Shown: piece by piece, positions 1 to 64,000 of the stretch
Numbering within the stretch: the stretch's first letter is position 1
Layout of the letters: every line of letters begins with the position of its first letter
Source: an uncultured Oceanisphaera sp.
GTDB lineage: Bacteria; Pseudomonadota; Gammaproteobacteria; Enterobacterales; Aeromonadaceae
DNA: 64,000 nucleotides
Direction of reading: 5' to 3'
Assembly: GCF_947495715.1 (NCBI RefSeq)
Contig: NZ_CANLZU010000004.1
Span: 62,001-126,000 of the forward strand
Translations under genes and position numbers: made by a program
Notes under the pieces: model-generated
Database searches by the model: none
The model's input: only the letters and a program-made list of their open reading frames with translations
What the model was told of the DNA's origin: nothing

Positions 1-893
1 CTGGCCACTATGGTGAAGGTGGCGATGGCCAGGGTGCCGCCCTTGATGGCGGCATAGTCCTGCAGCGAGATACTGGTAACCAGCCAACGGCCCAGACCGG
101 GCCAGTCGAACACGATTTCGGTCATGATGGCCGAGGTCAGCACGGTCCCGAATTGCAACCCCAGGGTGGGAATGGCCATGGGAAAGGCGTTGCGCAGGCC
201 GTGGCGCAGTATGACCTGGGTTTCGCTCAGTCCCTTGGTGAGGGCGGCGCGAATATAGTTTTGCTTGAGTACTTCCAGCAGGGCACTGCGGATCTGGCGA
301 ATCACTTCGGTGGTGGGCACGATGGCCAGCACCAGCGCCGGCAGTATCAGATGGCGAAGGGCATCGAGAAAGGCGGGCCAGCGATACTGACTGTCGGTGA
401 GCAGGGTATCTATGGTCATGATACCGGTTATCTGTTTCACCTCGTACAGCAGGCTGAGCTGACCCGATACCGGCAACCAGCCCAGGTTGAGCGAGAAGAA
501 CATCACCAGTAACAGACCCAACCAGAACACAGGTACCGAGTAGCCGATGAGGGTGCCGGTGAGGATCAGGGTGTCTTGCCAGCGGCCCTGACGCAGGGCG
601 GCCAGAGTGCCAATGGGGACCCCTACCAGCATTGACAAGGTAAAGGCGGCCAGGCACAGCTCCAGGGTGGCGGGAAAATACTGGCCAAGCGCTCCCAGCA
701 CCGGCAGACCGGTGGCGCTGGAAATACCGAAGTCGCCGGCCAGCAGCAGTTGCATAAAGGCCAGGTAACCGGGCCAGAAGTCGTTCGGCTCTTCGATCAT
801 GACCTGAAACTCCAGCACATAGGCCACCAGAGTCAGCATCAAGAGGGTGGTCAGCAGCAGGCCGAGGCGCCGTAACAGATAACGCAGCATCAT
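1..893 (-). CDS. sapB: SapB-type peptide ABC transporter permease (partial)
   Basis: Inner-membrane permease of the Sap (antimicrobial-peptide sensitivity / putrescine-linked) ABC transporter, DppB/OppB fold. Reading the minus strand from 893 gives a protein starting MMLRYLLRRL, followed by hydrophobic helices and conserved stretches such as FPATLELC, GWLPVSG, LLYEVK.ITG, APTTEVIR-like VPTTEVIRQ and WPGLGRWL, which resemble enterobacterial SapB closely. The start codon overlaps the sapA stop (TAATG), so the two genes are translationally coupled; a second in-frame ATG at 890 is equally possible. The reading frame runs off the left window edge, so the C-terminus (the last transmembrane part) and the expected sapC, sapD and sapF are not seen. 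Confidence 0.9.
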   Translation of the reverse strand, partial: MMLRYLLRRLGLLLTTLLMLTLVAYVLEFQVMIEEPNDFWPGYLAFMQLLLAGDFGISSATGLPVLGALGQYFPATLELCLAAFTLSMLVGVPIGTLAALRQGRWQDTLILTGTLIGYSVPVFWLGLLLVMFFSLNLGWLPVSGQLSLLYEVKQITGIMTIDTLLTDSQYRWPAFLDALRHLILPALVLAIVPTTEVIRQIRSALLEVLKQNYIRAALTKGLSETQVILRHGLRNAFPMAIPTLGLQFGTVLTSAIMTEIVFDWPGLGRWLVTSISLQDYAAIKGGTLAIATFTIVA

Positions 894-2494
894 TACTCCT
901 TGTAGGCCCGATGAAAGGCAACGCTGCTATAGGGGAGCAGGCGCAGTCCCTTGACTTCTTTACGGAAGGCCTGCAGCCGCTGGCTGTGCACCAGCGGTAT
1001 CACCGCCATGTCCTGATAGGCCAGCTGTTGCGCCTGCTGATAATAGCCGATACGGCGGGTCAGCTGCGGTTCGGTCAGTGCCAGCTCCAGTTGTTGTTCA
1101 AACAGCGGGTGACACCAGCGGCTGGCGTTGGTGCCGGCGGCAATGGCCTGGCAGCTGAGCAGGTTACGCAGCATGTTATCCGGATCCGGGGTGTCGGCGG
1201 ACCAACCGGTCAGCACCGCATCCTGATTTCCTGCCAGCAGCTCGCGGCGCAGTATCTGTTGTTCCAGGCTGAGCAGCTTGACCCGAATTCCCAGCTCGGC
1301 CAGTCGGCGCTGGATCAGCTGGCCGGTTTTCAGGCTGTCCGGGTTGTAGGTGCGCGCCCCGGAAGGCACCAGCAGGGTCATGTCGAAGCCGTTGCTCAGA
1401 CCGGCCTGCGTGAGCAGCCAGCGGGCCCGGCTCTGATCCGGCTGCGGCATCAGCAGCTTGGCATCATGGCCCCAGGACACCGGCGGCAGCAACGACTCGG
1501 CCAGCGCACCGATATCGAAGTATACCGCCTGCAGAATATCCGTTCTGCTCAGCGCCAGGCTCAGGGCCTTGCGCACCCGGATATCATCGAAGGGCGCTTT
1601 CTGGGTATTGAGCGCCAGTACCGCCACGTTCATGCCGGTGGCGTAGCTCAGCGCCAGCTCGGGGTGCTGTTTAATCACCGACAGCTGACTGGTGGCCGGA
1701 TGGGCCATGACATCGCATTCACCGGTCAGCAGTTTGGCCAGCCGCTTGGACGAGGTCGGTGTAATGTCGAACACCAGTTGCGCCAGCCGGGCGCTGCCGC
1801 GCCAGTAGTCGGGATGGCGATGGTAGCGGATAAACTCGTCGGGTCGGTACAGCTTCAGCATAAAGGGCCCGGTACCGACCGGTTGTTGATCGATTCGTTC
1901 GGGATGGCCGGCGGCCAGCAATTGTGCCCCGTATTCAGCCGACAGTATCACCGCATAGTCGGTGGCCAGGTTGGTCAGAAAGGAGGCGTTGGGGCGACTG
2001 AGCACAAATTCCACTTCGTGTTCGCTCAAGGCCCGTACCTCGCGAACCAGCTCCGGCCAGCCGATGCTGTCGAAAAAGGGGTAACGGCCCCCGCTGACCG
2101 CATGATAGGGGTGTTGCGGGTCAATCAGGCGGGAAAAGGTAAAGACCACGTCGTCGGCGGTCAGTGGTCGGCCGGGGCTGAACCAGCCGGTGTGATGAAA
2201 AGTCACGTCGGGGCGCAGGGTAAAACGATAGCGCAAGCCATCGTCGCTGCGTTCCCATTCGGTGGCAAGCGCCGGTATCGGGTACTGGCTGTCCGGGGTG
2301 ATATCCAGCAGCCGGTCATACAGCTGATGGGCGGTGGCGTCCAGGGTTTCGGTGGAGGTAACCAGTTGCGGATTAAAGGTGAGCGGCGTCCCTTCTATGC
2401 AATAGAGCAGACTTTCCTGTGCCAGTTGTCGGTTGCCGCCATCACAGCCTGCCAGTAGCAGGGTAGTCAGCAGGCTCCAGAGCCATAAACGCAT
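893..2494 (-). CDS. sapA: SapA-type peptide-binding protein, predicted lipoprotein
   Basis: Substrate-binding component of the Sap ABC transporter, SBP family 5 (OppA/DppA-like), 533 residues. The N-terminus is a short signal peptide ending in LLLAGC, a lipobox with Cys17, so the mature protein should be anchored to the membrane. The body carries family hallmarks: FTLRPDVTFH, TADDVVFTF, QPVGTGPFML, LLTGECDVMA and GMNVAVLALNT. It begins 2 bases after the pspF stop and its stop overlaps the sapB start, so pspF-sapA-sapB are probably one transcript. The assignment to SapA rather than another oligopeptide-binding protein rests on residue similarity and on the sapB neighbour. Enterobacterial SapA, as I recall it, has an ordinary cleaved signal peptide and no lipobox. 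Confidence 0.88.
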   Translation of the reverse strand: MRLWLWSLLTTLLLAGCDGGNRQLAQESLLYCIEGTPLTFNPQLVTSTETLDATAHQLYDRLLDITPDSQYPIPALATEWERSDDGLRYRFTLRPDVTFHHTGWFSPGRPLTADDVVFTFSRLIDPQHPYHAVSGGRYPFFDSIGWPELVREVRALSEHEVEFVLSRPNASFLTNLATDYAVILSAEYGAQLLAAGHPERIDQQPVGTGPFMLKLYRPDEFIRYHRHPDYWRGSARLAQLVFDITPTSSKRLAKLLTGECDVMAHPATSQLSVIKQHPELALSYATGMNVAVLALNTQKAPFDDIRVRKALSLALSRTDILQAVYFDIGALAESLLPPVSWGHDAKLLMPQPDQSRARWLLTQAGLSNGFDMTLLVPSGARTYNPDSLKTGQLIQRRLAELGIRVKLLSLEQQILRRELLAGNQDAVLTGWSADTPDPDNMLRNLLSCQAIAAGTNASRWCHPLFEQQLELALTEPQLTRRIGYYQQAQQLAYQDMAVIPLVHSQRLQAFRKEVKGLRLLPYSSVAFHRAYKE

Positions 2495-2496
2495 GC

Positions 2497-3498
2497 TTAA
2501 TCCTTGAGGTCTTCCTGCTCGCCTACCGGCAGCAGGGAAGCATATTTACGCAGCAAGCCACGCAGCTGATGATAACTCAGGCCCAGCAGCTCGGCGGCCT
2601 GGCGCTGATGATAACGGGCCTGCTCCAGGGCGAGCGTGAGCAGCCTGACTTCTTCCCGGGCCAGATGCGCCTTGAGATCGAGCGGTAGCCGGGTCTCGGC
2701 ACTGCTCGGGGTCGGCATGGTCGGGCGCCAGGGCGAGGCAAAGGGATCCAGATACAAGTCGCTCAGCGCTACCTCCGGCCGGCCATGATGATACAGGCTG
2801 CGCTCAATCACGTTCTTGAGCTCCCGCACATTGCCCGGCCAGGGATGGGCCAGCAGTTGCCGGCGCACCGGGGGGCTGAAGCCGGCAAACAGCGGCCAGC
2901 CCAGTTCCATGCACAGGGTCACGGCAAAATGCTCGGCCAGGCGTAGAATATCGTCATCCCGGGCTCGCAGGGGCGGCAATGTAACCACATCGAAGGCCAG
3001 TCTATCAAGCAGATCGGCGCGAAAATCCCCCTTTTGCGAAAGCCCGGGCAGATCCTGATTGGTGGCACACACCAGCCGGACATCGACCGAGACGGACTGA
3101 CTGCCGCCGACCCGCTCGAATTCACCGTATTCGATCACCCGAAGCAGCTTTTCCTGCACCCGCGGGCTGGTGCTGGCCAGCTCGTCCAGAAACAGGGTGC
3201 CGCCATCGGCGCGCTCGAAGCGGCCCTGATGGCGTTTCTGGGCGCCGGTAAAGGCGCCGGCCTCGTGGCCGAACAACTCGCTTTCCAGCAGCGTCTCGGC
3301 GAGGGTGGCGCAATTGAGAGAGATAAAGGGTTGCTGCCAGCGGGGCGACAGATAATGCAGCCGGTGGGCGATCAGCTCCTTGCCGGTGCCGCGCTCGCCC
3401 ACCACCAGTATCGGCTTGTTCAGCGGCGCCAGCAGCGACACCTGCTCCAGTATCGAAAGCAGGGCATTGGACTGGCCAATCAGCTCATTGTCGGTCAT
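2497..3498 (-). CDS. pspF: Psp operon transcriptional activator PspF
   Basis: Sigma-54 enhancer-binding protein of 333 residues that activates the divergent psp operon. It has no N-terminal receiver or sensor domain, as expected for PspF: the AAA+ domain begins almost at once (QSNALLSILEQV). Visible motifs are Walker A GERGTGKE, the sigma-54 contact loop ESELFGHEAGAFTGA, Walker B GGTLFLDEL and a C-terminal Fis-type helix-turn-helix (QRQAAELLGLSYHQLRGLL). Start ATG at 3498 sits 213 bases from the divergent pspA start. In the family PspA binds PspF and holds it inactive until membrane stress. sapA follows directly, placing the Sap transporter under the same promoter. Confidence 0.95.
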   Translation of the reverse strand: MTDNELIGQSNALLSILEQVSLLAPLNKPILVVGERGTGKELIAHRLHYLSPRWQQPFISLNCATLAETLLESELFGHEAGAFTGAQKRHQGRFERADGGTLFLDELASTSPRVQEKLLRVIEYGEFERVGGSQSVSVDVRLVCATNQDLPGLSQKGDFRADLLDRLAFDVVTLPPLRARDDDILRLAEHFAVTLCMELGWPLFAGFSPPVRRQLLAHPWPGNVRELKNVIERSLYHHGRPEVALSDLYLDPFASPWRPTMPTPSSAETRLPLDLKAHLAREEVRLLTLALEQARYHQRQAAELLGLSYHQLRGLLRKYASLLPVGEQEDLKD

Positions 3499-3533
3499 GG
3501 CACACCAGAGTGGCGAAATTTGCTAGATGATAG

Positions 3534-3561
3534 CGTTATTCGCCGATATCGGCCAATAACG
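3534..3561. promoter_or_regulatory. 28-bp palindrome, candidate PspF enhancer (UAS)
   Basis: Near-perfect palindrome: outer arms CGTTATT/AATAACG, centre CCGATATCGG, one mismatched pair. It lies between divergent pspF and pspA, centred about 75 bases upstream of the -24 element, i.e. in the zone where PspF enhancer sites are known in enterobacteria. It is close to the pspF start, so it could also mediate pspF autoregulation. Confidence 0.6.
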
Positions 3562-3620
3562 AATGGGGTCTCTCCACAACTTTTATTTATATTTCAAATG
3601 ATTAGTGAGTTCTGTCTCAT

Positions 3621-3636
3621 TGGCACATAACTTGTT
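3621..3636 (+). promoter_or_regulatory. Sigma-54 (-24/-12) promoter of pspABC
   Basis: TGGCAC, five bases, then TTGTT: matches the sigma-54 consensus TGGCAC-N5-TTGCW except GT for GC in the -12 element. Located 75-90 bases before pspA and downstream of the palindrome at 3534-3561. Confidence 0.8.
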
Positions 3637-3710
3637 ATGTAAAAAGGAGAAGGGCAAGGCCAGTCAATAGACGTCCTGCCTTAACACCGGTATCAGAGGA
3701 GACAAACACC

Positions 3711-4376
3711 ATGAGCATCTTTTCCCGACTGGCGGACATCATCAACGCCAATCTCAACTCCCTGCTGGACAAGGCCGAAGATCCGGCCAAGATGGTACGG
3801 TTGATCATTCAGGAAATGGAAGACGAGCTGGTGCGCGAGCGCTCCAACCTGGCCCGTTTTCTGGCCGAGAAAAAAGACGTATTGCGCCAGATTGAACGTC
3901 ACCGCGAGCGGGTAAGCGAATGGCAGGGCAAGGCCGAGCTGGCCCTGAGCCGCGAGCGTGACGATCTGGCTCGGGCCGCGCTGCTGGAAAAAAGCAAGCA
4001 GAGCGAGCTGCTCAAGGCGCTGGAGCATGAGCACGAAGCGGTGGCCGAAGGTATCGACAAGCTGTCGGAGGCCATCGGCGCGCTGGAAGCCAAGCTGGTT
4101 GACGCCCGCTCTCGCCAGCAGGCGATGCAGTTGCGCGAGCGCAGCGCCCAGAGCCGCATCAAGGTGCAGGAGCGGGTACGCCACAGCGAAACTTCCTCGT
4201 CGGTCGACAAGTTCGATCGCATGGAGCGTAAAATAGACGAGCTGGAAGCGCGGGCGGATCTGTACAGCCAGAGCAAGGGACTTGAACAGTCGTTTGCCGA
4301 ACTGGAGGTGGATGACGCCATCAACCGTGAGCTGGACAAGCTGAAAGCCAACATGAACAAGAGTGAGGAACGCTGA
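3711..4376 (+). CDS. pspA: Phage shock protein A
   Basis: PspA/IM30 (ESCRT-III-like) peripheral membrane protein of 221 residues, the usual length. It both represses PspF and, when induced, oligomerises on damaged inner membrane to preserve the proton motive force. The N-terminus (MSIFSRLADIINANLNSLLD) is the membrane-binding amphipathic helix; the rest is long alpha-helical coiled coil rich in E, K, R and Q, with the family stretch DPAKMVRLIIQEME near residues 24-37. A clear ribosome-binding site (AGAGGAGA) precedes the ATG. First gene of the sigma-54-driven operon; stop codon overlaps the pspB start. Confidence 0.97.
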   Translation: MSIFSRLADIINANLNSLLDKAEDPAKMVRLIIQEMEDELVRERSNLARFLAEKKDVLRQIERHRERVSEWQGKAELALSRERDDLARAALLEKSKQSELLKALEHEHEAVAEGIDKLSEAIGALEAKLVDARSRQQAMQLRERSAQSRIKVQERVRHSETSSSVDKFDRMERKIDELEARADLYSQSKGLEQSFAELEVDDAINRELDKLKANMNKSEER

Positions 4377-4609
4377 TGTCGGAGCTGGCCTGGGCCCTGG
4401 TGGCCCCCTTGAATATCTTTCTGTTTCTGGTGGTGCCCATCTGGCTGGTGCTGCATTATCGCAGCAAGCGCCGGCTCGATGAAGGGCTGGACGAGACCGC
4501 CCGTCAACGCCTGGAGCAGAGTCTGACTCAGGCGGAACAACTGGCCGAACGGGTCACCACCCTCGAACGGCTGCTGGATCAGGAGGTACCCGGATGGCGT
4601 CAACCTTGA
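4376..4609 (+). CDS. pspB: Phage shock protein B
   Basis: Inner-membrane stress-sensing partner of PspC, 77 residues (family about 75). One N-terminal transmembrane helix (roughly residues 9-26, NIFLFLVVPIWLVLHY), followed by a cytoplasmic helical segment (QRLEQSLTQAEQLAERVTTLE) predicted to form a coiled coil. With PspC it relieves PspA inhibition of PspF. Starts on the last base of the pspA stop and overlaps pspC by 16 bases. Confidence 0.93.
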   Translation: MSELAWALVAPLNIFLFLVVPIWLVLHYRSKRRLDEGLDETARQRLEQSLTQAEQLAERVTTLERLLDQEVPGWRQP

Positions 4610-4983
4610 TAAATCTGTATCGCGACAAACGCAACGGCAAGCTCGGCGGCGTCTGTGCCGGCATTGCCCGCAAGGCCGAGGTCGAGCCCTGGCTGGTGCG
4701 GGTGCTGGCGCTGACCGGTCTGGTGTTTGCCAGTTTTCTGACCTTTGTGCTTTATATCGCCGCCTGGCTGTTGCTGGAAGACCGACCGGAGGCAGAAGAG
4801 GCGGAGCGGTCTCATGTTAAAACCGCCGGCTGGCAGTCGGGCCTGTCGCCGCAAGAGGCGCTGACCCGGCTGGACAGCCGTTTGCAGCAGCTCAATGGCC
4901 GGGTGGTGAAAATGGAACAGCTGCTGACCTCGCGGGAGTTTCGACTGCGACGGGAGTTCAACGATTTGAGTAAAAACAAATGA
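4594..4983 (+). CDS. pspC: Phage shock protein C
   Basis: PspC-domain membrane sensor, 129 residues. The conserved domain is at the N-terminus: LYRDKRNGKLGGVCAGIAR, then VEPWLVRVLAL and a hydrophobic helix (residues about 45-65). The C-terminal half is cytoplasmic or periplasmic coiled coil (LTRLDSRLQQLNGRVVKMEQLL). Start chosen at ATG 4594 because AGGAGG lies 7 bases upstream, inside pspB. Its stop overlaps the ycjX start (ATGA). Confidence 0.93.
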   Translation: MASTLINLYRDKRNGKLGGVCAGIARKAEVEPWLVRVLALTGLVFASFLTFVLYIAAWLLLEDRPEAEEAERSHVKTAGWQSGLSPQEALTRLDSRLQQLNGRVVKMEQLLTSREFRLRREFNDLSKNK

Positions 4984-6398
4984 GCAAGACGCCACTGGAT
5001 CAGTGGCGCCATTCTCAATGGCGAAACAAGGCCGGCGCCTGGGTGCAGCGGGGGCTGGATCAACGCATCAGGCTGGCGGTGACCGGGCTGAGTCGCAGCG
5101 GTAAAACCGCCTTTATCACCAGTCTGGTCAACCAGCTGGAACATGCCGGGCTCGATGCCCGGCTACCGCACTGGCCCCCGGCGGCGGAAGGGCGTCTGCT
5201 CGGCATTCAGCGGGTGCCCAGCCGACATCATCATGTGCCGGCCTTCGGTTACGAGGCGGCGTTGAATCAGTTGTCGGCCACGCCGCCCTGCTGGCCCGAG
5301 CCGACCCGGGGCATCAGCGAAATCACCCTCGCCATTCGCTATCGGCCCAAAAACCGGCTCAAGCGCAGGCTGCAGGACACCGCCACCCTCTATCTGGAAA
5401 TTGTCGATTATCCCGGCGAATGGCTGCTGGACCTGCCGCTGCTGGGCATGAGCTATGCCCAGTGGAGCGAGCAACAGCGTCAGCTGCTGCAGACCCCGGC
5501 GCTGGCCGGGCTGGCCACGCCCTGGTTGCAGGCCGGAGCAAAACTGGCTGCCGACAGCCCGGTCGACGATGGCAAACTGGCACCGCTGGCGGCGGCTTAC
5601 ACCCAATGGCTGCACGACATCAAGCGCGAATGCGGCGCCTACCTGGTGCAACCGGGGCGCTTTATTCTGCCCGGCGAATACCGGGATGCCCCCATGCTGC
5701 AGTTTGTACCCTGGGTATGGGACGAGGTGCCGGTCGGGCTGAATGACAGCCACCATTACGGCATGATGGCCGCGCGTTTCGAGCACTATAAAAAGCACCT
5801 GGTGCAGGGGTTTTACAAGGACTTCTTCGCCGGCTTCGACCGGCAGATAGTGCTGGTGGACTGCCTGACGCCGTTGAATCGCGGCCCCGACAGCTTTGCC
5901 GACCTGCGCCGGGCGCTGGACGCCATACTGCAGAGCTTCGACTACGGCAAAAGCGGCTGGTGGCAGCGACTGTTTGCCCCGCGCATCGACAAGCTGCTGT
6001 TTGCCGCCACCAAGGCCGATCATCTGACCCCGGATCAGCACGGTCGGCTGGCGACCCTGCTCGGTACCCTGGTGCGGGGCGGGCATCGCCACGCCCGCTT
6101 GTCCGGCATCGACATTCATACCCTGGCGCTGGCGGCGATTCGCGCCACCAGCAGCGGCCAGGTCAGCCACCAAGGCGAGACCATACCGGCGCTGCAGGGC
6201 CGGCGGCTGGACAATCTGGACGCGGTGGCGCTGTATCCGGGCGAGGTGCCCGAGTCGTTACCCGATGCCACTTTCTGGCAGCAGCAGGGCTTCGATTTTA
6301 CCGAATTCGCCCCGCCCGAATGGCAGCCGGAACAACCGCTGCCGCATTTGCGTCTGGATCAGGCGCTGGCGTTTCTGTTGGGAGACAAGTTATCGTGA
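4980..6398 (+). CDS. ycjX: YcjX-family stress-associated GTP-binding protein
   Basis: DUF463 family P-loop protein, 472 residues, coexpressed with psp genes in many gammaproteobacteria; its role is not established. The nucleotide-binding motif GLSRSGKTAFITSLVN is at about residues 37-52, and the family stretches LEIVDYPGEWLLDLPLL and FAATKADHLTPDQH (NKxD-like) are visible. ATG overlaps the pspC stop by 4 bases and its own stop overlaps ycjF, so it is translationally coupled in the psp operon. The E. coli homologue is part of the PspF regulon, which fits the position here. Confidence 0.92.
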   Translation: MSKTPLDQWRHSQWRNKAGAWVQRGLDQRIRLAVTGLSRSGKTAFITSLVNQLEHAGLDARLPHWPPAAEGRLLGIQRVPSRHHHVPAFGYEAALNQLSATPPCWPEPTRGISEITLAIRYRPKNRLKRRLQDTATLYLEIVDYPGEWLLDLPLLGMSYAQWSEQQRQLLQTPALAGLATPWLQAGAKLAADSPVDDGKLAPLAAAYTQWLHDIKRECGAYLVQPGRFILPGEYRDAPMLQFVPWVWDEVPVGLNDSHHYGMMAARFEHYKKHLVQGFYKDFFAGFDRQIVLVDCLTPLNRGPDSFADLRRALDAILQSFDYGKSGWWQRLFAPRIDKLLFAATKADHLTPDQHGRLATLLGTLVRGGHRHARLSGIDIHTLALAAIRATSSGQVSHQGETIPALQGRRLDNLDAVALYPGEVPESLPDATFWQQQGFDFTEFAPPEWQPEQPLPHLRLDQALAFLLGDKLS

Positions 6399-7396
6399 AT
6401 TTGAAAAGCAAGGTGATCCTGGACCAACCCCTGCAACAACCGGAGCCGAAGGCGCTGCGGCCGAGTCAGCCACTGGAGCAGGACGACTTTATCGCCCTGG
6501 ACGAAACCCCGGAGCCGATGCTGGCCGACAGCCTGCGGCCCGGTCGTCGGCACTGGCTGTGGTGGAGCGGCATCGGTCTGTTACTGACCCTGTTACTGGT
6601 ACATTCCGCCCTCGGCCTGTGGCAGACCTGGCAGGATAATCGCCTGCTCGGGGCGGCCTGGAGCCTGGCCATTGCCCTGCTGGCGCTGGCGGCTCTGGGC
6701 CGCTTGTGGCGCGAGCTCAGGCTGCTGCGCACCCTGGATCGGGTATCTCGCCAGCAGGCACGAGCCGAGCAGTTGCTGGCCGAGCAGGGCAGCGGTCGGG
6801 CCCGGGCATTCTGCGAACAGCTGGCCGCCCGCAGTGGCTTGCAGCAGACCGATGCCTTTCAGGCCTGGCAGCAGAGTCTGACCGACCAGGAGCAGGACGC
6901 CGAAGTGCTGACGCTTTACAGCCGGCAGGTGCTGAGCGTACAGGACCGGCAGGCCCGGGCACGGGTATTGAAATGGTCCGGCGAGGCGGCGGTGATGGTG
7001 GCGGCCAGCCCGTTGGCGGCGGTAGACATGCTGCTGGTGCTGTGGCGCAACCTGAAGATGATTGAAGACATCAGCCAGTGCTACGGCATTCGTCTGGGCG
7101 GCCTGAGCCGACTGCGGCTGATCCGCCAGGTGCTGCATCACATGCTTTATGTGGGCGTGTCCGAGGCGGCCATCGACGCCGGTATGGACCTGCTGGGACT
7201 GGAGCTGGCCGGGCGGCTGTCGGCCCGGGCCGGGCAGGGGGTGGGTGCCGGTTTGCTTACCGCTCGACTCGGGCTGCAAACCATGAGCCTGTGTCGTCCC
7301 GTGCCCTGGCAGGGCGACGAGAAAAAACAGCTGGGCGGCATTCGTCGTGCACTGATCGACAAGGTCGCCCGTCTGATGACCAACAGCGGACAATAA
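6395..7396 (+). CDS. ycjF: YcjF / TIGR01620-family inner membrane protein (DUF697)
   Basis: Membrane protein of 333 residues paired with YcjX. The frame is open far upstream inside ycjX, but the GTG at 6395 overlaps the ycjX stop (GTGA) and yields the expected family N-terminus (MNLKSKVILDQPL). Two hydrophobic helices lie at about residues 60-110, and the DUF697 region follows (SPLAAVDMLLVLWRNLKMIEDIS, YGIRLGGLSRLRL). Last recognisable gene of the psp operon. Biochemical function is unknown; a role in membrane stress is inferred from the operon. Confidence 0.9.
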   Translation: MNLKSKVILDQPLQQPEPKALRPSQPLEQDDFIALDETPEPMLADSLRPGRRHWLWWSGIGLLLTLLLVHSALGLWQTWQDNRLLGAAWSLAIALLALAALGRLWRELRLLRTLDRVSRQQARAEQLLAEQGSGRARAFCEQLAARSGLQQTDAFQAWQQSLTDQEQDAEVLTLYSRQVLSVQDRQARARVLKWSGEAAVMVAASPLAAVDMLLVLWRNLKMIEDISQCYGIRLGGLSRLRLIRQVLHHMLYVGVSEAAIDAGMDLLGLELAGRLSARAGQGVGAGLLTARLGLQTMSLCRPVPWQGDEKKQLGGIRRALIDKVARLMTNSGQ

Positions 7397-7522
7397 GGCG
7401 GTACTCATTTAGCCATGCGACAACGACTCAACCCGATACGAGCCCTGTGGTCTGCCTATGGTAGGCTACGGGGTCTATTGACTCTTCATATCACCACACA
7501 AAACGGTACGGTAGACACTACT

Positions 7523-7810
7523 ATGAACTTTAAAGAATTTCACGCCTCACTCAGCCAGCCGACACCGCCGCAGGGGCTGTCCGATGCCCTTACCGCCTTG
7601 TGGCTGGACGCCAATGGCCAGTGGGAGGCGGCGCACGATCAGGTGCGTGATAACAGCGACCAGCCTTCGGCCTGGGTTCATGCCTATCTGCACCATGTAG
7701 AAGGCGTGCTGTGGAATGCCGACTACTGGTACGGCCGCGCCAAGAAAAAGCGCCCGAATTGTACCACCCGGGAAGAATGGCAGCAGATAGCCCAGTCACT
7801 GCTGGATTAA
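7523..7810 (+). CDS. Small conserved-looking protein, unknown function
   Basis: Soluble protein of 95 residues beginning MNFKEFHASLSQ, with no signal peptide, membrane helix or cofactor motif. It is rich in Trp and aromatic residues (ALWLDANGQWEAAH, WNADYWYGRAKKKRP). The frame is open further upstream to 7415, but ATG 7523 leaves a 126-base leader after ycjF and gives the compact, amphipathic product; no strong ribosome-binding site distinguishes the two. I do not recognise a named family. Its coding potential is supported by its amino-acid composition and by filling the gap between ycjF and yebE on the same strand. Confidence 0.65.
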   Translation: MNFKEFHASLSQPTPPQGLSDALTALWLDANGQWEAAHDQVRDNSDQPSAWVHAYLHHVEGVLWNADYWYGRAKKKRPNCTTREEWQQIAQSLLD

Positions 7811-7879
7811 GCGCTTGATACCGCTCCCGGCACAGTTCAAATGACGTCATCTTTAATCCGCAGAATATAAGGAGCTGAT

Positions 7880-8542
7880 ATGAAAGTAGACAAGTTGATT
7901 GGCCAGTTTCTGGGTGGCAATGGCCGCCCGGACAAAGGGAGCGGTTTTGGCAAGGGTGCCGCCACCGGCGGTATTCTCGGGCTGCTGCTTGGCAGCAAGA
8001 AGGGCCGCAGCATGGCCGGTAGCACCATCAAGTATGCGGGGCTGGCCGCCGCCGGCGCCATGGCCTGGAAAGCCTATCAGGGCTGGCAGCAGAACCGAAG
8101 CCCGGCCGAAGCGCGGCCGGTGACCGGGGACGACGTGCAGCAGCTGGATCCGCGCTTTTCGCCGCAGGGTGCGGCCGCCAACGGCGAGTCGTTCCAGATT
8201 TCCTTGATGCGCGCCATGATAGGGGCCGCCAGGGCCGACGGCCACATCGATGCCGCCGAACAGGCGCATATCTTCGAACAGGTCGAACAGATGGGGCTGG
8301 CCGCAGAAGAAAAGGCGATGGTGTTCGATATGCTGTCGGCGCCGGTGTCACTGGCGGACATTTGTGCGTCGGCCAAGGGTACCGAGCAGGCGGCAGAGTT
8401 GTATCTGGCCTCACGGCTGGTGATCGATCCGGATCAGGCGGCGGAGCGAGCTTATCTGGAGGCGCTGGCGCACAGGTTGAATATACCGACCGATTTGGTG
8501 GCGCATCTGGAGCGACAGGTACAGCAGGGAATGGAAGAGTAG
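7880..8542 (+). CDS. yebE: YebE-like TerB-domain inner membrane protein (DUF533)
   Basis: DUF533 protein of 220 residues. A glycine-rich N-terminal region with a hydrophobic stretch (GAATGGILGLLLGS ... YAGLAAAGAMAWKAYQGW, about residues 25-70) is followed by a C-terminal TerB-like helical domain (SLMRAMIGAARADGHIDAAEQ). The family is membrane-associated and envelope-stress-responsive in enterobacteria; the molecular function is unknown. Good ribosome-binding site (AAGGAG) 7 bases before the ATG. Lies downstream of the psp-associated genes and converges on the two tRNA genes. Confidence 0.85.
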   Translation: MKVDKLIGQFLGGNGRPDKGSGFGKGAATGGILGLLLGSKKGRSMAGSTIKYAGLAAAGAMAWKAYQGWQQNRSPAEARPVTGDDVQQLDPRFSPQGAAANGESFQISLMRAMIGAARADGHIDAAEQAHIFEQVEQMGLAAEEKAMVFDMLSAPVSLADICASAKGTEQAAELYLASRLVIDPDQAAERAYLEALAHRLNIPTDLVAHLERQVQQGMEE

Positions 8543-8561
8543 AAAAATACAGCGTATCAAA

Positions 8562-8638
8562 TGGGGTGACCGACGGGGCTCGAACCCGCGACAACCGGAA
8601 TCACAATCCGGGACTCTACCAACTGAGCTACGGTCACC
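8562..8638 (-). tRNA. tRNA-His (GTG anticodon)
   Basis: Reverse complement folds as a standard cloverleaf: D-arm AGCTCAGTTGGTAGAG, anticodon loop TTGTGAT, T-arm GGTTCGAGCC, encoded CCA. Position -1 is G and pairs with C73, the hallmark of tRNA-His. Five bases separate it from tRNA-Arg, so they are co-transcribed. Confidence 0.96.
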
Positions 8639-8643
8639 AAAGA

Positions 8644-8720
8644 TGGCGCGCCCTGCAGGACTCGAACCTGCGACCACCCGCTTAGAAGGCGGGTGCTCTA
8701 TCCAGCTGAGCTAAGGGCGC
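8644..8720 (-). tRNA. tRNA-Arg (TCT anticodon)
   Basis: Reverse complement forms a cloverleaf with acceptor GCGCCCT, D-arm AGCTCAGCTGGATAGAGC, anticodon loop CTTCTAA (TCT), T-arm GGTTCGAGTCC and encoded CCA. First of a two-tRNA transcript; the 186 bases up to folD hold the divergent promoters. Confidence 0.95.
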
Positions 8721-8906
8721 TTTTCTGACATTATGCGGCAGCTAGGGCTGCGGCGTAACGGGGCGGGATGATACCTATTTGACTTGCGTCGGTCAACGGC
8801 TTTATCCCACCGGGAGTGCCGAGCGAAAGCCGCGGGCGCTTGCTTATCAAAGCCGGGAAAAAATGCGACAATTGCCGCAGGTTTATAAAGGTGAGAATCA
8901 ACGCAG

Positions 8907-9764
8907 ATGTCAGCTCAAATAATCGATGGAAAAGCGATTGCACAGGCGGTACGCAACCAGGTGGCCGAACGTGTGGCCGAACGCACCCGTGCGGGCAAAC
9001 GCGCGCCGGGTCTGGCGGTGATACTGGTCGGTGCCAATCCGGCTTCCCAGGTCTATGTCGGCAGCAAACGCCGGGCCTGTGAAGAAGTCGGGTTTATTTC
9101 CAAGTCTTACGATTTACCCAAGGAAACCACAGAGCAGCAACTGCTGGAACTGATTGACGAGCTGAACCAGGACGCCACCATAGACGGTATTCTGGTGCAA
9201 CTGCCGCTGCCGGCCCATATCGACAGCACCCCGGTGATAGAGCACATTCATCCGCACAAAGATGTGGACGGCTTTCATCCCTACAATATCGGCCGTCTGG
9301 CCCAACGCATACCGGCACTGCGCCCCTGTACCCCCAAGGGCATCATTACCCTGCTGGAGCGTAGCCATATCAAGACCCATGGCCTCAATGCCGTGGTGGT
9401 GGGCGCGTCCAATATCGTCGGTCGCCCCATGACGCTGGAGCTGCTGCTGGCCGGCTGCACCACCACTACCTGCCATCGCTTCACCGAAGATCTCAAGGCG
9501 CAGGTGGCAAGGGCCGATCTGCTGGTGGTGGCGGTGGGCAAGCCGCACTTTATTCCCGGTGACTGGATCAAGCCCGGTGCCGTGGTGATCGACGTGGGCA
9601 TCAACCGTCTGGACGACGGCCGTCTGGTGGGCGATGTGGAATATGCGGTGGCCGCCGAGCGCGCCTCCTATATTACCCCCGTGCCTGGCGGCGTGGGCCC
9701 GATGACGGTGGCCTCCTTGATAGAAAACACCCTGATCGCCTGTGAACGCTATCATGATCAGTAA
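8907..9764 (+). CDS. folD: Methylenetetrahydrofolate dehydrogenase / cyclohydrolase
   Basis: Bifunctional cytosolic FolD, 285 residues (typical). It interconverts 5,10-methylene-, methenyl- and 10-formyl-tetrahydrofolate with NADP+. Visible signatures: [13 protein letters not shown] (the catalytic Lys region near residue 56), [12 protein letters not shown], the Rossmann segment [12 protein letters not shown] and the C-terminal signature [13 protein letters not shown]. Start ATG 8907 gives the normal N-terminus [13 protein letters not shown]. Monocistronic, reading away from the tRNA pair. Folate one-carbon capacity is relevant to the sarcosine-producing pathways further right, but no direct link is shown. 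Confidence 0.97.
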
Positions 9765-9799
9765 ACACCCTTCATAAACACAGTCAGTAAGGACAGCGG

Positions 9800-10618
9800 A
9801 TGCGGTGGCCCGACAAGGACGTGCTCTATACGGTAATCTTCGGCACCGAAACCCCGGCGGGCCGCCGCTTCGATATTGCCCTTATTGTCACCATACTGCT
9901 GTCTATCGTGGTCCTGCTGCTGGACTCGATAGGTTCGGTTCGAGCGCAATACGGCACCGTGATTTACGGGGTGGAATGGGCCTTTACCCTGGCCTTTACC
10001 ATTGAATACGGCGTACGGATCTACTGCTCCCAGAACCGGCTCGCCTACGTCCGGAGTTTTTACGGTATTATCGACCTGCTGGCGGTAATGCCGACCTATC
10101 TGGCCATTTTCATTCCCGGCGCCAGCTTTCTGATGATCATCCGTCTGCTGCGGGTGTTGCGGATTTTCCGCATTCTCAAGCTGATACGCTACGTCAACGA
10201 AGCCAATGTGTTGTTGCGTTCACTCAATCAGAGCCGGCGCAAGATACTGGTGTTCTTCAGCAGCCTCTTCATTCTGGTGACCCTGTTCGGCTCTCTGCTC
10301 TATGTAGTGGAAGGACCGGAGAACGGTTTTACCAGCATCCCCGTCAGTATTTACTGGGCCATCGTCACCATCACCACCGTCGGCTTTGGCGATATCACCC
10401 CGCAAACGCCGCTGGGTCAGGCCATTGCCGCCGTGACCATGCTGATGGGGTACGCCATTATCGCGGTACCCACCGGTATTCTCAGTGCCGAGCTGGGGCG
10501 GGAAATGTGGCGCGAATACGAACACCGCCATTGTCCCCAGTGTGACAAGGGCGGGCACGACAGGGATGCCAATTATTGCAAATATTGCGGCGGAGAAATG
10601 GAGCCACCGCAGGAGTAA
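9800..10618 (+). CDS. Voltage-gated potassium channel with C-terminal zinc ribbon
   Basis: Six-transmembrane Kv-type ion channel, 272 residues. The S4 voltage sensor is clear (RLLRVLRIFRILKLIR, Arg or Lys every third residue), followed by S5, the pore helix and the K+ selectivity filter TVGFGDITP at about residues 190-200, then S6 (AVTMLMGYAIIAVPTGI). After S6 there is a short helix and a four-Cys zinc ribbon (CPQC ... CKYC, residues about 248-266) instead of an RCK/TrkA domain. Preceded by AAGGA nine bases before the ATG and 35 bases after folD, so probably its own or a read-through transcript. A cytosolic zinc ribbon on a bacterial Kv channel suggests a ligand or metal-sensing tail, but this is inference. 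Confidence 0.9.
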   Translation: MRWPDKDVLYTVIFGTETPAGRRFDIALIVTILLSIVVLLLDSIGSVRAQYGTVIYGVEWAFTLAFTIEYGVRIYCSQNRLAYVRSFYGIIDLLAVMPTYLAIFIPGASFLMIIRLLRVLRIFRILKLIRYVNEANVLLRSLNQSRRKILVFFSSLFILVTLFGSLLYVVEGPENGFTSIPVSIYWAIVTITTVGFGDITPQTPLGQAIAAVTMLMGYAIIAVPTGILSAELGREMWREYEHRHCPQCDKGGHDRDANYCKYCGGEMEPPQE

Positions 10619-10643
10619 CGATGGTCTGTGTGTGAAGAGCAAT

Positions 10644-10670
10644 AAAGGGAGCCGAGGCTCCCTTTTGTTT
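10644..10670 (+). terminator. Rho-independent terminator after the K+ channel
   Basis: AAAGGGAGCC / GGCTCCCTTT stem followed by TTGTTT. The A-run on its left makes it usable in the opposite direction for the convergent lipoprotein gene at 10694-11038. Confidence 0.8.
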
Positions 10671-10693
10671 GGTTATTACGCTGTGCCGAGCGA

Positions 10694-11038
10694 TTACTCT
10701 TTGTTGTCTTCCATCAGCGCATCCAGCTTGCGGTCGGCTTCGGCCGCCGCGTCATCCATGGCCTGTTCCATTTCGGCTGCCTGTTCGCTGACGGTATCCT
10801 TGACGCTATCGGCGGCTTCATCCAGCTGCTCGCCCATTTCTTCCATGGTGCCCTGCTCTTCCACGCCCAAAGCTTCTTGTGCTTCGTCGGCCATTTCCTG
10901 GCTTTGCTCCTGCACCTGCTCGATGGTTTCATCCATCTGTTCACCCGCTTGCTCTGCGTCTCCCTTGTTATCACAGGCAGCCAGGCCAAAGGTGGCAACA
11001 GAGGTCAGTAATAATATGTTAAGCCATGATTTTTTCAT
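10694..11038 (-). CDS. Small acidic lipoprotein, helical, unknown function
   Basis: Predicted lipoprotein of 114 residues: MKKSWLNILLLTSVATFGLAAC is a signal peptide with lipobox LAAC. The mature part is almost entirely charged and helical, with Met/Glu/Asp/Gln-rich heptad-like repeats (EQMDETIEQVQEQ, EEMGEQLDEAAD, AEMEQAMDDAAAE). Start chosen at 11038 because GAGGAG lies just upstream in the sense direction; a longer frame to 11137 lacks such a site and would bury the signal peptide. I recognise no named family; such short acidic coiled-coil lipoproteins are common in marine gammaproteobacteria. The second lipoprotein 300 bases away has a similar design. Confidence 0.75.
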   Translation of the reverse strand: MKKSWLNILLLTSVATFGLAACDNKGDAEQAGEQMDETIEQVQEQSQEMADEAQEALGVEEQGTMEEMGEQLDEAADSVKDTVSEQAAEMEQAMDDAAAEADRKLDALMEDNKE

Positions 11039-11299
11039 TTTCTGCTCCTCGCTGGGGATCGTTTGCGGCCGGGGCCGCCGTTGTGTTTTTACCTTACTAG
11101 TAATAGCCCAGACGGTGATGAAACAACAGCCGGTCAATGATTTAAAAACGGATGTTTATTTAAAAATAATCATATAAATCAGATACTAATGACAGGTTAC
11201 GTCCCGGAATGACGTAAACAAAGCGGGATGGATAATCGCGGATATGACGGGGGCTGTCATCTGATGGTTGAAAAAGAGGCGGTGCGGGTGGCAGCAGAA

Positions 11300-11329
11300 C
11301 CGCAGCAAACCGGACCGGGTCTGCTGCGG
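11300..11329 (-). terminator. Hairpin downstream of the second small lipoprotein gene
   Basis: CCGCAGCAAACC / GGTCTGCTGCGG stem (11 of 12 paired, the rest wobble), loop of six, 8 bases past the stop of the gene at 11337-11624. It lacks a good U-tract, so it may be an RNA-stabilising hairpin. The rest of the 11039-11299 gap is AT-rich and would hold the promoter for the gene at 10694-11038; I see nothing else in it. Confidence 0.45.
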
Positions 11330-11336
11330 TGCGGAT

Positions 11337-11624
11337 TTACGGCTGTTCCAGGGTGTTTTCCAGTATCTCGTCCAGCCGCTGCTGGGCTTCCTGCGAGGCT
11401 TCTTCCACCACGTGCTCGATTTCCTCTTTTTGCTGCTCAATCACTTCAGGCTCGGGTGAACTGGCCGGCGCTGGCGTTTCAACCTGCTGAGGCGCCGAGG
11501 ATGAGACGGCGTTATCCAGCACCTGATCGATGTTGTCGCCGATATCACTCGCCGGGCCTTCTGGCTCACAGCCGGTCAGGCCGAGCAGGGCGGTCATTAA
11601 TACGGCGGGAATAAAAATGCGCAT
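11337..11624 (-). CDS. Small Pro/Glu-rich lipoprotein, unknown function
   Basis: Predicted lipoprotein of 95 residues. MRIFIPAVLMTALLGLTGC is a signal peptide with lipobox LTGC (Cys19). The mature protein has a Ser/Pro-rich linker (APAPASSPEPE) and a C-terminal amphipathic helix of Glu/Gln repeats (IEQQKEEIEHVVEEASQEAQQ). Start at 11624 is supported by AAGGAG upstream in the sense direction. No family recognised. It resembles the neighbouring lipoprotein in layout (lipobox plus acidic helix) rather than in sequence; a shared envelope-tethering role is only a guess. Confidence 0.72.
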   Translation of the reverse strand: MRIFIPAVLMTALLGLTGCEPEGPASDIGDNIDQVLDNAVSSSAPQQVETPAPASSPEPEVIEQQKEEIEHVVEEASQEAQQRLDEILENTLEQP

Positions 11625-11685
11625 GGCAAGGCTCCTTGAACTTGAAAGAGATAATGTCGGCCGTAAATAGCCGTTCAAAAAAACA

Positions 11686-11705
11686 GGGCGCCAATTATGG
11701 CGCCC
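11686..11705 (-). terminator. Rho-independent terminator of cysS
   Basis: In the minus direction GGGCGCC, six-base loop, GGCGCCC, then TGTTTTTTT. It lies 52 bases beyond the cysS stop. Confidence 0.85.
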
Positions 11706-11757
11706 ATGATGATTTTTTCAATCTTCGCCGCAAGGGTGAATGAGTGAGAAGCGAGTC

Positions 11758-13137
11758 TTACTTGCGGCGCCAGCGGGTGCCCTCGGGGCCGTCTTCCAGC
11801 ACTATGCCCATGGCGGTGAGGCTGTCTCGCGCGGCATCGGCGGCGGCCCAGTCCTTGTTCTTGCGGGCATCCAGGCGTGCCTGGATCAACCGCTCTATGT
11901 CGGCTACCTCGTCGTCGGCACCGGCATCGCCGCGCAGAAAGGTCTCGGGATCCTGGCTCAGCAGGCCCAGCACGCCGGCCAGCTCGCGCAGACGTCCGGC
12001 CAGGCCGGCGGCGGTGGCGTCGTCCTTGCCCTTGAGGCGGTTGATCTCGCGCGTCAGGTCAAACAGTACCGAATAGGCTTCGGGAGTATTGAAGTCGTCG
12101 TTCATCGCGACCTTGAAACGCTCGACAAACTCCTCGCCACCGGCCGCTTCGGTTACCGGCAGACCACGCAGGGCGGTATAGAAACGTTCCAGTGCGCTGC
12201 GCGCCTTGTTCAGGTTGTCGTCCGAATAGTTGAGCTGGCTGCGATAGTGGCCGGACAGCAGGAAGTAACGAATGGTTTCGCCGTCAAAATGACCCAGCAC
12301 GTCACGAATGGTGAAGAAGTTGCCCAGCGACTTGGACATTTTCTCCTGATCCACCATCACCATGCCCGAGTGCATCCAGGTGTTGACATAGGGGCTGTGG
12401 TTGGCGCAGCAGCTCTGGGCGATTTCGTTTTCGTGGTGGGGGAACTGCAGATCGGAGCCGCCGCCATGAATGTCGAAATGCTTGCCCAGGTGCTTGCCGT
12501 TCATGGCCGAACATTCGATGTGCCAGCCGGGGCGACCCGGGCCCCAGGGCGACTCCCAACTCGGCTCGCCGGGCTTGGAGGGCTTCCACAGCACGAAGTC
12601 GAGCGGGTTGCGCTTGCTCTGTTCCACTTCGACTCGGGCGCCGGCCTGTAACTGCTCCAGATTCTGGCCCGACAGCTTGCCGTAATCCTGAAAGCTGTTC
12701 ACGGCAAACAGCACGTCACCGCTGTCGGCCACATAGGCATGACCGTCTTCAATCAGCTGCTGCACCATATTGATGATTTCGGGAATGTGCTGGGTGGCCT
12801 TGGGCTCGATGTCGGGGCGGGCGATATGCAGGGCGTCGAAGTCTCGGTACATGTCGGCGGTGAGCCGTTCGGTCAGGGCATCGCAGCTTTCGCCGTTTTC
12901 GGCCGCCCGCTTGATGATTTTGTCGTCGATGTCGGTGATGTTACGCACAAAGGTCAGGTCAAAACCCAGATAACGCAGGTAGCGGGTGACCACGTCGAAG
13001 GCGACGAAGGTACGGCCATGACCGATGTGACAGAGGTCGTAAATGGTGACACCACAGACGTACATGCCGACCTTGCCGGGTACCAGAGGGATGAATTCTT
13101 CTTTTTGTCGGGTCAGGGAATTGTAGATTTTCAGCAT
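11758..13137 (-). CDS. cysS: Cysteinyl-tRNA synthetase
   Basis: Class I aminoacyl-tRNA synthetase, 459 residues, charging tRNA-Cys. Signature motifs: HIGH within [14 protein letters not shown] within EKMSKSLGN, and the zinc ligands near CGVT (residue 28 region), ECSAMN and HHENE. The frame is open to 13299, but the family N-terminus [15 protein letters not shown] starts at 13137. Divergent from ppiB (start 13283), the normal gammaproteobacterial arrangement; the 145-base gap must hold both promoters. Confidence 0.97.
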
Positions 13138-13282
13138 GAGTCCACGTCTTGGTGAAGGATATTGGTCGGTACGTATTGAACCTTTAATGGCCATTTGGTG
13201 CAAGCCTTGCGACCACAGGGGTTCGCTAAAGCGGCCGCTTGCGTTAAAATCGAGCTCTGAACCTACTATCTGGATAATTACT

Positions 13283-13780
13283 ATGGTTACTCTGCACACT
13301 ACTCACGGCGACATCACCCTGAACCTGTTTGCCGACAAGGCCCCCGAAACCGTTGCCAACTTCCTGCAATACTGCCGCGACGGCCACTACGACAACACCC
13401 TGTTTCACCGCGTTATCGACGGTTTCATGGTGCAGGGAGGCGGCTTCGGTCCCGGTTTCGAAGAAAAAGAAACCCGCGCCCCGGTCAAGAACGAAGCCGA
13501 CAACGGCCTGTCCAACAAGGTTGGCACCGTAGCCATGGCCCGCACCATGGAACCGCACTCCGCCACCGCCCAGTTCTTCATCAACGTCAACGACAACGAC
13601 TTCCTGAACTTCAAGTCCGCCACCAGCCAGGGCTACGGCTACTGCGTGTTTGGCGAAGTGGTTGAAGGCATGGACGTGGTCAACAAGATCAAGGGCGTGG
13701 CTACCGGCACCCGTGGTTATGTGCACCAGGACGTACCGATGGACGACGTGCTGATCACCGGCGTGACCGTCAGCGAGTAA
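13283..13780 (+). CDS. ppiB: Peptidyl-prolyl cis-trans isomerase B (cyclophilin)
   Basis: Cytosolic cyclophilin of 165 residues, nearly the same length as E. coli PpiB. Motifs include [13 protein letters not shown], the catalytic Arg in FHR, the AQFFINV core and the terminal VTVSE. The frame is open upstream to 13136, but [14 protein letters not shown] at 13283 is the family start. Divergent from cysS. Confidence 0.96.
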
Positions 13781-13788
13781 GCTTTTTT

Positions 13789-13808
13789 ACTCCTGTCTTG
13801 TCAGGAGT
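13789..13808 (+). terminator. Weak hairpin after ppiB
   Basis: ACTCCTG, six-base loop, CAGGAGT, then TTT only; 9 bases past the ppiB stop. Stem is good, U-tract is poor. Confidence 0.45.
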
Positions 13809-13873
13809 TTCCAAACTTATGATAAACCTTCGGGCCGGCGCAAACCGTTAACCTCCGTGCCGGCAAGGAGGAT

Positions 13874-13967
13874 AAAGGGATACGCTCTACCGACCGTCAC
13901 ATGCCATGGATGGCATGAGCGAGCGTACATGGATGTATTTACAGCGTGTCGGTAGAGCGTGCCCTTT
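13874..13967. repeat. 94-bp intergenic palindromic repeat, copy A
   Basis: Terminal arms of about 20 bases (AAAGGG..ACGCTCTACCGAC and its complement, one indel and one mismatch) enclose a core with CATGCCATGGATGGCATG and GAGCGTACATGG. The core motif ACCGACCGTCA..ATGCC and the right end GCGTGTCGGT recur at 36908-37105. No reading frame. Probably a short mobile or structural intergenic repeat. Confidence 0.65.
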
Positions 13968-14057
13968 GGCCGACTTTACCCCGTTTTGTGCTTAACCCGG
14001 CCGTTATCCCGCCCCCCTTGCGGGCATTGTTAATCTCTCTGAATCACGAGCCTGCCC

Positions 14058-14795
14058 TTGAACCAGACCACCCTTTTTATTGCCGACCTGCACCTGAGCC
14101 CAGGCCGCCCGGATATTACCGCCGCCTTTCTGCGCTTCATGCAGGAAGAAGCGAACCAGGCCGAGGCGCTGTATGTGCTGGGTGACCTGTTTGAATTTTC
14201 CATCGGTGACGACGAACCCAGTGCGCTGAATGACGAAGTGGCCGCCGCCTTCAAGGCCTGCGGCGAGCAGGGCACACCTGTCTATTTCATTCACGGCAAC
14301 CGGGACTTCATGGTCGGTCGTCGCTTTGCCCGCCTGGCGGGCATGACGCTGCTGCCCGAGCACAAGGTGATCGATCTTTACGGCGAGCCGACGCTGATCA
14401 TGCACGGTGATACCCTGTGCACCGACGATGCGGGCTATCAGCGCTATCGCCGCATCACCCGTTGGCGCTGGCTGCAATGGCTGTTTCTGCGACTACCGCT
14501 GAGTCGGCGGATGGGGATTGCCGACGGCATTCGCAGCAAGAGCGCCCAGTCAAAAGAAGTGAAGGTAATGCAGGTGATGGATGTGAATCAGGGCGAGGTA
14601 GAGCGGCAAATGCAGCGTTACAAGGTGCGCTCACTCATTCACGGTCATACCCACAGGCCCGCCATTCATCAGCTGGACATCAATGGTCAGTCTGCTCGCC
14701 GTATCGTGCTGGGCGACTGGTACACACAGGGCAGCGTGCTGGCGGTAACCCCGCAAGGGGTGGAACTGCAGAGCCGAGCCCTGCCGGCAAACTGA
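14058..14795 (+). CDS. lpxH: UDP-2,3-diacylglucosamine pyrophosphatase
   Basis: LpxH, 245 residues, hydrolyses UDP-2,3-diacylglucosamine to lipid X at the inner face of the membrane (lipid A pathway). Metallophosphoesterase motifs are complete: DLHL, GDLFE, GNRDF, the MHGD region and GHTHRP. Start is TTG at 14058, preceded by ACGAG; no ATG or GTG is available before the DLHL motif, which begins at residue 10. The response regulator follows 9 bases after the stop, so lpxH is probably co-transcribed with the two-component system. Confidence 0.94.
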   Translation: MNQTTLFIADLHLSPGRPDITAAFLRFMQEEANQAEALYVLGDLFEFSIGDDEPSALNDEVAAAFKACGEQGTPVYFIHGNRDFMVGRRFARLAGMTLLPEHKVIDLYGEPTLIMHGDTLCTDDAGYQRYRRITRWRWLQWLFLRLPLSRRMGIADGIRSKSAQSKEVKVMQVMDVNQGEVERQMQRYKVRSLIHGHTHRPAIHQLDINGQSARRIVLGDWYTQGSVLAVTPQGVELQSRALPAN

Positions 14796-14804
14796 GGAGC
14801 CAAA

Positions 14805-15479
14805 ATGCGTATTCTGGTGGTGGAAGACAACCCGGATATTCTGGTCAACATCGTCGATTATCTCACCCTGAAACACTGTGTGGTGGATGCCATGTACAAT
14901 GGCGCGGCGGCCCTGAATCAAATCCGGCAACGGGAATACGATCTGCTGGTGCTGGATTTATCCTTGCCGGGGATGGATGGCCTGGCGTTGTGCCGTCAGT
15001 TGCGCGCCGAGCAGAATCCGCTGCCGGTGGTGATGCTGACCGCACGGGATACCTTGGACGACAAGCTCGGCGGCTTCGAGGTGGGGGCCGACGATTATCT
15101 GGTGAAACCCTTCGCGCTGCCCGAACTTTGGTCGCGCATACAGGCGGTGCTTAAGCGCAGCCAGAAACAGCAGGTGCGTCAGCTCCAGGTGGCCGACGTG
15201 ACGCTGGATCTCGATACCCGCCAGGTTCGCCGTGGTCAGGTTGCTATCAGCCTCAATCCCAAATGTCTGAAACTGCTGGAGTTACTGATGCGCCAGTCGC
15301 CCCATGTGGTCAGCCGCGAGACCCTGATCGATCAACTGTGGGCCGACGATCCGCCAGACAGCGATGGCCTCAAATCCCATATTTATCTGCTGCGTAATCA
15401 ACTGGACAAGCCCTTTGATCGGCCCTTGCTGCACACGGTGCACGGCCAGGGCTACCGGCTGGTAGCCGGGGACGACTGA
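14805..15479 (+). CDS. OmpR/PmrA-type response regulator
   Basis: DNA-binding response regulator, 224 residues. Receiver domain with acidic pocket (VVEDN), phosphoacceptor Asp51 in LLVLDLSLPGMDG, Thr in MLTARD and Lys in YLVKPF; C-terminal winged helix (VVSRETLIDQLW, SHIYLLRNQLDKPF, VHGQGYRL). Closest in type to QseB/PmrA/VprA regulators. Its kinase follows one base after the stop. The adjacent eptA and the direct-repeat box at 19138-19154 make cationic-peptide or lipid A regulation the likely role (inference). Confidence 0.9.
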   Translation: MRILVVEDNPDILVNIVDYLTLKHCVVDAMYNGAAALNQIRQREYDLLVLDLSLPGMDGLALCRQLRAEQNPLPVVMLTARDTLDDKLGGFEVGADDYLVKPFALPELWSRIQAVLKRSQKQQVRQLQVADVTLDLDTRQVRRGQVAISLNPKCLKLLELLMRQSPHVVSRETLIDQLWADDPPDSDGLKSHIYLLRNQLDKPFDRPLLHTVHGQGYRLVAGDD

Positions 15480-15480
15480 T

Positions 15481-16734
15481 ATGCCGATGACCATCAAGTC
15501 CCGGCTGCAACTGGCGTTGAACCTGATCATAGTGGCCACCAGTTCGCTGGCGGCGGTGGGCATGGTGTTGCTGATTTTCTGGTTTGAAGACACCCTGTTC
15601 TATAACCATCTGCAAAGTGATTTGAGCGACCAGATCCGTAACCATCGGGCGGTGACCACGCCACTGGTGCAGCCAATGGCGGACACCACCTACTACAAGT
15701 TGCCCAAGTCCGATCAACGATTGTTGCCCGAGGTGTTTAGCGGTTATCCCCAGGGCGGGCACGAGGTGCTGCTGCCCGACAAGGCCTATAACCTGTTTGT
15801 GCGCCACGAGGGTGACTGGGTACATGTGCTGGTGCAGGATCAAAGCGAGTTCGAGCGTTACGAATTGATGGTGTTTGCCGGCGGCGGTTTTGGCGTGCTG
15901 CTGGTGTGGGGGCTGGGCTTTGTGTTGTCCCGTCGCCTGAGCCGACAGATACTGCAGCCGGTGTCGCGACTGGCCGTTGAGGTAGCCACTTCGGCGCAGA
16001 AACCCGGCGAGCGGATCGAGATGAACTATCCGGATGACGAAACCGGCCAGCTGGCGCGGGCCTTCGACCGTTATGTGCTGCGGGTCAACGAGCTGTTGCT
16101 GCGCGAGCAGCAGTTTTCTGCCAATGCCAGCCATGAGCTGCGCACCCCCATGATGGTGATCCGCGGGGCGGTGGATATGTTGAAGGAAAGCGAACCGCAG
16201 CCAGGCGTGTTACGGCAGTTGCAGCGCATCGACGATGCTCTGCTGCAGATGCAGCAGCAGACCGAGCTGTTTTTACAGCTGTCCCGTACTCCCGACTCGC
16301 TCTCTGGTGATGGTGACGACCAACCGTTACAGCACATCGCTCGGCAGCAACTGGCGCACTGGCAGCCACTGGCCGATGCCCGAGGGCTGTTACTGCGGCT
16401 TGAAGACCATGGCGAGGCGGGTCAGCGCCCGGCGACCATGATGATAGCGGTGTTGAACAACCTGTTGCGCAATGCCATGCAGCACACCAGTGAGGGCGAA
16501 ATCTGCGTGCAGCTGGATGCGCATTATCTGCGCGTGTTCGATACCGGCAGCGGTATTGCCGATGAGTTGCAGGAGCGGGCGAGTGTGCGGGGCGTCAGCA
16601 AGGCAAACCCCACCGGTTTCGGGCTGGGGCTGGCCATTGTCGAGCGTATTTGCGAACACCGGGGCTGGCGGCTGGAGATAGTGCCATATCATCCCGCCGG
16701 CACTCGGGTGACGGTTTATTTTGATGCGGTCTGA
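15481..16734 (+). CDS. Sensor histidine kinase, partner of the adjacent regulator
   Basis: Membrane histidine kinase, 417 residues. TM1 at about residues 12-33, a periplasmic loop of some 100 residues, TM2 (VFAGGGFGVLLVWGLGFVL), a short HAMP-like region, the H-box ASHELRTPM with phosphoacceptor His218, N-box NNLLRNAMQHT, G1 DTGSGI and G2 GFGLGLAIV. The periplasmic loop has few acidic residues in a row and no ExxE cluster, so the PmrB iron-sensing motif is not evident. The last 19 bases overlap the convergent eptA 3' end. Confidence 0.9.
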   Translation: MPMTIKSRLQLALNLIIVATSSLAAVGMVLLIFWFEDTLFYNHLQSDLSDQIRNHRAVTTPLVQPMADTTYYKLPKSDQRLLPEVFSGYPQGGHEVLLPDKAYNLFVRHEGDWVHVLVQDQSEFERYELMVFAGGGFGVLLVWGLGFVLSRRLSRQILQPVSRLAVEVATSAQKPGERIEMNYPDDETGQLARAFDRYVLRVNELLLREQQFSANASHELRTPMMVIRGAVDMLKESEPQPGVLRQLQRIDDALLQMQQQTELFLQLSRTPDSLSGDGDDQPLQHIARQQLAHWQPLADARGLLLRLEDHGEAGQRPATMMIAVLNNLLRNAMQHTSEGEICVQLDAHYLRVFDTGSGIADELQERASVRGVSKANPTGFGLGLAIVERICEHRGWRLEIVPYHPAGTRVTVYFDAV

Positions 16735-18386
16735 TTCAGTGCCAGCCGGCTTTTACCACGGCAGTCATTGAACATATCCAGTTCCGGTTTATAGAGCTCG
16801 GTCGAGATGTCCATCAAGCCGAGAATGGAGTCAAACAGGTTGTCGTGCGAATAGGCATTGTTTCTGGCTCCCTGACTCAGGCACTGCTGGTCCAGCTGCT
16901 TATCGGCCACAAAGGCATCGGAAAACCAGGTCAGCATGGGTATATGGGTCTGCTCTGTCGGGGCCAGAGAATAGGGCATGCCATGCAGATAAAGCCCCGA
17001 CTCACCCAGCGATTCGCCGTGATCCGACACATACAACATACCTGTGCTCAGGTCCCGACGTTGCTTTAATAATGTGATCACCTCACTCATGATGTAGTCG
17101 GAATAATACAGGGTGTTGTCGTAGGTATTATTCAGCTGGCGGGCGTCGCAGTTCTGAATGTCGCTGCGCTGACAATCCGGCTGAAAGTGGGCAAACTCGG
17201 TGGGGTAGCGCTTGTAATAAGCCGGGCCGTGGCTGCCGACCATGTGCAGGACTATGATGTTGTTTTGCTCGGTTAACTGGTCGAGCTGGGCACTCAGTCC
17301 GTCCAGCAGCACCTGATCCTGGCAATAGTCCCCGTCACAGACCGGATTGTCGGCATCGGGCTTGAATTCGATGGTCTTGATATGGCCGCAGACGCCTTTA
17401 CAGCCGCCGTCGTTCTCCAGCCACTGGGTGTTGATGCCGGCCCGCTGCACTATATCCATCAGATTATCCTGGTTGGCAGCCTGGGTGTCGGAGAAATCCT
17501 GGTGCGACATGCGCGAGAACATGCAGGGCACCGATACCGCGGTGGCGGTACCGCAAGAAGAGACCTGCCGGAAATAGGTGATGCCCAGCGACTGGGTAAA
17601 GGCATTGGTGTCGCGCTCGTAACCGCCGAGCTGAAAATTGTCGGCCCGGGCGGTTTCGCCCACCATCAGCACCAGCAGATTTTTACGGCCGTCCTGCGTC
17701 TTGGCGGTCACTTTGGCGTCTTCCCCCAGGGTCCGGTAGGGAATTTCTTCCTTGAAGTATTTTTCGTTTACATAGCCATAGAGGCTGTGCGCGAAGTGGG
17801 TGGGAATGATCATCTTGTTGAGATAATGATTGTTGCGCCCGACCGAGGCGTAGTCTTTGTAGTAAAACGCCGCTATCAGCACAACCACCAGCACCGATAC
17901 CACGACGGAGGCGAGCTTCATGCCCAGTTCACGAACAATAGTGCTGCGCCGAATGTTCAGCTTGAGAATAATTGCCGCCGGCAATATGCCGGTGAGCCCA
18001 AACCACAGGGCGGCGGTGAGATTGAGATAGGATTTGGCCTCGCCGCTGTTGGTTTCCAGAATATTGACGATCATGTCCCGGTCAACAATGGTGCCGTAGT
18101 TGTACATCGCATAACTCAGCAGGGATGACACCAGAATAAACAAGATCAGTACCGGTTTTTCGCAGTGAAACGGGGTGAACAGGCTGAAGATGGCATTGAA
18201 GCAGGCGACGAAAAACAAGGGAATGGTGAGCATAAAGCCGAGGCTGACCTGTTCCAGGTTGCTGATAATGGTGACCAGTTTGGCCAGCAGGGCCACATTC
18301 AGCACCAGAAAAAAGTAGCAGGAAACCAGAAACACCAGCCGGGTCGGCGTTAGCGTGATGTTTGAAAACGTGGGACGTATGGGCAT
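16716..18386 (-). CDS. eptA: Lipid A phosphoethanolamine transferase (EptA/MCR family)
   Basis: Inner-membrane phosphoethanolamine transferase, 556 residues. It moves phosphoethanolamine from phosphatidylethanolamine to lipid A phosphate, leaving diacylglycerol, and confers resistance to cationic peptides in the family. About five N-terminal membrane helices, then the periplasmic alkaline-phosphatase-fold domain with the catalytic motif MVGETARADNF (Thr nucleophile), Zn-site DHGESLGE and HGMPYSLAP, and paired cysteines. Start at 18386 (MPIRPTF) has a GAGAGG site upstream. The 3' end overlaps the histidine kinase gene, giving a convergent arrangement. Confidence 0.93.
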   Translation of the reverse strand: MPIRPTFSNITLTPTRLVFLVSCYFFLVLNVALLAKLVTIISNLEQVSLGFMLTIPLFFVACFNAIFSLFTPFHCEKPVLILFILVSSLLSYAMYNYGTIVDRDMIVNILETNSGEAKSYLNLTAALWFGLTGILPAAIILKLNIRRSTIVRELGMKLASVVVSVLVVVLIAAFYYKDYASVGRNNHYLNKMIIPTHFAHSLYGYVNEKYFKEEIPYRTLGEDAKVTAKTQDGRKNLLVLMVGETARADNFQLGGYERDTNAFTQSLGITYFRQVSSCGTATAVSVPCMFSRMSHQDFSDTQAANQDNLMDIVQRAGINTQWLENDGGCKGVCGHIKTIEFKPDADNPVCDGDYCQDQVLLDGLSAQLDQLTEQNNIIVLHMVGSHGPAYYKRYPTEFAHFQPDCQRSDIQNCDARQLNNTYDNTLYYSDYIMSEVITLLKQRRDLSTGMLYVSDHGESLGESGLYLHGMPYSLAPTEQTHIPMLTWFSDAFVADKQLDQQCLSQGARNNAYSHDNLFDSILGLMDISTELYKPELDMFNDCRGKSRLALNQTASK

Positions 18387-18499
18387 GGCGAGCCTCTCGA
18401 GCTGCAATAACAGGGTGAAGATGACGCTATGCTATCGCCTGCCAGGTCAAAAAAAGGTCGAAATGGATTCGGCAGGCGCGATGAATGAACATGGTCAGT

Positions 18500-18525
18500 G
18501 GTACCGGGCCGCGCGGCCCGGTACC
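18500..18525 (-). terminator. 26-bp perfect GC-rich palindrome after the cytochrome gene
   Basis: GGTACCGGGCCGC and its exact complement, 5 bases past the cytochrome b561 stop. Without a U-tract it is an atypical terminator; it may be a transcript-stabilising hairpin. Confidence 0.45.
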
Positions 18526-18530
18526 GGTTA

Positions 18531-19076
18531 TCAGTCGATATCGTCTTGTTCGGGCATGCGTTTTTTACCGTTGACCATGGCCCGGATCAGATTTTCCCGG
18601 TGGCGATAGCTGGCCAGCAGCACGCCGCCGACATGCAATACCACCAGCGTCAGCAGAAGATTGGCCATCAGCTCATGGCTTTCTTTCAGCCAGTCTGCGG
18701 CCCGGCCCAGTTCGAGGGTCGACAGCCAGCCGCTGGTCGTGAGCAGGGCCAGGCCACCCAGCAGGGCGATGATCATGGCGGCACCGGCCGGGTTGTGCCC
18801 AAGGTGGCGCCGTTCACGTCCTCGGCGCAGATCCTTGAGGTAAGCGATGGTGGTGGCCGGTGGGCGTACAAACTGACGAAAACGGGCATAACGACTGCCG
18901 ACCAGGCCCCACAACAGGCGAAACACAATCAGCCCCATCAGGGTGTAACCGGCCCATTCATGCACCTGCTGCCATTCCTCGGCACTCAACCAGGCCACCG
19001 CAAAAACGGCGACCAGCAGCCAGTGAAACAGCCGCACCAGCGGATCCCAGACCGTTACCCTGTTGTTCATTGCCAT
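18531..19076 (-). CDS. Cytochrome b561-family di-heme membrane protein
   Basis: Four-helix b-type cytochrome of 181 residues (prokaryotic cytochrome b561 / Ni-Fe hydrogenase b-subunit-like family). Starts MAMNNRVTVWDPLVRLFHWLLV; candidate heme-ligating histidines are in LFHW, QVHEWAGYT, KESHELMA and VLHVGG. The family passes electrons between quinols and periplasmic partners. Its start faces the phosphotransferase gene at 19242 with a PmrA/QseB-type box between. Similar cytochrome genes are found in PmrA/QseB-type regulons in other bacteria, which fits the box, but the electron partner is unknown. Confidence 0.85.
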   Translation of the reverse strand: MAMNNRVTVWDPLVRLFHWLLVAVFAVAWLSAEEWQQVHEWAGYTLMGLIVFRLLWGLVGSRYARFRQFVRPPATTIAYLKDLRRGRERRHLGHNPAGAAMIIALLGGLALLTTSGWLSTLELGRAADWLKESHELMANLLLTLVVLHVGGVLLASYRHRENLIRAMVNGKKRMPEQDDID

Positions 19077-19137
19077 GACTCCCGTCAGTGTTGCTGTGGT
19101 GGATGAGTTGAATTAAAAATCAGTGTAACGAGCCAAA

Positions 19138-19154
19138 CTTAAGCCAACCTTAAG
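19138..19154. promoter_or_regulatory. PmrA/QseB-type box (CTTAAG-N5-CTTAAG)
   Basis: Perfect direct repeat CTTAAG, CCAAC, CTTAAG, matching the known half-site pattern YTTAAK-N5-YTTAAK of PmrA-family regulators. It sits in the 165-base gap between the divergent cytochrome b561 (start 19076) and phosphotransferase (start 19242) genes and 4 kb from an orphan-looking PmrA-type two-component system. Confidence 0.75.
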
Positions 19155-19241
19155 CATGCTTGTCGTGCTCTTTTGACCTTTTTTTCACCTGCTTTACACC
19201 ATCATGATGCTGTTCCCCTTTTTCTTGCCGAAGGCATCAAG

Positions 19242-21233
19242 ATGACTCGAATGAAACGCACCCTGGGGCCTGCCTGGCCCTTTGTCTGTTTTTTACTGCT
19301 GAACCTGTTGTTGCTGAGCCTGAGCCGATTGGGGTTGGCGCTCTGGCAGGCGGAACGGGTGACTGACACCGGGGGCTGGGCGCATCTGTTGCTGCAGGGG
19401 CTTCGGGTCGATGTGTCGACCCTGAGTTGGCTGTTTGGCGTGCCCATGGTGTTCACCATGTTGCTGGCTCACGGTCATGCCCTGGGCCGTGGCTGGCTAT
19501 GGCTGATGCGAGTCTGGCTGGTGGCCGGCAGTGTGCTGCTGCTGTTTATGGAGCTGGCGACTCCGGCCTTTATCGAAACCTATGACCTGCGCCCCAACCG
19601 GCTCTTTGTGGAATATCTGATTTATCCCAAAGAGGTGTTCGGCATGTTGCTGCAGGGGCACCTTGTGGCCTTGCTGGTGGTGGGCCTGGTGCTGCCGCTG
19701 GCGACCTGGGGCTTTTGGCGTGTATCGGCGCGCGTCTGTCGTGATCTGAGCTATCCGCGCCTTTACTGGCGGCCGGTGCTGATGGTGTTGGTGCTGGCCA
19801 TCGGCCTGCTCGGTGGCCGCTCCAGCCTGGGACATAGAGGGCTGAACCCGGCTCTGGTGGCTTTTTCCACCGATCCACTGGTGAACTCGCTGGTGCTGAA
19901 TTCCGCCTACTCGGTCGGCTTTGCAGTCAAGCAACTGGGTAAGGAAGAAAATGCGTCGGCGCTGTATGGCAAAATGGATGAAGAGGCGCTGCTGGCTACC
20001 TTGCGCGAGGCGAGCGGCCGCCCGGCGAGCGACTTTGTGTCTGCGACCTTGCCGACGCTGACGCGCAACCAGGCCAGTTTCCGAGGCAAGCCGAAAAATC
20101 TGGTCATCATTCTGGAAGAGAGTCTGGGGGCCCGTTTTGTCGGCTCGCTGGGCGGCAAGCCGCTGACTCCCAATCTGGATCGGCTGGCGCAGCAGGGCTG
20201 GATGTTCGATCAGCTCTATGCCACCGGCACCCGTTCGGTGAGGGGTATTGAAGCGGTGATCTCCGGTTTTACGCCTACTCCGGCGCGGGCCGTGGTGAAA
20301 CTGGACAAGAGCCAGACCGGCTTTTTTACCATCGCCCAGTTGTTACGCCAGCAGCACTACAGCACCAGCTTTATTTACGGCGGCGAGGGCCACTTCGACA
20401 ACATGGCCAGCTTCTTTCTCGGCAACGGTTTCGAGAAAATTATCGATCAGCGGGATTACACTCAGCCTGAATTTGTCGGCTCCTGGGGGGTCAGCGACGA
20501 AGATCTGTTCAACCGGGCACATCAGGAATTCGAATACTTGTCTAAAAGCGAGCAGCCGTTTTTCGGCCTGGTGTTCAGCTCCAGCAACCACGACCCCTTT
20601 GAATTCCCCGATAATCGCATCGAGCTGTATGAACAGCCGAAACAGACCCGCAATAATGCCGCCAAATATGCCGACTATGCGCTGGGGCGGTTCTTCGAGC
20701 AGGCACAGCAGTCCGATTACTGGCAGGATACCCTGTTTCTGGTGGTGGCCGATCACGACTCTCGGGTGTATGGCCCAGAGCTGGTGCCGGTGAAGAATTT
20801 TCGGGTGCCGGGCCTGATCCTGGGGCAGGGTATAGCTCCACAACGAGATACCCGGCTGGTCAGCCAGATTGACCTGGCGCCGACGCTGTTGTCGCTGATG
20901 GGTATCGACAGTGACAACCCCATGCTGGGCCGGGATTTGACCCGACTGCCCGCCGACGCACCCGGTCGAGTAATGATGCAATTCGACAAGAACTTTGCCC
21001 TGCTCGACGGCGAGCAAGTGGTAGTGCTGCAGCCAGAGAAAGAGGCGCTGGGATTCAGCTACTCGTTCGATACTCAGCAACTGAGTCCGGCTCCCATCGA
21101 TCCGGCACTGTTGCAAACCGCCAAGGCCTACGCCTTATGGGGCAGCATGGCGTATAATCGCGGGCTTTATCGATTGCCTGAGCCGGAACAGGCTCTGGCT
21201 CAGGCCCCGGTGGCAACCACGCGAGCCGAATAG
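19242..21233 (+). CDS. LtaS/OpgB-like sulfatase-fold phospho-head-group transferase
   Basis: Membrane protein of 663 residues: about five N-terminal transmembrane helices followed by a periplasmic sulfatase-fold domain. Key features are the metal-binding start IILEESLGARF, catalytic-Thr region YATGTRSVRG, PTPARAVVKL, SSNHDPFEFP and VVADHDSRVYG. The family (LTA synthase / phosphoglycerol or phosphoethanolamine transferases) moves a head group from a phospholipid to an envelope acceptor, releasing diacylglycerol. Start at 19242 follows GAAGGC; a longer frame begins at 19173. The acceptor (periplasmic glucan, LPS) cannot be read from the sequence. The downstream dgkA could recycle the diacylglycerol. 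Confidence 0.85.
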   Translation: MTRMKRTLGPAWPFVCFLLLNLLLLSLSRLGLALWQAERVTDTGGWAHLLLQGLRVDVSTLSWLFGVPMVFTMLLAHGHALGRGWLWLMRVWLVAGSVLLLFMELATPAFIETYDLRPNRLFVEYLIYPKEVFGMLLQGHLVALLVVGLVLPLATWGFWRVSARVCRDLSYPRLYWRPVLMVLVLAIGLLGGRSSLGHRGLNPALVAFSTDPLVNSLVLNSAYSVGFAVKQLGKEENASALYGKMDEEALLATLREASGRPASDFVSATLPTLTRNQASFRGKPKNLVIILEESLGARFVGSLGGKPLTPNLDRLAQQGWMFDQLYATGTRSVRGIEAVISGFTPTPARAVVKLDKSQTGFFTIAQLLRQQHYSTSFIYGGEGHFDNMASFFLGNGFEKIIDQRDYTQPEFVGSWGVSDEDLFNRAHQEFEYLSKSEQPFFGLVFSSSNHDPFEFPDNRIELYEQPKQTRNNAAKYADYALGRFFEQAQQSDYWQDTLFLVVADHDSRVYGPELVPVKNFRVPGLILGQGIAPQRDTRLVSQIDLAPTLLSLMGIDSDNPMLGRDLTRLPADAPGRVMMQFDKNFALLDGEQVVVLQPEKEALGFSYSFDTQQLSPAPIDPALLQTAKAYALWGSMAYNRGLYRLPEPEQALAQAPVATTRAE

Positions 21234-21401
21234 CGACGACCGATCACGGGTATCGTTCAGCGGGCGCAGGCAGACTGGTATGCTTCGTCCTTGATGGCCC
21301 CGCTGCACTCTGGTTGGTACGGCGGGGCTGTCTGCGATAGCTCTGTCTCGTTCACCGACCATTGAAACCGACATTTATACAACACAGACGGAATTGCTTT
21401 T

Positions 21402-21773
21402 ATGAAACCAGGAAAAACAGGCTTGGCACGCATCATCGCCGCCACCGGCTATTCATTGCAGGGGCTGAAAAGTGCCTACCGTCATGAAGCGGCCTTTCGC
21501 CAGGAATGCTGGCTGGTGGCGGTGCTGCTGCCGGTGGCGCTGATCTGGAGCCCGGGAGTGGTGAAAACCCTGCTGCTGATCGGCAGCCTGATGCTGATAC
21601 CGATAGTGGAGCTGCTCAACTCGGCGATCGAGGCGGTGGTGGACCGTATTGGCTCCGAGCATCACGAGCTGTCGGGCCGGGCCAAGGACATGGGATCGGC
21701 GGCGGTGTTACTGACCATGCTGCTGATGGGGCTGATCTGGGGTCTGATCCTGCTCGATACCTTGTTTCTATGA
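21402..21773 (+). CDS. dgkA: Diacylglycerol kinase
   Basis: Three-helix inner-membrane DgkA, 123 residues (E. coli 122). It phosphorylates diacylglycerol to phosphatidate. Conserved active-site residues are visible: EAAFRQE near residues 28-34 and ELLNSAIEAVVDRIG around 69-83, with E and N in place. Located 168 bases after the phosphotransferase, same strand; the gap contains a GGCCCCGC/GCGGGGC stem. With two diacylglycerol-producing transferases nearby, a recycling role is a natural reading. Confidence 0.96.
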   Translation: MKPGKTGLARIIAATGYSLQGLKSAYRHEAAFRQECWLVAVLLPVALIWSPGVVKTLLLIGSLMLIPIVELLNSAIEAVVDRIGSEHHELSGRAKDMGSAAVLLTMLLMGLIWGLILLDTLFL

Positions 21774-21801
21774 TGATGATTTCTTTCACTTAGTTAACAA
21801 G

Positions 21802-21820
21802 CCATTAACGTTGTTAATGG
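21802..21820. promoter_or_regulatory. 19-bp palindrome upstream of creatinase
   Basis: CCATTAAC, GTT, GTTAATGG: perfect 8-bp arms in an AT-rich stretch, 125 bases upstream of the creatinase start and 29 bases after dgkA. Candidate operator for a dimeric regulator; the remaining leader to 21944 shows no other clear site. Confidence 0.45.
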
Positions 21821-21944
21821 TTATATTTAAAGTATTCATTTCTGTTATGACAAGGCCGAACTTAGTATCAGGTCATGCGCTAGGTCCGGTTGTTTCAGCG
21901 GCGCACTCAACCCTGTTACTGTCATAGAGGAAGGAATCCTTACC

Positions 21945-23156
21945 ATGCAAATGCCACAGACACTGAATATCCCCAACGGCGAAAAAGTCCAGGGCATGTT
22001 TTCCAACGAAGAAATGGCCTCACGTCAGTCCAAGCTGCGCAGCTACATGGCTGCCAACGACGTGGACGCCGTGCTGTTTACCTCTTATCACAACATCAAC
22101 TACTTCAGTGACTTCGTCTATTGCCGCTTCGGCCGGGATTACGGTCTGGCCGTGACCCAGCACATTCACACCACCATTACCGCCAACATCGACGGCGGCC
22201 AGCCTTACCGTCGCAACGCCCTGGGCGACAACCTGGTGTATACCGACTGGCAGAAAGACAACTTCTTCCATGCGGTCAAGTCACTGATCGGCGGCGCCAA
22301 GCGCGTAGGTGTGGAATTCGACCACATCAACCTGCAAGCACTGGACAAGCTGAAAGCAGCCTTGCCGGAAGCCGAGTTTGTCGATATCGGCGTGCCCACC
22401 ATGAAGATGCGCATGTACAAGTCGGCGGAAGAAATTGCCGTGATCAAGCAGGGTGCCCGAGTGGCCGATGTGGGTGGCGCCGCCATTCGTGACGCCATCG
22501 GTGTCGGTGTGCCGGAATACGAAGTGGCCCTGGCCGGTACTCAGGCCATGGTGCGTGAGATTGCCAAAACCTTCCCCCATGGCGAGCTGATGGACACCTG
22601 GGTGTGGTTCCAGTCCGGTATCAACACCGACGGCGCCCACAACCCGGTGACCAGCCGCAAGATTGAAGCTGGCGACATCCTGAGCCTGAACACCTTCCCG
22701 ATGATCGGTGGCTACTACACGGCGCTGGAACGGACCCTGTTCAGCGAGCACGTGTCCGACCGTCACCTGGAGCTGTGGGAACTCAACTGCAAGGTACACC
22801 GTCGTGGTCTGGAATTGATCAAGGCCGGTACTCGCTGCTGTGACATCGCCCACGAGCTGAACGAGATCTTCGCCGAGCAGGATGCGCTGCAATACCGCAC
22901 CTTCGGTTACGGTCACTCCTTCGGTACCCTCAGCCACTACTACGGCCGCGAAGCCGGGCTGGAACTGCGTGAAGACATCGAAACGGTACTGGAGCCGGGC
23001 ATGGTGGTGTCGATGGAACCGATGATCATGCTGCCGGAAGGCATGCCGGGCGCCGGTGGTTATCGTGAGCACGATATTCTGGTGATCAGCGACAGCGGAG
23101 TAGAAAACATCACCCGCTTCCCGTTCGGTCCGGAACACAACATCATCAAGGGCTAA
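21945..23156 (+). CDS. Creatinase (creatine amidinohydrolase)
   Basis: Hydrolyses creatine to sarcosine and urea. Length 403 is identical to Pseudomonas creatinase and similarity is very high throughout (FTSYHNINYFSDF, FQSGINTDGAHNPVT, FGYGHSFGTLSHYYGREAG, EPMIMLPEGMPGAGGY). The catalytic base is His232 in Pseudomonas; His232 is present here in the same motif. M24 pita-bread fold without the aminopeptidase metal ligands. A good ribosome-binding site (AGGAAGGA) precedes the ATG. Followed by a terminator and then by a small peptide and an SSS symporter. No creatininase gene is in the window, so creatine must be imported or made elsewhere. Confidence 0.97.
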   Translation: MQMPQTLNIPNGEKVQGMFSNEEMASRQSKLRSYMAANDVDAVLFTSYHNINYFSDFVYCRFGRDYGLAVTQHIHTTITANIDGGQPYRRNALGDNLVYTDWQKDNFFHAVKSLIGGAKRVGVEFDHINLQALDKLKAALPEAEFVDIGVPTMKMRMYKSAEEIAVIKQGARVADVGGAAIRDAIGVGVPEYEVALAGTQAMVREIAKTFPHGELMDTWVWFQSGINTDGAHNPVTSRKIEAGDILSLNTFPMIGGYYTALERTLFSEHVSDRHLELWELNCKVHRRGLELIKAGTRCCDIAHELNEIFAEQDALQYRTFGYGHSFGTLSHYYGREAGLELREDIETVLEPGMVVSMEPMIMLPEGMPGAGGYREHDILVISDSGVENITRFPFGPEHNIIKG

Positions 23157-23162
23157 TCAATG

Positions 23163-23192
23163 GGGCTCGCCGGTTCAGGCGGGCCCTTTTTT
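23163..23192 (+). terminator. Terminator after creatinase
   Basis: GGGCTCGCC, six-base loop, GGCGGGCCC (one G-U pair), then six T. It separates creatinase from the downstream transporter pair. Confidence 0.8.
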
Positions 23193-23227
23193 CTTTAAAC
23201 AACGTCAAGCAACAGAATACCGATACC

Positions 23228-23323
23228 GGCAATAAAGAGAGACTCGTTATTGCCAGACTACTTCTGGTGAGGCCGGTACAAACCGGTGGAATCAGGGAAT
23301 GTGCAACCAGCGTAGCGATACGC
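23228..23323 (+). promoter_or_regulatory. Structured leader upstream of the transporter pair
   Basis: Three consecutive perfect hairpins in under 100 bases: GGCAATAA/TTATTGCC (23228-23254), CCGGT/ACCGG (23273-23286) and GCGTA/TACGC with a GCGA tetraloop (23310-23323). An alternative CCAGA/TCTGG stem competes with the first. It lies between the creatinase terminator and the small ORF at 23346. It matches no riboswitch class I know; cis-regulatory RNA is a hypothesis. Confidence 0.4.
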
Positions 23324-23345
23324 CGCTCAAGAAGAGGTAGAAATT

Positions 23346-23465
23346 ATGTTGTCTCAATCCTGGACCATGGAATGGTTCGTTTATCTGAACGCCACCATCA
23401 TCGTCTGGTCCGTACTGGCTTTCGGCTACCGGGAGTTCATCCACAAGGGTGGTCGTGGCCACTGA
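23346..23465 (+). CDS. Small single-helix membrane peptide, symporter accessory
   Basis: 39-residue peptide MLSQSWTMEWFVYLNATIIV..., with one hydrophobic helix (about residues 9-27) and a short basic tail ending KGGRGH. GAGG lies 8 bases before the ATG. It is followed 48 bases later by an SSS symporter. Small one-helix proteins next to SSS symporters are a known theme (symporter small accessory proteins), and a second such pair is present at 26491-28019. Function in assembly or stability of the transporter is inferred. Confidence 0.65.
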   Translation: MLSQSWTMEWFVYLNATIIVWSVLAFGYREFIHKGGRGH

Positions 23466-23513
23466 GCCATGCTGCCAGTTCGTAGGACAAACCTGAGTTA
23501 AAGGGAATTTGTG

Positions 23514-24977
23514 ATGGAAAATTATCAATGGTTAAACTGGGGCCTGCTATTGGGGTCTTTTGCCGTATTGATCCTGATCGGCTATTTGTCGAGCAGGGCG
23601 CTAAAAGACAGTGATGCCGCCGGTTTTCTGGTGGCGGGTCGCAGTCTGGGACCCTTCGTGGGTGCCGGCACCATAGTAGCCACCGGCTTCAGTGGCTGGG
23701 GCTTTATGGGATCCCCGGGGGTGGCGTACGAGTTTGGCTCGGTGGAAGTACTGGGTAACTTTTTCTTCGCGCCGGCCATGGTGATCGCGGTATTGTACTT
23801 CGCTCACTTTCTGCGCAAGCGTGCCGAGGAGTTGGGCAGCTGCACCATTCCGGAATACGTATCGCAGGTGCATGGTGGCGGTTCGCTGATCGAACGTTGG
23901 GTCAAGGGCGTCGCCGCCGTGATTACCATAGTGCTGTTGCTGGTGTTCCTCACCAGTCAGATCAAGGCGGTGGGTCTGCTGGGGGCTTCCTGGCTGGGTA
24001 TCAGCCTGACGGAAAGTGCGCTGCTGATGATTTCGGTGATCATTCTCTACACCATGCTGGGTGGACTGGCCGCCGTGGCCTGGACCGATACCCTGATGGT
24101 GGTGGGCATGGGCCTGGGAGCCATCGTGATGATGGTGCAGGTGTTCACCGATGTCAGCCTGACCGACTTTATCGATCGGCTGAATGCGGTCGACCCGGAG
24201 CTGCTCAATCCCACGACCGCGGCGCCTTATGGCGAGAGCAAGGGATCCGTGTTCCTGGTATTGCCCTATGCCTTCCTGTTTACCGCCGTATTGCCTTACA
24301 TGGCGGTGCGCTTCCTGGCGTTCAAACCGTCGGTGAAGATGCATCAGGTGGCCATCTGGGTAGCTCCCATGGGTTGTTTGCTGAGTCTGGTGCCGATTAT
24401 CGGCATGTATGTGCGCATCGCTCATCCCGAACTGGCCGACTCGGATCAGGCCATGCCGGTATATCTGGCGACCTTCCTGCATCCGGCGCTGGCGGGGATC
24501 ATTACCCTGTTCATCCTGTTCGCGATGAAGTCGACCGCCAACTCGCTGCTGCATACGGTGTCGAGCGCCGCGTCTCACGACCTGCGCACCGCGCTGTTCC
24601 CCAACAGCAATGCCAGCAACGAGCGAATCCTGTGGGTTAACCGCAGCTGGGTGGCGATTCTCGGTTTCGTCGGCTTCCTGATGATGCTGTTTGCACCGCC
24701 CTTCATGTTGTCCTGGTTGGGTATTCTGGGTTCCGGCACCCTGCTGGCGGTGATGATAGGTCCGGTGTTTATCTCGTCTTTCTGGCAAGGGAACGCCTAT
24801 GGCGCCCTGGCCGCCATGTTCACCGGCCTGGTCACCAGTGGCAGCTTCCTGCTGTTCACCGATGTGGGTTGGGTAGAAGGGCCGCTCTATGGTTGCCTGG
24901 CCTCGTCCGTCATCTATGTGGCGGTCAGCAAGCTGACCCAGGGGGCCACCTCGGCGGCAATGGCTCGGAGCTACTGA
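23514..24977 (+). CDS. SSS-family sodium:solute symporter, probable creatine/sarcosine type
   Basis: Sodium/solute symporter of 487 residues with about 12-13 membrane helices. The first helices carry FLVAGRSLGPFVGAGTIVATGFSGW and the family stretch AVAWTDTLMVVGMGLG (as in SSF IQTD/WTD motif), and SSAASHDL in the later core. Start at ATG 23514 follows AAGGGA; a GTG three bases earlier is in frame. Its position after creatinase and the small peptide makes creatine or a related guanidino/N-methyl compound the best substrate guess; the family also moves proline, pantothenate and acetate. Confidence 0.85.
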   Translation: MENYQWLNWGLLLGSFAVLILIGYLSSRALKDSDAAGFLVAGRSLGPFVGAGTIVATGFSGWGFMGSPGVAYEFGSVEVLGNFFFAPAMVIAVLYFAHFLRKRAEELGSCTIPEYVSQVHGGGSLIERWVKGVAAVITIVLLLVFLTSQIKAVGLLGASWLGISLTESALLMISVIILYTMLGGLAAVAWTDTLMVVGMGLGAIVMMVQVFTDVSLTDFIDRLNAVDPELLNPTTAAPYGESKGSVFLVLPYAFLFTAVLPYMAVRFLAFKPSVKMHQVAIWVAPMGCLLSLVPIIGMYVRIAHPELADSDQAMPVYLATFLHPALAGIITLFILFAMKSTANSLLHTVSSAASHDLRTALFPNSNASNERILWVNRSWVAILGFVGFLMMLFAPPFMLSWLGILGSGTLLAVMIGPVFISSFWQGNAYGALAAMFTGLVTSGSFLLFTDVGWVEGPLYGCLASSVIYVAVSKLTQGATSAAMARSY

Positions 24978-25007
24978 GTCGCTGAATGGTCAAGTAATAG
25001 CTAAGTC

Positions 25008-25034
25008 AAAAGCCCGGATCTTCCGGGCTTTTTT
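25008..25034. terminator. Bidirectional terminator between symporter and DadA-like gene
   Basis: AAGCCCGGA, TCT, TCCGGGCTT flanked by A and T runs; serves both convergent genes. The same hairpin with loop and T-run recurs exactly at 29159-29183. Confidence 0.88.
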
Positions 25035-25062
25035 ATGTTGTTCGGACCGAGATAGTGGACAG

Positions 25063-26301
25063 TTACAGGAAGCGTGCCGGTGATAGTGCAGTGGCCAGTT
25101 CATCCGGTTGTCGACCGGCCAGGCAGTCCGCCACCAACTGACCGGTCACCGCGGCCAGTGTCATACCCAAGTGGCCATGACCAAAGGCCAGAATGACGCG
25201 CTTATTGTCCGGTAAAGGGCCGATAACGGGCAATGAGTCGGGAGTGCTGTGGCGGACTCCCATCCAGCGCGAGGCTACCGAGACCGGGCGGCCAAACAGG
25301 GTGGAAGCCCATTCCTGCATATGCCGATATCTGTCTCGTGCTTCAGATGCTGCAGGCTGAGCAAATTGTGTGGTACCGGCGATGCGGATGCCGTTGGCCA
25401 TGGGAGTGGCATAGAAATAATGAGCGAGCCAGCCCACAGGCCGGTTCAGCACCAGATCCGGATTGTCCAGCATCAGGTGATAGCCGCGCTCGCTGACCAC
25501 CGGCAGCTTGACTCCCAAAGGCGCCAAGAGCTGCTGGTTACCCATACCGGCACAAAGCACCACGGCATCGGCAACCAGTTCCTGCTCACCAGCCCGGATC
25601 TGAACCTTGTCACCCGATTGCCTGAGCGTATCAACCGATAACGGATGATAATCCAGACCCTGCTCCAGCAGTTGCTCGTGAAGTTGTTCACAGAGCTGCC
25701 GGGGATGACGCAATGACCAGGTGTCCGGATACCAAAGGCCTCCTTCCAGACCTTGGGGGTTCAGCCCCGGCTCCAGTTTCAGCAGCGCTTCGCGATCCAG
25801 AGCTTCACATTGCACCCCGTCTCGTTGCTTGGCGGCGGCCAGTTTGGCCAGCTGCGGGCCCATGGTGGGATCCTGACGATAGACTTGCAGGCATCCCTTG
25901 GTCTGGTAGATCTCATCCGAGCCCAGGCTTTTCAGCAGCAGCTGCTGCAACAGGGTTCCCCTGGCAACCAGCTCGACCAGGGTTCGCTTGTTTTCGGTAA
26001 AGGGGCCTTTGCCGATGGCGTGCAGGAAAGCGCGACCAAAGCCGGTCAGCTCAGGCAGATAATGAGGAGCGATCGACAATGCGCGTTTGCTGCGGATTAT
26101 TTCCTGGAACATGGAACGCAGACTGTCGGGGTTGGATAGTGGAGTGGTGGCATAATTGGCGATGAGACCGGCATTGCCCGACGAGGTACCCGAGCCGGGC
26201 TGGTTTTCATCCAGCAAGGTCACCCGATAGCCCTTGTCCAGTAATGTTTTGGAAACGGACAGGCCAACAATACCTGCGCCGACCACGATGACATGTTTCA
26301 T
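25063..26301 (-). CDS. DadA-like FAD-dependent amino-acid/amine dehydrogenase
   Basis: D-amino-acid-dehydrogenase-type flavoprotein, 412 residues. N-terminal Rossmann motif VVGAGIVGLSVSKTLLDKGYRVTLLDE, then the DAO-family stretch GTSSGNAGLIANYATTPLSN and the C-terminal GHGHLGMTLAAVTGQLVAD. Start at 26301 (MKHVIVVGAG) is supported by AGGTGG upstream in the sense direction. It probably oxidises a D-amino acid, imino acid or N-methyl amino acid and hands electrons to quinone. Neighbouring symporter and LysR gene suggest an uptake-and-oxidation module. A sarcosine-oxidising role would complete the creatine pathway but cannot be asserted. Confidence 0.8.
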   Translation of the reverse strand: MKHVIVVGAGIVGLSVSKTLLDKGYRVTLLDENQPGSGTSSGNAGLIANYATTPLSNPDSLRSMFQEIIRSKRALSIAPHYLPELTGFGRAFLHAIGKGPFTENKRTLVELVARGTLLQQLLLKSLGSDEIYQTKGCLQVYRQDPTMGPQLAKLAAAKQRDGVQCEALDREALLKLEPGLNPQGLEGGLWYPDTWSLRHPRQLCEQLHEQLLEQGLDYHPLSVDTLRQSGDKVQIRAGEQELVADAVVLCAGMGNQQLLAPLGVKLPVVSERGYHLMLDNPDLVLNRPVGWLAHYFYATPMANGIRIAGTTQFAQPAASEARDRYRHMQEWASTLFGRPVSVASRWMGVRHSTPDSLPVIGPLPDNKRVILAFGHGHLGMTLAAVTGQLVADCLAGRQPDELATALSPARFL

Positions 26302-26342
26302 TAAAACCACCTGATTGACTTGAATGGCAGTGACAGGATGCG

Positions 26343-26450
26343 CTGTTAAATAACGGCTCGTGATGTTGCCGAACCCACCGGCTCAGATCTCTGGCGCACC
26401 AGAGGGAAGCTGATTGCGGCCTAAAGCAGCGAGCATCGGTTATTTAACAG
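26343..26450. repeat. Long-range inverted repeat upstream of the DadA-like gene
   Basis: CTGTTAAATAACGG at 26343-26356 is repeated in inverse as CGGTTATTTAACAG at 26437-26450 (13 of 14), with partial similarity in the flanks (CGAGC). It lies in the 189-base leader between the small peptide gene and the DadA-like gene, where the DadA promoter should be; paired operator sites with looping are one reading. Confidence 0.45.
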
Positions 26451-26467
26451 GGCAATAAGGGTTGATA

Positions 26468-26484
26468 GGGGGGCAACGCCCCCC
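26468..26484 (-). terminator. Hairpin after the small accessory peptide gene
   Basis: GGGGGGC, three-base loop, GCCCCCC, 6 bases past the stop of the minus-strand gene at 26491-26592, followed by TATCAA. Strong stem, little U-tract. Confidence 0.55.
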
Positions 26485-26490
26485 TGCTAA

Positions 26491-26592
26491 TTAATTTTCT
26501 TTATAGAATCTGTAGGACATTACACCGATGGCCAGCGCCGTAAGAATACAGGTGGCGGAGGTGGCATAAACGACGATTTCGAACCAGTGCAT
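26491..26592 (-). CDS. Small single-helix membrane peptide, symporter accessory
   Basis: 33-residue peptide MHWFEIVVYATSATCILTAL..., one hydrophobic helix over residues 4-25 and a short tail YRFYKEN. AAGGAG lies 8 bases before its ATG in the sense direction. It starts 14 bases after the stop of the SSS symporter at 26607, so both are on one transcript. Same size class and design as the peptide at 23346 (short aromatic N-terminus, one helix, a YR followed by a charged tail), but here placed after the symporter rather than before it. Confidence 0.65.
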   Translation of the reverse strand: MHWFEIVVYATSATCILTALAIGVMSYRFYKEN

Positions 26593-26606
26593 AACGACAC
26601 TCCTTG

Positions 26607-28019
26607 TTAGCTGTTTTTGGTAACGAGCGAGGTGGCCCGACTGTTTTTAAAGGTGTGATAAATCACGGTAAAGGTCAGAAGATTGGCCGATACACCGGCG
26701 ACCAGTGCCGACAGTCCCGTCATGCCGCTCAAATCCCAGGGGCCCCATTTCCACACAATGGTGACCAGGGCACCGGCGATGATGGCACCGATGGCCGACT
26801 TGCTGCATTTAAGGTCCAGGAGCACACCCAGCACAAAAGGAATGAGGATGGTCGGCGCCCACAATGAATAACTGATCAGCAGGGCATCGATGATGGAGGT
26901 CGCATACAGAGCGAACACCACGGCGCCGATACCAATTAACAGGTTTACCAGGCGCTCAATCCACAGTTTATTTTTCTCGTCGACATCGGGGTTGATAAAG
27001 CCCTGATAGATATCCTTGACGAAGATGACCGACGCCGAGTTGAGGTAGGAATCGGCAGTCGACATCACCACCGCCAGCAGGGAGGCGAGTACCAGCCCCG
27101 TGATTCCCAGAGGCAGGGCGGTTCTGATCAATTCGGGCATGGCCAGGTCCGGGCTGATATCCGGGTACAGGATCAGAGCAATCAAGCCAATAGTCGAGCT
27201 GACAAAATAGAACAGAAAACCAAACACACCCGAGATGGTATAGCCTATCTTGGCATTGCGGGAGTCGGGGGCCGCCAGGGCGCGCTGGGTATAGGGAGGC
27301 ACCAGGGTCTCACCCAGCAGGAAGGCGATAAATAGGCTCAGGAACATGCCGGGACCGTAATCGCCCATGATGCTGAAATGGCTGTCGGGCAACCGGGCAA
27401 TCAGCTGTTCTGCGCCACCTACTTCATTGATGCCGATCAGCAGGGTGATCGGCATGAAGATGGCCAGCATCAGAAACTGGACCACATCGGTCTGTATTAC
27501 CGCCCACATGCCGCCAATGGTGGAGTAAAGCAGCACCACGCCCATGCCGATCAGAATGCCGGTGGTAATATCGATGCCGATAATGGCATTGAATACGGTT
27601 CCGACCGCCAGTGCCTGGGCACCCAGGATCCCGATACAGAATATCAGTGAAAAGATACCGGTAATCAGCCGGGCATAACGACCGAACTGTTGTTCCATGA
27701 TATCGCCCACCGTATGGGCACCGATATACCGCTTCAGTTTGGGAGCAATGAATATCCCCGTTAATACGGTAGCTATCGGAAAGGCGCTGGCCGCGAACAT
27801 GAAGGCGTAGCCGTGATCAAATGCCTGCCCGGCCCGGCCCATGGAGGCACCACCGCCGAGGAAGGAGGCGGCCAGGGTAGCAAACAGAATGGGCCAGGTT
27901 ATCTTGTTGCCGGCAACGGCAAAGTCGGCGCTGGAGTTTACCTTTTTGACACTTCGATAACCTATGTATCCCAGCAATATAAAGTAGGCCAGCAGGCCCA
28001 TCACATCCAAGTAGTGCAT
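26607..28019 (-). CDS. SSS-family sodium:solute symporter
   Basis: Sodium:solute symporter, 470 residues, about 13 membrane helices. Starts MHYLDVMGLLAYFILLGYIGY after AGGAGAG. Motifs: VAGNKITWPILFATLAASFLGGG near the N-terminus, MWAVIQTDVVQFLML (the classical IQTD motif) and MSTADSYLNSASV later. Co-transcribed with the 33-residue peptide and possibly the DadA-like gene; divergent from a LysR regulator 145 bases away. Substrate is unknown; amino acid or amine import for the DadA-like enzyme is inferred from position. Confidence 0.87.
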   Translation of the reverse strand: MHYLDVMGLLAYFILLGYIGYRSVKKVNSSADFAVAGNKITWPILFATLAASFLGGGASMGRAGQAFDHGYAFMFAASAFPIATVLTGIFIAPKLKRYIGAHTVGDIMEQQFGRYARLITGIFSLIFCIGILGAQALAVGTVFNAIIGIDITTGILIGMGVVLLYSTIGGMWAVIQTDVVQFLMLAIFMPITLLIGINEVGGAEQLIARLPDSHFSIMGDYGPGMFLSLFIAFLLGETLVPPYTQRALAAPDSRNAKIGYTISGVFGFLFYFVSSTIGLIALILYPDISPDLAMPELIRTALPLGITGLVLASLLAVVMSTADSYLNSASVIFVKDIYQGFINPDVDEKNKLWIERLVNLLIGIGAVVFALYATSIIDALLISYSLWAPTILIPFVLGVLLDLKCSKSAIGAIIAGALVTIVWKWGPWDLSGMTGLSALVAGVSANLLTFTVIYHTFKNSRATSLVTKNS

Positions 28020-28164
28020 AACACTCTCCTACGTCCATTTTTGTTGTGAGAATGTATCCATTATGTTAATCCTCTAGGTATAAGATCAAATAATACTTTT
28101 TGATGGATGTATAAGAGAAATCTTTACCCTGTTGGTTAACATCATACGCTGCTCGAGGTCGTTC

Positions 28165-29097
28165 ATGATCCCCAAGATAAATGCAAAACAACTTTACATA
28201 TTTCAAGAAGTTATGCGTGGAGGTAGTATCAGCAAGGCGGCGCGGCGCCTGGGGTTGACGCAACCGGCGGTGAGTTCGGCCATTGCCAACCTTGAGAGTG
28301 ATATGGGCTTTATGTTGTTCAAGCGGAACCACTACGGTACCGAGATGACCATCGAGGCCAAGACCTTTTCCGAAGGGGTTGAGCGAGCACTGAAGGCGCT
28401 GAGTAATCTGGAGGAACTGGCCGAAAACCTGAAGAATGGCAGGGTCGGAAAGTTGCAGATAGGCTGCATGCCGGGACTGGCAACCCTGGCACCCAGGATT
28501 GTTGCCGGTTTTATGCGCAACAATCCGGACGTGAAGCTGTCTTTGCAGACATTTCCATCCCGGAAGGTAGAAGAATGGGTTGCCGGCGGCCATTTCGACC
28601 TTGGAATAGTGGAAAAACCACAAGCAAAAAATGAGCTGGAGATTTTTCCCTATAGTTTCCGGATGTTTTGTGCGTTGCCACCAGGCTCACCGCTGGCCGT
28701 CAAGCAAGAAATCACCATCGAAGATCTGGAGGACAGGCCGATTATCACCCTGGGTGATGCGCATCAGAGCACCATGCAGTTGCGCAGCCTGGCTTACAAA
28801 CACAACTGTTCTCTCAATGTGGTCGCAGAAACGCAGTTGTTCCCCTCGGCGATGGCCCTGGTCAATGAGGGGGTCGGCTATGCGCTGATCGATCCGGTCA
28901 CGGCGATGGAATATGGAAAAAGAAATGACAACACAGTGGTGTTACGGCCCTTTACGCCGAAAGTCGAGTTCGAGGTGGCTATCATTCTGCCGAAATTTCA
29001 TTTGGTCTCTCGGCTTTGCCATCAGTTTCAGACCGCTTTGAAAGAGGAATTTGATCGGATGGCAACGTCTTTCTCAACAGAGACATTCGAACGATAA
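28165..29097 (+). CDS. LysR-family transcriptional regulator
   Basis: LysR regulator of 310 residues starting MIPKINAKQLYIFQEVM. N-terminal helix-turn-helix GGSISKAARRLGLTQPAVSSAIANLE; the effector domain follows (VGKLQIGCMPGLATLAPRIV). The frame is open to 28132, but 28165 gives the usual spacing of the HTH. Divergent from the SSS symporter operon, the classic LysR arrangement, so it probably controls the symporter-peptide-DadA module. Codon and amino-acid use are somewhat less GC-rich than its neighbours. Confidence 0.9.
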   Translation: MIPKINAKQLYIFQEVMRGGSISKAARRLGLTQPAVSSAIANLESDMGFMLFKRNHYGTEMTIEAKTFSEGVERALKALSNLEELAENLKNGRVGKLQIGCMPGLATLAPRIVAGFMRNNPDVKLSLQTFPSRKVEEWVAGGHFDLGIVEKPQAKNELEIFPYSFRMFCALPPGSPLAVKQEITIEDLEDRPIITLGDAHQSTMQLRSLAYKHNCSLNVVAETQLFPSAMALVNEGVGYALIDPVTAMEYGKRNDNTVVLRPFTPKVEFEVAIILPKFHLVSRLCHQFQTALKEEFDRMATSFSTETFER

Positions 29098-29158
29098 GCT
29101 CTTCCTTCATTAATGCTAGAGGCCCGCGCCAGCTGAATCGTATCTTGTCATTGAGCCA

Positions 29159-29183
29159 AAGCCCGGATCTTCCGGGCTTTTTT
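29159..29183 (+). terminator. Terminator after the LysR gene
   Basis: AAGCCCGGA, TCT, TCCGGGCTT, TTTT; same sequence as the terminator at 25008-25034. The remainder of the gap up to 29346 shows nothing I can name. Confidence 0.85.
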
Positions 29184-29346
29184 ATGGCTGACAAGCTGTC
29201 AGCGTCTTGTTCGTTTTGTTGATGAAAAACAATTTCTTTGGATACCGTTCGGTTGACTCCGGCAGGCAAAAATCGTGAAGAAAAGAAACAAAAATAGGAG
29301 CTGTTTGAGGACTTTTTCTGGTGGGTTCACAAAACCGTAATATCTA

Positions 29347-29380
29347 TATGGATATTATCCATAAGTAGTATATGGATATA
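29347..29380. promoter_or_regulatory. TATGGATA palindrome cluster upstream of the Aer-like receptor
   Basis: TATGGATA, T, TATCCATA (29347-29363) is a perfect palindrome, and a third half-site TATGGATATA follows at 29371. It lies about 80-115 bases before the receptor start in an AT-rich tract. Candidate operator. Confidence 0.4.
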
Positions 29381-29461
29381 GGTGATGTCGGCGAAGACAC
29401 AAAAAGCGATACACCAACCAGACGACAGGGATGTAAAGCGGTCATTCACAAGGAAGATGTA

Positions 29462-31042
29462 ATGAGAAATAACCAGCCCGTGAGCGGGCGTAACATCGAA
29501 TTGCCGGAGGGAGTCAATATTCTCTCTACCACCACCCCAGACAGTCATATCACCTATATCAACCAGTCCTTCATCGATATCTGTGGCTTCGAGCGCGAAG
29601 AACTGCTCAATCAGCCGCACAATATTATTCGTCATCCGGATATGCCGGCCACGGCGTTCAAACACATGTGGGCCACGCTCAAAACCGGACAGTCCTGGAT
29701 GGGACTGGTCAAGAACCGCTGCAAGAACGGCGATCATTACTGGGTGAATGCCTACGTCACGCCCATTCAACGGGACGGACAGATAGTGGAATTCCAGTCG
29801 GTACGTACCCGCGCCGAGCCGGCGAAGGTGCAGGCCGCGGAGCGGCTCTATGAAAAGCTTCGCGCCGGCAAGGTACAGGCTGCCTCGCGACCGGGGTTGA
29901 GCCACTGGCTGGCGCTGGCCAATGTCGGTCTGCTCGCCGTGGTGCTACTGGCACTGGCGGCGATATCCGGGGTGGCCTGGACTCATGCTCTGGCGATGGC
30001 ACTGGTGGGCGGCACGGCATCAGTACTGCTGAACATGGCGTTATTACGGCCCTTGCGTCGGTTGGCCGGTCGGGCCAAACGTTATGCCGACAATCCGCTG
30101 AGTCAGCAGGCCTATACCGGTCGTCGTGATGAGCTCGGCCAGATCGATTTTGCCCTGCAAATGGCCCAGGCCGAAGCCGGTGCCGTGCTGGGGCGCTTGT
30201 CGGATGCGGCCGAGCGTCTGGGAGGCCATACCCGTCATCTGCAGGATGAACTGACCAGCAGCGATGGCCTGACGCGGCGTCAACAGTCCGATACCGAGCA
30301 GATTGCCACCGCGATCAACGAAATGGTGAACAGCATTCAGAATGTGGCCGGCAGCGCTCAGCAGGCGGCGAAGGCCGCCGAGCAGGCAAACGCGGATACC
30401 GACAGCGGGCGACAACTGGTGGCACAAACCAGTGCTTCCATTCATGCGCTGGAGCAGGAAATCGAGCGGGCGGCCGAGGTCATTCATCAGCTGGAGGATC
30501 ATGGTCGCGAGATTTCGGTGGTGCTGGATGTGATCCGCGATATCGCCGATCAAACCAATCTGCTGGCGCTGAATGCGGCCATCGAGGCGGCTCGGGCCGG
30601 TGAGCAGGGCCGTGGTTTTGCGGTGGTGGCCGACGAGGTGCGCAACCTGGCCGGGCGGACCCAGCAGTCTACCGCCAATATCCAGCAAATGATCTCGGTG
30701 CTGCAGCAAGGCACCTTCAATGCCGTGGCCGCCATGGCCAGCAGCCGGGAGCAGGCGCAGGGTAGTGTGGAACACGCCCAGCAGGCAGCCGGCGCGCTGG
30801 AGGGAATTGGTCGGCGGGTAAAAGACATCACTGAAATGAACCTGCAGATTGCCGCGGCGGCCGAGCAGCAACGGGATGTCAGCGAAGAAATCAACCGCAG
30901 CATCAGCAGTATTCGAGTAGCCGCCGACAGTCATGTGGACAGCGGGCGTAACAACCGCGAGAGCTGTGGTGAAGTAGTGAAACTGACCGGCGGCCTGAGC
31001 GAGCTGTTCCGCCAGTTCTGGGCTCAGCGGCTGAGTGCCTGA
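29462..31042 (+). CDS. Aer-like PAS-domain methyl-accepting chemotaxis protein
   Basis: Aerotaxis-type chemoreceptor of 526 residues. N-terminal PAS domain (residues about 10-115: TTTPDSHITYINQSFIDICGF, NIIRHPDMPATAF, WMGLVKNRCKNGDHYWVNAY) resembling the FAD-binding PAS of Aer; two adjacent membrane helices around residues 145-200; then the cytoplasmic signalling domain with the hairpin tip IADQTNLLALNAAIEAARAGEQGRGFAVVADEVRNLA. No periplasmic ligand domain, so it senses the redox or energy state inside the cell. ATG 29462 is preceded by AAGGA; the frame is open to 29372 without a site. Confidence 0.92.
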   Translation: MRNNQPVSGRNIELPEGVNILSTTTPDSHITYINQSFIDICGFEREELLNQPHNIIRHPDMPATAFKHMWATLKTGQSWMGLVKNRCKNGDHYWVNAYVTPIQRDGQIVEFQSVRTRAEPAKVQAAERLYEKLRAGKVQAASRPGLSHWLALANVGLLAVVLLALAAISGVAWTHALAMALVGGTASVLLNMALLRPLRRLAGRAKRYADNPLSQQAYTGRRDELGQIDFALQMAQAEAGAVLGRLSDAAERLGGHTRHLQDELTSSDGLTRRQQSDTEQIATAINEMVNSIQNVAGSAQQAAKAAEQANADTDSGRQLVAQTSASIHALEQEIERAAEVIHQLEDHGREISVVLDVIRDIADQTNLLALNAAIEAARAGEQGRGFAVVADEVRNLAGRTQQSTANIQQMISVLQQGTFNAVAAMASSREQAQGSVEHAQQAAGALEGIGRRVKDITEMNLQIAAAAEQQRDVSEEINRSISSIRVAADSHVDSGRNNRESCGEVVKLTGGLSELFRQFWAQRLSA

Positions 31043-31043
31043 G

Positions 31044-31060
31044 CGAGGACTTAATCCTCG
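31044..31060. terminator. Short convergent hairpin between receptor and LysR genes
   Basis: CGAGGA, five-base loop, TCCTCG in the 21-base gap between the convergent stops; no T-run. Weak. Confidence 0.35.
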
Positions 31061-31063
31061 GGC

Positions 31064-31921
31064 TCAGAGTGCGTTGAGCCCGTGTTTGAGGTAGTCGAGC
31101 AACATGCGGGAAGCCGGGGTCAGGGTGTTGGCGTCATAGCAGAAACCGATGGACAGGTTGCCGAGGGAAGGGCAGGGGGCGAAGCTCGCCGAGGCTTCCA
31201 GTCCCTCGGGTACCGTGCTTCTGGACAAGGCGCTGATGCCCAGTCCGGCCTTGATGGCGGCATGGATCCCCAGCAGGCTGGAGGTGCTGTAAACGATGCG
31301 CCAGGGCTGGTTGGCCTGGGTCAGGGCATGGATGATCGACTTGCGATACAGGCAGCCCTTGGGATAGAGGATCAGGGGCAAGGGCGCCTCCGGCTCCAGC
31401 ATCAGGTTGCTGCTGCGCACCCATACCAGCGGCTCTATGATGTAATCGGTCAGCCGCTGCTGGGGCAGGCCGCTCTCTTCTATCGCCATCACCAGATCAT
31501 ACTCGCCCTTGCCGTAGTCATGCAGCAGGTTGGCGCTGATGTCGCTGCTCACGTCCAGAGTCACATTGGGATAAGCCTGAGAAAAGCGGCCGATGGTGGT
31601 GGCCAGAAACGAGACTTCGAAGTCGTTGGGAATGCCCAGGCGCACCGAGCCGCTGACCTTGGGTGAACTCAGGCGCGACACCACCGCATCGTTCAAGTCC
31701 AGCATTTTCTGGGCATAACCCAGCAGTAGCAGGCCTTCTTCCGTCAGCTGCAGGCCGCTGGCGCGATGAAACAAGCGAATATCGAGCAGCTCTTCCAGCC
31801 GCTTTACCTGCAGGCTGATGGCGGGCTGTGAGCGGCCCAGTCGCTCGCCGGCCGGGGTAAAGCCGCCGAGCTGATTGATGGTGACGAAGGTGCGTAGCAG
31901 ATCCGTGGGCAGGTTCTTCAT
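31064..31921 (-). CDS. LysR-family transcriptional regulator
   Basis: LysR protein of 285 residues starting MKNLPTDLLRTFVTINQLGGFTPAG. HTH segment GFTPAGERLGRSQPAISLQVKRLEELL; effector domain from about residue 90 (SGSVRLGIPNDFEVSF). Convergent with the chemoreceptor; no divergent partner gene, since the 242-base gap upstream contains only an AT-rich promoter-like tract, a short tandem repeat and the helicase terminator. Target unknown. Confidence 0.9.
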   Translation of the reverse strand: MKNLPTDLLRTFVTINQLGGFTPAGERLGRSQPAISLQVKRLEELLDIRLFHRASGLQLTEEGLLLLGYAQKMLDLNDAVVSRLSSPKVSGSVRLGIPNDFEVSFLATTIGRFSQAYPNVTLDVSSDISANLLHDYGKGEYDLVMAIEESGLPQQRLTDYIIEPLVWVRSSNLMLEPEAPLPLILYPKGCLYRKSIIHALTQANQPWRIVYSTSSLLGIHAAIKAGLGISALSRSTVPEGLEASASFAPCPSLGNLSIGFCYDANTLTPASRMLLDYLKHGLNAL

Positions 31922-32048
31922 ACTGAAGCGGCATCATTTTATAAATCAATGGTCACATTATTAACATTAAATTAATAAATGAAAGCCCTCGCTGAAGAAA
32001 AATAGACGAAGGTGGTCAACCACGGCTGGCATATGCAGTAGTTAATAC

Positions 32049-32097
32049 GTGAGGGGTGAGGAGTGAGGAGTGAGGAGTGAGGAGTGAGGAGTGAAGG
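32049..32097. repeat. GTGAGGA heptamer tandem repeat
   Basis: Seven head-to-tail units of 7 bases: GTGAGGG, five perfect GTGAGGA, then GTGAAGG. Non-coding, immediately next to the helicase terminator. Slippage-prone, so copy number may vary between strains. Confidence 0.85.
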
Positions 32098-32100
32098 CTT

Positions 32101-32138
32101 AAAAAAGGCCGGGGCGCTTGTGCGCCCCGGCCTTTTTT
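32101..32138 (-). terminator. Strong terminator of the DEAD-box helicase gene
   Basis: AAAAAAGGCCGGGGCGC, TTGT, GCGCCCCGGCCTTTTTT: 11-bp GC stem with A and T runs on both sides, 26 bases past the helicase stop. Confidence 0.92.
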
Positions 32139-32163
32139 ACCGCAACCGGTTGAACGATGGGGA

Positions 32164-33570
32164 TTAGTCGGTGCTGGTCGGCTTCTTGCGCTTCAGCGGC
32201 GCCATGCCGTCATTGGAGCCCAGGCCGGTGCCGGTCGGCAGTCGATCACTGCGATCCTTCTGCGCCTTGACCGGCTTCTTGGCCGGCTTGTAGGCATTGG
32301 GGCCGCCTTTGCCCTTGTAGCCGTTGCCGCGGGCCGCAGGCTTGTCCGCGCCCTTGGGGCCGGACTTTTTGGCGGCCGGTTTCACGCCCTTGAACTTGCC
32401 TTCCAGCCCCTCGATGGTCACGAAGGCGATATCCTGCTGCAGGAAGCGCTCGACCCGTTTGAAGGCGTCCCAGTCTTTGGGGCCCACCAGCGACACGGCG
32501 GTGCCCTTGGCACCGGCACGACCGGTACGACCGATGCGATGCACGTATTCTTCCGCCTGCTTGGGCATGTCGAAGTTCACCACTAGCGACACCTGCAACA
32601 AGTCCAGCCCGCGCGAGGCCACGTCGGTGGTGATCAGCACCTTCTGCTGGCCGCGGCTGAAGCTGTCCATGATGCGGTTACGCTCGGCCTGGCTCATGTC
32701 GCCACTCAGTGCGGCGGTGGTCAGGCCCTGCTCGTGCAACAGGGCCGCCAGCCGTTCGGTGTCGGGGCGGGTGGCGGTAAAGATAATCGCCTGCTGATAG
32801 CTTTCGGTGGTCAGAATGTGCTGCAACAGCGCCTGCTTGTGATCCAGGTGATCACACAGATAAAAGCGCTTCTCGATATCCAGGTGCTCGGCGTTGGCGG
32901 CGCCCACGGCGACCCGCTTGGGCGACTTGAGCAGTTTGTCGGCCATCTCGTTGACTTCGGCGTGCTCCAGGGTGGCCGAGAACATCAGCGTCTGGCGGCG
33001 GCGATGATCGGCGGCCTCGTTGATCTGGTTCAGCTCCTTGGCGAAGCCCAGATCCAGCATGCGGTCGGCCTCGTCCATGATCAGCAGTTCCAGGCCGCCC
33101 AGCATCAGCGAGCGGGCATCCAGATGGTTGGCCAGCCGACCCGGAGTGGCCACCACCACGTGGGGCTCTTTACGCAGCGCCTTGATCTGCTCGTTGAAGT
33201 TTTCGCCGCCCAGCACCAGGGCGATGTTGATGCCGCTGCCGCTGGTGAGCGAGCGCAGTTGCACATACACCTGCTTGGCGAGCTCCCGGGTGGGGGCCAG
33301 GATCAGCGCCCGCGGATCCCGCTTGCTCAAGGCCTTGGTCTTCATCAGCCGGTGCAGGGCCGGCAGCAGGAAGGCCAGGGTCTTGCCCGAGCCGGTTTTG
33401 GAGGACGCGATCAAGTCATGGCCGCTCAATATGACCGGAATGGCCCTGTCCTGAATCTCGCTGGGCGCGGTGAAGCCCATGTGATCCAATGCGGTTAATA
33501 GACGGGAATCCAGTCCAAGATCTTTAAACGGTTCGGGTTTTTGCGCCAACGTGCTGCTCCGGTGTGTCAT
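32164..33570 (-). CDS. DEAD-box ATP-dependent RNA helicase
   Basis: Cytosolic DEAD-box RNA helicase, 468 residues. All core motifs are present: Q-motif FTAPSEIQDRAIP, motif I ASSKTGSGKT, Ia PTRELA, Ib TPGR, II DEAD, III SAT, V TDVASRGLD, VI HRIGRTGRAG. After about residue 390 a basic Lys/Gly/Pro-rich tail (AAKKSGPKGADKPAARG) replaces any folded RNA-binding domain, as in RhlE/SrmB-type proteins. It probably acts in ribosome assembly or RNA decay; the subfamily is not certain. Single gene with its own strong terminator. Confidence 0.93.
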   Translation of the reverse strand: MTHRSSTLAQKPEPFKDLGLDSRLLTALDHMGFTAPSEIQDRAIPVILSGHDLIASSKTGSGKTLAFLLPALHRLMKTKALSKRDPRALILAPTRELAKQVYVQLRSLTSGSGINIALVLGGENFNEQIKALRKEPHVVVATPGRLANHLDARSLMLGGLELLIMDEADRMLDLGFAKELNQINEAADHRRRQTLMFSATLEHAEVNEMADKLLKSPKRVAVGAANAEHLDIEKRFYLCDHLDHKQALLQHILTTESYQQAIIFTATRPDTERLAALLHEQGLTTAALSGDMSQAERNRIMDSFSRGQQKVLITTDVASRGLDLLQVSLVVNFDMPKQAEEYVHRIGRTGRAGAKGTAVSLVGPKDWDAFKRVERFLQQDIAFVTIEGLEGKFKGVKPAAKKSGPKGADKPAARGNGYKGKGGPNAYKPAKKPVKAQKDRSDRLPTGTGLGSNDGMAPLKRKKPTSTD

Positions 33571-33710
33571 GTGTCAACTCAGAATGGATAGCGTGAGAGT
33601 CGACAGAGAAAGTAAGGAAGGAAAAAACAACGGCCATTGTATAAGAATTTTGGCCGGATGTAATGATCCGGCGCCGTCGGCTGTGCGGTGCCGGTGGGGA
33701 ACAAGTGTTT

Positions 33711-33729
33711 GCAAATGACAATGGTTAGC
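33711..33729 (+). promoter_or_regulatory. Candidate Fur box upstream of the ABC importer
   Basis: 19 bases matching 13 of 19 positions of the Fur consensus GATAATGATAATCATTATC, 44 bases before the start of the binding-protein gene. Overlaps a second small inverted repeat ATGGT/ACCAT. Confidence 0.5.
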
Positions 33730-33772
33730 AATACCATTAGCATCCCTTTGTTTTCTATTCTCGAGACTGCTC

Positions 33773-34888
33773 ATGTTCAGAACGTGCCTGTTGCTGCTTT
33801 GTGCCTGTTTTACCACGCTGCCGGCACTGGCGGCCGAGCGCCAGGTCACCGACCTGCTGGGCCGCACCGTGACCCTGCCCGACCAGGTAGACCGGATCAT
33901 TCTTTCCGAAGCCCGCCTGATGTACATACTGATGCCGCTGCAAAAGGACGACCCCTTTGCTCATGTGGTGGCCTGGTCGGACGACATGGAGCGGGCCGAT
34001 CCCGACACTTATATCAAGCTGGCCGAGACCTTTCCCGACACCGTCAACACGCTGCCGCGCTTTGGTCATCCCGGCAAGGTGACATTCGAGGTTGAAAAGG
34101 CCCTGACGCTGGATGCCCAGCTGGTGGTGGTCAATCAGGCCTATCATCAGCTGTGGCAGGAAAACGGTACCCTGGACAAGCTGGAAAAGGCGGGCATTGC
34201 CGCCCTGTTCGTGGATTTTCGCGACGCGCCTACCGAGAACACCCTGCCCAGCATCCGCATTCTGGGTGAAGTGCTGCACAGGGAAAAAGAAGCCGAGGCG
34301 GTGAACACCTTTATCGCCGACAAAATGGCCCGGATGGCCGAGCGCATGAAAGGGCTGAAGGCAGAAGAGCGCCCGTTGGTGCTGATGGAGCGCGCCTCCG
34401 GCATGGGCGACTGCTGCCGGGTATTTGGCCCCAACAACTTCGGTCACTACGTGGAGCTGGCCGGTGGCACCAACTGGGGTAGCGACAAGACCCAGGCCCT
34501 GTCGCTGGACATCAACCCGGAGGCCCTGGTCACCGAGCCCTTCGATCTGATCATCGGCACCGGCGCCAACTGGCAGGAGGCCTACCCCGAGGCCAACAGC
34601 CTCAACCTGGGCTATAAAGCCGAAGACGAGAATTTGCAGCGTGGCTTCCGGGCCCTGAGCCAGCGGCCCGGCTGGCAGGCCATCGATGCCGTGAACAGCA
34701 AGCACTTCTACGGCATCTGGCACCAGTTCTACAACAGCCCGACCTATTTCGCCGCCATCGAAGTCATGGCCCAGTGGATGCACCCCGAGCGCATGCAGGG
34801 CATCGATGCCGAAGCGGACTTTCGCGAGTTTCACCAGCGTTTCATGCCGTTCCCCTATGAAGGTCGCTTCTGGGTGAAGATGCAATGA
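33773..34888 (+). CDS. Iron-siderophore/haem-type ABC substrate-binding protein
   Basis: Periplasmic binding protein of 371 residues, FecB/BtuF (class III) family. Signal peptide MFRTCLLLLCACFTTLPALAA with cleavage after ALAA; the mature protein starts RQVTDLLGRTVTLPDQVDRI, the typical FecB-like opening, and is two lobes without a hinge (long helix around residues 180-205). Substrate is likely an iron chelate or haem given the candidate Fur box; cobalamin is a less likely alternative because no riboswitch is seen. The stop overlaps the permease ATG (ATGA). Confidence 0.85.
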   Translation: MFRTCLLLLCACFTTLPALAAERQVTDLLGRTVTLPDQVDRIILSEARLMYILMPLQKDDPFAHVVAWSDDMERADPDTYIKLAETFPDTVNTLPRFGHPGKVTFEVEKALTLDAQLVVVNQAYHQLWQENGTLDKLEKAGIAALFVDFRDAPTENTLPSIRILGEVLHREKEAEAVNTFIADKMARMAERMKGLKAEERPLVLMERASGMGDCCRVFGPNNFGHYVELAGGTNWGSDKTQALSLDINPEALVTEPFDLIIGTGANWQEAYPEANSLNLGYKAEDENLQRGFRALSQRPGWQAIDAVNSKHFYGIWHQFYNSPTYFAAIEVMAQWMHPERMQGIDAEADFREFHQRFMPFPYEGRFWVKMQ

Positions 34889-35970
34889 GCACCGACGCCA
34901 TCACGGCCCGTCAGGAAGACCGGCATCACTATCAGCATCACTATCGTCAACACCAGGGACGGCGCCAGCAGTGGGTGGCCATCGGTGCCATGCTGCTGCT
35001 GGGGATCTTTCTGCTGGACATGACCCTGGGCCCGGGAAAACTGGGTCTGGTACAGGTAGTCGACACCCTGATGAGTCCGGATGGCGCCGATATGAAATCC
35101 CGCTTCATCATCTGGGATATTCGGCTGCCGGTGGCGCTGATGGCGGTATTGGTGGGCGCGGCACTGGGCGGGGCCGGTGCCCTGATGCAGACCATTCTCA
35201 ACAACCCGCTGGCCGAACCCTTTACCCTGGGCATTTCTCATGCCGCCGCCTTTGGTGCGGCGCTGGCCATCGCCTTCGGCGCGCCGCTGCTGCCCTGGGA
35301 GTGGGCCCAGGGTTACATGATTACCCTGAACGCCTTCGTGTTCGCCTGCCTGAGTGCCGGGGTCATCTTTCTGGTCAGCCGCATGCGCGGCTCGACCCAG
35401 GAAACCATGATCCTCACCGGCATCGCCATCCTGTTCGTGTTTTCTGCCCTCAACGCCATGCTGCAGTTTGCGGCCAGCGCCGAGACCCTGCAGCAAATCG
35501 TGTTCTGGGCCATGGGATCCCTTGGTCGGGCCACCTGGCCCAAGGTGGGGGTGACGGCGGCGCTGCTGTTGCTGGCCTGCGTGTTGCTGTCGCGTAGCGC
35601 CTGGCGCCTGACCGCCCTGCGCATGGGCGACGAGGCGGCCGAGGCCATGGGGGTGAACGTGAATCGCATTCGGCTGCTGGTGCTGTTGCTGTCCTCCTTG
35701 CTGGCGGCGGTAGCGGTGGCCTTCGTCGGTATCATCGGCTTTGTCGGCCTGGTGGGGCCGCACATGGCGCGCATGCTGCTGGGGGAAGATCAGCGCTTCT
35801 TTCTGCCCGGATCCATGCTGTTCGGCGCCATTCTGCTGACCATTGCCGAAATTCTGTCCAAGAGCATCATTCCCGGCGTGTTGTTGCCCATCGGCATCAC
35901 CACTTCGCTTATCGGGGTACCCTTCTTCGTGTTTTTGCTGGTGGTAGTACGTAGAAGGAGCGGTCTATGA
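34885..35970 (+). CDS. FecCD-family ABC permease
   Basis: Inner-membrane permease of 361 residues with about ten helices. Family motifs: DIRLPVALMAVLVGAALGGAGALMQ, NNPLAEPFTLGISHAAAFGAAL and VGFIGLVGPHMAR-like FVGIIGFVGLVGPHMARML. The first 30 residues are unusually rich in His, Arg and Gln (DRHHYQHHYRQHQGRRQQW), a cytosolic tail that could bind metal; this is speculative. Overlaps the flanking genes by 4 bases on both sides. Confidence 0.92.
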   Translation: MSTDAITARQEDRHHYQHHYRQHQGRRQQWVAIGAMLLLGIFLLDMTLGPGKLGLVQVVDTLMSPDGADMKSRFIIWDIRLPVALMAVLVGAALGGAGALMQTILNNPLAEPFTLGISHAAAFGAALAIAFGAPLLPWEWAQGYMITLNAFVFACLSAGVIFLVSRMRGSTQETMILTGIAILFVFSALNAMLQFAASAETLQQIVFWAMGSLGRATWPKVGVTAALLLLACVLLSRSAWRLTALRMGDEAAEAMGVNVNRIRLLVLLLSSLLAAVAVAFVGIIGFVGLVGPHMARMLLGEDQRFFLPGSMLFGAILLTIAEILSKSIIPGVLLPIGITTSLIGVPFFVFLLVVVRRRSGL

Positions 35971-36737
35971 GCCTGATCCTGGAACACCTGAGCCTGGGCT
36001 ATCGTCAGGGGTTGATCGTGGACGATCTGAGTCTGACCGCCGAGGCCGGCCGTTTGAGTGTGCTGCTGGGGCCCAACGGCACCGGCAAGTCGACCCTGCT
36101 CAAGGGCATTGCCGGTCTGCTCGATCCGGAGCAGGGCAGGGTACTGTTGGACGGCCGGGATCTGGCCGACCTGAGTCGCGCCCGCCGGGCCGGGCTGGTG
36201 GTGTATCTACCCCAGAGCACGCCGGTGGGAGTGCGGATCACGGTATTTGAGGCCATCTTGATGGCGCTGAAGGTGCACGGCAAGGTGCGGGTGACAGAAG
36301 CAGATCTGGCACTGGTGCGTGGCGTGCTGGACGAGCTGGAGATTGCGCATCTTTCGCCCCGCTATCTGGAGCAGCTGTCCGGTGGCCAGCGCCAGATGGT
36401 GGCCATTGCCCAGGCGTTGATCCGCCGGCCCAGGGTATTGTTGCTGGACGAGCCCACCAGCGCGCTGGACCTGTATCATTCGCTGCACATCATGGCGGTA
36501 TTACGCCGTTTGACTCAATCGCAGAACATGGTGACCCTGGTGGCCATTCACGATCTGAATCTGGCGGCCCGCTGTGCCGACGACGTGCTGGCGGTGAAGG
36601 GCGGCACCCTGCAGGCCTTTGGCCCCTTGCACCAGTGCCTGCAAGCCGAGCTGATCCAGACCCTGTACGGGGTAGAGGCCGACATTCTGCCCGGCCCGGA
36701 CGACAGCCTGCTGATTTACCCCCGACTGGCGGGCTGA
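35967..36737 (+). CDS. FecE-like ABC transporter ATPase
   Basis: ABC ATPase of 256 residues completing the importer. Walker A GPNGTGKST, Q-loop region YLPQST, signature LSGGQRQM, Walker B VLLLDEPTSALD and switch His AIHDLNLA are all intact. Translationally coupled to the permease. Three-gene operon (binding protein, permease, ATPase); no TonB-dependent receptor is in the window. Confidence 0.93.
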   Translation: MSLILEHLSLGYRQGLIVDDLSLTAEAGRLSVLLGPNGTGKSTLLKGIAGLLDPEQGRVLLDGRDLADLSRARRAGLVVYLPQSTPVGVRITVFEAILMALKVHGKVRVTEADLALVRGVLDELEIAHLSPRYLEQLSGGQRQMVAIAQALIRRPRVLLLDEPTSALDLYHSLHIMAVLRRLTQSQNMVTLVAIHDLNLAARCADDVLAVKGGTLQAFGPLHQCLQAELIQTLYGVEADILPGPDDSLLIYPRLAG

Positions 36738-36751
36738 GCTGTGCAAACGTC

Positions 36752-36851
36752 GGACAAAGGGCCAGCTCCGCCGACTCGCTGTAGACCCTTCCATGGGCGC
36801 TCTCTGTTTCATCCCTGAAACAGAAGGTCGGCGGAGCCGATCCCTTTGTCC
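36752..36851. repeat. 100-bp intergenic inverted repeat with inner hairpin
   Basis: GGACAAAGGG..GCTCCGCCGAC (36752-36775) pairs with GTCGGCGGAGCC..CCCTTTGTCC (36827-36851), one indel and a few mismatches; inside is a second perfect stem CTGTTTCA/TGAAACAG (36804-36823). Starts 15 bases after the ATPase stop; may act as terminator or be a mobile repeat. Confidence 0.6.
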
Positions 36852-36907
36852 TTCTTGTTTACCATCGAGTCGCGAGGTCGCGCCGGCAGAGAACTCCCAT
36901 AGTTTCA

Positions 36908-37105
36908 CGTAGCAACAGCAGGGTTTGCCGTAACCGACCGTCAAATGCCAGGGACGGCATTTGCCGAGCGTGCATGGGGCGAGCTTGTCTCGCCAAGACG
37001 AACCATTTCAGTCTGACCGAACATCCAGTGAATGTTCGCAGTAGGCTGAAATGATGAGTGGCATTATTAAGGCGTGTCGGTGGAGGTAACCCTGCTGTTG
37101 CTTCG
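36908..37105. repeat. 198-bp intergenic palindromic repeat, copy B
   Basis: Bounded by a perfect 15-bp inverted repeat AGCAACAGCAGGGTT (36911-36925) / AACCCTGCTGTTGCT (37088-37102). Shares with copy A (13874-13967) the core ACCGACCGTCA..ATGCC, GAGCGTGCATGG and the end GCGTGTCGGT, but has an insert of about 85 bases that contains its own stems (CGAACAT/ATGTTCG; ATTTCAG/CTGAAAT). Together with 36752-36851 it fills the gap up to the zinc-finger gene. Confidence 0.6.
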
Positions 37106-37151
37106 CATTGCGGACGCTACCGACGAGTGATCAGGCGTCAGCGGCAAAGCC

Positions 37152-37418
37152 TTACCTTAACTGACTGTCCTTACTGCCGCGCCGGTTGACGCCGTCGACG
37201 GCCGTGCGCTGCTTTTCCTGCTCGGCCTGACACCCGATGCACAGCCGTACCCCCGGCACCGCCTTGCGCCGCGCCTCGGGAATGGGGGTGTCACATTCCT
37301 CGCAGTGGCTCAGACTCTCGCCGGCACTCAGCCGGCTGCGGGCATCCTGTACCGCGTCTTCCACACTGGCGTCTATCTGATCCTGCACGGCGCCGTCTCG
37401 TGACCATCCTCCTGCCAT
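37152..37418 (-). CDS. DksA/TraR-type zinc-finger protein (YbiI-like)
   Basis: Short DksA/TraR-family protein, 88 residues, the same length as enterobacterial YbiI. The four-Cys zinc finger is CEEC (residues about 38-41) and CIGC (about 62-65), with the typical IPEARRKAVPGVRLC between and the family tail NRRGSKDSQLR. Start chosen at 37418 (MAGGWSRDGAV) because GGAGA lies 8 bases upstream; an in-frame ATG at 37451 would add 11 non-conserved residues. Lacks the coiled-coil and DxxDxA of DksA, so direct RNA polymerase action is uncertain. Confidence 0.9.
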   Translation of the reverse strand: MAGGWSRDGAVQDQIDASVEDAVQDARSRLSAGESLSHCEECDTPIPEARRKAVPGVRLCIGCQAEQEKQRTAVDGVNRRGSKDSQLR

Positions 37419-37603
37419 GGTGTTCTCCTGAATAATACGTTTTTTAGCCATGATACTTCACTTTTCATAAACCCGGGCACGGGGAAAGTCAATCAGGAAT
37501 GATGGCTGGTTAATTAGGTTTCAAATGAAGACTTTGTTAGCATAAATGACTGCCAGATGTTGCATAATTGATATTTATAGGCTGTCTGCCTTGTCAGGTT
37601 CGG

Positions 37604-37617
37604 TTGATCTGCATCAA
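37604..37617 (+). promoter_or_regulatory. FNR/ANR box, molybdoenzyme operon 1
   Basis: TTGAT CTGC ATCAA: exact match to the FNR consensus TTGAT-N4-ATCAA, 144 bases before the alpha-subunit ATG. Predicts oxygen-limited induction. The rest of the 343-base gap after the zinc-finger gene shows its promoter region and an AT-rich tract (37500-37580). Confidence 0.85.
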
Positions 37618-37761
37618 TCATCAATGAACTTTAGTGCTTGGACGGAGATTAGCCAATGACGTTCGATTAATGGCGGTGTTATTTTCCTCCCGCAACCCAA
37701 AGCGACCAAGACCGGGCTGGCTTGAGTCCGTACACAAGTCGTCGCACAGGAGGACATCAGA

Positions 37762-40530
37762 ATGCACATGTCTAAGATCAAGCGCCGTGATTTTCTCAAG
37801 GGACTGGGCCTGACCGGCGCCGGACTCGTGATAAGCAGCAAAAGCTGGGCGCTCAACCGCCTGGAGCCCATTTCCGACACCCTTGCTACCGAGTATCCCT
37901 ACCGCAGTTGGGAAGACCTGTACCGCAAGGAATGGGACTGGGATTATATCGGCCACGCCGCCCACTGCATCAACTGCATGGGCAACTGCGCCTGGAATGT
38001 TTACGTCAAGGATGGTCTGGTGGTGCGCGAAGAGCAGATCGCCAAGTATCCCCAGGTCAACCCCAAGGTGCCCGACGCCAACCCCCGGGGTTGCCAGAAG
38101 GGCGCCATTCACTCCACCGCCATGTATGAAGCCGACCGGCTGCGCTACCCGCTCAAGCGGGCCGGCGAGCGGGGCGAAGGCAAGTGGCAGCGTATTTCCT
38201 GGGATCAGGCCACCGAAGAAATTGCCGACAAGATCATCGACATTTTCGTTAAATATGGTCCCGGCAAGCTCAAGACCCATCAGGGCTCGGGCAACCAGAC
38301 CATGGTGCGCCACTCCGGTCCCAACCGCTTTGCGTCCCTGGTAGGGGGCATTCAGCTCGACGGCTTCACCGTGGTGGGCGATCTCAACACCGGTGCCCAT
38401 CTGACCTACGGCAACCCGCTGGAGAGTTTTACCTCCGATGCCTGGTTTGACGCCGACTATATTCTGATGGGCATGATCAACCCCAACGCTACCCGTATTC
38501 CCGACGCTCACTATATCTGGGAGGCCAAGTACAACGGCGCCCGCATTACCAGCACGGCCCCGGATCACAACCCCAGCGCCATTCATACCGACTTGTGGAT
38601 GCCCATCAATCAGGGCTCGGATCCGTTTCTCGCCATGTCGTTTGTCAACGTCATCATCGAGGAAAAGCTGTTCAAACCCGAGTTCATGAAGGAGCAGACC
38701 GATCTGCCGATGCTGGTACGTATCGACAACGGCAAGCTGCTGCGCGAGGCGGATCTGGTGGAAGGCGGCTCCATCGAGGTGTTCTATCACTGGGATCTGG
38801 CCACCCAACAGGCGGTCAAGGCCAAGGGCTCCATGGGCAGTGACGACAAGACCCTCAAGCTCGGCAACGTCGACCCGGCCATCGAGGGCGAGTTCGAGGT
38901 CGATGGCATCAAGGTCACCACCGTATTCGAGCAGGTGAAGCAGGAAGCCGCCAAGTACCGTCCGGAAGACACCTTCAAGCTGACCAATATTCACCCGGAC
39001 GTGGTGCGTCAGGAAGCCCGCTATCTGGCGAAAGCCCGCAAGGCCATCGTCATGCTGGGCTACATTACCTCCGGCTACTCCAACTGTATTCATATCGGCC
39101 GGGCCTACGGGCTGGCGCTGTCGCTGACCGGCCACTGTGGTCGTACCGGCGGCCTGGATACCTCCTGGGTGGTGTGGAATCACCCGAAATGGGCCGAGCT
39201 GGCCGAGTTCGGTGACAAGAAACCCCGCTACGAGCCGGGCGGCCTGGGCGAGTTTCTGCGTGGCGGCATGATGGAAGGCGCCCGCGAGCACTTCAACAAC
39301 AAGAAGCTCAAGGAGCGGGTCGGCTTTGATCTCGACGATCTGGATGAAATGATCAAGGAGTCCATCGACGAGGGCTGGATGCCGTATCACGGCGAGATCA
39401 AGGGCATGATCTCGGTGGCCGACAATACCTTCCGCCGCAACAAGTTCGCCAACCGCTATCGCGATGAACACCTGCGCCAGGCCAGCGAGCTGTATGTGAA
39501 TGTCAACGTGCGCATGGACTCCACCGCCGAGTGGGCCGACTATGTGCTGCCGGCGGCGGGCCATTACGAGGCCTGGGATCTGCGTACTCAAGGGTATCAC
39601 CGGTTCTGTAACGTCTTTACCCGCTCGGTACGACCGGTGGGCGAGTCCAAGCCCGACTGGGACATCATGGCGCTGCTCACCCAGAAGATTCAGGAGCGCG
39701 CCATCGCCCGGGGCATTGGTCCCATTCCGGATGGCGATGTCACCCGGGATCTGCACACCATTCACGACGACTTCACCCGCAACGGCGCCCTCAGTACCGA
39801 CCTCGACGTGTTCACCTATATCGTCGAGAACTCGCCGGAATTTGGCGGTGTCAGCGTGAAAGAGGCGGTGGAGCGCGGCTTTATCGTGATGAACGAACAC
39901 GCGGGCACCAACCAGCCGCTGAAGCCGGACGAACCCTACAACCCGTTCACCGCCCAGACCGACGGCAAAAAGCCCTACGACACCCTGACCGGGCGCATCA
40001 CCTTTTATTGTGATCACCCGCGCTTTATGAAACTGGGGGCCACGGTGCCCACGGCGCGGCTCTATGCCGGCCCCGAGACCTCGAACTACCCGCTGCACTT
40101 CTATTCACCCCATGCCCGCTGGGGGGTGCACTCCAACTGGCGCAGCAACAAATATCTGCTGCGGCTGCAACGGGGCGAGCCCAACATCTACATCAACCCG
40201 GGGCTGGCGGCCGAGCGGGGCATCAAGGACGGCGATCGGGTGCGGCTGTTCAACAGCACCGGCGACTTCTTCGCCCAGGCCAAGTTCTATCCCAGCATTC
40301 CGACGCATTCCATCATGATGGAGCACGGCTGGGAGCCCCATCAGTACATTCACAGAAAGCCGATGAACAACGCCATGGCCACCTTTCTGCAGCCGCTGGA
40401 GCTGGTGGGAGGCTGGGGCCACCTGGGCTTTAAATACTGCATGTGGAACGCCAACCAGCTGTTGCACGAATCCAGTTTCGATATCGAGCTGGCCAGGGCG
40501 GAAGACATCGCCGATCCGCGGACCCTTTAA
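37762..40530 (+). CDS. Type II DMSO-reductase-family molybdoenzyme, alpha subunit (copy 1)
   Basis: Catalytic Mo-bis-MGD subunit of 922 residues. A twin-arginine leader KRRDFLKGLGLTGAG sends the folded enzyme to the periplasm. The FS0 cluster ligands follow the type II pattern H71-x3-C75-x3-C79 ... C111 (RGCQKGA), as in NarG, ethylbenzene dehydrogenase, DMS dehydrogenase, and selenate and chlorate reductases. The Mo-ligand Asp region reads SDAWFDADY (D226). Later MGD-binding stretches include DYVLPAAGHYEAWD and YSPHARWGVHSNW. AGGAGG precedes the ATG by 8 bases. Followed by beta, chaperone and gamma genes. The substrate cannot be read; FNR control favours an anaerobic role. A close paralogue is at 46487-49258. 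Confidence 0.92.
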   Translation: MHMSKIKRRDFLKGLGLTGAGLVISSKSWALNRLEPISDTLATEYPYRSWEDLYRKEWDWDYIGHAAHCINCMGNCAWNVYVKDGLVVREEQIAKYPQVNPKVPDANPRGCQKGAIHSTAMYEADRLRYPLKRAGERGEGKWQRISWDQATEEIADKIIDIFVKYGPGKLKTHQGSGNQTMVRHSGPNRFASLVGGIQLDGFTVVGDLNTGAHLTYGNPLESFTSDAWFDADYILMGMINPNATRIPDAHYIWEAKYNGARITSTAPDHNPSAIHTDLWMPINQGSDPFLAMSFVNVIIEEKLFKPEFMKEQTDLPMLVRIDNGKLLREADLVEGGSIEVFYHWDLATQQAVKAKGSMGSDDKTLKLGNVDPAIEGEFEVDGIKVTTVFEQVKQEAAKYRPEDTFKLTNIHPDVVRQEARYLAKARKAIVMLGYITSGYSNCIHIGRAYGLALSLTGHCGRTGGLDTSWVVWNHPKWAELAEFGDKKPRYEPGGLGEFLRGGMMEGAREHFNNKKLKERVGFDLDDLDEMIKESIDEGWMPYHGEIKGMISVADNTFRRNKFANRYRDEHLRQASELYVNVNVRMDSTAEWADYVLPAAGHYEAWDLRTQGYHRFCNVFTRSVRPVGESKPDWDIMALLTQKIQERAIARGIGPIPDGDVTRDLHTIHDDFTRNGALSTDLDVFTYIVENSPEFGGVSVKEAVERGFIVMNEHAGTNQPLKPDEPYNPFTAQTDGKKPYDTLTGRITFYCDHPRFMKLGATVPTARLYAGPETSNYPLHFYSPHARWGVHSNWRSNKYLLRLQRGEPNIYINPGLAAERGIKDGDRVRLFNSTGDFFAQAKFYPSIPTHSIMMEHGWEPHQYIHRKPMNNAMATFLQPLELVGGWGHLGFKYCMWNANQLLHESSFDIELARAEDIADPRTL

Positions 40531-40542
40531 CAGGAGACACTC

Positions 40543-41523
40543 ATGGCTGTAAAAAGACAACTCAGCATGGTGCTGGATCTGAACAAATGTATCGGCTGCC
40601 AGACCTGCACTTCGGCCTGCAAGCTGATGTGGACCAACCGCAACGGTCGCGAATTCATGTACTGGAACAACGTGGAGTCCCAGCCCGGGCTGGGCTACCC
40701 CCGCGATTACCAGAACATGGGCGGCGGTTTCGATAAAGACGGTGCCCTGCGCCTGGGTCGCCAGCCCAGCCAGGAAGACTACGGTATTCCCTGGGAATAC
40801 AACTATGAAGAAGCGCTGATGACCGGTACCGATCCCTGGCTGCGCCCCAACGTCAAACCCACCTGGGGCGCCAACTGGGACGAAGACAGAGGCGAGGGTG
40901 ACTACCCCAACAGCTACTACTTCTACCTGCCCAGGCTGTGCAACCACTGCGCCAACCCGGGCTGCTTGGCGGCCTGTACCCGCAATGCCATCTACAAGCG
41001 GCAGGAAGACGGCATCGTGCTGGTGGATCAGGAGCGCTGCCGGGGCTATCGTTACTGCGTTAACGCCTGTCCCTACAAGAAAATCTACTTCAACGAGCAG
41101 ATCTCCAAGTCGGAGAAGTGCATCTTCTGTTATCCGCGCATCGAAAAGGGTCTGGCCAACGCCTGTGCCCGCCAGTGCGTGGGTCGCATTCGCTGGGTCG
41201 GCTACCGGGACGACAAGGAAGGGCCCATTCACAAGCTGGTGGAGCAATTCAAGGTGGCGCTGCCGCTGCACGCCGAGTGGGGCACCCAGCCCAATGTGTT
41301 CTATGTGCCGCCGTTGTCGTCACCCAAATACGCCTCCGATGGCCGCACGCTCGAAGAGCCGCGCATACCGCTGGACTACCTGGAAAGCCTGTTCGGCCCC
41401 CGGGTGGGCGAGGTGCTGGAAACGCTCAAGACCGAGCGCCAGGCCAAGGCCGAAGGACGCGAAAGCGCCCTGATGGACCTGCTGATCGGCTATAAGCATG
41501 CCGACATGTTCAAGCTGAGCTGA
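40543..41523 (+). CDS. Type II molybdoenzyme iron-sulfur beta subunit (copy 1)
   Basis: Electron-transfer subunit of 326 residues with four Cys clusters: CIGCQTCTSAC, CNHCANPGCLAAC, CRGYRYCVNAC and CIFC...CARQC. In the third, Tyr takes the place of a Cys, as Trp does in NarH, so three [4Fe-4S] and one [3Fe-4S] clusters are expected. No signal peptide: the family crosses the membrane with the alpha subunit through Tat. Starts 12 bases after alpha with its own GGAG site. The C-terminus is the family-type region PLDYLESLFG. Confidence 0.93.
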   Translation: MAVKRQLSMVLDLNKCIGCQTCTSACKLMWTNRNGREFMYWNNVESQPGLGYPRDYQNMGGGFDKDGALRLGRQPSQEDYGIPWEYNYEEALMTGTDPWLRPNVKPTWGANWDEDRGEGDYPNSYYFYLPRLCNHCANPGCLAACTRNAIYKRQEDGIVLVDQERCRGYRYCVNACPYKKIYFNEQISKSEKCIFCYPRIEKGLANACARQCVGRIRWVGYRDDKEGPIHKLVEQFKVALPLHAEWGTQPNVFYVPPLSSPKYASDGRTLEEPRIPLDYLESLFGPRVGEVLETLKTERQAKAEGRESALMDLLIGYKHADMFKLS

Positions 41524-41537
41524 GGGAGAGGTTATTG

Positions 41538-42257
41538 ATGCACACCCAATCCGTTACCACAGAACAGGTATTGGCCCGGGGCAGCGTCTTTCGGCTGGCC
41601 GCGGCCATGCTGGATTACCCGCTGGCCGAAACCTGGCAGGCCCTGCAGGAGGGCCGCATGGCACAAGCGCTGAGTCAGGCCATGGCGGTACAGGGCGAGG
41701 CCGCCTGGCCCGCCTTGCCGGCAAGCAGTGATCTGAAGGCACTGGAGGTGGGTTACATGGCCACCTTTGTACAGGGGCGGCGCGGCCGGCCCCAGGTGCC
41801 CCTGGTGGCCAGCGCCTACGACACCTTGCTGGCCGGTGATACGCCGGGCCGCTACCTGCTCAATGTGCAGGCCTTTTACCGGCATTTCGGGCTCAAGGCC
41901 GCCACCGAGGACGAAGGTCATGTCGACGAGCCGGATCACCTGGTGACCATGCTCGAGTTCTGCGCCCTGCTGTGCCATCTGGAGCTGCAGGAACTGGAGA
42001 GCGGGCGGGACGCCGGTTCGCCCCGGCGGGCGCTGCGGGACTTTCTGACCCGCTACCTGGTGCCGATGGCTACCAGCCTGCGTGAGCGTTTTAACCGGGA
42101 AGCCGATCAGGGTCTGGATGCCAACCTGGCCTGCCTGGTGCAGCGTTTGCCCGACTGGGCCGACCGGCAACGGGAGATACTGGAACATCAGGTTGGCCCC
42201 TGTCCGCAGGCGGGTCAGCGCGCCGCGGCCGGCGACGCCGAAGGCATGTGGGATTAA
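41538..42257 (+). CDS. TorD-like assembly chaperone of the type II molybdoenzyme (copy 1)
   Basis: All-helical cytosolic chaperone, 239 residues, TorD/NarJ superfamily (type II delta subunit). Such proteins bind the alpha apoprotein and its Tat leader until the cofactors are inserted. Visible: AAMLDYPLAETWQAL, EVGYMATF, FYRHFGLKA and the E..DEPDHLVTMLEFCALL motif (as EPDHL in the family). ATG 41538 follows GGGAGAGG; an upstream TTG is in frame. Not a structural subunit. Confidence 0.9.
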   Translation: MHTQSVTTEQVLARGSVFRLAAAMLDYPLAETWQALQEGRMAQALSQAMAVQGEAAWPALPASSDLKALEVGYMATFVQGRRGRPQVPLVASAYDTLLAGDTPGRYLLNVQAFYRHFGLKAATEDEGHVDEPDHLVTMLEFCALLCHLELQELESGRDAGSPRRALRDFLTRYLVPMATSLRERFNREADQGLDANLACLVQRLPDWADRQREILEHQVGPCPQAGQRAAAGDAEGMWD

Positions 42258-42270
42258 TGAGGAACATATC

Positions 42271-43050
42271 ATGAAAGCGATTACGTCCATTTACCGAGCC
42301 ATGCTGCTGGGGCTGGCCATGACCAGCGCCGCTGCCCTGGCCGATCACAGCGAAATGAACCCCAATGTCATCGAGGTGAAACCGGGGGACACCGTCAAGG
42401 TGGGGCGCATTCCCGGCACCATCTATTTGCGCAGCCAGAACGACCCGGACGATCTGATCTGGGACCGGCTGCCCATGTACCGTGTTGGCCTGTATGCGGC
42501 GCCGCCGGTGCATCAGTCGGTCAGGCTGCGCTTTGAACAGGAGCAGGCCTTTGAGGCCAAGCACATGTACTTTCAGGTAGCCCGCTCCGACGAACGTTTT
42601 TACCTGCGACTACGCTGGAAGGATGGCACCGAAGACAGGGCCACCACCGTGGATGATTTTCGTGACGGCGTGGCGGTACAGTTTGCGCTCGAGGGGGCCG
42701 ACACCTCCTACATGATGGGCTCGGGGCCGGACAAGCCGGTCAATATCTGGTACTGGCGTTCCGACCGGGAGCAGATAGAAGACCTGGCCGCCGGCGGTTA
42801 CGGCAGCACCACGCGTTTGCCGGAGCAGGCCATTGACGGTGCCAGCGCCTGGGTGGCCGAGGAAATTCAACAGGATAGCGAATGGCACGTGGTGATGTCC
42901 CGGCCGCTGAAGGTCAAGGGCGAACACCAGGTCGATCTGGAGCGTAAGCAGATTCCCATGGTGTTTGCGGTCTGGGAGGGCCACCACAATCAGCGCGACG
43001 GTGACAAGCGGGTGACACCCAACTGGATCCTGCTGGACAACAACTACTGA
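42271..43050 (+). CDS. Heme-b gamma subunit of the type II molybdoenzyme (copy 1)
   Basis: Periplasmic heme-binding subunit, 259 residues. Sec signal peptide MKAITSIYRAMLLGLAMTSAAALA. The family fold (EbdC/DdhC-like) binds one heme b through Met and Lys; candidates are Met in SYMMGSGPDKPVNIWYW and Lys in SRPLKVKG. It takes electrons from, or delivers them to, the beta subunit and a soluble c-type cytochrome. Follows the chaperone by 13 bases. No membrane anchor gene follows, so the enzyme is a soluble periplasmic heterotrimer. Confidence 0.9.
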   Translation: MKAITSIYRAMLLGLAMTSAAALADHSEMNPNVIEVKPGDTVKVGRIPGTIYLRSQNDPDDLIWDRLPMYRVGLYAAPPVHQSVRLRFEQEQAFEAKHMYFQVARSDERFYLRLRWKDGTEDRATTVDDFRDGVAVQFALEGADTSYMMGSGPDKPVNIWYWRSDREQIEDLAAGGYGSTTRLPEQAIDGASAWVAEEIQQDSEWHVVMSRPLKVKGEHQVDLERKQIPMVFAVWEGHHNQRDGDKRVTPNWILLDNNY

Positions 43051-43072
43051 TACGCAAGGGGAGGAGTTCATC

Positions 43073-44188
43073 ATGACGGTACATCAATTCAACACCGGCC
43101 GGGACGACGAGCTGGCCGTGCGGCCCGCCGACTGCGGCCTGGGCCACGCCTGCCAGTTCTGTCCCAAAGAGCCGGAGTGCACCCTGGACAAGCCCCATCA
43201 CGAAAAGCGGTTGCTGGAGCTGCGCCTCGCTCAAATTGGCCAGATCATTCTGGTGATGGCCAACAAGGGCGGGGTGGGCAAAAGCACCGTCTCGGCCAAC
43301 CTGGCCGCCGGCCTGGCCGCCCGCGGCTTTCGGGTGGGGGTGGCCGATGCGGATATTCACGGTCCCAACCAGAGCCGATTTTTCAACCAGGTGGGCCAGC
43401 GGGTACGGGTGAGCGAGCGGGGGCTCGATACCCTGTCCTGTTTTGGCGACCGCTTGCCGCACCCGGTACAGGTGGGCTCGCTCGCCTTCATGATGGAACG
43501 CGATGACACTCCCATCGTCTGGCGCGATGCCTACAAGCACGACTTCATGCATCATCTGATCGGCAGCTTTGACTGGGGGCCGCTGGATTTTCTGGTGGTC
43601 GACATGCCGCCGGGCACCGGTAACGAGCTGATCACCCTGAGCGATCTGCTGGAGCAGCAGGCGGTGGCGGCGGTGATTGCCACCACCCCTCAGCAGGTGG
43701 CGCTGATGGACAGCCTCAAGGCCATTCGTTTCTGCCAGGAGCGGGGCCTGCCGCTGCTTGGGGTGGTGGAGAACATGGCCGGGGTAACCTGCCCGCACTG
43801 CGGCGGCGAGTTTCAGTTGTTCCCCAGAGCCCACCTGGCCGAGGCGCTGGATGAGCTGGGGGTGGAATCATTGGCCAGCATTCCGCTGTCGCCGCTGCTG
43901 GCCATGGCCTCCGACTCGGGGGCGCCGGTCACCATGGATCAGCCCGAGAGCCCCGAGGCCCGGGCGTTTTCTCCTGTGGTGGATGCCTGCATCGAACACG
44001 CCCGGCAGGAAAGCCGGCAGGCTGCGAGCGAAGAGTTACAGGCACTGGTAACAGCAAACGCCGAGGAGCTGGAAGCGCTGCTCAGCGATGTGCCCGAGGA
44101 AGACAGGGCCCAGGCTCGGCGTGACCTTGAAGCCCTGCTTGCCGGCGAGCACGACCGGCTGAATCCTGAACGCAACGACGACCGCTAA
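43073..44188 (+). CDS. Mrp/Nbp35-like P-loop ATPase with N-terminal four-Cys motif
   Basis: Fe-S-carrier-type ATPase of the Mrp/ApbC/Nbp35 (MinD/ParA superfamily) group, 371 residues. The deviant Walker A KGGVGKST is at about residue 65, switch II DMPPGTG at about 180, and the C-terminal CPHC (Cys240, Cys243) matches the CxxC that binds a bridging cluster in dimers. Unusually, it has a Cys motif before the ATPase, C21-x5-C27-x2-C30-x5-C36, resembling the N-terminal cluster site of eukaryotic Nbp35. An acidic helical tail of about 60 residues follows the domain. Start has a GGGGAGGAG site. Lies 23 bases after gamma, so it is part of the operon; a role in Fe-S or FS0 assembly of this enzyme is inferred. 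Confidence 0.85.
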   Translation: MTVHQFNTGRDDELAVRPADCGLGHACQFCPKEPECTLDKPHHEKRLLELRLAQIGQIILVMANKGGVGKSTVSANLAAGLAARGFRVGVADADIHGPNQSRFFNQVGQRVRVSERGLDTLSCFGDRLPHPVQVGSLAFMMERDDTPIVWRDAYKHDFMHHLIGSFDWGPLDFLVVDMPPGTGNELITLSDLLEQQAVAAVIATTPQQVALMDSLKAIRFCQERGLPLLGVVENMAGVTCPHCGGEFQLFPRAHLAEALDELGVESLASIPLSPLLAMASDSGAPVTMDQPESPEARAFSPVVDACIEHARQESRQAASEELQALVTANAEELEALLSDVPEEDRAQARRDLEALLAGEHDRLNPERNDDR

Positions 44189-44210
44189 CCATGCACACGA
44201 GGAGAGCGCC

Positions 44211-46076
44211 ATGAGCTCAGCACACAATCCTTCCCGCCGTCATTTCTTTCGCCAGCTGGCCAGCCGGGTAGAAGAGGCCGCGCCGGTGGCCATGCCCTGG
44301 CGACCGGTGCTGGAAGCCCATGCCGGTGATGGCGACGTACTCTGGTCCGGCTGGGCCGGCGCGGGCGAGGTGTTCGTGGTCGGTGACGAGGGTCGCATAC
44401 TGCACTTTGACGCCGACCGGCCGGGCTGGCACGAGCAGGCCACGCCGGTGCCGCTGCCCCTGCACGGCATCTGGGGTACCCAGGCCGACAGCCTGCACGC
44501 GGTGGGCTGGATGGGCTGTATTCTGCATTATGACGGCGAGCAGTGGCGGCACGTGCGGGGGGGCGTGGTCAACGACGACACCGGTCGCTACGCCCCCTGC
44601 GAGGAAAACACCCCCTTGTTTGCCATCGATGGCAATGTCCAGGGTCAGGCCTGGGCGGTGGGCGACGAGGGATGCATTCTGCATTTTAACGGCGAGGGCT
44701 GGCAGCCCGAGGCCTCGGGTACCCGCATCAACCTGCGGGCGGTGGCCTGTGCCCCAAACGGCCGGGTATACGCCGCGGGCGGCGAGGGCACCCTGCTGCG
44801 GCGCGAGCCAAACGGCGGCTGGCAACCGATGGACTGCCCGCTAAGTACCGGTTTTCATGCGCTGCTGGTACTGAACGACGACGAACTGCTGCTGGCGGGC
44901 GGGCGCTACTTCGTGGATCAGGGCGGCTTTCGTGGCGAGCTGGTGCATTACCACCACGGCGAATTTCACAACCTGGCCCACGAGTCGGGTCTGCCCCGAT
45001 TGCGGGCGCTGCGCGCCTACAAGGACGGCGTGCTGCTGGTGGGCGACAAGGGCCATTTACTGTATTTGCACAACAACAAGGTGCACCGGCTGGCCTGCAA
45101 CACCCATCACGATCTGATGGACATCGTTACCCTGGGCTCGGGCGAGGCGCTGGTGGTGGGCGATTTCGGTACCCTGATGACCGCCGCTCCCGATTTTGAA
45201 CAGGCGCTGGCCGTTCCCCACCGGGAAGTGGCGGCGCAAAGCCGGTGGGAGGTCATGGAAAGTCCTACCCGGCGTCAGCTGTGGGGGCTGTGGCAGGCCC
45301 ACGACGGCCGGGTGTATGCCTGCGGCGACACCGGCACCGTGCTGCGTCTGGACGGCGAACAGTGGGTAGCGTTGCCGGCCCCCGATGAACAACTGGCGGT
45401 GCACTGCCTGTGGAGCTGCGAGGGCAGCGGCCTGCTGGCCGGCGGTCAGGAAGGGCGCATTTACCGCTTCAACGGCGAGCAGTGGCAACTGCACTTCGAT
45501 CTGCACCTGCACACCACCATACTGGCGATGTGGGGCACCGGGCCCGACTGCATCTATGCGGTGGGTGATGAGGGGCTGGTGCTGCATTATGATGGCCTGG
45601 GCTGGCAGCGGCTGGCCAGCGGCACCAGCTCGGCGCTGTACGATCTCTGGGGTCTGGATGCCCGGCACCTGCTGGCGGTGGGCGACTTCGGGCTGGCGCT
45701 GCGCTACAACGGCGAGCAATGGAAGGATTTCAACACCGGCACCGAGCAGTTTATTTACAGCGTCTGGGGCCGGGGATTGAACGACATCTACGCGGTGGGC
45801 CTGTCGGGGACCGTGGTGCATTTCAACGGTCAGCGCTGGCATACCATGCCCACCCGGCTGCAGCAGGACCTGCTGTCGATCTCCGGCAACCCGGCCGGCG
45901 AGGTGTTTGCCGTGGGTGGGCAGGGCACTGTGCTGCGGCTGGAGCAGGGCCAGTGGCTGCGGGAAACCGCGCCCACCGAGGTCAGCCTGCGGGCGGTGTG
46001 TGCCACCCGGGACGGCACCGTGTATGCGGTGGGCGACCAGGGCTGCATTCTGCGGCGCAGTCCGAAGCCGGAGTAA
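44211..46076 (+). CDS. Beta-propeller protein with 14 YAVGDxG repeats
   Basis: Protein of 621 residues built of some 14 tandem repeats of about 40 residues with the pattern (V/I)YAVGDxGxIL(H/R)(F/Y)NGExW, from residue about 48 to the end; likely one or two seven-bladed propellers of the YCF48/Kelch-like kind. The N-terminus SRRHFFRQLASRVEE resembles a twin-arginine motif but no hydrophobic segment follows, so it is not an obvious export signal; it may be cytosolic or be recruited through another Tat substrate. Last gene of operon 1, 22 bases after the ATPase, before a terminator. Function unknown: scaffold or assembly factor for the molybdoenzyme is the best guess. The YCF48 assembly factor of photosystem II is a loose analogy. 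Confidence 0.8.
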   Translation: MSSAHNPSRRHFFRQLASRVEEAAPVAMPWRPVLEAHAGDGDVLWSGWAGAGEVFVVGDEGRILHFDADRPGWHEQATPVPLPLHGIWGTQADSLHAVGWMGCILHYDGEQWRHVRGGVVNDDTGRYAPCEENTPLFAIDGNVQGQAWAVGDEGCILHFNGEGWQPEASGTRINLRAVACAPNGRVYAAGGEGTLLRREPNGGWQPMDCPLSTGFHALLVLNDDELLLAGGRYFVDQGGFRGELVHYHHGEFHNLAHESGLPRLRALRAYKDGVLLVGDKGHLLYLHNNKVHRLACNTHHDLMDIVTLGSGEALVVGDFGTLMTAAPDFEQALAVPHREVAAQSRWEVMESPTRRQLWGLWQAHDGRVYACGDTGTVLRLDGEQWVALPAPDEQLAVHCLWSCEGSGLLAGGQEGRIYRFNGEQWQLHFDLHLHTTILAMWGTGPDCIYAVGDEGLVLHYDGLGWQRLASGTSSALYDLWGLDARHLLAVGDFGLALRYNGEQWKDFNTGTEQFIYSVWGRGLNDIYAVGLSGTVVHFNGQRWHTMPTRLQQDLLSISGNPAGEVFAVGGQGTVLRLEQGQWLRETAPTEVSLRAVCATRDGTVYAVGDQGCILRRSPKPE

Positions 46077-46107
46077 AACGGTCACCATCACCTTGCAATC
46101 GAACTGA

Positions 46108-46134
46108 AAAACGGGCCCTTGAGGCCCGTTTTTT
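46108..46134 (+). terminator. Terminator of molybdoenzyme operon 1
   Basis: AAAACGGGCC, CTTGA, GGCCCGTTTT, then TTGTTTTA; 32 bases after the propeller stop. Its right half reappears, degraded, at about 52128-52150 in the relic of operon 2. The following 46140-46330 stretch becomes AT-rich with no gene. Confidence 0.92.
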
Positions 46135-46330
46135 GTTTTAGGTGCTGCTTGTGTGCGATGAATGCAGGCTTCTGGCGGGCTGTACACGAGAGCAAAATAT
46201 TTTTGCTACCGCATCGCTACCCACGCCATAAACCAGATGCAAAAGCTCCAAATGAGTTTTAAATCAGCATAAAAACCGGTTTTAATCGGTATTGTAGATG
46301 CTTATTTTGTGCCGATTTTTATCGCTTTGA

Positions 46331-46344
46331 TTGATCTGAATCAA
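46331..46344 (+). promoter_or_regulatory. FNR/ANR box, molybdoenzyme operon 2
   Basis: TTGAT CTGA ATCAA, exact FNR consensus, 142 bases before the alpha ATG, nearly the same spacing as in operon 1. The leader downstream (for example GGTGTTA and CAAAAGCGA) is also shared. Confidence 0.85.
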
Positions 46345-46486
46345 TCAGAAGTCAATTGCCCTGCTCGATATGGTCATTAAATGACCTATGTTTAATGATG
46401 GTGTTACTTTTTGAGCAAAACCAAAAGCGAACCGTTCGAACAGGCTGGCAGCAGATGAACAGGCGGTCGCACAGGAGGGCATAACA

Positions 46487-49258
46487 ATGCACATGTCTAA
46501 ACTCAAGCGTCGCGACTTCCTCAAGGGGCTGGGGCTGACCAGTGCCGGCATCGTGTTTAGCCGTCAAAGCTGGGCGCTTAATCGTCTGGAGCCTATCTCC
46601 GACACCCTCGCCAGTGAATACCCCTACCGAAACTGGGAAGATCTGTATCGCAACGAGTGGGACTGGGATCATATCGGTCATGCCGCCCACTGCATCAACT
46701 GCATGGGTAACTGCGCCTGGAACGTCTATGTGAAAGACGGCCTGGTGATCCGTGAAGAGCAGGTCGCCAAGTATCCCCAGGTCAACCCCAAGGTGCCCGA
46801 CGCCAATCCCCGCGGTTGCCAGAAAGGCGCCATTCACTCCACCGCCATGTACGAAGCCGACCGGCTGCGCCATCCGCTCAAGCGGGCCGGCGAGCGGGGC
46901 GAGGGCAAATGGCAGCGTATTTCCTGGGATCAGGCCACCGAGGAAATCGCCGAAAAAATCATCGATATATTTGAGAAATACGGCCCCGGCAAGCTCAAGA
47001 CCCACCAGGGGTCGGGCAACCAGACCATGGTGCGCCAGTCCGGCCCCAACCGCTTTGCCTCGCTGGTGGGCGGCATTCAGCTAGACGGTTTTACCGTGGT
47101 GGGTGATCTGAACACCGGTGCTCACCTTGCCTACGGCAACCCGCTGGAGAGTTTTACCTCCGACGCCTGGTTTGACGCCGACTACATCATGCTCGGCATG
47201 ATCAACCCCAACGCCACCCGTATTCCCGATGCTCACTACATCTGGGAAGCCAAATACAACGGCGCGCGCATTACCAGTACCGCCCCGGATTACAACCCCA
47301 GCTCCATTCACACCGACCTGTGGATGCCGATTCAGCAGGGCTCAGATCCCTTCCTCGCCCTGTCGTTTGTCAACGTGATTATCGAGGAAAAGCTGTTCAA
47401 GCCCGACTTCATGAAGGAGCAGACCGATCTGCCGATGCTGGTGCGCACCGACAACGGCAAGCTGCTGCGGGAAAGCGACCTGGTCGAGGGTGGTTCCGAG
47501 GAAGTGTTCTACCACTGGGATCTGACCACCCAGCAGGCGGTGAAGGCCAAGGGGTCGATGGGCAGTGACGACAAGGATCTGAAACTGGGTGAGGTGGACC
47601 CGGCGCTGGAGGGCGAGTTTGACGTCAACGGCATCGAAGTCACTACCGTATTCGAGCAGGTGAAAAAGGAAGCGGCCAAATATCCGCCGGAAAAGACCCA
47701 GCAGCAAACCGGGCTGCATCCGGACGTGGTGCGCCAGGAAGCCCGCCATCTGGCGGCGGCCAAAAAAGCCATCATCATGCTGGGCTACATCACCTCCAGC
47801 TACTCCAACTGTCTCTATATTGGCTGGGGGTATGCCCTGGCCCTGGCGCTGACCGGCCACGGCGGGCGTACCGGCGGCCTCGACACCTCCTGGGTGGTGT
47901 GGAACCACCCGCGCTGGACCGAGCTTGCCACCTTTGATGGCAAGAAGTCGGCCCGCTACGAGCCGGGTGGCCTGGGTGAAGTACTGCGGGGCGACATGAT
48001 GGGCGGCATTCGCAAGCACTTCAACAACAAGAAACTCAAGGAGCGGGTCGGCTTCGACATCGACGAGATGGAAGCCATGATGCAGGAGTCCATCGACGAG
48101 GGCTGGATGCCGTACTACGGCGAAATCAAGGGCATGATCTCGATAGCCGACAACACCTTTCGCCGCAACAAGCTGGCCGAACATTACCGTGATGAACACC
48201 TGCGCCAGGCCAGCGAGCTGTATGTCAACGTCAACACGCGCATGGACTCCACCGCCGAGTGGGCCGACTACGTGCTGCCGGCGGCCAGTCACTACGAAGC
48301 CTGGGATTTAAGAACCCAGGGTTATCATCGCTTCTGCAACGTTTTTACCGAGTCGGTGCCGCCGGTGGGCGAGTCCAAGCCCGACTGGGACATCATGGCG
48401 CTGCTCACCCAAAAGATTCAGGAACGGGCCATCGCCCGTGGTATCGGTCCCATTCAGGATGGTGACGTTACGCGGGATCTGCACACCATTCACGACGACT
48501 ACACCATGAACGGCAAGCTGAATACCGCGCTGGATGCCTGCCGTTACATCGTGGACAACTCGCCGGAATTTGGCGGCGTCAGCCTGGAGGAGGCGGGCGA
48601 ACGCGGCTTTATCGTGATGAACGAACAGGCGGGCCTGAACCAGCCGCTGAAGCCGGACGAACCCTATAACCCCTTTACCGCGCAAACCGATGACAAAAAG
48701 CCCTATGAAACCCTGACCGGGCGCATCACCTTCTATGTCGACCATCCCCGGTTTGAGCAGCTCAAATCCACCGTGCCCACGGCGCGGCTCTATGCCGGCC
48801 CGGAGGCCTCCGACTATCCGCTGCATTTCTATTCGCCCCATGCCCGCTGGGGCATCCACTCCAACTGGCGCAGCAACAAATACATGCTGCGGTTGCAGCG
48901 GGGCGAGCCCAATATCTACATCAATCCCAAGCTGGCGGCCGAGCGCGGCATCAAGGACGGCGACAGGGTCAAGCTGTTCAACGGTAACGGCGAGTTCTTT
49001 GCCCAGGCCAAGTTCTACCCCAGCATTCCGGCCAACTCCATCATGATGGAGCACGGCTGGGAGCCGCATCAATACATCCATCGCAAGCCGATGAACAACT
49101 CCCATGCCACCCTGCTGCAGCCGCTTGAGCTGGTGGGGGGCTGGGGGCATCTCAAGTTTATCTATGCCAAGTGGAACGCCAATCAGGTTATCCATGAAAG
49201 CAGCTACGACATCGCGCTGGCCACGGCGGATGAAATCAGTGACCCACGGGTCCTATAA
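46487..49258 (+). CDS. Type II DMSO-reductase-family molybdoenzyme, alpha subunit (copy 2)
   Basis: 923-residue paralogue of the alpha subunit at 37762, colinear over the whole length. It has the same Tat leader (KRRDFLKGLGLTSAG), H-x3-C-x3-C...RGCQKGA cluster ligands and SDAWFDADY segment. Most residues are identical by eye; differences concentrate in the leader, in residues about 395-415 (KYPPEKTQQQTGLH versus KYRPEDTFKLTNIH), around the entry MLGYITSSYSNCLYIGWGYA (versus SGYSNCIHIGRAYG) and in the C-terminal 30 residues. The enzyme appears intact; changed pocket-lining residues might mean a different substrate or merely drift. Confidence 0.92.
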   Translation: MHMSKLKRRDFLKGLGLTSAGIVFSRQSWALNRLEPISDTLASEYPYRNWEDLYRNEWDWDHIGHAAHCINCMGNCAWNVYVKDGLVIREEQVAKYPQVNPKVPDANPRGCQKGAIHSTAMYEADRLRHPLKRAGERGEGKWQRISWDQATEEIAEKIIDIFEKYGPGKLKTHQGSGNQTMVRQSGPNRFASLVGGIQLDGFTVVGDLNTGAHLAYGNPLESFTSDAWFDADYIMLGMINPNATRIPDAHYIWEAKYNGARITSTAPDYNPSSIHTDLWMPIQQGSDPFLALSFVNVIIEEKLFKPDFMKEQTDLPMLVRTDNGKLLRESDLVEGGSEEVFYHWDLTTQQAVKAKGSMGSDDKDLKLGEVDPALEGEFDVNGIEVTTVFEQVKKEAAKYPPEKTQQQTGLHPDVVRQEARHLAAAKKAIIMLGYITSSYSNCLYIGWGYALALALTGHGGRTGGLDTSWVVWNHPRWTELATFDGKKSARYEPGGLGEVLRGDMMGGIRKHFNNKKLKERVGFDIDEMEAMMQESIDEGWMPYYGEIKGMISIADNTFRRNKLAEHYRDEHLRQASELYVNVNTRMDSTAEWADYVLPAASHYEAWDLRTQGYHRFCNVFTESVPPVGESKPDWDIMALLTQKIQERAIARGIGPIQDGDVTRDLHTIHDDYTMNGKLNTALDACRYIVDNSPEFGGVSLEEAGERGFIVMNEQAGLNQPLKPDEPYNPFTAQTDDKKPYETLTGRITFYVDHPRFEQLKSTVPTARLYAGPEASDYPLHFYSPHARWGIHSNWRSNKYMLRLQRGEPNIYINPKLAAERGIKDGDRVKLFNGNGEFFAQAKFYPSIPANSIMMEHGWEPHQYIHRKPMNNSHATLLQPLELVGGWGHLKFIYAKWNANQVIHESSYDIALATADEISDPRVL

Positions 49259-49270
49259 GAGGAGACCGTC

Positions 49271-50251
49271 ATGGCTGTCAAACGACAACTCAGCATGGTG
49301 CTGGATCTGAACAAGTGTATCGGTTGCCATACCTGCTCCACGGCCTGCAAGCTGATGTGGACCAACCGCAACGGCCGCGAATTCATGTACTGGAACAACG
49401 TGGAAACCATGCCGGGCGAAGGCTACCCCCGGGACTACCAGAACATGGGCGGCGGCTTCGATGCCGACGGTGCCCTGCGCCTGGGCAGACAGCCCAGCCA
49501 GGAAGACTACGGTATTCCCTGGGAATACAACTATGAAGAAGCGCTGATGACCGGCACCGACCCCTGGCTGCGCCCCAACGTCAAACCCACCTGGGGCGCC
49601 AACTGGGACGAAGACGAAGGCGAGGGCGATTACCCCAACAGCTACTACTTCTACCTGCCACGGCTGTGTAACCATTGCTCCAACCCGGGCTGCCTGGCGG
49701 CCTGTACCCGTAACGCCATCTACAAGCGGCAGGAAGACGGCATCGTACTGGTGGATCAGGAGCGCTGCCGGGGCTATCGCTACTGCGTTAACGCCTGTCC
49801 CTACAAGAAGGTGTACTTCAACGAACAGATCTCCAAGTCGGAGAAGTGCATCTTCTGCTATCCGCGCATCGAAAAGGGCCTGCCCACCGCCTGTGCCCAG
49901 CAGTGTGTAGGGCGTATTCGCTGGATTGGTTATCTCGATGACGAGGCGGGCCCCATCCATTTGCTGGTGAACAAGTACAAGGTGGCGCTGCCGCTGCACG
50001 CCGAGTGGGGCACCCAGCCCAATGTGTTTTATGTGCCGCCGATGTCGCCGCCCAAATACGGCCCCGACGGCAAGGCGCTGAAAGAATCGCGCATACCGCT
50101 GGACTACCTGGAAAGCCTGTTCGGCAAGCGAGTGGGTGAGGTACTGGAAATGCTTGGTGCCGAGCGCCAGGCCAAGGCCGAGGGCCGGGACAGCGAACTG
50201 ATGGATACGCTGATTGGCTACAAACACGCCGAGATGTTCAAACTCAGCTGA
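49271..50251 (+). CDS. Type II molybdoenzyme iron-sulfur beta subunit (copy 2)
   Basis: 326 residues, same length as the copy at 40543 and with all four Cys clusters, including CRGYRYCVNAC. Differences are small: CIGCHTCSTAC in cluster 1, KKVYFNEQI, and the C-terminal region (KALKESRIPLDYLESLFGKR). GGAG site 8 bases before the ATG. No signal of decay. It is expected to pair with the copy 2 alpha subunit, but subunit exchange between copies looks possible because the contact surfaces are so alike. Confidence 0.93.
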   Translation: MAVKRQLSMVLDLNKCIGCHTCSTACKLMWTNRNGREFMYWNNVETMPGEGYPRDYQNMGGGFDADGALRLGRQPSQEDYGIPWEYNYEEALMTGTDPWLRPNVKPTWGANWDEDEGEGDYPNSYYFYLPRLCNHCSNPGCLAACTRNAIYKRQEDGIVLVDQERCRGYRYCVNACPYKKVYFNEQISKSEKCIFCYPRIEKGLPTACAQQCVGRIRWIGYLDDEAGPIHLLVNKYKVALPLHAEWGTQPNVFYVPPMSPPKYGPDGKALKESRIPLDYLESLFGKRVGEVLEMLGAERQAKAEGRDSELMDTLIGYKHAEMFKLS

Positions 50252-50266
50252 ACGGGGAGTGAGCAG

Positions 50267-51001
50267 ATGAACGGAATATCAATGCCCCCCCGGCGTGTGG
50301 ATGCGGTGATTGCCCGAGGCACAGTGTTTCGGCTGGCCGCCGCCATGCTGGACTATCCGCTGGCCGAAACCCAGCAGGTGCTCGAGCAGGGGCGTCTGTC
50401 TCAGGCGCTGAATGCGGCCATGCAGGCACTGGGCGAGGCCCCCTGGCCCGAGCTGCCGGCCAGCTCTGATCTGTGTGCACTGGAGGTGGGCTACATGGCC
50501 ACCTTTGCCCATGGCCGGCACGGCAAGCCCCGGGTGCCATTGGTGGCCAGCGCCTACGAACCGTTGCTGGCCGGTGAAACGCCGGGCAGCTTCATGCTCA
50601 ATGTGCAGGCGTTTTATCGCCATTTCGGCCTCAAGGCGGCGACCGATGACGAAGGGCATATCGACGAGCCGGACCATCTGGTCACCATGCTCGAATTTTG
50701 CGCCCTGCTCTGTCATCTGGAAGAGCAGGCTGCAAGCAAGCAGCGCGATGCCTCGCCCTATCAGCGGGCGCTGCGGGACTTTATGGCCCGTTACCTTATT
50801 CCGCTGCTGAGTGCCTTGCGCACCCGTCTTGCCGGCGAAGGGGACCCGGGGCTGGATGCCGGCCTGGCCTATCTGGTGCAGCGCCTGCCGGACTGGGCGT
50901 CAGGCCAGCGGCACCGCCTGGAGAATCAGGTCGGCCCGTGCCCGGCACCGGGCGCGAGCCGCCACACGGCAAGCACCGAGCCCCAGAATCTGTGGGATTA
51001 G
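50267..51001 (+). CDS. TorD-like assembly chaperone (copy 2)
   Basis: 244-residue paralogue of the chaperone at 41538. Conserved blocks: RGTVFRLAAAMLDYPLAETQQVLEQG, ALEVGYMATF, NVQAFYRHFGLKAATDDEGH and DEPDHLVTMLEFCALLCHLE. More diverged than the alpha and beta copies, mainly in the N-terminal ten residues and the last 60. Start at 50267 (MNGISMPPRR) follows GGGAG. Intact. Confidence 0.9.
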   Translation: MNGISMPPRRVDAVIARGTVFRLAAAMLDYPLAETQQVLEQGRLSQALNAAMQALGEAPWPELPASSDLCALEVGYMATFAHGRHGKPRVPLVASAYEPLLAGETPGSFMLNVQAFYRHFGLKAATDDEGHIDEPDHLVTMLEFCALLCHLEEQAASKQRDASPYQRALRDFMARYLIPLLSALRTRLAGEGDPGLDAGLAYLVQRLPDWASGQRHRLENQVGPCPAPGASRHTASTEPQNLWD

Positions 51002-51024
51002 GCATGACCCAAGAGGAACCCGTT

Positions 51025-51807
51025 ATGAGAGTCAATCTGTCCATTTACCGCGCCGTTCTGCTGGGGCTGGCGATGACCACCGGTGCCGCCCAGGCCGATC
51101 ACCCCGAACTCAACCCCAACGTGACCGATGTGCATTCGGGCGATACCGTCAAGGTGGCGCGCATTCCCGGCACCATCTACCTGCGCACCCAGAACGACCC
51201 GGACGATTTGATCTGGGATCGGCTGCCCGTTTACCGCACCGAGCTGTATTCGGCGCCGCCGGTGCATGCGTCCGTGATCTTGCGTTTCGATGAGGATACG
51301 GCGCTTGAGCCCAAGCATCTGTATTTTCAGGTAGCTCGCTCCGATGAGCGCTTCTATATGCGGTTACGCTGGAAGGACGCTACCGAAGACAGGGGCACCA
51401 CCGTCGACCGTTTTCGTGACGGCGTGGCGGTGCAATATGCCATCAAGGGCCCCGACACCTCCTTCATGATGGGCTCGGGTCCCGACAAGCCGGTCAACAT
51501 CTGGTACTGGCAGTCAGGTCAGGAGCAGGTCGACAACCTGGCCGCCGGCGGTTACGGCAGTACCACCCGGCTGCCCGAGCAAATTGTGGCCGGGGCCAGC
51601 TCCTATATCACCGACGAGATCGTTCAGGACAACCAGTGGCATGTGGTGATGTCCCGGCCGCTGAAGGTGGAGGGCGAGCATCAGGTGGATCTTTCCCGCG
51701 ACAGCATTCCGGTGGTGTTTGCCCTGTGGGAAGGGCACCATGATCAGCGTGACGGCGACAAGCGGGTCTCTCCCAACTGGATCCTGCTGGACAACAGCAA
51801 GGGTTAA
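51025..51807 (+). CDS. Heme-b gamma subunit of the type II molybdoenzyme (copy 2)
   Basis: 260 residues, colinear with the gene at 42271. Sec signal MRVNLSIYRAVLLGLAMTTGAAQA; Met in SFMMGSGPDKPVNIWYW and Lys in SRPLKVEG retained as heme-ligand candidates. Frame is open further upstream in the chaperone, but ATG 51025 has AGAGGA before it and gives the signal peptide. Intact; last complete gene of operon 2. Confidence 0.9.
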   Translation: MRVNLSIYRAVLLGLAMTTGAAQADHPELNPNVTDVHSGDTVKVARIPGTIYLRTQNDPDDLIWDRLPVYRTELYSAPPVHASVILRFDEDTALEPKHLYFQVARSDERFYMRLRWKDATEDRGTTVDRFRDGVAVQYAIKGPDTSFMMGSGPDKPVNIWYWQSGQEQVDNLAAGGYGSTTRLPEQIVAGASSYITDEIVQDNQWHVVMSRPLKVEGEHQVDLSRDSIPVVFALWEGHHDQRDGDKRVSPNWILLDNSKG

Positions 51808-51829
51808 TACGCTCGCCCAAGAGTAGTTG

Positions 51830-52198
51830 ATGATGTCAGTATCCCGATTTACCCCCGGTGCCCCCGATGAGCAGGATCCGCTGGCGATGAGGCCCGCCGA
51901 CTGCAACCGGGGTCATGCCTGCCAGTTTTGCCCCCTGGAGCCGGAATGCGGCCTCGACAAGCCGCACCACGAGAAGCGGCTGCTGGAAAAGCGACTGGCA
52001 CAAATTGGCCAGATCATTCTGGTGATGTCCAACAAGGGCGGGGTCGGCAAAAGTACGGTCAGCGCCAACCTGGCCAACCTGGCCGCCGGGCTGGCGGCGA
52101 TGGCGACGTGCTCTGGTCCGGCTGGGCCATCGAGGGCCGTTTTTATGTTAGGAGGTGGTGTTGTGCGGCTGAGGCAGGCAAGACGCGTTTACCGGTGA
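51830..52198 (+). pseudogene. Truncated Mrp/Nbp35-like ATPase fused to remnants of the propeller gene
   Basis: The first 80 or so residues match the ATPase at 43073 (four-Cys motif CNRGHACQFC...C, Walker A KGGVGKST, VSANLA), with a 9-base duplication (ANLANLA). At about 52096 the sequence switches to bases matching 44327-44357 inside the propeller gene (GGCGACGT.CTCTGGTCCGGCTGGGCC), out of frame, and at about 52128 to sequence resembling 46116-46165, i.e. the operon 1 terminator half and its flank. The product would lack every motif after Walker A. Two deletions at GC-rich micro-homologies removed about 290 ATPase residues and nearly all of the propeller gene. Confidence 0.8.
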
Positions 52199-52230
52199 TG
52201 CAGACGAAAAATGCTCATTGTTGCACCTGT

Positions 52231-52267
52231 GTTATCAATGCCGTTAAAAAGTGAATTGGATGTTGAT
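52231..52267 (+). promoter_or_regulatory. Conserved upstream element of N-carbamoylsarcosine amidohydrolase copy 1
   Basis: 37 bases (GTTATCAAT...GTGAATTGGATGTTGAT) matching 56153-56189 at 32 of 37 positions without gaps, 96 bases before the start codon. The sequence between this element and the gene is unrelated in the two copies, so the element itself seems to be kept, as a promoter or operator would be. Confidence 0.55.
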
Positions 52268-52362
52268 TTGTGCGGTTGTTAATGTGATTTCACCGAGAGG
52301 GGGAAGCGCTAGGCAAGGGGCCGAAGTGTAACCGTTTTTATAGTGAAATCAGGAGAATAACC

Positions 52363-53055
52363 ATGTCACAAGATCTGATGAGCATGCTGAATCAGGCTTT
52401 CGATGAAGCCACCACCCTGTACCAGAACAACGGCTTTCAGCGCCGGGTCGGCTTCGGCAAGAAGCCGGCACTGATCAGCGTCGATCTGGCTAATGCCTGG
52501 ACTCGTCCCGGCAACCCCTTTACCTGCGACAAGGTGGATGAAGAGATTATCCCCGGCATGCAGCGCCTGCTGGAAGCCTTCCGCGCCAACGATCTGCCCG
52601 TTATACATGTGACCACCTGCTATCAGGTGACCGATCGCACCAATCCCAACACCGACATGGGCCTGTGGCACAACAAGATCCCGGTCGACTTCTGCGCCCA
52701 GGACAACGAAGAGCTGTGGGCCATCGACTCCCGTATCGCCCCGATTGAAGGCGAGCAGGTGCTTATCAAGAAGCACGCCAGCTCCTTCCAGGGTACCTAT
52801 CTGGCCGGCTTCCTGCGTGCCGCCGGGGTAGACACCGTACTGGTGACCGGCGTGACCGCCTCGGCCTGTGTGCGTACCACCATCTGTGACGCCATGGCCG
52901 AAGGCTTCCGCCCGATTGCGGTGAAGGAATGTATCGGCGACCGTATTCCGGGTGCCGTGGCCTGGAACCTGTTCGACATCGACGCCAAGTTCGGTGATGT
53001 GGAAACGGTCGATACCTGTGTGGAATACCTGAACAAGCTGGGTAAGCAGAAGTAA
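52363..53055 (+). CDS. N-carbamoylsarcosine amidohydrolase (copy 1)
   Basis: Isochorismatase-fold amidohydrolase of 230 residues that splits N-carbamoylsarcosine into sarcosine, CO2 and ammonia. Catalytic triad Asp41 (ISVDLANAW), Lys136 (VLIKKHASSF) and Cys169 (VTASACVRTT), spaced like the triad of Arthrobacter N-carbamoylsarcosine amidase. No signal peptide, cytosolic. AGGAGA 8 bases before the ATG. Near-identical to the copy at 56296 (227 of 230 residues) with the TRAP genes in between. The substrate is inferred from the N-methylhydantoinase genes nearby. Confidence 0.88.
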   Translation: MSQDLMSMLNQAFDEATTLYQNNGFQRRVGFGKKPALISVDLANAWTRPGNPFTCDKVDEEIIPGMQRLLEAFRANDLPVIHVTTCYQVTDRTNPNTDMGLWHNKIPVDFCAQDNEELWAIDSRIAPIEGEQVLIKKHASSFQGTYLAGFLRAAGVDTVLVTGVTASACVRTTICDAMAEGFRPIAVKECIGDRIPGAVAWNLFDIDAKFGDVETVDTCVEYLNKLGKQK

Positions 53056-53058
53056 CCC

Positions 53059-53086
53059 AGGCAGATGTAAACAGGCAGATGTAAAC
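53059..53086. repeat. 14-bp tandem duplication
   Basis: AGGCAGATGTAAAC twice, perfectly, 4 bases past the amidohydrolase stop. Non-coding; probably replication slippage. Confidence 0.9.
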
Positions 53087-53110
53087 AAGACAAGCCGATT
53101 GCTTTATTCA

Positions 53111-53145
53111 TGATTAACGTCAGGCATCCGTCCTGACGTTAATCA
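53111..53145 (+). terminator. 14-bp perfect hairpin before the TRAP operon
   Basis: TGATTAACGTCAGG, CATCCGT, CCTGACGTTAATCA, then AAAAATA. It ends 15 bases before the dctP-type ATG. No T-run on the plus strand, so it may be an operator or RNA element in the TRAP leader as much as a terminator. Confidence 0.5.
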
Positions 53146-53160
53146 AAAATATAGGGAAGT

Positions 53161-54195
53161 ATGATGAAAGCATATAAATCGAATATGTCCACCACAGCAA
53201 TGACCGCCTCCATGGCGGCATTGTTGTTGGTGTCGCCGGTCACCATGGCGGAATCCAGGGTACTCAAGTTTCATAGCGGTTATGCGGAGTCCAGGCCGGA
53301 AGCGAAATACCTGAATGAATTTGCTAAAGAAGTCGAACAGTTATCACAGGGAGATTTGAAGGTTGATGTCTTTCATGCGGCATCATTGGGTCTTAATGAA
53401 CCGGATCTATTGCGCATACTGAAGCGTGGCTCCATCGATATGGCTCTACTTTATGGGGAGTATTACACGCGGGACGCGCCGGAACTGGCTGCCGTTTATG
53501 CCCAGGGGGCCATTACCAGACCAGAGCAGCATTTAGAGATTTTACCCACCATCCGCGATGTTTACGAGCAGGGCTATGCAAAATGGAACATCAAGACCAT
53601 TGGCGGCATAGTGTCTCCGGTGTTCAGTGTGGGCCTGCACTGCAAAGAGCCGATCAATAGCCTGGCGCAGCTTGAAAACAAGAAGGTCAGAGTCTGGTCG
53701 GCCCAGCTGGTCGATGCCTTTACCAAACTGAATATATCCGCTCAGGTTATTCCCCAGAATGATATGTACATGGCGCTGCAAACCGGTGTGGTCGATTGTG
53801 CCTACTACTTGTCGACCGTGGCAGAAACCGTTTCTTTGCATGAGGTCACCCAATACGAAGCGTATCTGCATCCCTGGGCGGCGGTGCCGGCGTTGTTTGG
53901 TGTCAGTGACAAAACCTGGAATTCACTGAGCGGCGAGCAGCAGCAGGTGCTGCAGCAGGCGGGTGAAAACCTGTGGCAGAAAACCCGCGCCGCCGCTGTG
54001 GATCCCGAACGCGAAGCAAAGGCCCGGGCCAGGCGACAGGAGCTGGGTGTGACCATGCTGGAAAATTTCTCGCCGCAGGATGTGCAGCAGTTCCAGCAGG
54101 CAGCGCTTGAGGCGTGGCAAGCCATTGCCGTGCGGGCGGGGGAAAACGGTGAGCAAATTTATGACAGGGTCACGGGCAAGTTGGCGAAGTTATAA
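53161..54195 (+). CDS. TRAP transporter substrate-binding protein (DctP family)
   Basis: Periplasmic binding protein of 344 residues. Signal peptide of about 30 residues ending SPVTMA; the mature part starts ESRVLKFHSGYAESRPEAKYL. Conserved TRAP stretches: LGLNEPDLLRILKRGSIDMA and ENKKVRVWSAQLVDAF, whose Arg normally binds a ligand carboxylate. ATGATG: either 53161 or 53164 is the start (AGGGAAG upstream). It lies between two copies of the amidohydrolase, so N-carbamoylsarcosine, N-methylhydantoin or a related carboxylated metabolite is a likely ligand; this is inferred. Confidence 0.87.
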   Translation: MMKAYKSNMSTTAMTASMAALLLVSPVTMAESRVLKFHSGYAESRPEAKYLNEFAKEVEQLSQGDLKVDVFHAASLGLNEPDLLRILKRGSIDMALLYGEYYTRDAPELAAVYAQGAITRPEQHLEILPTIRDVYEQGYAKWNIKTIGGIVSPVFSVGLHCKEPINSLAQLENKKVRVWSAQLVDAFTKLNISAQVIPQNDMYMALQTGVVDCAYYLSTVAETVSLHEVTQYEAYLHPWAAVPALFGVSDKTWNSLSGEQQQVLQQAGENLWQKTRAAAVDPEREAKARARRQELGVTMLENFSPQDVQQFQQAALEAWQAIAVRAGENGEQIYDRVTGKLAKL

Positions 54196-54252
54196 ATTTG
54201 AGGACGAGGGCGGTATCGCCGCCCTGACTGTGGCTCATCAGGAGTATTAATC

Positions 54253-54765
54253 ATGTATTTTATAGCCAAGTTGATAGACAGGCTGTCTTATGGTCTGTTT
54301 CTTATCGGGGTCGCTGGCGGCATAGTGATGACCTTCACGGTGTTTGCCAGTACCTTGATGAGATATGTATTTGATCACCCCATCCATTTTTCCAATGAAC
54401 TCGCCGGCCTGCTGTTTTTCTCGCTCACCTTTCTGACTATTCCCCATGTGCTGAACAGCGGCAGGCATATCCGCATCGATCTGGTCACGCGTAAACTCAG
54501 TCCGCTGGCCGCTCGGTTGAGCGAGGTCTTTGCCAGCCTGATATTGATTCTGTTTTCGGCGATCATCATCTACGAATCCTGGGACTTCATGTTGTTTTCT
54601 TATGAAATAGACGCACGATCGGAGATCAGCGGCTTGCTGCTCTGGCCCTGGATGATACTGATGCCGCTGTCATTTTCCCTGTGCATTCTGGTGCAACTGC
54701 GTCATGGCCTGAAAGCCCCCCAGATCAGGAATGATCAGGATACGTCGCCCGTGGAGATAGCATAA
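54253..54765 (+). CDS. TRAP transporter small permease (DctQ family)
   Basis: Four-helix membrane protein of 170 residues. Typical DctQ core FVFASTLMRYVFDHPIHFSNELAGLLFFSLTFL near residues 31-65 and HIRIDLVTRKLS. Preceded by CAGGAG. Its stop shares a base with the large permease start. Forms the membrane part together with the DctM-type protein. Confidence 0.88.
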   Translation: MYFIAKLIDRLSYGLFLIGVAGGIVMTFTVFASTLMRYVFDHPIHFSNELAGLLFFSLTFLTIPHVLNSGRHIRIDLVTRKLSPLAARLSEVFASLILILFSAIIIYESWDFMLFSYEIDARSEISGLLLWPWMILMPLSFSLCILVQLRHGLKAPQIRNDQDTSPVEIA

Positions 54766-56051
54766 TGAGCTGGATGGTATTGAGTTCTGGATTGTTGGTG
54801 TTGCTGAGCAGCGGCGCCTTGCTGGGCGCCGCCCTTGGGCTGGTAGGATTAACACTGCTGCATTTTCAGGGGCATGGATCCATGTCGCTGGCGATTAATT
54901 CCTCCTGGAATCTGTTGACGGGCTTTTCGCTGACGGCGGTGCCGCTGTTTATCTTTCTCGGCGATATTTTGCTGGCCAGCGGCGTGTCGACCCGGGTTTA
55001 CAACGGACTGACGCCCTTGTTCCGGCGCATACCTGGCCAGTTGTTGCATACCAATATTGCGGTTTGCACCCTGTTCAGTGCGGTCAGCGGGTCGAGTTCT
55101 GCCACGGCGGCGGCCATCGGCTCTATCGGGTATCCGGAGCTGAAGCGTCGGGGTTATTCGCCGAGCATGGTGGTGGGCACCCTGGCCGCCGGCGGTACCC
55201 TGGGATTGCTGATCCCGCCCAGTCTCGCGCTGATCATCTACGGGGCCACCCAGCATGTGTCTATCGGCAAGCTGTTTCTGGCGGGCATACTGCCCGGGCT
55301 GATGATATCGGCGGCGTTTTTCGGCTGGATCATCATTCGTTCTAAAATCGGCAGTGCCGTGGTGCCACAAGGCAAGGAGGAAATGGACTGGGGCGAGGTG
55401 CGTAGCGGTCTGAAGCAGATATGGCCGCTGCCCATACTGATCTTCTTTGTACTGGGTACCATCTACATGGGTATCGCTACGCCCACCGAGGCGGCGTCGC
55501 TGGGGGTGGTTGCCAGTATAGTGCTGGGCTTCACCTGGGGAGATCTGACCATCGGCAAGCTGTGGGGGGCCTTTAAAAACGCCACCGTCATGTTCAGTGC
55601 CATCGCCTTTATCATGCTGGGTACGGCGATTTTGTCACAGGCGGTGAGCATGCTGGCGTTGCCGAGAGAGGCGGTGTCGGCTATCTCTTCATTTGGCCTG
55701 GGGCCTTACGGCATTCTGCTGATGATAGTGCTGGTCTACATAGTGCTGGGTTGCTTTTTTGACGGTATCTCGCTGCTGTTGATGACGCTGCCCATCACCT
55801 TTCCCATGATGATGAGCCTGGGCTTCGATCCCATCTGGTTCGGGATTATCGTCACCCTGCTGATGGAGATTGGCATGATCACGCCCCCGGTCGGCCTCAA
55901 TCTCTTCGTGCTGACTTCGATCACCAAGAATGAGGTCAACCTTACCGAGGCGGCCTGGGCGTCGTTGCCCTACTGGCTGATCCTGTTGAGTGCGGTGGGA
56001 ATCTATACCCTGTTTCCGAGCGTGGTGCTCTGGTTGCCCGGTTTTATGTGA
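54765..56051 (+). CDS. TRAP transporter large permease (DctM family)
   Basis: Sodium-driven transport subunit of 428 residues with about 12 helices. Typical DctM stretches: LTAVPLFIFLGDILLASGV, VSGSSSATAAAIGSIGYPEL, AAGGTLGLLIPPSLALIIYG and EIGMITPPVGLNLFVL. Overlaps the DctQ gene by one base, so both are coupled. Followed by a strong terminator, which separates it from the second amidohydrolase. Confidence 0.92.
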   Translation: MSWMVLSSGLLVLLSSGALLGAALGLVGLTLLHFQGHGSMSLAINSSWNLLTGFSLTAVPLFIFLGDILLASGVSTRVYNGLTPLFRRIPGQLLHTNIAVCTLFSAVSGSSSATAAAIGSIGYPELKRRGYSPSMVVGTLAAGGTLGLLIPPSLALIIYGATQHVSIGKLFLAGILPGLMISAAFFGWIIIRSKIGSAVVPQGKEEMDWGEVRSGLKQIWPLPILIFFVLGTIYMGIATPTEAASLGVVASIVLGFTWGDLTIGKLWGAFKNATVMFSAIAFIMLGTAILSQAVSMLALPREAVSAISSFGLGPYGILLMIVLVYIVLGCFFDGISLLLMTLPITFPMMMSLGFDPIWFGIIVTLLMEIGMITPPVGLNLFVLTSITKNEVNLTEAAWASLPYWLILLSAVGIYTLFPSVVLWLPGFM

Positions 56052-56080
56052 TAGCCGAGTATCGTTAATTTTTGCTTTAA

Positions 56081-56115
56081 AAACAGCAGCCTGACGTTGA
56101 GTCAGGCTGCTGTTT
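56081..56115 (+). terminator. Strong terminator of the TRAP operon
   Basis: AAACAGCAGCCTGAC, GTTGA, GTCAGGCTGCTGTTT: 15-bp perfect stem with A and T runs, 30 bases after the DctM stop. Confidence 0.9.
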
Positions 56116-56152
56116 CTGTTTCTGTCATCGGCAATTCGATTATTCCACTCAG

Positions 56153-56189
56153 GTTATCAATATGTTTAAAAAGTGAATTGGATGTTAAT
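56153..56189 (+). promoter_or_regulatory. Conserved upstream element of N-carbamoylsarcosine amidohydrolase copy 2
   Basis: Counterpart of 52231-52267 (32 of 37 identical), 107 bases before the copy 2 ATG. The intervening leader (56190-56280) is unrelated to that of copy 1. Confidence 0.55.
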
Positions 56190-56295
56190 AATCGAGGCAT
56201 TTAATATCGTACTTGCCATCGGATAACACGGCCACCGGATAGGGCCGATGCATTCGACATTTACTTAACGCAAAACATGAAAACGGAGAATGACC

Positions 56296-56988
56296 ATGTC
56301 CCAGGATTTGATGAGCATGCTGAACCAGGCTTTCGATGAAGCCACCACCCTGTACCAGAACAACGGCTTTCAGCGCCGGGTCGGCTTCGGCAAGAAGCCG
56401 GCACTGATCAGCGTCGATCTGGCCAACGCCTGGACTCGTCCCGGCAACCCCTTCACCTGCGACAAGGTGGACGAAGAGATCATCCCCGGCATGCAGCGCC
56501 TGCTGGAAGCCTTCCGCGCCAACGATCTGCCCGTAGTGCACGTGACCACCTGCTATCAGGTGACCGATCGCACCAATCCCAACACCGACATGGGCCTGTG
56601 GCACAACAAGATCCCGGTCGACTTCTGCGCCCAGGACAACGAAGAGCTGTGGGCCATCGACTCCCGTATCGCCCCGATTGAAGGCGAGCAGGTGCTTATC
56701 AAGAAGCACGCCAGCTCGTTTCAGGGAACCTATCTGGCCGGCTTCCTGCGTGCCGCCGGGGTAGACACCGTACTGGTGACCGGCGTGACCGCCTCGGCCT
56801 GTGTGCGTACCACCATCTGTGACGCCATGGCCGAAGGCTTCCGCCCGATTGCGGTGAAGGAATGTATCGGCGACCGTATTCCGGGTGCCGTGGCCTGGAA
56901 CCTGTTCGACATCGATGCCAAGTTCGGCGACGTGGAAACGGTCGACACCTGTGTGGAATACCTGAACAAGCTGGAAAAACAGTACTGA
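56296..56988 (+). CDS. N-carbamoylsarcosine amidohydrolase (copy 2)
   Basis: 230 residues, differing from the copy at 52363 at only three positions (Val for Ile near residue 81, and Glu for Gly and Tyr for Lys in the last four). Triad Asp41, Lys136 and Cys169 intact. An in-frame ATG at 56290 exists, but 56296 has better spacing from CGGAGA and matches copy 1. Silent base differences cluster at both ends of the gene while the middle is almost unchanged, as after gene conversion. Followed by hyuA and hyuB, its likely pathway partners. Confidence 0.88.
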   Translation: MSQDLMSMLNQAFDEATTLYQNNGFQRRVGFGKKPALISVDLANAWTRPGNPFTCDKVDEEIIPGMQRLLEAFRANDLPVVHVTTCYQVTDRTNPNTDMGLWHNKIPVDFCAQDNEELWAIDSRIAPIEGEQVLIKKHASSFQGTYLAGFLRAAGVDTVLVTGVTASACVRTTICDAMAEGFRPIAVKECIGDRIPGAVAWNLFDIDAKFGDVETVDTCVEYLNKLEKQY

Positions 56989-57072
56989 GAATCGTGAATG
57001 ACTCGGTGAAGGGCTGCAGGGTCAAACGACAAGCCTTTCACCGACTCCTCTAATGGATTGAAGGAGAAGCAA

Positions 57073-59166
57073 ATGGCACGTATCGGCGTAGACGTAGGCG
57101 GCACCAATACCGATCTTATACTGGAAACCACGGTAAAAGATTCGGTCGGCAAGGGAATATTCGAGCACAAGGTACCCAGTACCACCGAAGATCAGTCCAT
57201 CGCAGTGATGCGGGGCATTCTGGAAATATGTGACAAGGCGGGACTGGACAAGCGGGAGATAGAACTGATAGTGCATGGCACTACGGTAGCCACCAATATC
57301 TCCATCGAGAAAAACGGGGCCGAGGTGGGTATGCTGACCACCAAGGGCTTCAGAGACATATTGCATATCGGCAGACACAAGCGGCCACACAACTTCTCAC
57401 TGCATTTCGATGCCACCTGGCAATCTTCCCCTCTGGTCAAACGTCGCAACCGTATCCCCATCAATGAACGTATTTTACCTCCCCACGGCCAGGTTGAAGT
57501 CCCCCTCGATGAACAGGAAGTCCGTACGGCGGTGGCCACCCTTAAAGAGCGTGGTGTGCAGGCGGTGATTATCGGTTTCCTCTATTCCTTCCTGAACCGG
57601 GAACATGAACAGAAAGCCAAGGAAATCGTTCAGGAAATGATGCCCGGCGCCTTCGTCTGCTGTTCCAGCGAAGTGGTCGATGTGATGCGCGAGTACGAGC
57701 GTTTCTCTACCACCGCCATGAATGCCTATGTCGGCCCCAGTACCTCCCATTACCTGACCCACCTGTCCAGCCAGCTGCGTGAAAACAGCATCGATGCGGA
57801 TCTGCGTATCATGCAGTCCAACGGCGGCGTGGCCACGGTGGAAAGCTGCTGCGAACGGCCGGTGAACATCCTGATGTCGGGCCCGGCGGGTGGGGTTATC
57901 GGCGGGCATCACTTCGCCCAGCTCGACGGCGAGCAGAACATCATCACGGTGGATATCGGCGGTACCTCGGCGGACATTTCCACCCTGTCCGACGGCCAGA
58001 TCAAGATCATGAATCCGCGGGACTCCTATGTTGCCGGTTATCCGGTGATGGTGCCGATGATAGACCTGATCACCATAGGGGCGGGTGGTGGTTCCATCGC
58101 CTATGTGGACGAGGCGGGCGGCTTTCAGGTCGGCCCCCGTTCGGCAGGCTCCAACCCCGGCCCTGCCTGTTACAACAGAGGCGGCACCGAGCCGGCGGTC
58201 ACCGATGCCAATATCGTGCTGGGCCGGCTCGACCCGGATCAGATGCTGGGTGGTGATTTGAACCTGGATCCCACTCTGTCTGCCAAGGCGATCAAGGAAA
58301 AAATTGCCGACCCGCTGGGCTTGAGCGTCAAGGATGCGGCGCTGGGCATACTGAAAATCGTCAACAACAACATGGCGCTGGCCATTCGCTCCAACTCGGT
58401 GGCCCGCGGCGTGGATCCGCGCGACTTTGTACTGATGCCGTTTGGCGGTGCCGGCCCGGTACACGGACCGGCACTGGCCGAAGAGGTCAATGCCAAGGCG
58501 GTGTTCGTGCCACCGGCGCCCGGCATTACCGCGGCGGCCGGCTTGCTGACCACCAACCTGCAATATGAAGCCACTCGTTCGCTGTTGTGCGATCTGGACA
58601 CCATATCCGACCAGAACCTGTCCCGCCTGCAAGGCTACCTGGGGCAGTTGGAAGAAGAAATCATCCATAAGCTGCGGGACGACGGCGTCGAGCCGGATAA
58701 CATGCTGCTGACCCGGCTGGCGGAGTGCCGCTACTACGGCCAGGGGTTCGAGCTGAGGGCCACCATTCCCGCCGGTGAAGTGACGCGCGAGGGATTGCAG
58801 GCGGTGATCGATACCTTCCATCAGGCTCACGAAACCGATTACGGCTACTGCTTCAAGGATGCGGTGGTCGAGCTGGTGACCTTGCGGGTGATTGGCAATG
58901 CCGAGTCGAGCAAGCTGGACTGGCCGCTGTCCGAAGCAGCCGGTGCCGATGACCTGGCTGCGGCCTTCATGTACGAGCGGCCGACCGTGTTCGATGACGG
59001 CCAGGAATGCATGACTCCACGCTATCACCGCAAGGCCCTGAAGGCCGGGCAGCAGGTACCGGGGCCGGCGTTGTTGATGCAGCACGACTCCACCTCCCTG
59101 GTGCCCCCGGGCTGGAGTGCCAGCATCTCGAAGTACGGCAATCTCTTTATTTCCAAGGATCAGTGA
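57073..59166 (+). CDS. hyuA: N-methylhydantoinase (ATP-hydrolysing) subunit A / HyuA
   Basis: HyuA-family subunit of 697 residues of the ATP-dependent hydantoinase/oxoprolinase class; with HyuB it opens N-methylhydantoin to N-carbamoylsarcosine. ASKHA-fold ATP-binding motifs: IGVDVGGTNTDLI at the N-terminus, HGTTVATN near residue 62, TVDIGGTSADIS at about 296-307, GAGGGSIA at about 336, and FGGAGPVHGPALAEE. ATG 57073 chosen from AAGGAG 6 bases upstream; a TTG at 57058 is in frame. Assignment to N-methylhydantoin rather than 5-oxoproline or acetone carboxylase-type substrates rests on the adjacent N-carbamoylsarcosine amidohydrolase. Confidence 0.87.
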   Translation: MARIGVDVGGTNTDLILETTVKDSVGKGIFEHKVPSTTEDQSIAVMRGILEICDKAGLDKREIELIVHGTTVATNISIEKNGAEVGMLTTKGFRDILHIGRHKRPHNFSLHFDATWQSSPLVKRRNRIPINERILPPHGQVEVPLDEQEVRTAVATLKERGVQAVIIGFLYSFLNREHEQKAKEIVQEMMPGAFVCCSSEVVDVMREYERFSTTAMNAYVGPSTSHYLTHLSSQLRENSIDADLRIMQSNGGVATVESCCERPVNILMSGPAGGVIGGHHFAQLDGEQNIITVDIGGTSADISTLSDGQIKIMNPRDSYVAGYPVMVPMIDLITIGAGGGSIAYVDEAGGFQVGPRSAGSNPGPACYNRGGTEPAVTDANIVLGRLDPDQMLGGDLNLDPTLSAKAIKEKIADPLGLSVKDAALGILKIVNNNMALAIRSNSVARGVDPRDFVLMPFGGAGPVHGPALAEEVNAKAVFVPPAPGITAAAGLLTTNLQYEATRSLLCDLDTISDQNLSRLQGYLGQLEEEIIHKLRDDGVEPDNMLLTRLAECRYYGQGFELRATIPAGEVTREGLQAVIDTFHQAHETDYGYCFKDAVVELVTLRVIGNAESSKLDWPLSEAAGADDLAAAFMYERPTVFDDGQECMTPRYHRKALKAGQQVPGPALLMQHDSTSLVPPGWSASISKYGNLFISKDQ

Positions 59167-59179
59167 GAGGATGATTGAT

Positions 59180-60952
59180 ATGAACCAGACACAGGTAGAT
59201 CCCATTACGCTGCAGGTCATCAATGGCGCCCTTAAAACCATCGCGGAAGAGATGGGCCACATCCTCTATCGCATGTCCTTTTCATCCATTATCCGCGAAT
59301 CCCAGGATCTGGGGGCGGGACTGTTTGACACCAACTTTCAGACCATCTGCGAGTCCGAATCCACGCCCATGCACATCGGATCCATTCCCGCTTATCTGCG
59401 AGGAATACAAGAAACCCTGCAGGGCGGGGAATGGCACGAAGGGGATGTGGTGATCCATAACCATCCCTATTACGGCTCCAGCCACTCGCCGGATCTGGCG
59501 GTGATCATCCCCATCTTCTACGAAGGTGAGCTGGTGGGCTTTTCCGGCAATACCGCCCACCATATCGACATCGGCGCCGCTACGCCCGGGCTGATTATCG
59601 ATGTGGGTGATGTCTACGCCGAAGGCATGCTGCTGGCCGGAATCAAGCTCTATGAAAAAGGGGTTCGCAACGAGGCCCTGGCGCAGATGATCACCTTCAA
59701 CAGCCGGGCTTCGACCCAGCTACTCAGGGATATCGATGCCCAGGTCGCCTCCGCCCAGCTTGGGGTCAAACGTTTCAAGGAGCTGCTGGCCCGCTACGGC
59801 AAAGACATGACCTTCAGTGCCGTGGATCAGCTGATTGATTATTCCGAGAGCATACTCCGACAGAAAATCAGGGAAGTACCCAACGGCGAATACAGAGCCG
59901 AAGGTTTCCTCGATGATGATGGCCGCAACCGGGAAGACAGGCTGCCGATCGTGGTGACGGTGAAGGTGGAAGACGACAACATCACGGTGGATCTGACCGG
60001 CTCGGCGCCGCAGACTCCCACCGCCTATAATGTGCCGTTCGAGGGTTCCTGCAAGGTGGCCGCCTATGCGGCCTTTCGCAAGCTGCTGCTGGATAGCCAT
60101 ACCATCGACACGCCTGTGCCTTCCAACGAAGGCTCTTTCCGGCCCATCAAGGTGGTGGCACCGAAAGGGTCCATCTTCAATCCGATTTTTCCGGCGGCGG
60201 CCGAGGCCCGCTTTACCCAGTGCAACCGCATGATAGACCTGATCATCAAGGCGCTGGCGCCGGTCATGCCGGACAAGGTGATTGCCGGCAGCTCGGCCTC
60301 CATCTCCTTCGCTTCCTATTCGGGCATGAAGGATGACGGCGATTACTGGGTGTTTCTGGAGGTGAACGAAGGCGCCTATGGCGGCCGGCCCCAGTCCGAT
60401 GGCCCCGATTGCATCGACAACCTGATGGCCAATACCCGCAACAACCCGATTGAAGACCTGGGCATGCATCTGCCGATGATCTGCGATCGCTACGAGCTGC
60501 GTGATGATGTGATGCCGGGCGCCGGCAAGTATCGCGGTGGCATTGGTGTGGTCAAGTCGCAGCGGGTGCTGACCCCCGGCTTTATCACCCATGAGAGTGA
60601 GCGACATTATGATGTGCCCTGGGGCGTGTTCGGCGGCACCGACGGCACCGTCGGTAAAACCGAAATCTACAACTATGCCAGCAAGGACAAAATTACCCAG
60701 ATGCCGTCCAAGTTTTCCGGACATGCCACTCAGGCCGGTGATGTGATGGCCTATTACTCACCCTGTGGCGGTGGCTATGGCAATCCGCTGGAACGTCCGG
60801 CAGAGCAGGTCAGGGAAGACGTGCTGGATGACTTCTGCAGCCGCGAGCATGCCTTCGAGGTGTATGGCGTGGTGCTGGATGAACAGCTGGGCGTTGATGT
60901 GGTGGCGACCCTCGACCGGAGGGAAATGCTGAGCAGTCTCGCCCGTGAATAA
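59180..60952 (+). CDS. hyuB: N-methylhydantoinase (ATP-hydrolysing) subunit B / HyuB
   Basis: HyuB-family subunit, 590 residues. Family stretches: VINGALKTIAEEMGHILYRMSFSSIIRESQDLGAGLF, HEGDVVIHNHPYYGSSHSPDLAVIIP, ALAPVMPDKVIAGSS, GGRPQSDGPDC, PGAGKYRGGIGVVKSQRVL and SPCGGGYGNPLERP. The metal site lies in the DLGAGLFD / HNHPY region in related enzymes. Start ATG 59180 stands 9 bases after AGAGG and 13 bases after hyuA; a longer frame overlaps hyuA. Followed by a GC terminator and the NCS1 permease. Confidence 0.88.
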   Translation: MNQTQVDPITLQVINGALKTIAEEMGHILYRMSFSSIIRESQDLGAGLFDTNFQTICESESTPMHIGSIPAYLRGIQETLQGGEWHEGDVVIHNHPYYGSSHSPDLAVIIPIFYEGELVGFSGNTAHHIDIGAATPGLIIDVGDVYAEGMLLAGIKLYEKGVRNEALAQMITFNSRASTQLLRDIDAQVASAQLGVKRFKELLARYGKDMTFSAVDQLIDYSESILRQKIREVPNGEYRAEGFLDDDGRNREDRLPIVVTVKVEDDNITVDLTGSAPQTPTAYNVPFEGSCKVAAYAAFRKLLLDSHTIDTPVPSNEGSFRPIKVVAPKGSIFNPIFPAAAEARFTQCNRMIDLIIKALAPVMPDKVIAGSSASISFASYSGMKDDGDYWVFLEVNEGAYGGRPQSDGPDCIDNLMANTRNNPIEDLGMHLPMICDRYELRDDVMPGAGKYRGGIGVVKSQRVLTPGFITHESERHYDVPWGVFGGTDGTVGKTEIYNYASKDKITQMPSKFSGHATQAGDVMAYYSPCGGGYGNPLERPAEQVREDVLDDFCSREHAFEVYGVVLDEQLGVDVVATLDRREMLSSLARE

Positions 60953-60993
60953 CCGAAGTTAACGTTATTTATCCATGTTCTTTATCTGTGTAT

Positions 60994-61013
60994 GGGGCGG
61001 AATTATCCGCCCC
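60994..61013 (+). terminator. Terminator after hyuB
   Basis: GGGGCGGA, ATTA, TCCGCCCC, TTATTCTT; 40 bases before the permease ATG, so it may also attenuate the permease. Confidence 0.8.
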
Positions 61014-61053
61014 TTATTCTTGCTATGCCTGATATAGTACTAAGGACGGTATT

Positions 61054-62544
61054 ATGAGTATCAATGAGCAGCTGGCTGATAACAGCCGCAGCGGTACCAA
61101 TGTAAAAGCCAACCATCTACTTGAAAAATCCATTCTTCCCATTGAATCGGCGCAAAGGCCCATTACCGCCTGGGGCTTTGTCTGGATATGGGTAGGTATA
61201 GCGGTGATTATCGCCACCTTCCAGCTGGGCGCCAATGGTGTGTCCGGCCTGCCGTTATTACAGGTGATCGCCACCATACTGATCGCCAACGTGATTCTGG
61301 CGTTGCTGATGACCCTGACTGCCGATATCGGCACCGAACACGGGTTATCGTTTTCCGTTTATTTAAGAGCGCCGTTTGGTATATATGGCACTCACATACC
61401 CTCTATTTTTCGGGGGCTGATTGCGGCGGTCTGGTTTGGTATTCAGACCTACCTGGGAGCCCTGGCTCTGAACGGCATTATCGAGTACCTGACCGGCTTT
61501 TCGAACTGGCCGATATGGTATCTGGTGTTTGCCCTGGTGCAGGTGGCCAATACTTCGCTGGGCATCAAATCGGTAGAGCGCCTTGCGGCCATAGCGGCCC
61601 CGGCGATACTGGCCATTTCCGTGTGGATGTACTTCACCCTGGATGTGCTGGCGCAAACCAAGGGCATCAATATCTGGACCTTCGCCGGCACCATGGATGT
61701 CTCCATCCTCACCCTGTTTCTGGCTAATGTGGCGTTCTGGTCGACCCTGGCTATCGATATTCCCAACATTACCCGGTATGTCAAAACCCGGCCGGGGGCC
61801 AGGGGCTTTATTGCCAGAAACCGGAACATCTTTCTGGCCCAGCTGGTGGCGCTGCCCATTACCCAGGCCTGGATTGCGCTGATCGGCGCCGTGTCTTTTA
61901 TTGCCGCCGGCGACTGGAACCCGATCACCGTGATACAGGGCCAGAGCGAGGGAGTACGGCTGGTGGTGTTGCTGGTACTGGTGATTTTGGCTCAATGGTC
62001 GACCAATAATGCCGCCAACCTGATCCCGGCCTCGCTGGCCTTTGTCAACGCGGGCGCGCCTTACATCAAGTATCCGATGGCGGTCTTTATCGCGGGCGTG
62101 GTCGGCACCCTGTCCATGCCCTGGGCGATACTGGATAACCTGTTTGCGTTCTTGTTTTCGTATGGATCTTTTCTGTCGGCCATCGGTGGCATCATGATTG
62201 CCGATTACTTCCTGATCCGCAAACGCCGGCTGAACGTGCCCGAGCTGTATTCCGTCAGCGGCCAGTTCCATTACTACCGGGGCGTGAATCCGGCCGGTTT
62301 GATTGCCTGGCTTGCTGCCGGTGGCCTGGCCTTCTATTCCGGGGAATGGGCTTTTGTAGTCGGGCTGGTATTAGGTATGGTTATGTATTTCGTTCTGATG
62401 AAATACTGGATCATGCGGAAGTATCCACAAAAGGAAGTCACCGAAAAGAATAAAGATAACTACCTGGCGACCAGCACAGGAATGGACTGGCGCTATAACG
62501 AATCATCGGGTTCATTTCAGCGAGTTCGTGTCGATAGGGATTAA
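61054..62544 (+). CDS. NCS1-family permease, probable hydantoin/N-methylhydantoin type
   Basis: Nucleobase:cation symporter-1 protein of 496 residues with 12 predicted helices. Start of the core is LPIESAQRPITAWGFVWIWVG; family stretches include HGLSFSVYLRAPFGIYGTHIPSIFRG and VWFGIQTYLGALAL (Mhp1/allantoin/cytosine permease pattern), PNITRYVKTRPGARGF and MIADYFLIRKRRL. AAGGAC precedes the ATG. NCS1 members carry hydantoins, allantoin, cytosine and uracil; position after hyuAB points to N-methylhydantoin or creatinine. The C-terminal 30 residues are polar and cytosolic. Confidence 0.87.
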   Translation: MSINEQLADNSRSGTNVKANHLLEKSILPIESAQRPITAWGFVWIWVGIAVIIATFQLGANGVSGLPLLQVIATILIANVILALLMTLTADIGTEHGLSFSVYLRAPFGIYGTHIPSIFRGLIAAVWFGIQTYLGALALNGIIEYLTGFSNWPIWYLVFALVQVANTSLGIKSVERLAAIAAPAILAISVWMYFTLDVLAQTKGINIWTFAGTMDVSILTLFLANVAFWSTLAIDIPNITRYVKTRPGARGFIARNRNIFLAQLVALPITQAWIALIGAVSFIAAGDWNPITVIQGQSEGVRLVVLLVLVILAQWSTNNAANLIPASLAFVNAGAPYIKYPMAVFIAGVVGTLSMPWAILDNLFAFLFSYGSFLSAIGGIMIADYFLIRKRRLNVPELYSVSGQFHYYRGVNPAGLIAWLAAGGLAFYSGEWAFVVGLVLGMVMYFVLMKYWIMRKYPQKEVTEKNKDNYLATSTGMDWRYNESSGSFQRVRVDRD

Positions 62545-62607
62545 TTAAAACAAGAAAAACAAACGTGGCTACTCATGAAGTCAATGAATGGTTTTATGAG
62601 TTCTTTT

Positions 62608-62637
62608 CCTGATGAACGGCATCGCCTGTTCATCGGG
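62608..62637 (+). terminator. Terminator after the NCS1 permease
   Basis: CCTGATGAAC-GGC, ATC, GCC-T-GTTCATCGGG with one bulge, followed by TTTTTATTG. The rest of the gap to fabB (62640-62774) is AT-rich and should hold the fabB promoter; I see no clear FabR or FadR site. Confidence 0.75.
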
Positions 62638-62774
62638 TTTTTATTGTTTCCTTTTCGGCTCTGATTGATGTTTACATACAATCAATAACGCCACGCCGAC
62701 GTGATAAATTTAACGAGATTGTCAGTGTTGTACTGAGTGATCCAACCAAAAAATACATTGCAGAGGTGACGAGT

Positions 62775-63986
62775 ATGCGTCGAGTTGTTGTTACAGGGAT
62801 AGGTATTGTCTCGAGTCTTGGTAATACCCTGGACGAGGTGACATCGTCATTGCAAAGCGGATACTCCGGCATCGACATCAATCCGGACTATCGGGAGGCG
62901 GGGCTGCGTTCTCATGTGTCGGGCATGCTCGATGCCGATTTCAGCCGGATAAATCGCAAGCACCGGCGCTTTATGGGGGATGCCTCTGCTTATGCCTATC
63001 TGGCTATGCAGGATGCCATCCGGGATGCGGCCCTTGCCGATGATCAGGTGTCTCATCCCAGAACCGGCTGCGTGATGGGGTCGGGTGGCGGATCCAGCAA
63101 GGATATCGTGGAAGCCAACCAGTTGCTGACCAGTGGCGGGGTGAAAAAGGTCGGGCCTTACCGGGTGCCGAGAACCATGACCAGCACCGTGTCTGCCTGT
63201 ATCTCCAGCTTCTTTAATATCAAGGGACTCAACTATTCCATTGCCTCGGCCTGCGCCACCAGTGCCCACTGCATCGGTCATGCCTTCGAACAGATCCAGT
63301 TCGGCAAGCAGGATATCGTCTTTGCCGGCGGCGCCGAGGCGGAGGATGTCAGCCAGAGTTGCATGTTCGATGCCATGGGTGCCTTTTCCACCGGTTACAA
63401 CGAGGATCCCACCCATGCGAGCCGCCCCTACGACAGAGACAGAGACGGTTTCGTGATCAGCGGCGGCGCCGGTGTGCTGGTGCTGGAAGAATTGGAGCAT
63501 GCGCTGAGTCGCGGGGCTCAGATTTACGGTGAGGTAGTGGGTTACGGTACCTCTTCCGATGGTCAGGACATGGTGTCGCCTTCCGGGGAGGGCGCCTTTC
63601 GCGCCATGCAGATGGCGCTGGAAACCAGCCCGCTGCCGGTGGATTATCTCAACACCCACGGTACCAGTACCCAGGCAGGGGATCTGGTGGAAGTCGAGGC
63701 GGCGAAAGATGCCTTTGCCGGCCAGCTGCCCCCCTTCAGCTCCACCAAGGCCTTGAGCGGCCATGCCCTGGGCGCGGCCGGGGTGCACGAGGCGATCTAT
63801 TCGCTGCTGATGATGCGGGACGGTTTTCTGGCGGCGTCGCACCATATCGAAAATCTGGATGAAGCACTGCTTGACTCGCCCATAGTACTGAACACTCGTC
63901 ATGACGAGCAGGTGAATTGCGTGATGTCGAACAGCTTCGGCTTCGGTGGTGCCAATGCCTGCCTGATCTTTGCCAGGCCGGCTTAA
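62775..63986 (+). CDS. fabB: 3-oxoacyl-ACP synthase I (KAS I)
   Basis: Beta-ketoacyl-ACP synthase I, 403 residues (E. coli 406), needed for chain elongation in unsaturated fatty-acid synthesis. The Cys-His-His triad is visible: [20 protein letters not shown] and [10 protein letters not shown]; the C-terminus [15 protein letters not shown] is typical. Start at ATG 62775 ([16 protein letters not shown]) follows AGAGGTG; a GTG at 62766 is in frame. Its residues (for example [15 protein letters not shown]) resemble FabB rather than FabF. Single gene. Confidence 0.95.
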
Positions 63987-64000
63987 GCAGTAGTCTGTAA

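Follow-up and report, generated by a model that had tools for sequence, protein, structure and literature searches.

Organization of the locus

The DNA analysed here (the window) is a 64 kb stretch from a marine bacterium (Oceanimonas), part of which carries two related sets of type II molybdoenzyme genes, one after the other on the forward strand. The features are as follows:

37604..37617 (+): FNR-type site TTGATCTGCATCAA of copy 1; exact match, 158 bp before alpha
37762..40530 (+): alpha (molybdopterin catalytic subunit), copy 1, diverged form; 922 aa; TIGR03479 over cut-off
40543..41523 (+): beta (Fe-S subunit), copy 1; 326 aa; TIGR03478 over cut-off
41538..42257 (+): delta (TorD/NarJ-like assembly chaperone), copy 1; 239 aa; TIGR03482 E 9.5e-36, under the curated cut-off; PF02613 over cut-off
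42271..43050 (+): gamma (heme b subunit), copy 1; 259 aa; TIGR03477 and PF09459 over cut-off; aligns to EbdC (2ivf_C)
43073..44188 (+): Mrp/NBP35-like P-loop NTPase (Fe-S carrier family), copy 1; PF10609 E 1.5e-71
44211..46076 (+): beta-propeller accessory protein (YCF48/tectonin-like repeats), copy 1; weak Pfam propeller matches, conserved place in the operon
46105..46135 (+): intrinsic-terminator-like stem of 13 pairs, then a T run (T-rich tail), between the operons
46331..46344 (+): FNR-type site TTGATCTGAATCAA of copy 2; exact match, 156 bp before alpha
46487..49258 (+): alpha, copy 2, subclade consensus form; 923 aa; TIGR03479 over cut-off; no private substitutions
49271..50251 (+): beta, copy 2; 326 aa; TIGR03478 over cut-off
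50267..51001 (+): delta, copy 2; 244 aa; TIGR03482 E 3.6e-39, under the curated cut-off
51025..51807 (+): gamma, copy 2; 260 aa; TIGR03477 over cut-off; start set by homology
51822..52128 (+): remnant of the copy 2 NTPase (51822-52075) and propeller (52092-52128) genes, from blastn to copy 2 of a related genome, G009

The initial annotation described two intact sets of four genes, and alpha, beta, delta, and gamma are indeed all open in both copies. However, the full unit is larger, a six-gene operon of alpha, beta, delta, gamma, Mrp/NBP35-like NTPase, and beta-propeller. Copy 1 has all six genes. Of the last two, copy 2 retains only a remnant at its end, with the 5' end of the NTPase gene followed by a short propeller piece. 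This remnant is part of a 123-aa open frame (51827-52198) and matches G009 copy 2 at 88% over 254 bp and 97% over 37 bp. The NTPase and propeller genes of copy 2 have been lost by deletion. Beyond the six genes, we saw no neighbour that seemed common to most of the close gammaproteobacterial operons among the 45 largest ORF families, many of which were shadow ORFs and few of which were identified by Pfam. About 1.0 terminator-like stems are expected by chance in the region (shuffles), and the stem at 46105-46135 is only suggestive of a terminator between the operons.

The two alphas are 86% identical (792/923). Two alphas also lie close together on one contig in each of two other genomes in this GTDB genus, G009 (a MAG, 84% complete) and G010, with orthologues 97-98% identical in the former and 93-97% in the latter. 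Given the identity between the copies and the two-copy state of both relatives, an assembly error is a very unlikely source of the pair. Another relative, G003, has a single copy, of the copy-1 form, with the accessory genes alongside.

Family placement and active-site motif

The two alphas scored 1213 and 1236 bits against TIGR03479 (curated cut-off 985), the betas 583 and 576 bits against TIGR03478 (curated cut-off 481), and the gammas 190 and 184 bits against TIGR03477 (curated cut-off 170), so that by profile all three subunits of both copies belong to the type II DMSO reductase family. The alphas have a twin-arginine RRDFLKG start. D207, H68, C72, C76, and C111 are invariant in a 26-row alignment, and the cofactor ligand positions are conserved in copy 1. 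We take the His and Cys residues to be the ligands of the first Fe-S cluster, and by our reading of the alignment D207 would be the Mo Asp ligand, equivalent to D170 of PcrA.

In a 63-row alpha tree, both alphas fall in one clade of 54 rows (SH-aLRT 98) with Rhodovulum sulfidophilum DdhA and the alpha linked to cld in Stutzerimonas chloritidismutans AW-1; ClrA1/SerA-like and haloarchaeal rows lie outside. NarG, PcrA, and EbdA, compared by sequence only and outside this tree, are more distant. The earlier statement that neither copy can be assigned from sequence is therefore not supported in that form. Placement in a characterised clade with identical active-site residues had been named as evidence against the initial reading; the clade is shared with characterised enzymes, but the residues differ from those of both characterised members. 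Both alphas have the motif LDGFTVVGD, found in 27/29 rows of their subclade and matching neither DdhA nor AW-1, and position 438 is S or G in alphas with this motif. The group occurs in Halomonas, Marinobacter, Marinobacterium, Oceanimonas, and Pseudomonas relatives, and we know of no measured substrate for any of its members.

Other known systems are less similar. Enzymes of the Ideonella dechloratans ClrA1/SerA type share the type II family, the alpha-beta-delta-gamma order, and about 45% identity, but have the motif PDxxSMTGDL with K438 and R447, and ClrA1/SerA-like loci are without an NTPase or propeller gene nearby. The closest solved folds are those of PcrAB and EbdABC. The predicted structure of copy 1 alpha is nearest PcrA (TM 0.83), followed by EbdA, at 32% and 28% identity in the fold search; unlike PcrA, which has F164 at its gate, the alphas have G201. 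This model, used for the fold search and secondary structure, is of moderate quality (mean pLDDT 71, with 203-208 and 435-437 under 50).

Accessory genes

Under the same cuts, 50/51 clade operons of sufficient sequence have the NTPase gene downstream (counting the remnant in the window) versus 0/27 outside the clade; for the propeller gene the counts are 43/49 versus 0/26. The copy 1 NTPase has Cys residues at 21, 27, 30, and 36 near its N terminus and a CPxC at 240-243; these Cys are conserved. The PDB chains nearest to it include Fe-S cluster carrier and assembly proteins; a search with the propeller protein returned no PDB sequence match at E 0.01. A separate PF10609 gene elsewhere in the host genome scores higher than the operon NTPase. 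Most likely, the NTPase and propeller of copy 1 help Fe-S insertion or assembly, and they would do so for both enzymes because copy 2 has lost its own.

FNR-type sites and the comparison with DMS dehydrogenase

The FNR-type pattern TTGATNNNNATCAA has two exact occurrences in the 64 kb window, with 0.07 expected from shuffles. One precedes each alpha, in line with the earlier report of FNR boxes before both operons, and a perfect site is present in 7/7 Oceanimonas copies. A site with at most one mismatch precedes 17/27 alphas with LDGFTVVGD and S/G438 versus 1/21 with the DdhA motif (Fisher p 5e-5, with groups set by motif and relatedness ignored); near-perfect sites were absent in 10/27 motif-sharing alphas and in both AW-1-like ones. 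The promoter leader was also said to be duplicated. The FNR site is conserved between the copies, but only ~61% of 142 aligned bases match between the leaders, and upstream of these the identity is 48-52%.

It is possible, but unlikely, that both copies are DMS dehydrogenases (DdhABC), which would oxidise DMS to DMSO with electrons passing through cytochrome c to nitrate or oxygen. The alphas are 69% identical to the sole over-cut-off type II alpha of R. sulfidophilum DSM 1374, whose operon has the same six genes as copy 1 (the DdhABDC order alpha-beta-delta-gamma, then NTPase and propeller), and the gate residues F202 and T203 are common to DdhA-type rows and both copies. However, 20/20 rows on the DdhA side (SH-aLRT 82) have the motif [LA]DIFTDVGD and R438; I201, D204, and R438 are constant throughout this sister clade, where the copies have G, V, and S/G. 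The neighbourhoods differ too. A hybrid sensor kinase and a response regulator adjoin the R. sulfidophilum operon, and this kinase/response regulator family occurs by 19/19 of the DdhA-type loci examined versus 1/31 others (Colwellia); here, FNR-type sites stand in place of such neighbours. A DMS dehydrogenase that supplies electrons to nitrate respiration would be compatible with FNR control too, and a scan of partial sequences found NapA-like and TorA-like genes in the window's genome.

History of the two copies

The initial annotation called the pair a tandem duplication, and the genes do not agree on this. The NTPase and propeller trees support it, joining both copies within the genus, with G009 as the only source of copy 2 sequences; these cluster with copy 1 and away from Marinobacterium (AU p 0.04 for the NTPase and 0.005 for the propeller). 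Within alpha, only the first ~130 residues clearly agree with a shared origin, all copies together. By contrast, the alpha tree rejects a grouping of all seven Oceanimonas copies (AU p 0.001, with topology groups named after the first tree was seen). Copy 2 alpha instead groups with two Marinobacterium rows (100/100), apart from copy 1, and of four alpha segments tested only 721-925 gave strong rejection. The beta, delta, and gamma trees fit duplication and separate acquisition alike, and copy 2 beta, in the window and in G009, sits with Marinobacterium (91/90). The copies are thus not mutually closest in every gene, as a simple duplication would have them. Copy 1 alpha looks mosaic or accelerated in these trees, and lineage-specific acceleration could mimic recombination.

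We think it quite unlikely that copy 2 is a xenolog from a Marinobacterium-like donor that settled beside a native copy 1, with no duplication. This would account for the Marinobacterium affinity of copy 2 alpha and beta and for operon positions that vary between related genomes, but it is opposed by the NTPase and propeller trees and by the N-terminal alpha residues. A wholly foreign copy 2 is therefore retained only as a rival to duplication.

Comparison with the AW-1 chlorate reductase

The cld-linked chlorate reductase of AW-1, presumably a group 2 Clr, resembles the copies in alpha (81-82% identity) and beta (88-91%); its delta, gamma, NTPase, and propeller genes are on a second contig, the end of which overlaps the first. 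That both copies are AW-1-type chlorate or bromate reductases, working without chlorite dismutase or by co-metabolism, seems improbable to us. The FNR-type sites are as expected of an anaerobic reductase, and one source states that Cld may not be essential, depending on the habitat, and that chlorate reduction is in part co-metabolic (PMC9751292). However, cld is absent from 47/49 clade genomes searched and from the window's genome, where a profile search did not find PF06778; AW-1 has cld and a transposase gene between it and alpha. The gate also differs, being LDHVAAVGD in AW-1, LDHITAVGD in one Pseudomonas MAG with no cld match, and LDGFTVVGD here. Neither copy has the AW-1 residues H201, V202, A203, A204, F434, and L477, which are private to AW-1 at 201-204, 434, and 477 (W477L). 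A literature search, mostly without subscription journals, turned up no paper that we noticed on these enzymes or the NTPase and propeller genes.

Divergence of copy 1

At near-invariant columns, copy 1 alpha has 15 private substitutions and copy 2 has 0. Those of copy 1 cluster at 438-450 (P 0.010, for an interval length picked after looking), with S438G, Y444H, W447R, and A450G beside the active-site loop. The clustering of raw alpha differences in a few blocks, as first proposed, was not significant (permutation P 0.16). The accompanying suggestion of divergent substrate use is still possible for copy 1; copy 2 keeps the subclade consensus. With its diverged active site in copy 1, the pair may act on different substrates. 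Decay or simple relaxation of copy 1 alpha, with no new specificity, would fit the loss of an otherwise constant Trp but is very doubtful, since the cofactor ligand positions are conserved and four genomes, counting that of the window, preserve the copy-1 form (95-98% identity); in G003 this form stands alone, so that it must be more than a spare in decay.

Proposed function

The explanation that we favour starts from the gene content, clade, residue changes, FNR-type sites, and gene-tree conflict observed here, and we give it about an even chance of being right as a whole. The product of each operon would be a molybdoenzyme of the DdhA/AW-1 clade, made up of alpha, beta, and gamma and exported by Tat to the periplasm, with delta as the probable chaperone for alpha. 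Electrons would move between the alpha Mo centre, the alpha and beta Fe-S clusters, the gamma heme b, and a soluble c-type cytochrome, and FNR would switch both units on in anoxia. The whole six-gene operon was probably duplicated in the Oceanimonas lineage. Later, most of copy 1 alpha would have taken another history, through recombination with a divergent relative or fast evolution, with the change falling in the helix that follows the active-site loop. Copy 2 would keep the common function of the subclade, taken to be that of a terminal reductase, and copy 1 would have a shifted or relaxed specificity.

A broader reading is more tentative. The LDGFTVVGD group may be a third enzyme type, an FNR-controlled anaerobic terminal reductase, of which AW-1 Clr would be an offshoot that arose through a few gate mutations and a mobile cld. 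Under this broader reading, Oceanimonas would have split it into two specificities by overwriting part of the alpha of one copy, and the NTPase and propeller would be a clade-wide maturation pair.

Implications

The point of interest is the diverged pair, within a known enzyme family. Should the group turn out to be distinct from DdhA, marine metagenome 'ddhA' counts made with loose identity cut-offs would be too high. In one such study, 'ddhA' hits were discarded only if they had <40% identity (PMC6524544); the proteins studied here are ~69% identical to DdhA. Within one small clade, few positions around Mo separate three active-site types: that of a DMS oxidiser, that of a chlorate reductase linked to cld, and the third one described here. 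Swapping a few residues would thus give a direct test of how substrate specificity evolved and of how chlorate respiration arose from an ancestor that lacked cld. With two copies in one cell, Oceanimonas offers a natural experiment of this kind.

Two operons in tandem

The two type II molybdoenzyme operons lie head to tail, each with genes for an alpha (catalytic), beta (Fe-S), delta (chaperone) and gamma (heme b) subunit. The initial annotation was right about both four-gene sets and their lengths, and about an exact FNR-type site in front of each copy; these two sites are the only exact ones in the window, where 0.07 would be expected.

37604, exact FNR-type site of copy 1
37762-43050, alpha-beta-delta-gamma set of copy 1
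46105-46135, intrinsic-terminator-like stem between the copies
46331, exact FNR-type site of copy 2
46487-51807, alpha-beta-delta-gamma set of copy 2

The alphas are identical at 792 of 923 residues. In both copies alpha, beta and gamma score above the curated type II cut-offs and delta scores below its own. The four genes are present as described but the unit is larger, with copy 1 continuing into genes for an Mrp/NBP35-type P-loop NTPase and then a beta-propeller protein. At the end of copy 2 a fused remnant of these two genes is left, so this copy formerly possessed both.

The window belongs to a 184-kb contig, from a GTDB genus to which Oceanimonas marisflavi also belongs. We searched 23 genomes of this genus, the window's own included. 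At E 1e-100, three had two alphas, one had one and 19 had none. Because related genomes also carry two alphas (3/23, own included), with pairs in G009 and G010, an assembly artefact is very unlikely as the source of the paired operons. Gene order in G009 is identical to the window; in G010 the copy-2 type comes first and no delta match was found there.

The region around the operons is rearranged among relatives. The operons of G010 lie on the opposite side of an isochorismatase/TRAP/hydantoinase module; the operon is missing from G016, where the ABC and dksA-like genes are present. Upstream of copy 1 is a small DksA/TraR-type zinc-finger gene (37152-37451, minus strand); both G016 and G010 have similar DNA beside their ABC transporter genes, with no operon alongside. 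An isochorismatase-family gene is duplicated (52363-53055 and 56290-56988; 99% protein identity) with a TRAP transporter between, and has at least two matches each in G002, G010, G021 and G003 (two of three partial in G003).

Family placement

A genome scan with two peptide patterns gave 94 matches, and the best 80 yielded 78 loci. In a 63-row alpha tree, both window copies fell in a 54-row clade with dimethyl-sulfide (DMS) dehydrogenase alpha (DdhA) and Stutzerimonas chloritidismutans AW-1, apart from seven ClrA1/SerA-like and two haloarchaeal rows. The earlier view that neither copy is assignable from sequence gives way for the family.

Within the clade is G098, Rhodovulum sulfidophilum DSM 1374, in which 3.5 kb of contig 3 is 100% identical to a plasmid of that strain. 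Its one TIGR03479 match above cut-off heads the same six-gene operon, and its alpha is 68.7% identical to that of copy 2. Identity to the G098 alpha is 76.0% for the Stappia row and 75.6% for the Labrenzia row, in line with PMC6524544, which gives 76% identity to the DdhA of R. sulfidophilum for proteins from DMS-degrading strains of Labrenzia, Oceanicola and Stappia. We infer that the G098 alpha is DdhA from strain, operon and published identity level.

The AW-1 alpha (C41:1009-3780) and chlorite dismutase gene (cld, C41:6220-6801) share a contig, with a transposase gene in between; delta, gamma, NTPase and propeller are on a second contig, C18, and the end of C18 and the start of C41 overlap by 1641 bp at 99.8%. 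This enzyme is presumably the chlorate reductase that Wolterink 2003 purified, and a member of 'group 2'. The relevant passages of PMC9751292 name ClrA1, ClrA2 and ClrA3 and do not name AW-1. On a Chloroflexota contig (L096), three genes resemble type II alphas (33-34% to copy 2), and a fourth, partial one (48%) lies at the contig end.

NTPase and propeller genes

Matches above 100 bits within 4.5 and 5.5 kb were counted for operons with enough downstream sequence. The NTPase was found in 50/51 clade operons (scoring the copy 2 remnant as present) versus 0/27 outside, the exception being G010 copy 2. The propeller was found in 43/49 versus 0/26, and is missing from the second copies of the window and G010 and from L057, L060, L062 and L063. 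In G009, the match to the copy-2 NTPase spans residues 1-364, and that to the propeller runs to the limit of the sequence retrieved.

In a 51-row alignment, at least 95% of the letters at NTPase positions 21, 27, 30, 36, 240 and 243 are cysteine. Because the host genome has another, higher-scoring PF10609 gene elsewhere, the operon NTPase may be dedicated to the molybdoenzyme; judging from its family, it would load Fe-S clusters. Haloarchaeal Nar-like loci have a more distant NTPase outside the cuts used here. Such genes lie in nitrate-reductase-like operons at L008 13398-14678 (annotated P-loop NTPase), L092 16473-17096 and L095 16733-17341, the last two at 37-39% to the comparison protein P0009. 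Because these operons carry a related NTPase, the pairing of such a protein with a type II enzyme may go further back in time.

History of the pair

The pair had been described as a tandem duplication, which agrees with the NTPase, the propeller and alpha residues 1-130, but not with the whole alpha tree. There, copy 2 joins two Marinobacterium rows (100/100), and constraining the seven Oceanimonas copies (the alphas of the GTDB genus) to one group lowers the log-likelihood by 73 units (AU p 0.001). By contrast, G009 copy 2 joins copy 1 in the propeller (100/99) and NTPase (97/89) trees, where copy 2 with Marinobacterium is rejected (p 0.005 and 0.04). Delta, gamma and beta fit either grouping. 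The delta tree has the Oceanimonas copies together at 66/45, and copy 2 with Marinobacterium gave p 0.39. For gamma, Oceanimonas copies together gave p 0.35 and copy 2 with Marinobacterium p 0.06, and G010 copy 2 lies among copy-1 gammas. Beta tests gave p 0.10 and 0.23 (all nine together, 0.15); in the beta tree, copy 2 of the window and of G009 joins Marinobacterium, and that of G010 joins copy 1.

Alpha segments were tested with both copies and Marinobacterium constrained together. Residues 1-130 agree with this (100/97); p was 0.033 for 131-330, 0.032 for 331-520, 0.12 for 521-720, 0.002 for 721-925 and 0.037 for 131-720 as a single segment, and only 721-925 stays significant after multiple-test correction. 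Eight residues are near-exclusive to copy 2 and Marinobacterium; copy 1 has two, both in its first 90 residues. The simplest reading is that the entire operon was duplicated inside the genus, after which much of the copy-1 alpha would have been replaced while copy 2 lost accessory genes. The alternative to alpha replacement is fast evolution of copy 1.

Active-site residues

As read from a HMMER alignment, D207 aligns with PcrA D170 and G201-F202 with PcrA F164-Y165; W477 with W461 is less sure, with gaps adjoining. S438 is at or adjoining the position of EbdA K450, which presumably has an active-site role. PDB titles 5ch7 and 5e7o name F164 and W461 as gate switch and mutant. The DdhA side, with R. 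sulfidophilum DdhA (20 rows, SH-aLRT 82), has [LA]DIFTDVGD and R438 in 20/20, whereas the window copies' subclade (29 rows, SH-aLRT 100) has LDGFTVVGD in 27/29, the exceptions being AW-1, which reads LDHVAAVGD, and a Pseudomonas MAG with LDHITAVGD. In another five rows the motif is LDGFT[VT]VGD and residue 438 is R, F or N. The variable 438 (R, F or N) of a small side group of alphas, L041-L044 and L051, is a sequence feature suggesting further specificities.

Near-invariant columns numbered 636 over 23 alpha rows excluding copy 1. At such columns, private substitutions number 15 in copy 1 (four sequences), none in copy 2 (three sequences, versus 20 rows) and ten in AW-1 (versus 27 rows), the last including 201-204, 434 and 477 (cluster P 0.002 by column sampling, window length picked after inspection). 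The AW-1 changes at 203 and 477 are absent from the AW-1-like Pseudomonas MAG. The proposed clustering of alpha changes holds for four private copy-1 changes at 438-450, S438G, Y444H, W447R and A450G (P 0.010, column sampling, length picked post hoc). Because the predicted model has a helix at 439-455, residues 444, 447 and 450 are spaced there as on one helix face. All nine rows outside the clade have Arg at position 447, as do the four copy-1 rows, against Trp in the other 50 of the 54 clade rows; copy 1 thus bears the outside-row residue.

Upstream regulation

FNR-type sites were searched with at most one mismatch to TTGATNNNNATCAA and at most 400 bp from alpha, with groups set by motif. 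Such a site precedes 17/27 of the LDGFTVVGD alphas that have S or G at 438, versus 1/21 alphas with the DdhA motif (Fisher p 5e-5, relatedness ignored); without the seven Oceanimonas copies, all positive, the first count is 10/20. Sites were also found in 3/5 of the 438-variable side group, 8/29 outside rows and neither of the two AW-1-like alphas. In contrast, DdhA-type loci have a kinase/response-regulator family alongside, in 19/19 examined versus 1/31 others (Colwellia). Pfam confirmed the hybrid histidine kinase in L046, L136, L063 and L028 and the OmpR-type regulator in L046 and L136. At L136 2488-5696, both are divergent from the R. sulfidophilum DSM 1374 DdhA operon.

Chlorite dismutase and function

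PF06778 (chlorite dismutase) was searched in 49 clade genomes (50 handles, two of them from one genome), some of them MAGs, with L085 and G098 left out. Matches occurred in two of the 49, AW-1 and Tropicimonas, and none in the Pseudomonas MAG whose gate resembles that of AW-1. Unlike AW-1, with its own gate and cld, the window copies have LDGFTVVGD and their genome has no PF06778 match. Because PF06778 was found in 2/49 genomes and not in the window's, AW-1-like chlorate respiration is unlikely in this organism. At L137 1266-7744, the gene next to the Tropicimonas cld encodes a molybdoenzyme of another kind (26% to alpha), accompanied by genes resembling beta (38%) and the NTPase (39%); the ddhA-type operon of Tropicimonas is on a separate contig.

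Relatives trade electrons with cytochrome c through heme b. This exchange is described for ethylbenzene dehydrogenase, and its heme ligation as conserved in DMS dehydrogenase, in passages of PMC8840923. Kinship with DdhA favours DMS oxidation; FNR-type sites and closeness to AW-1 favour a reductase. On balance, and weakly, we read copy 2 as a candidate anaerobic terminal reductase and copy 1 as an enzyme of altered specificity.
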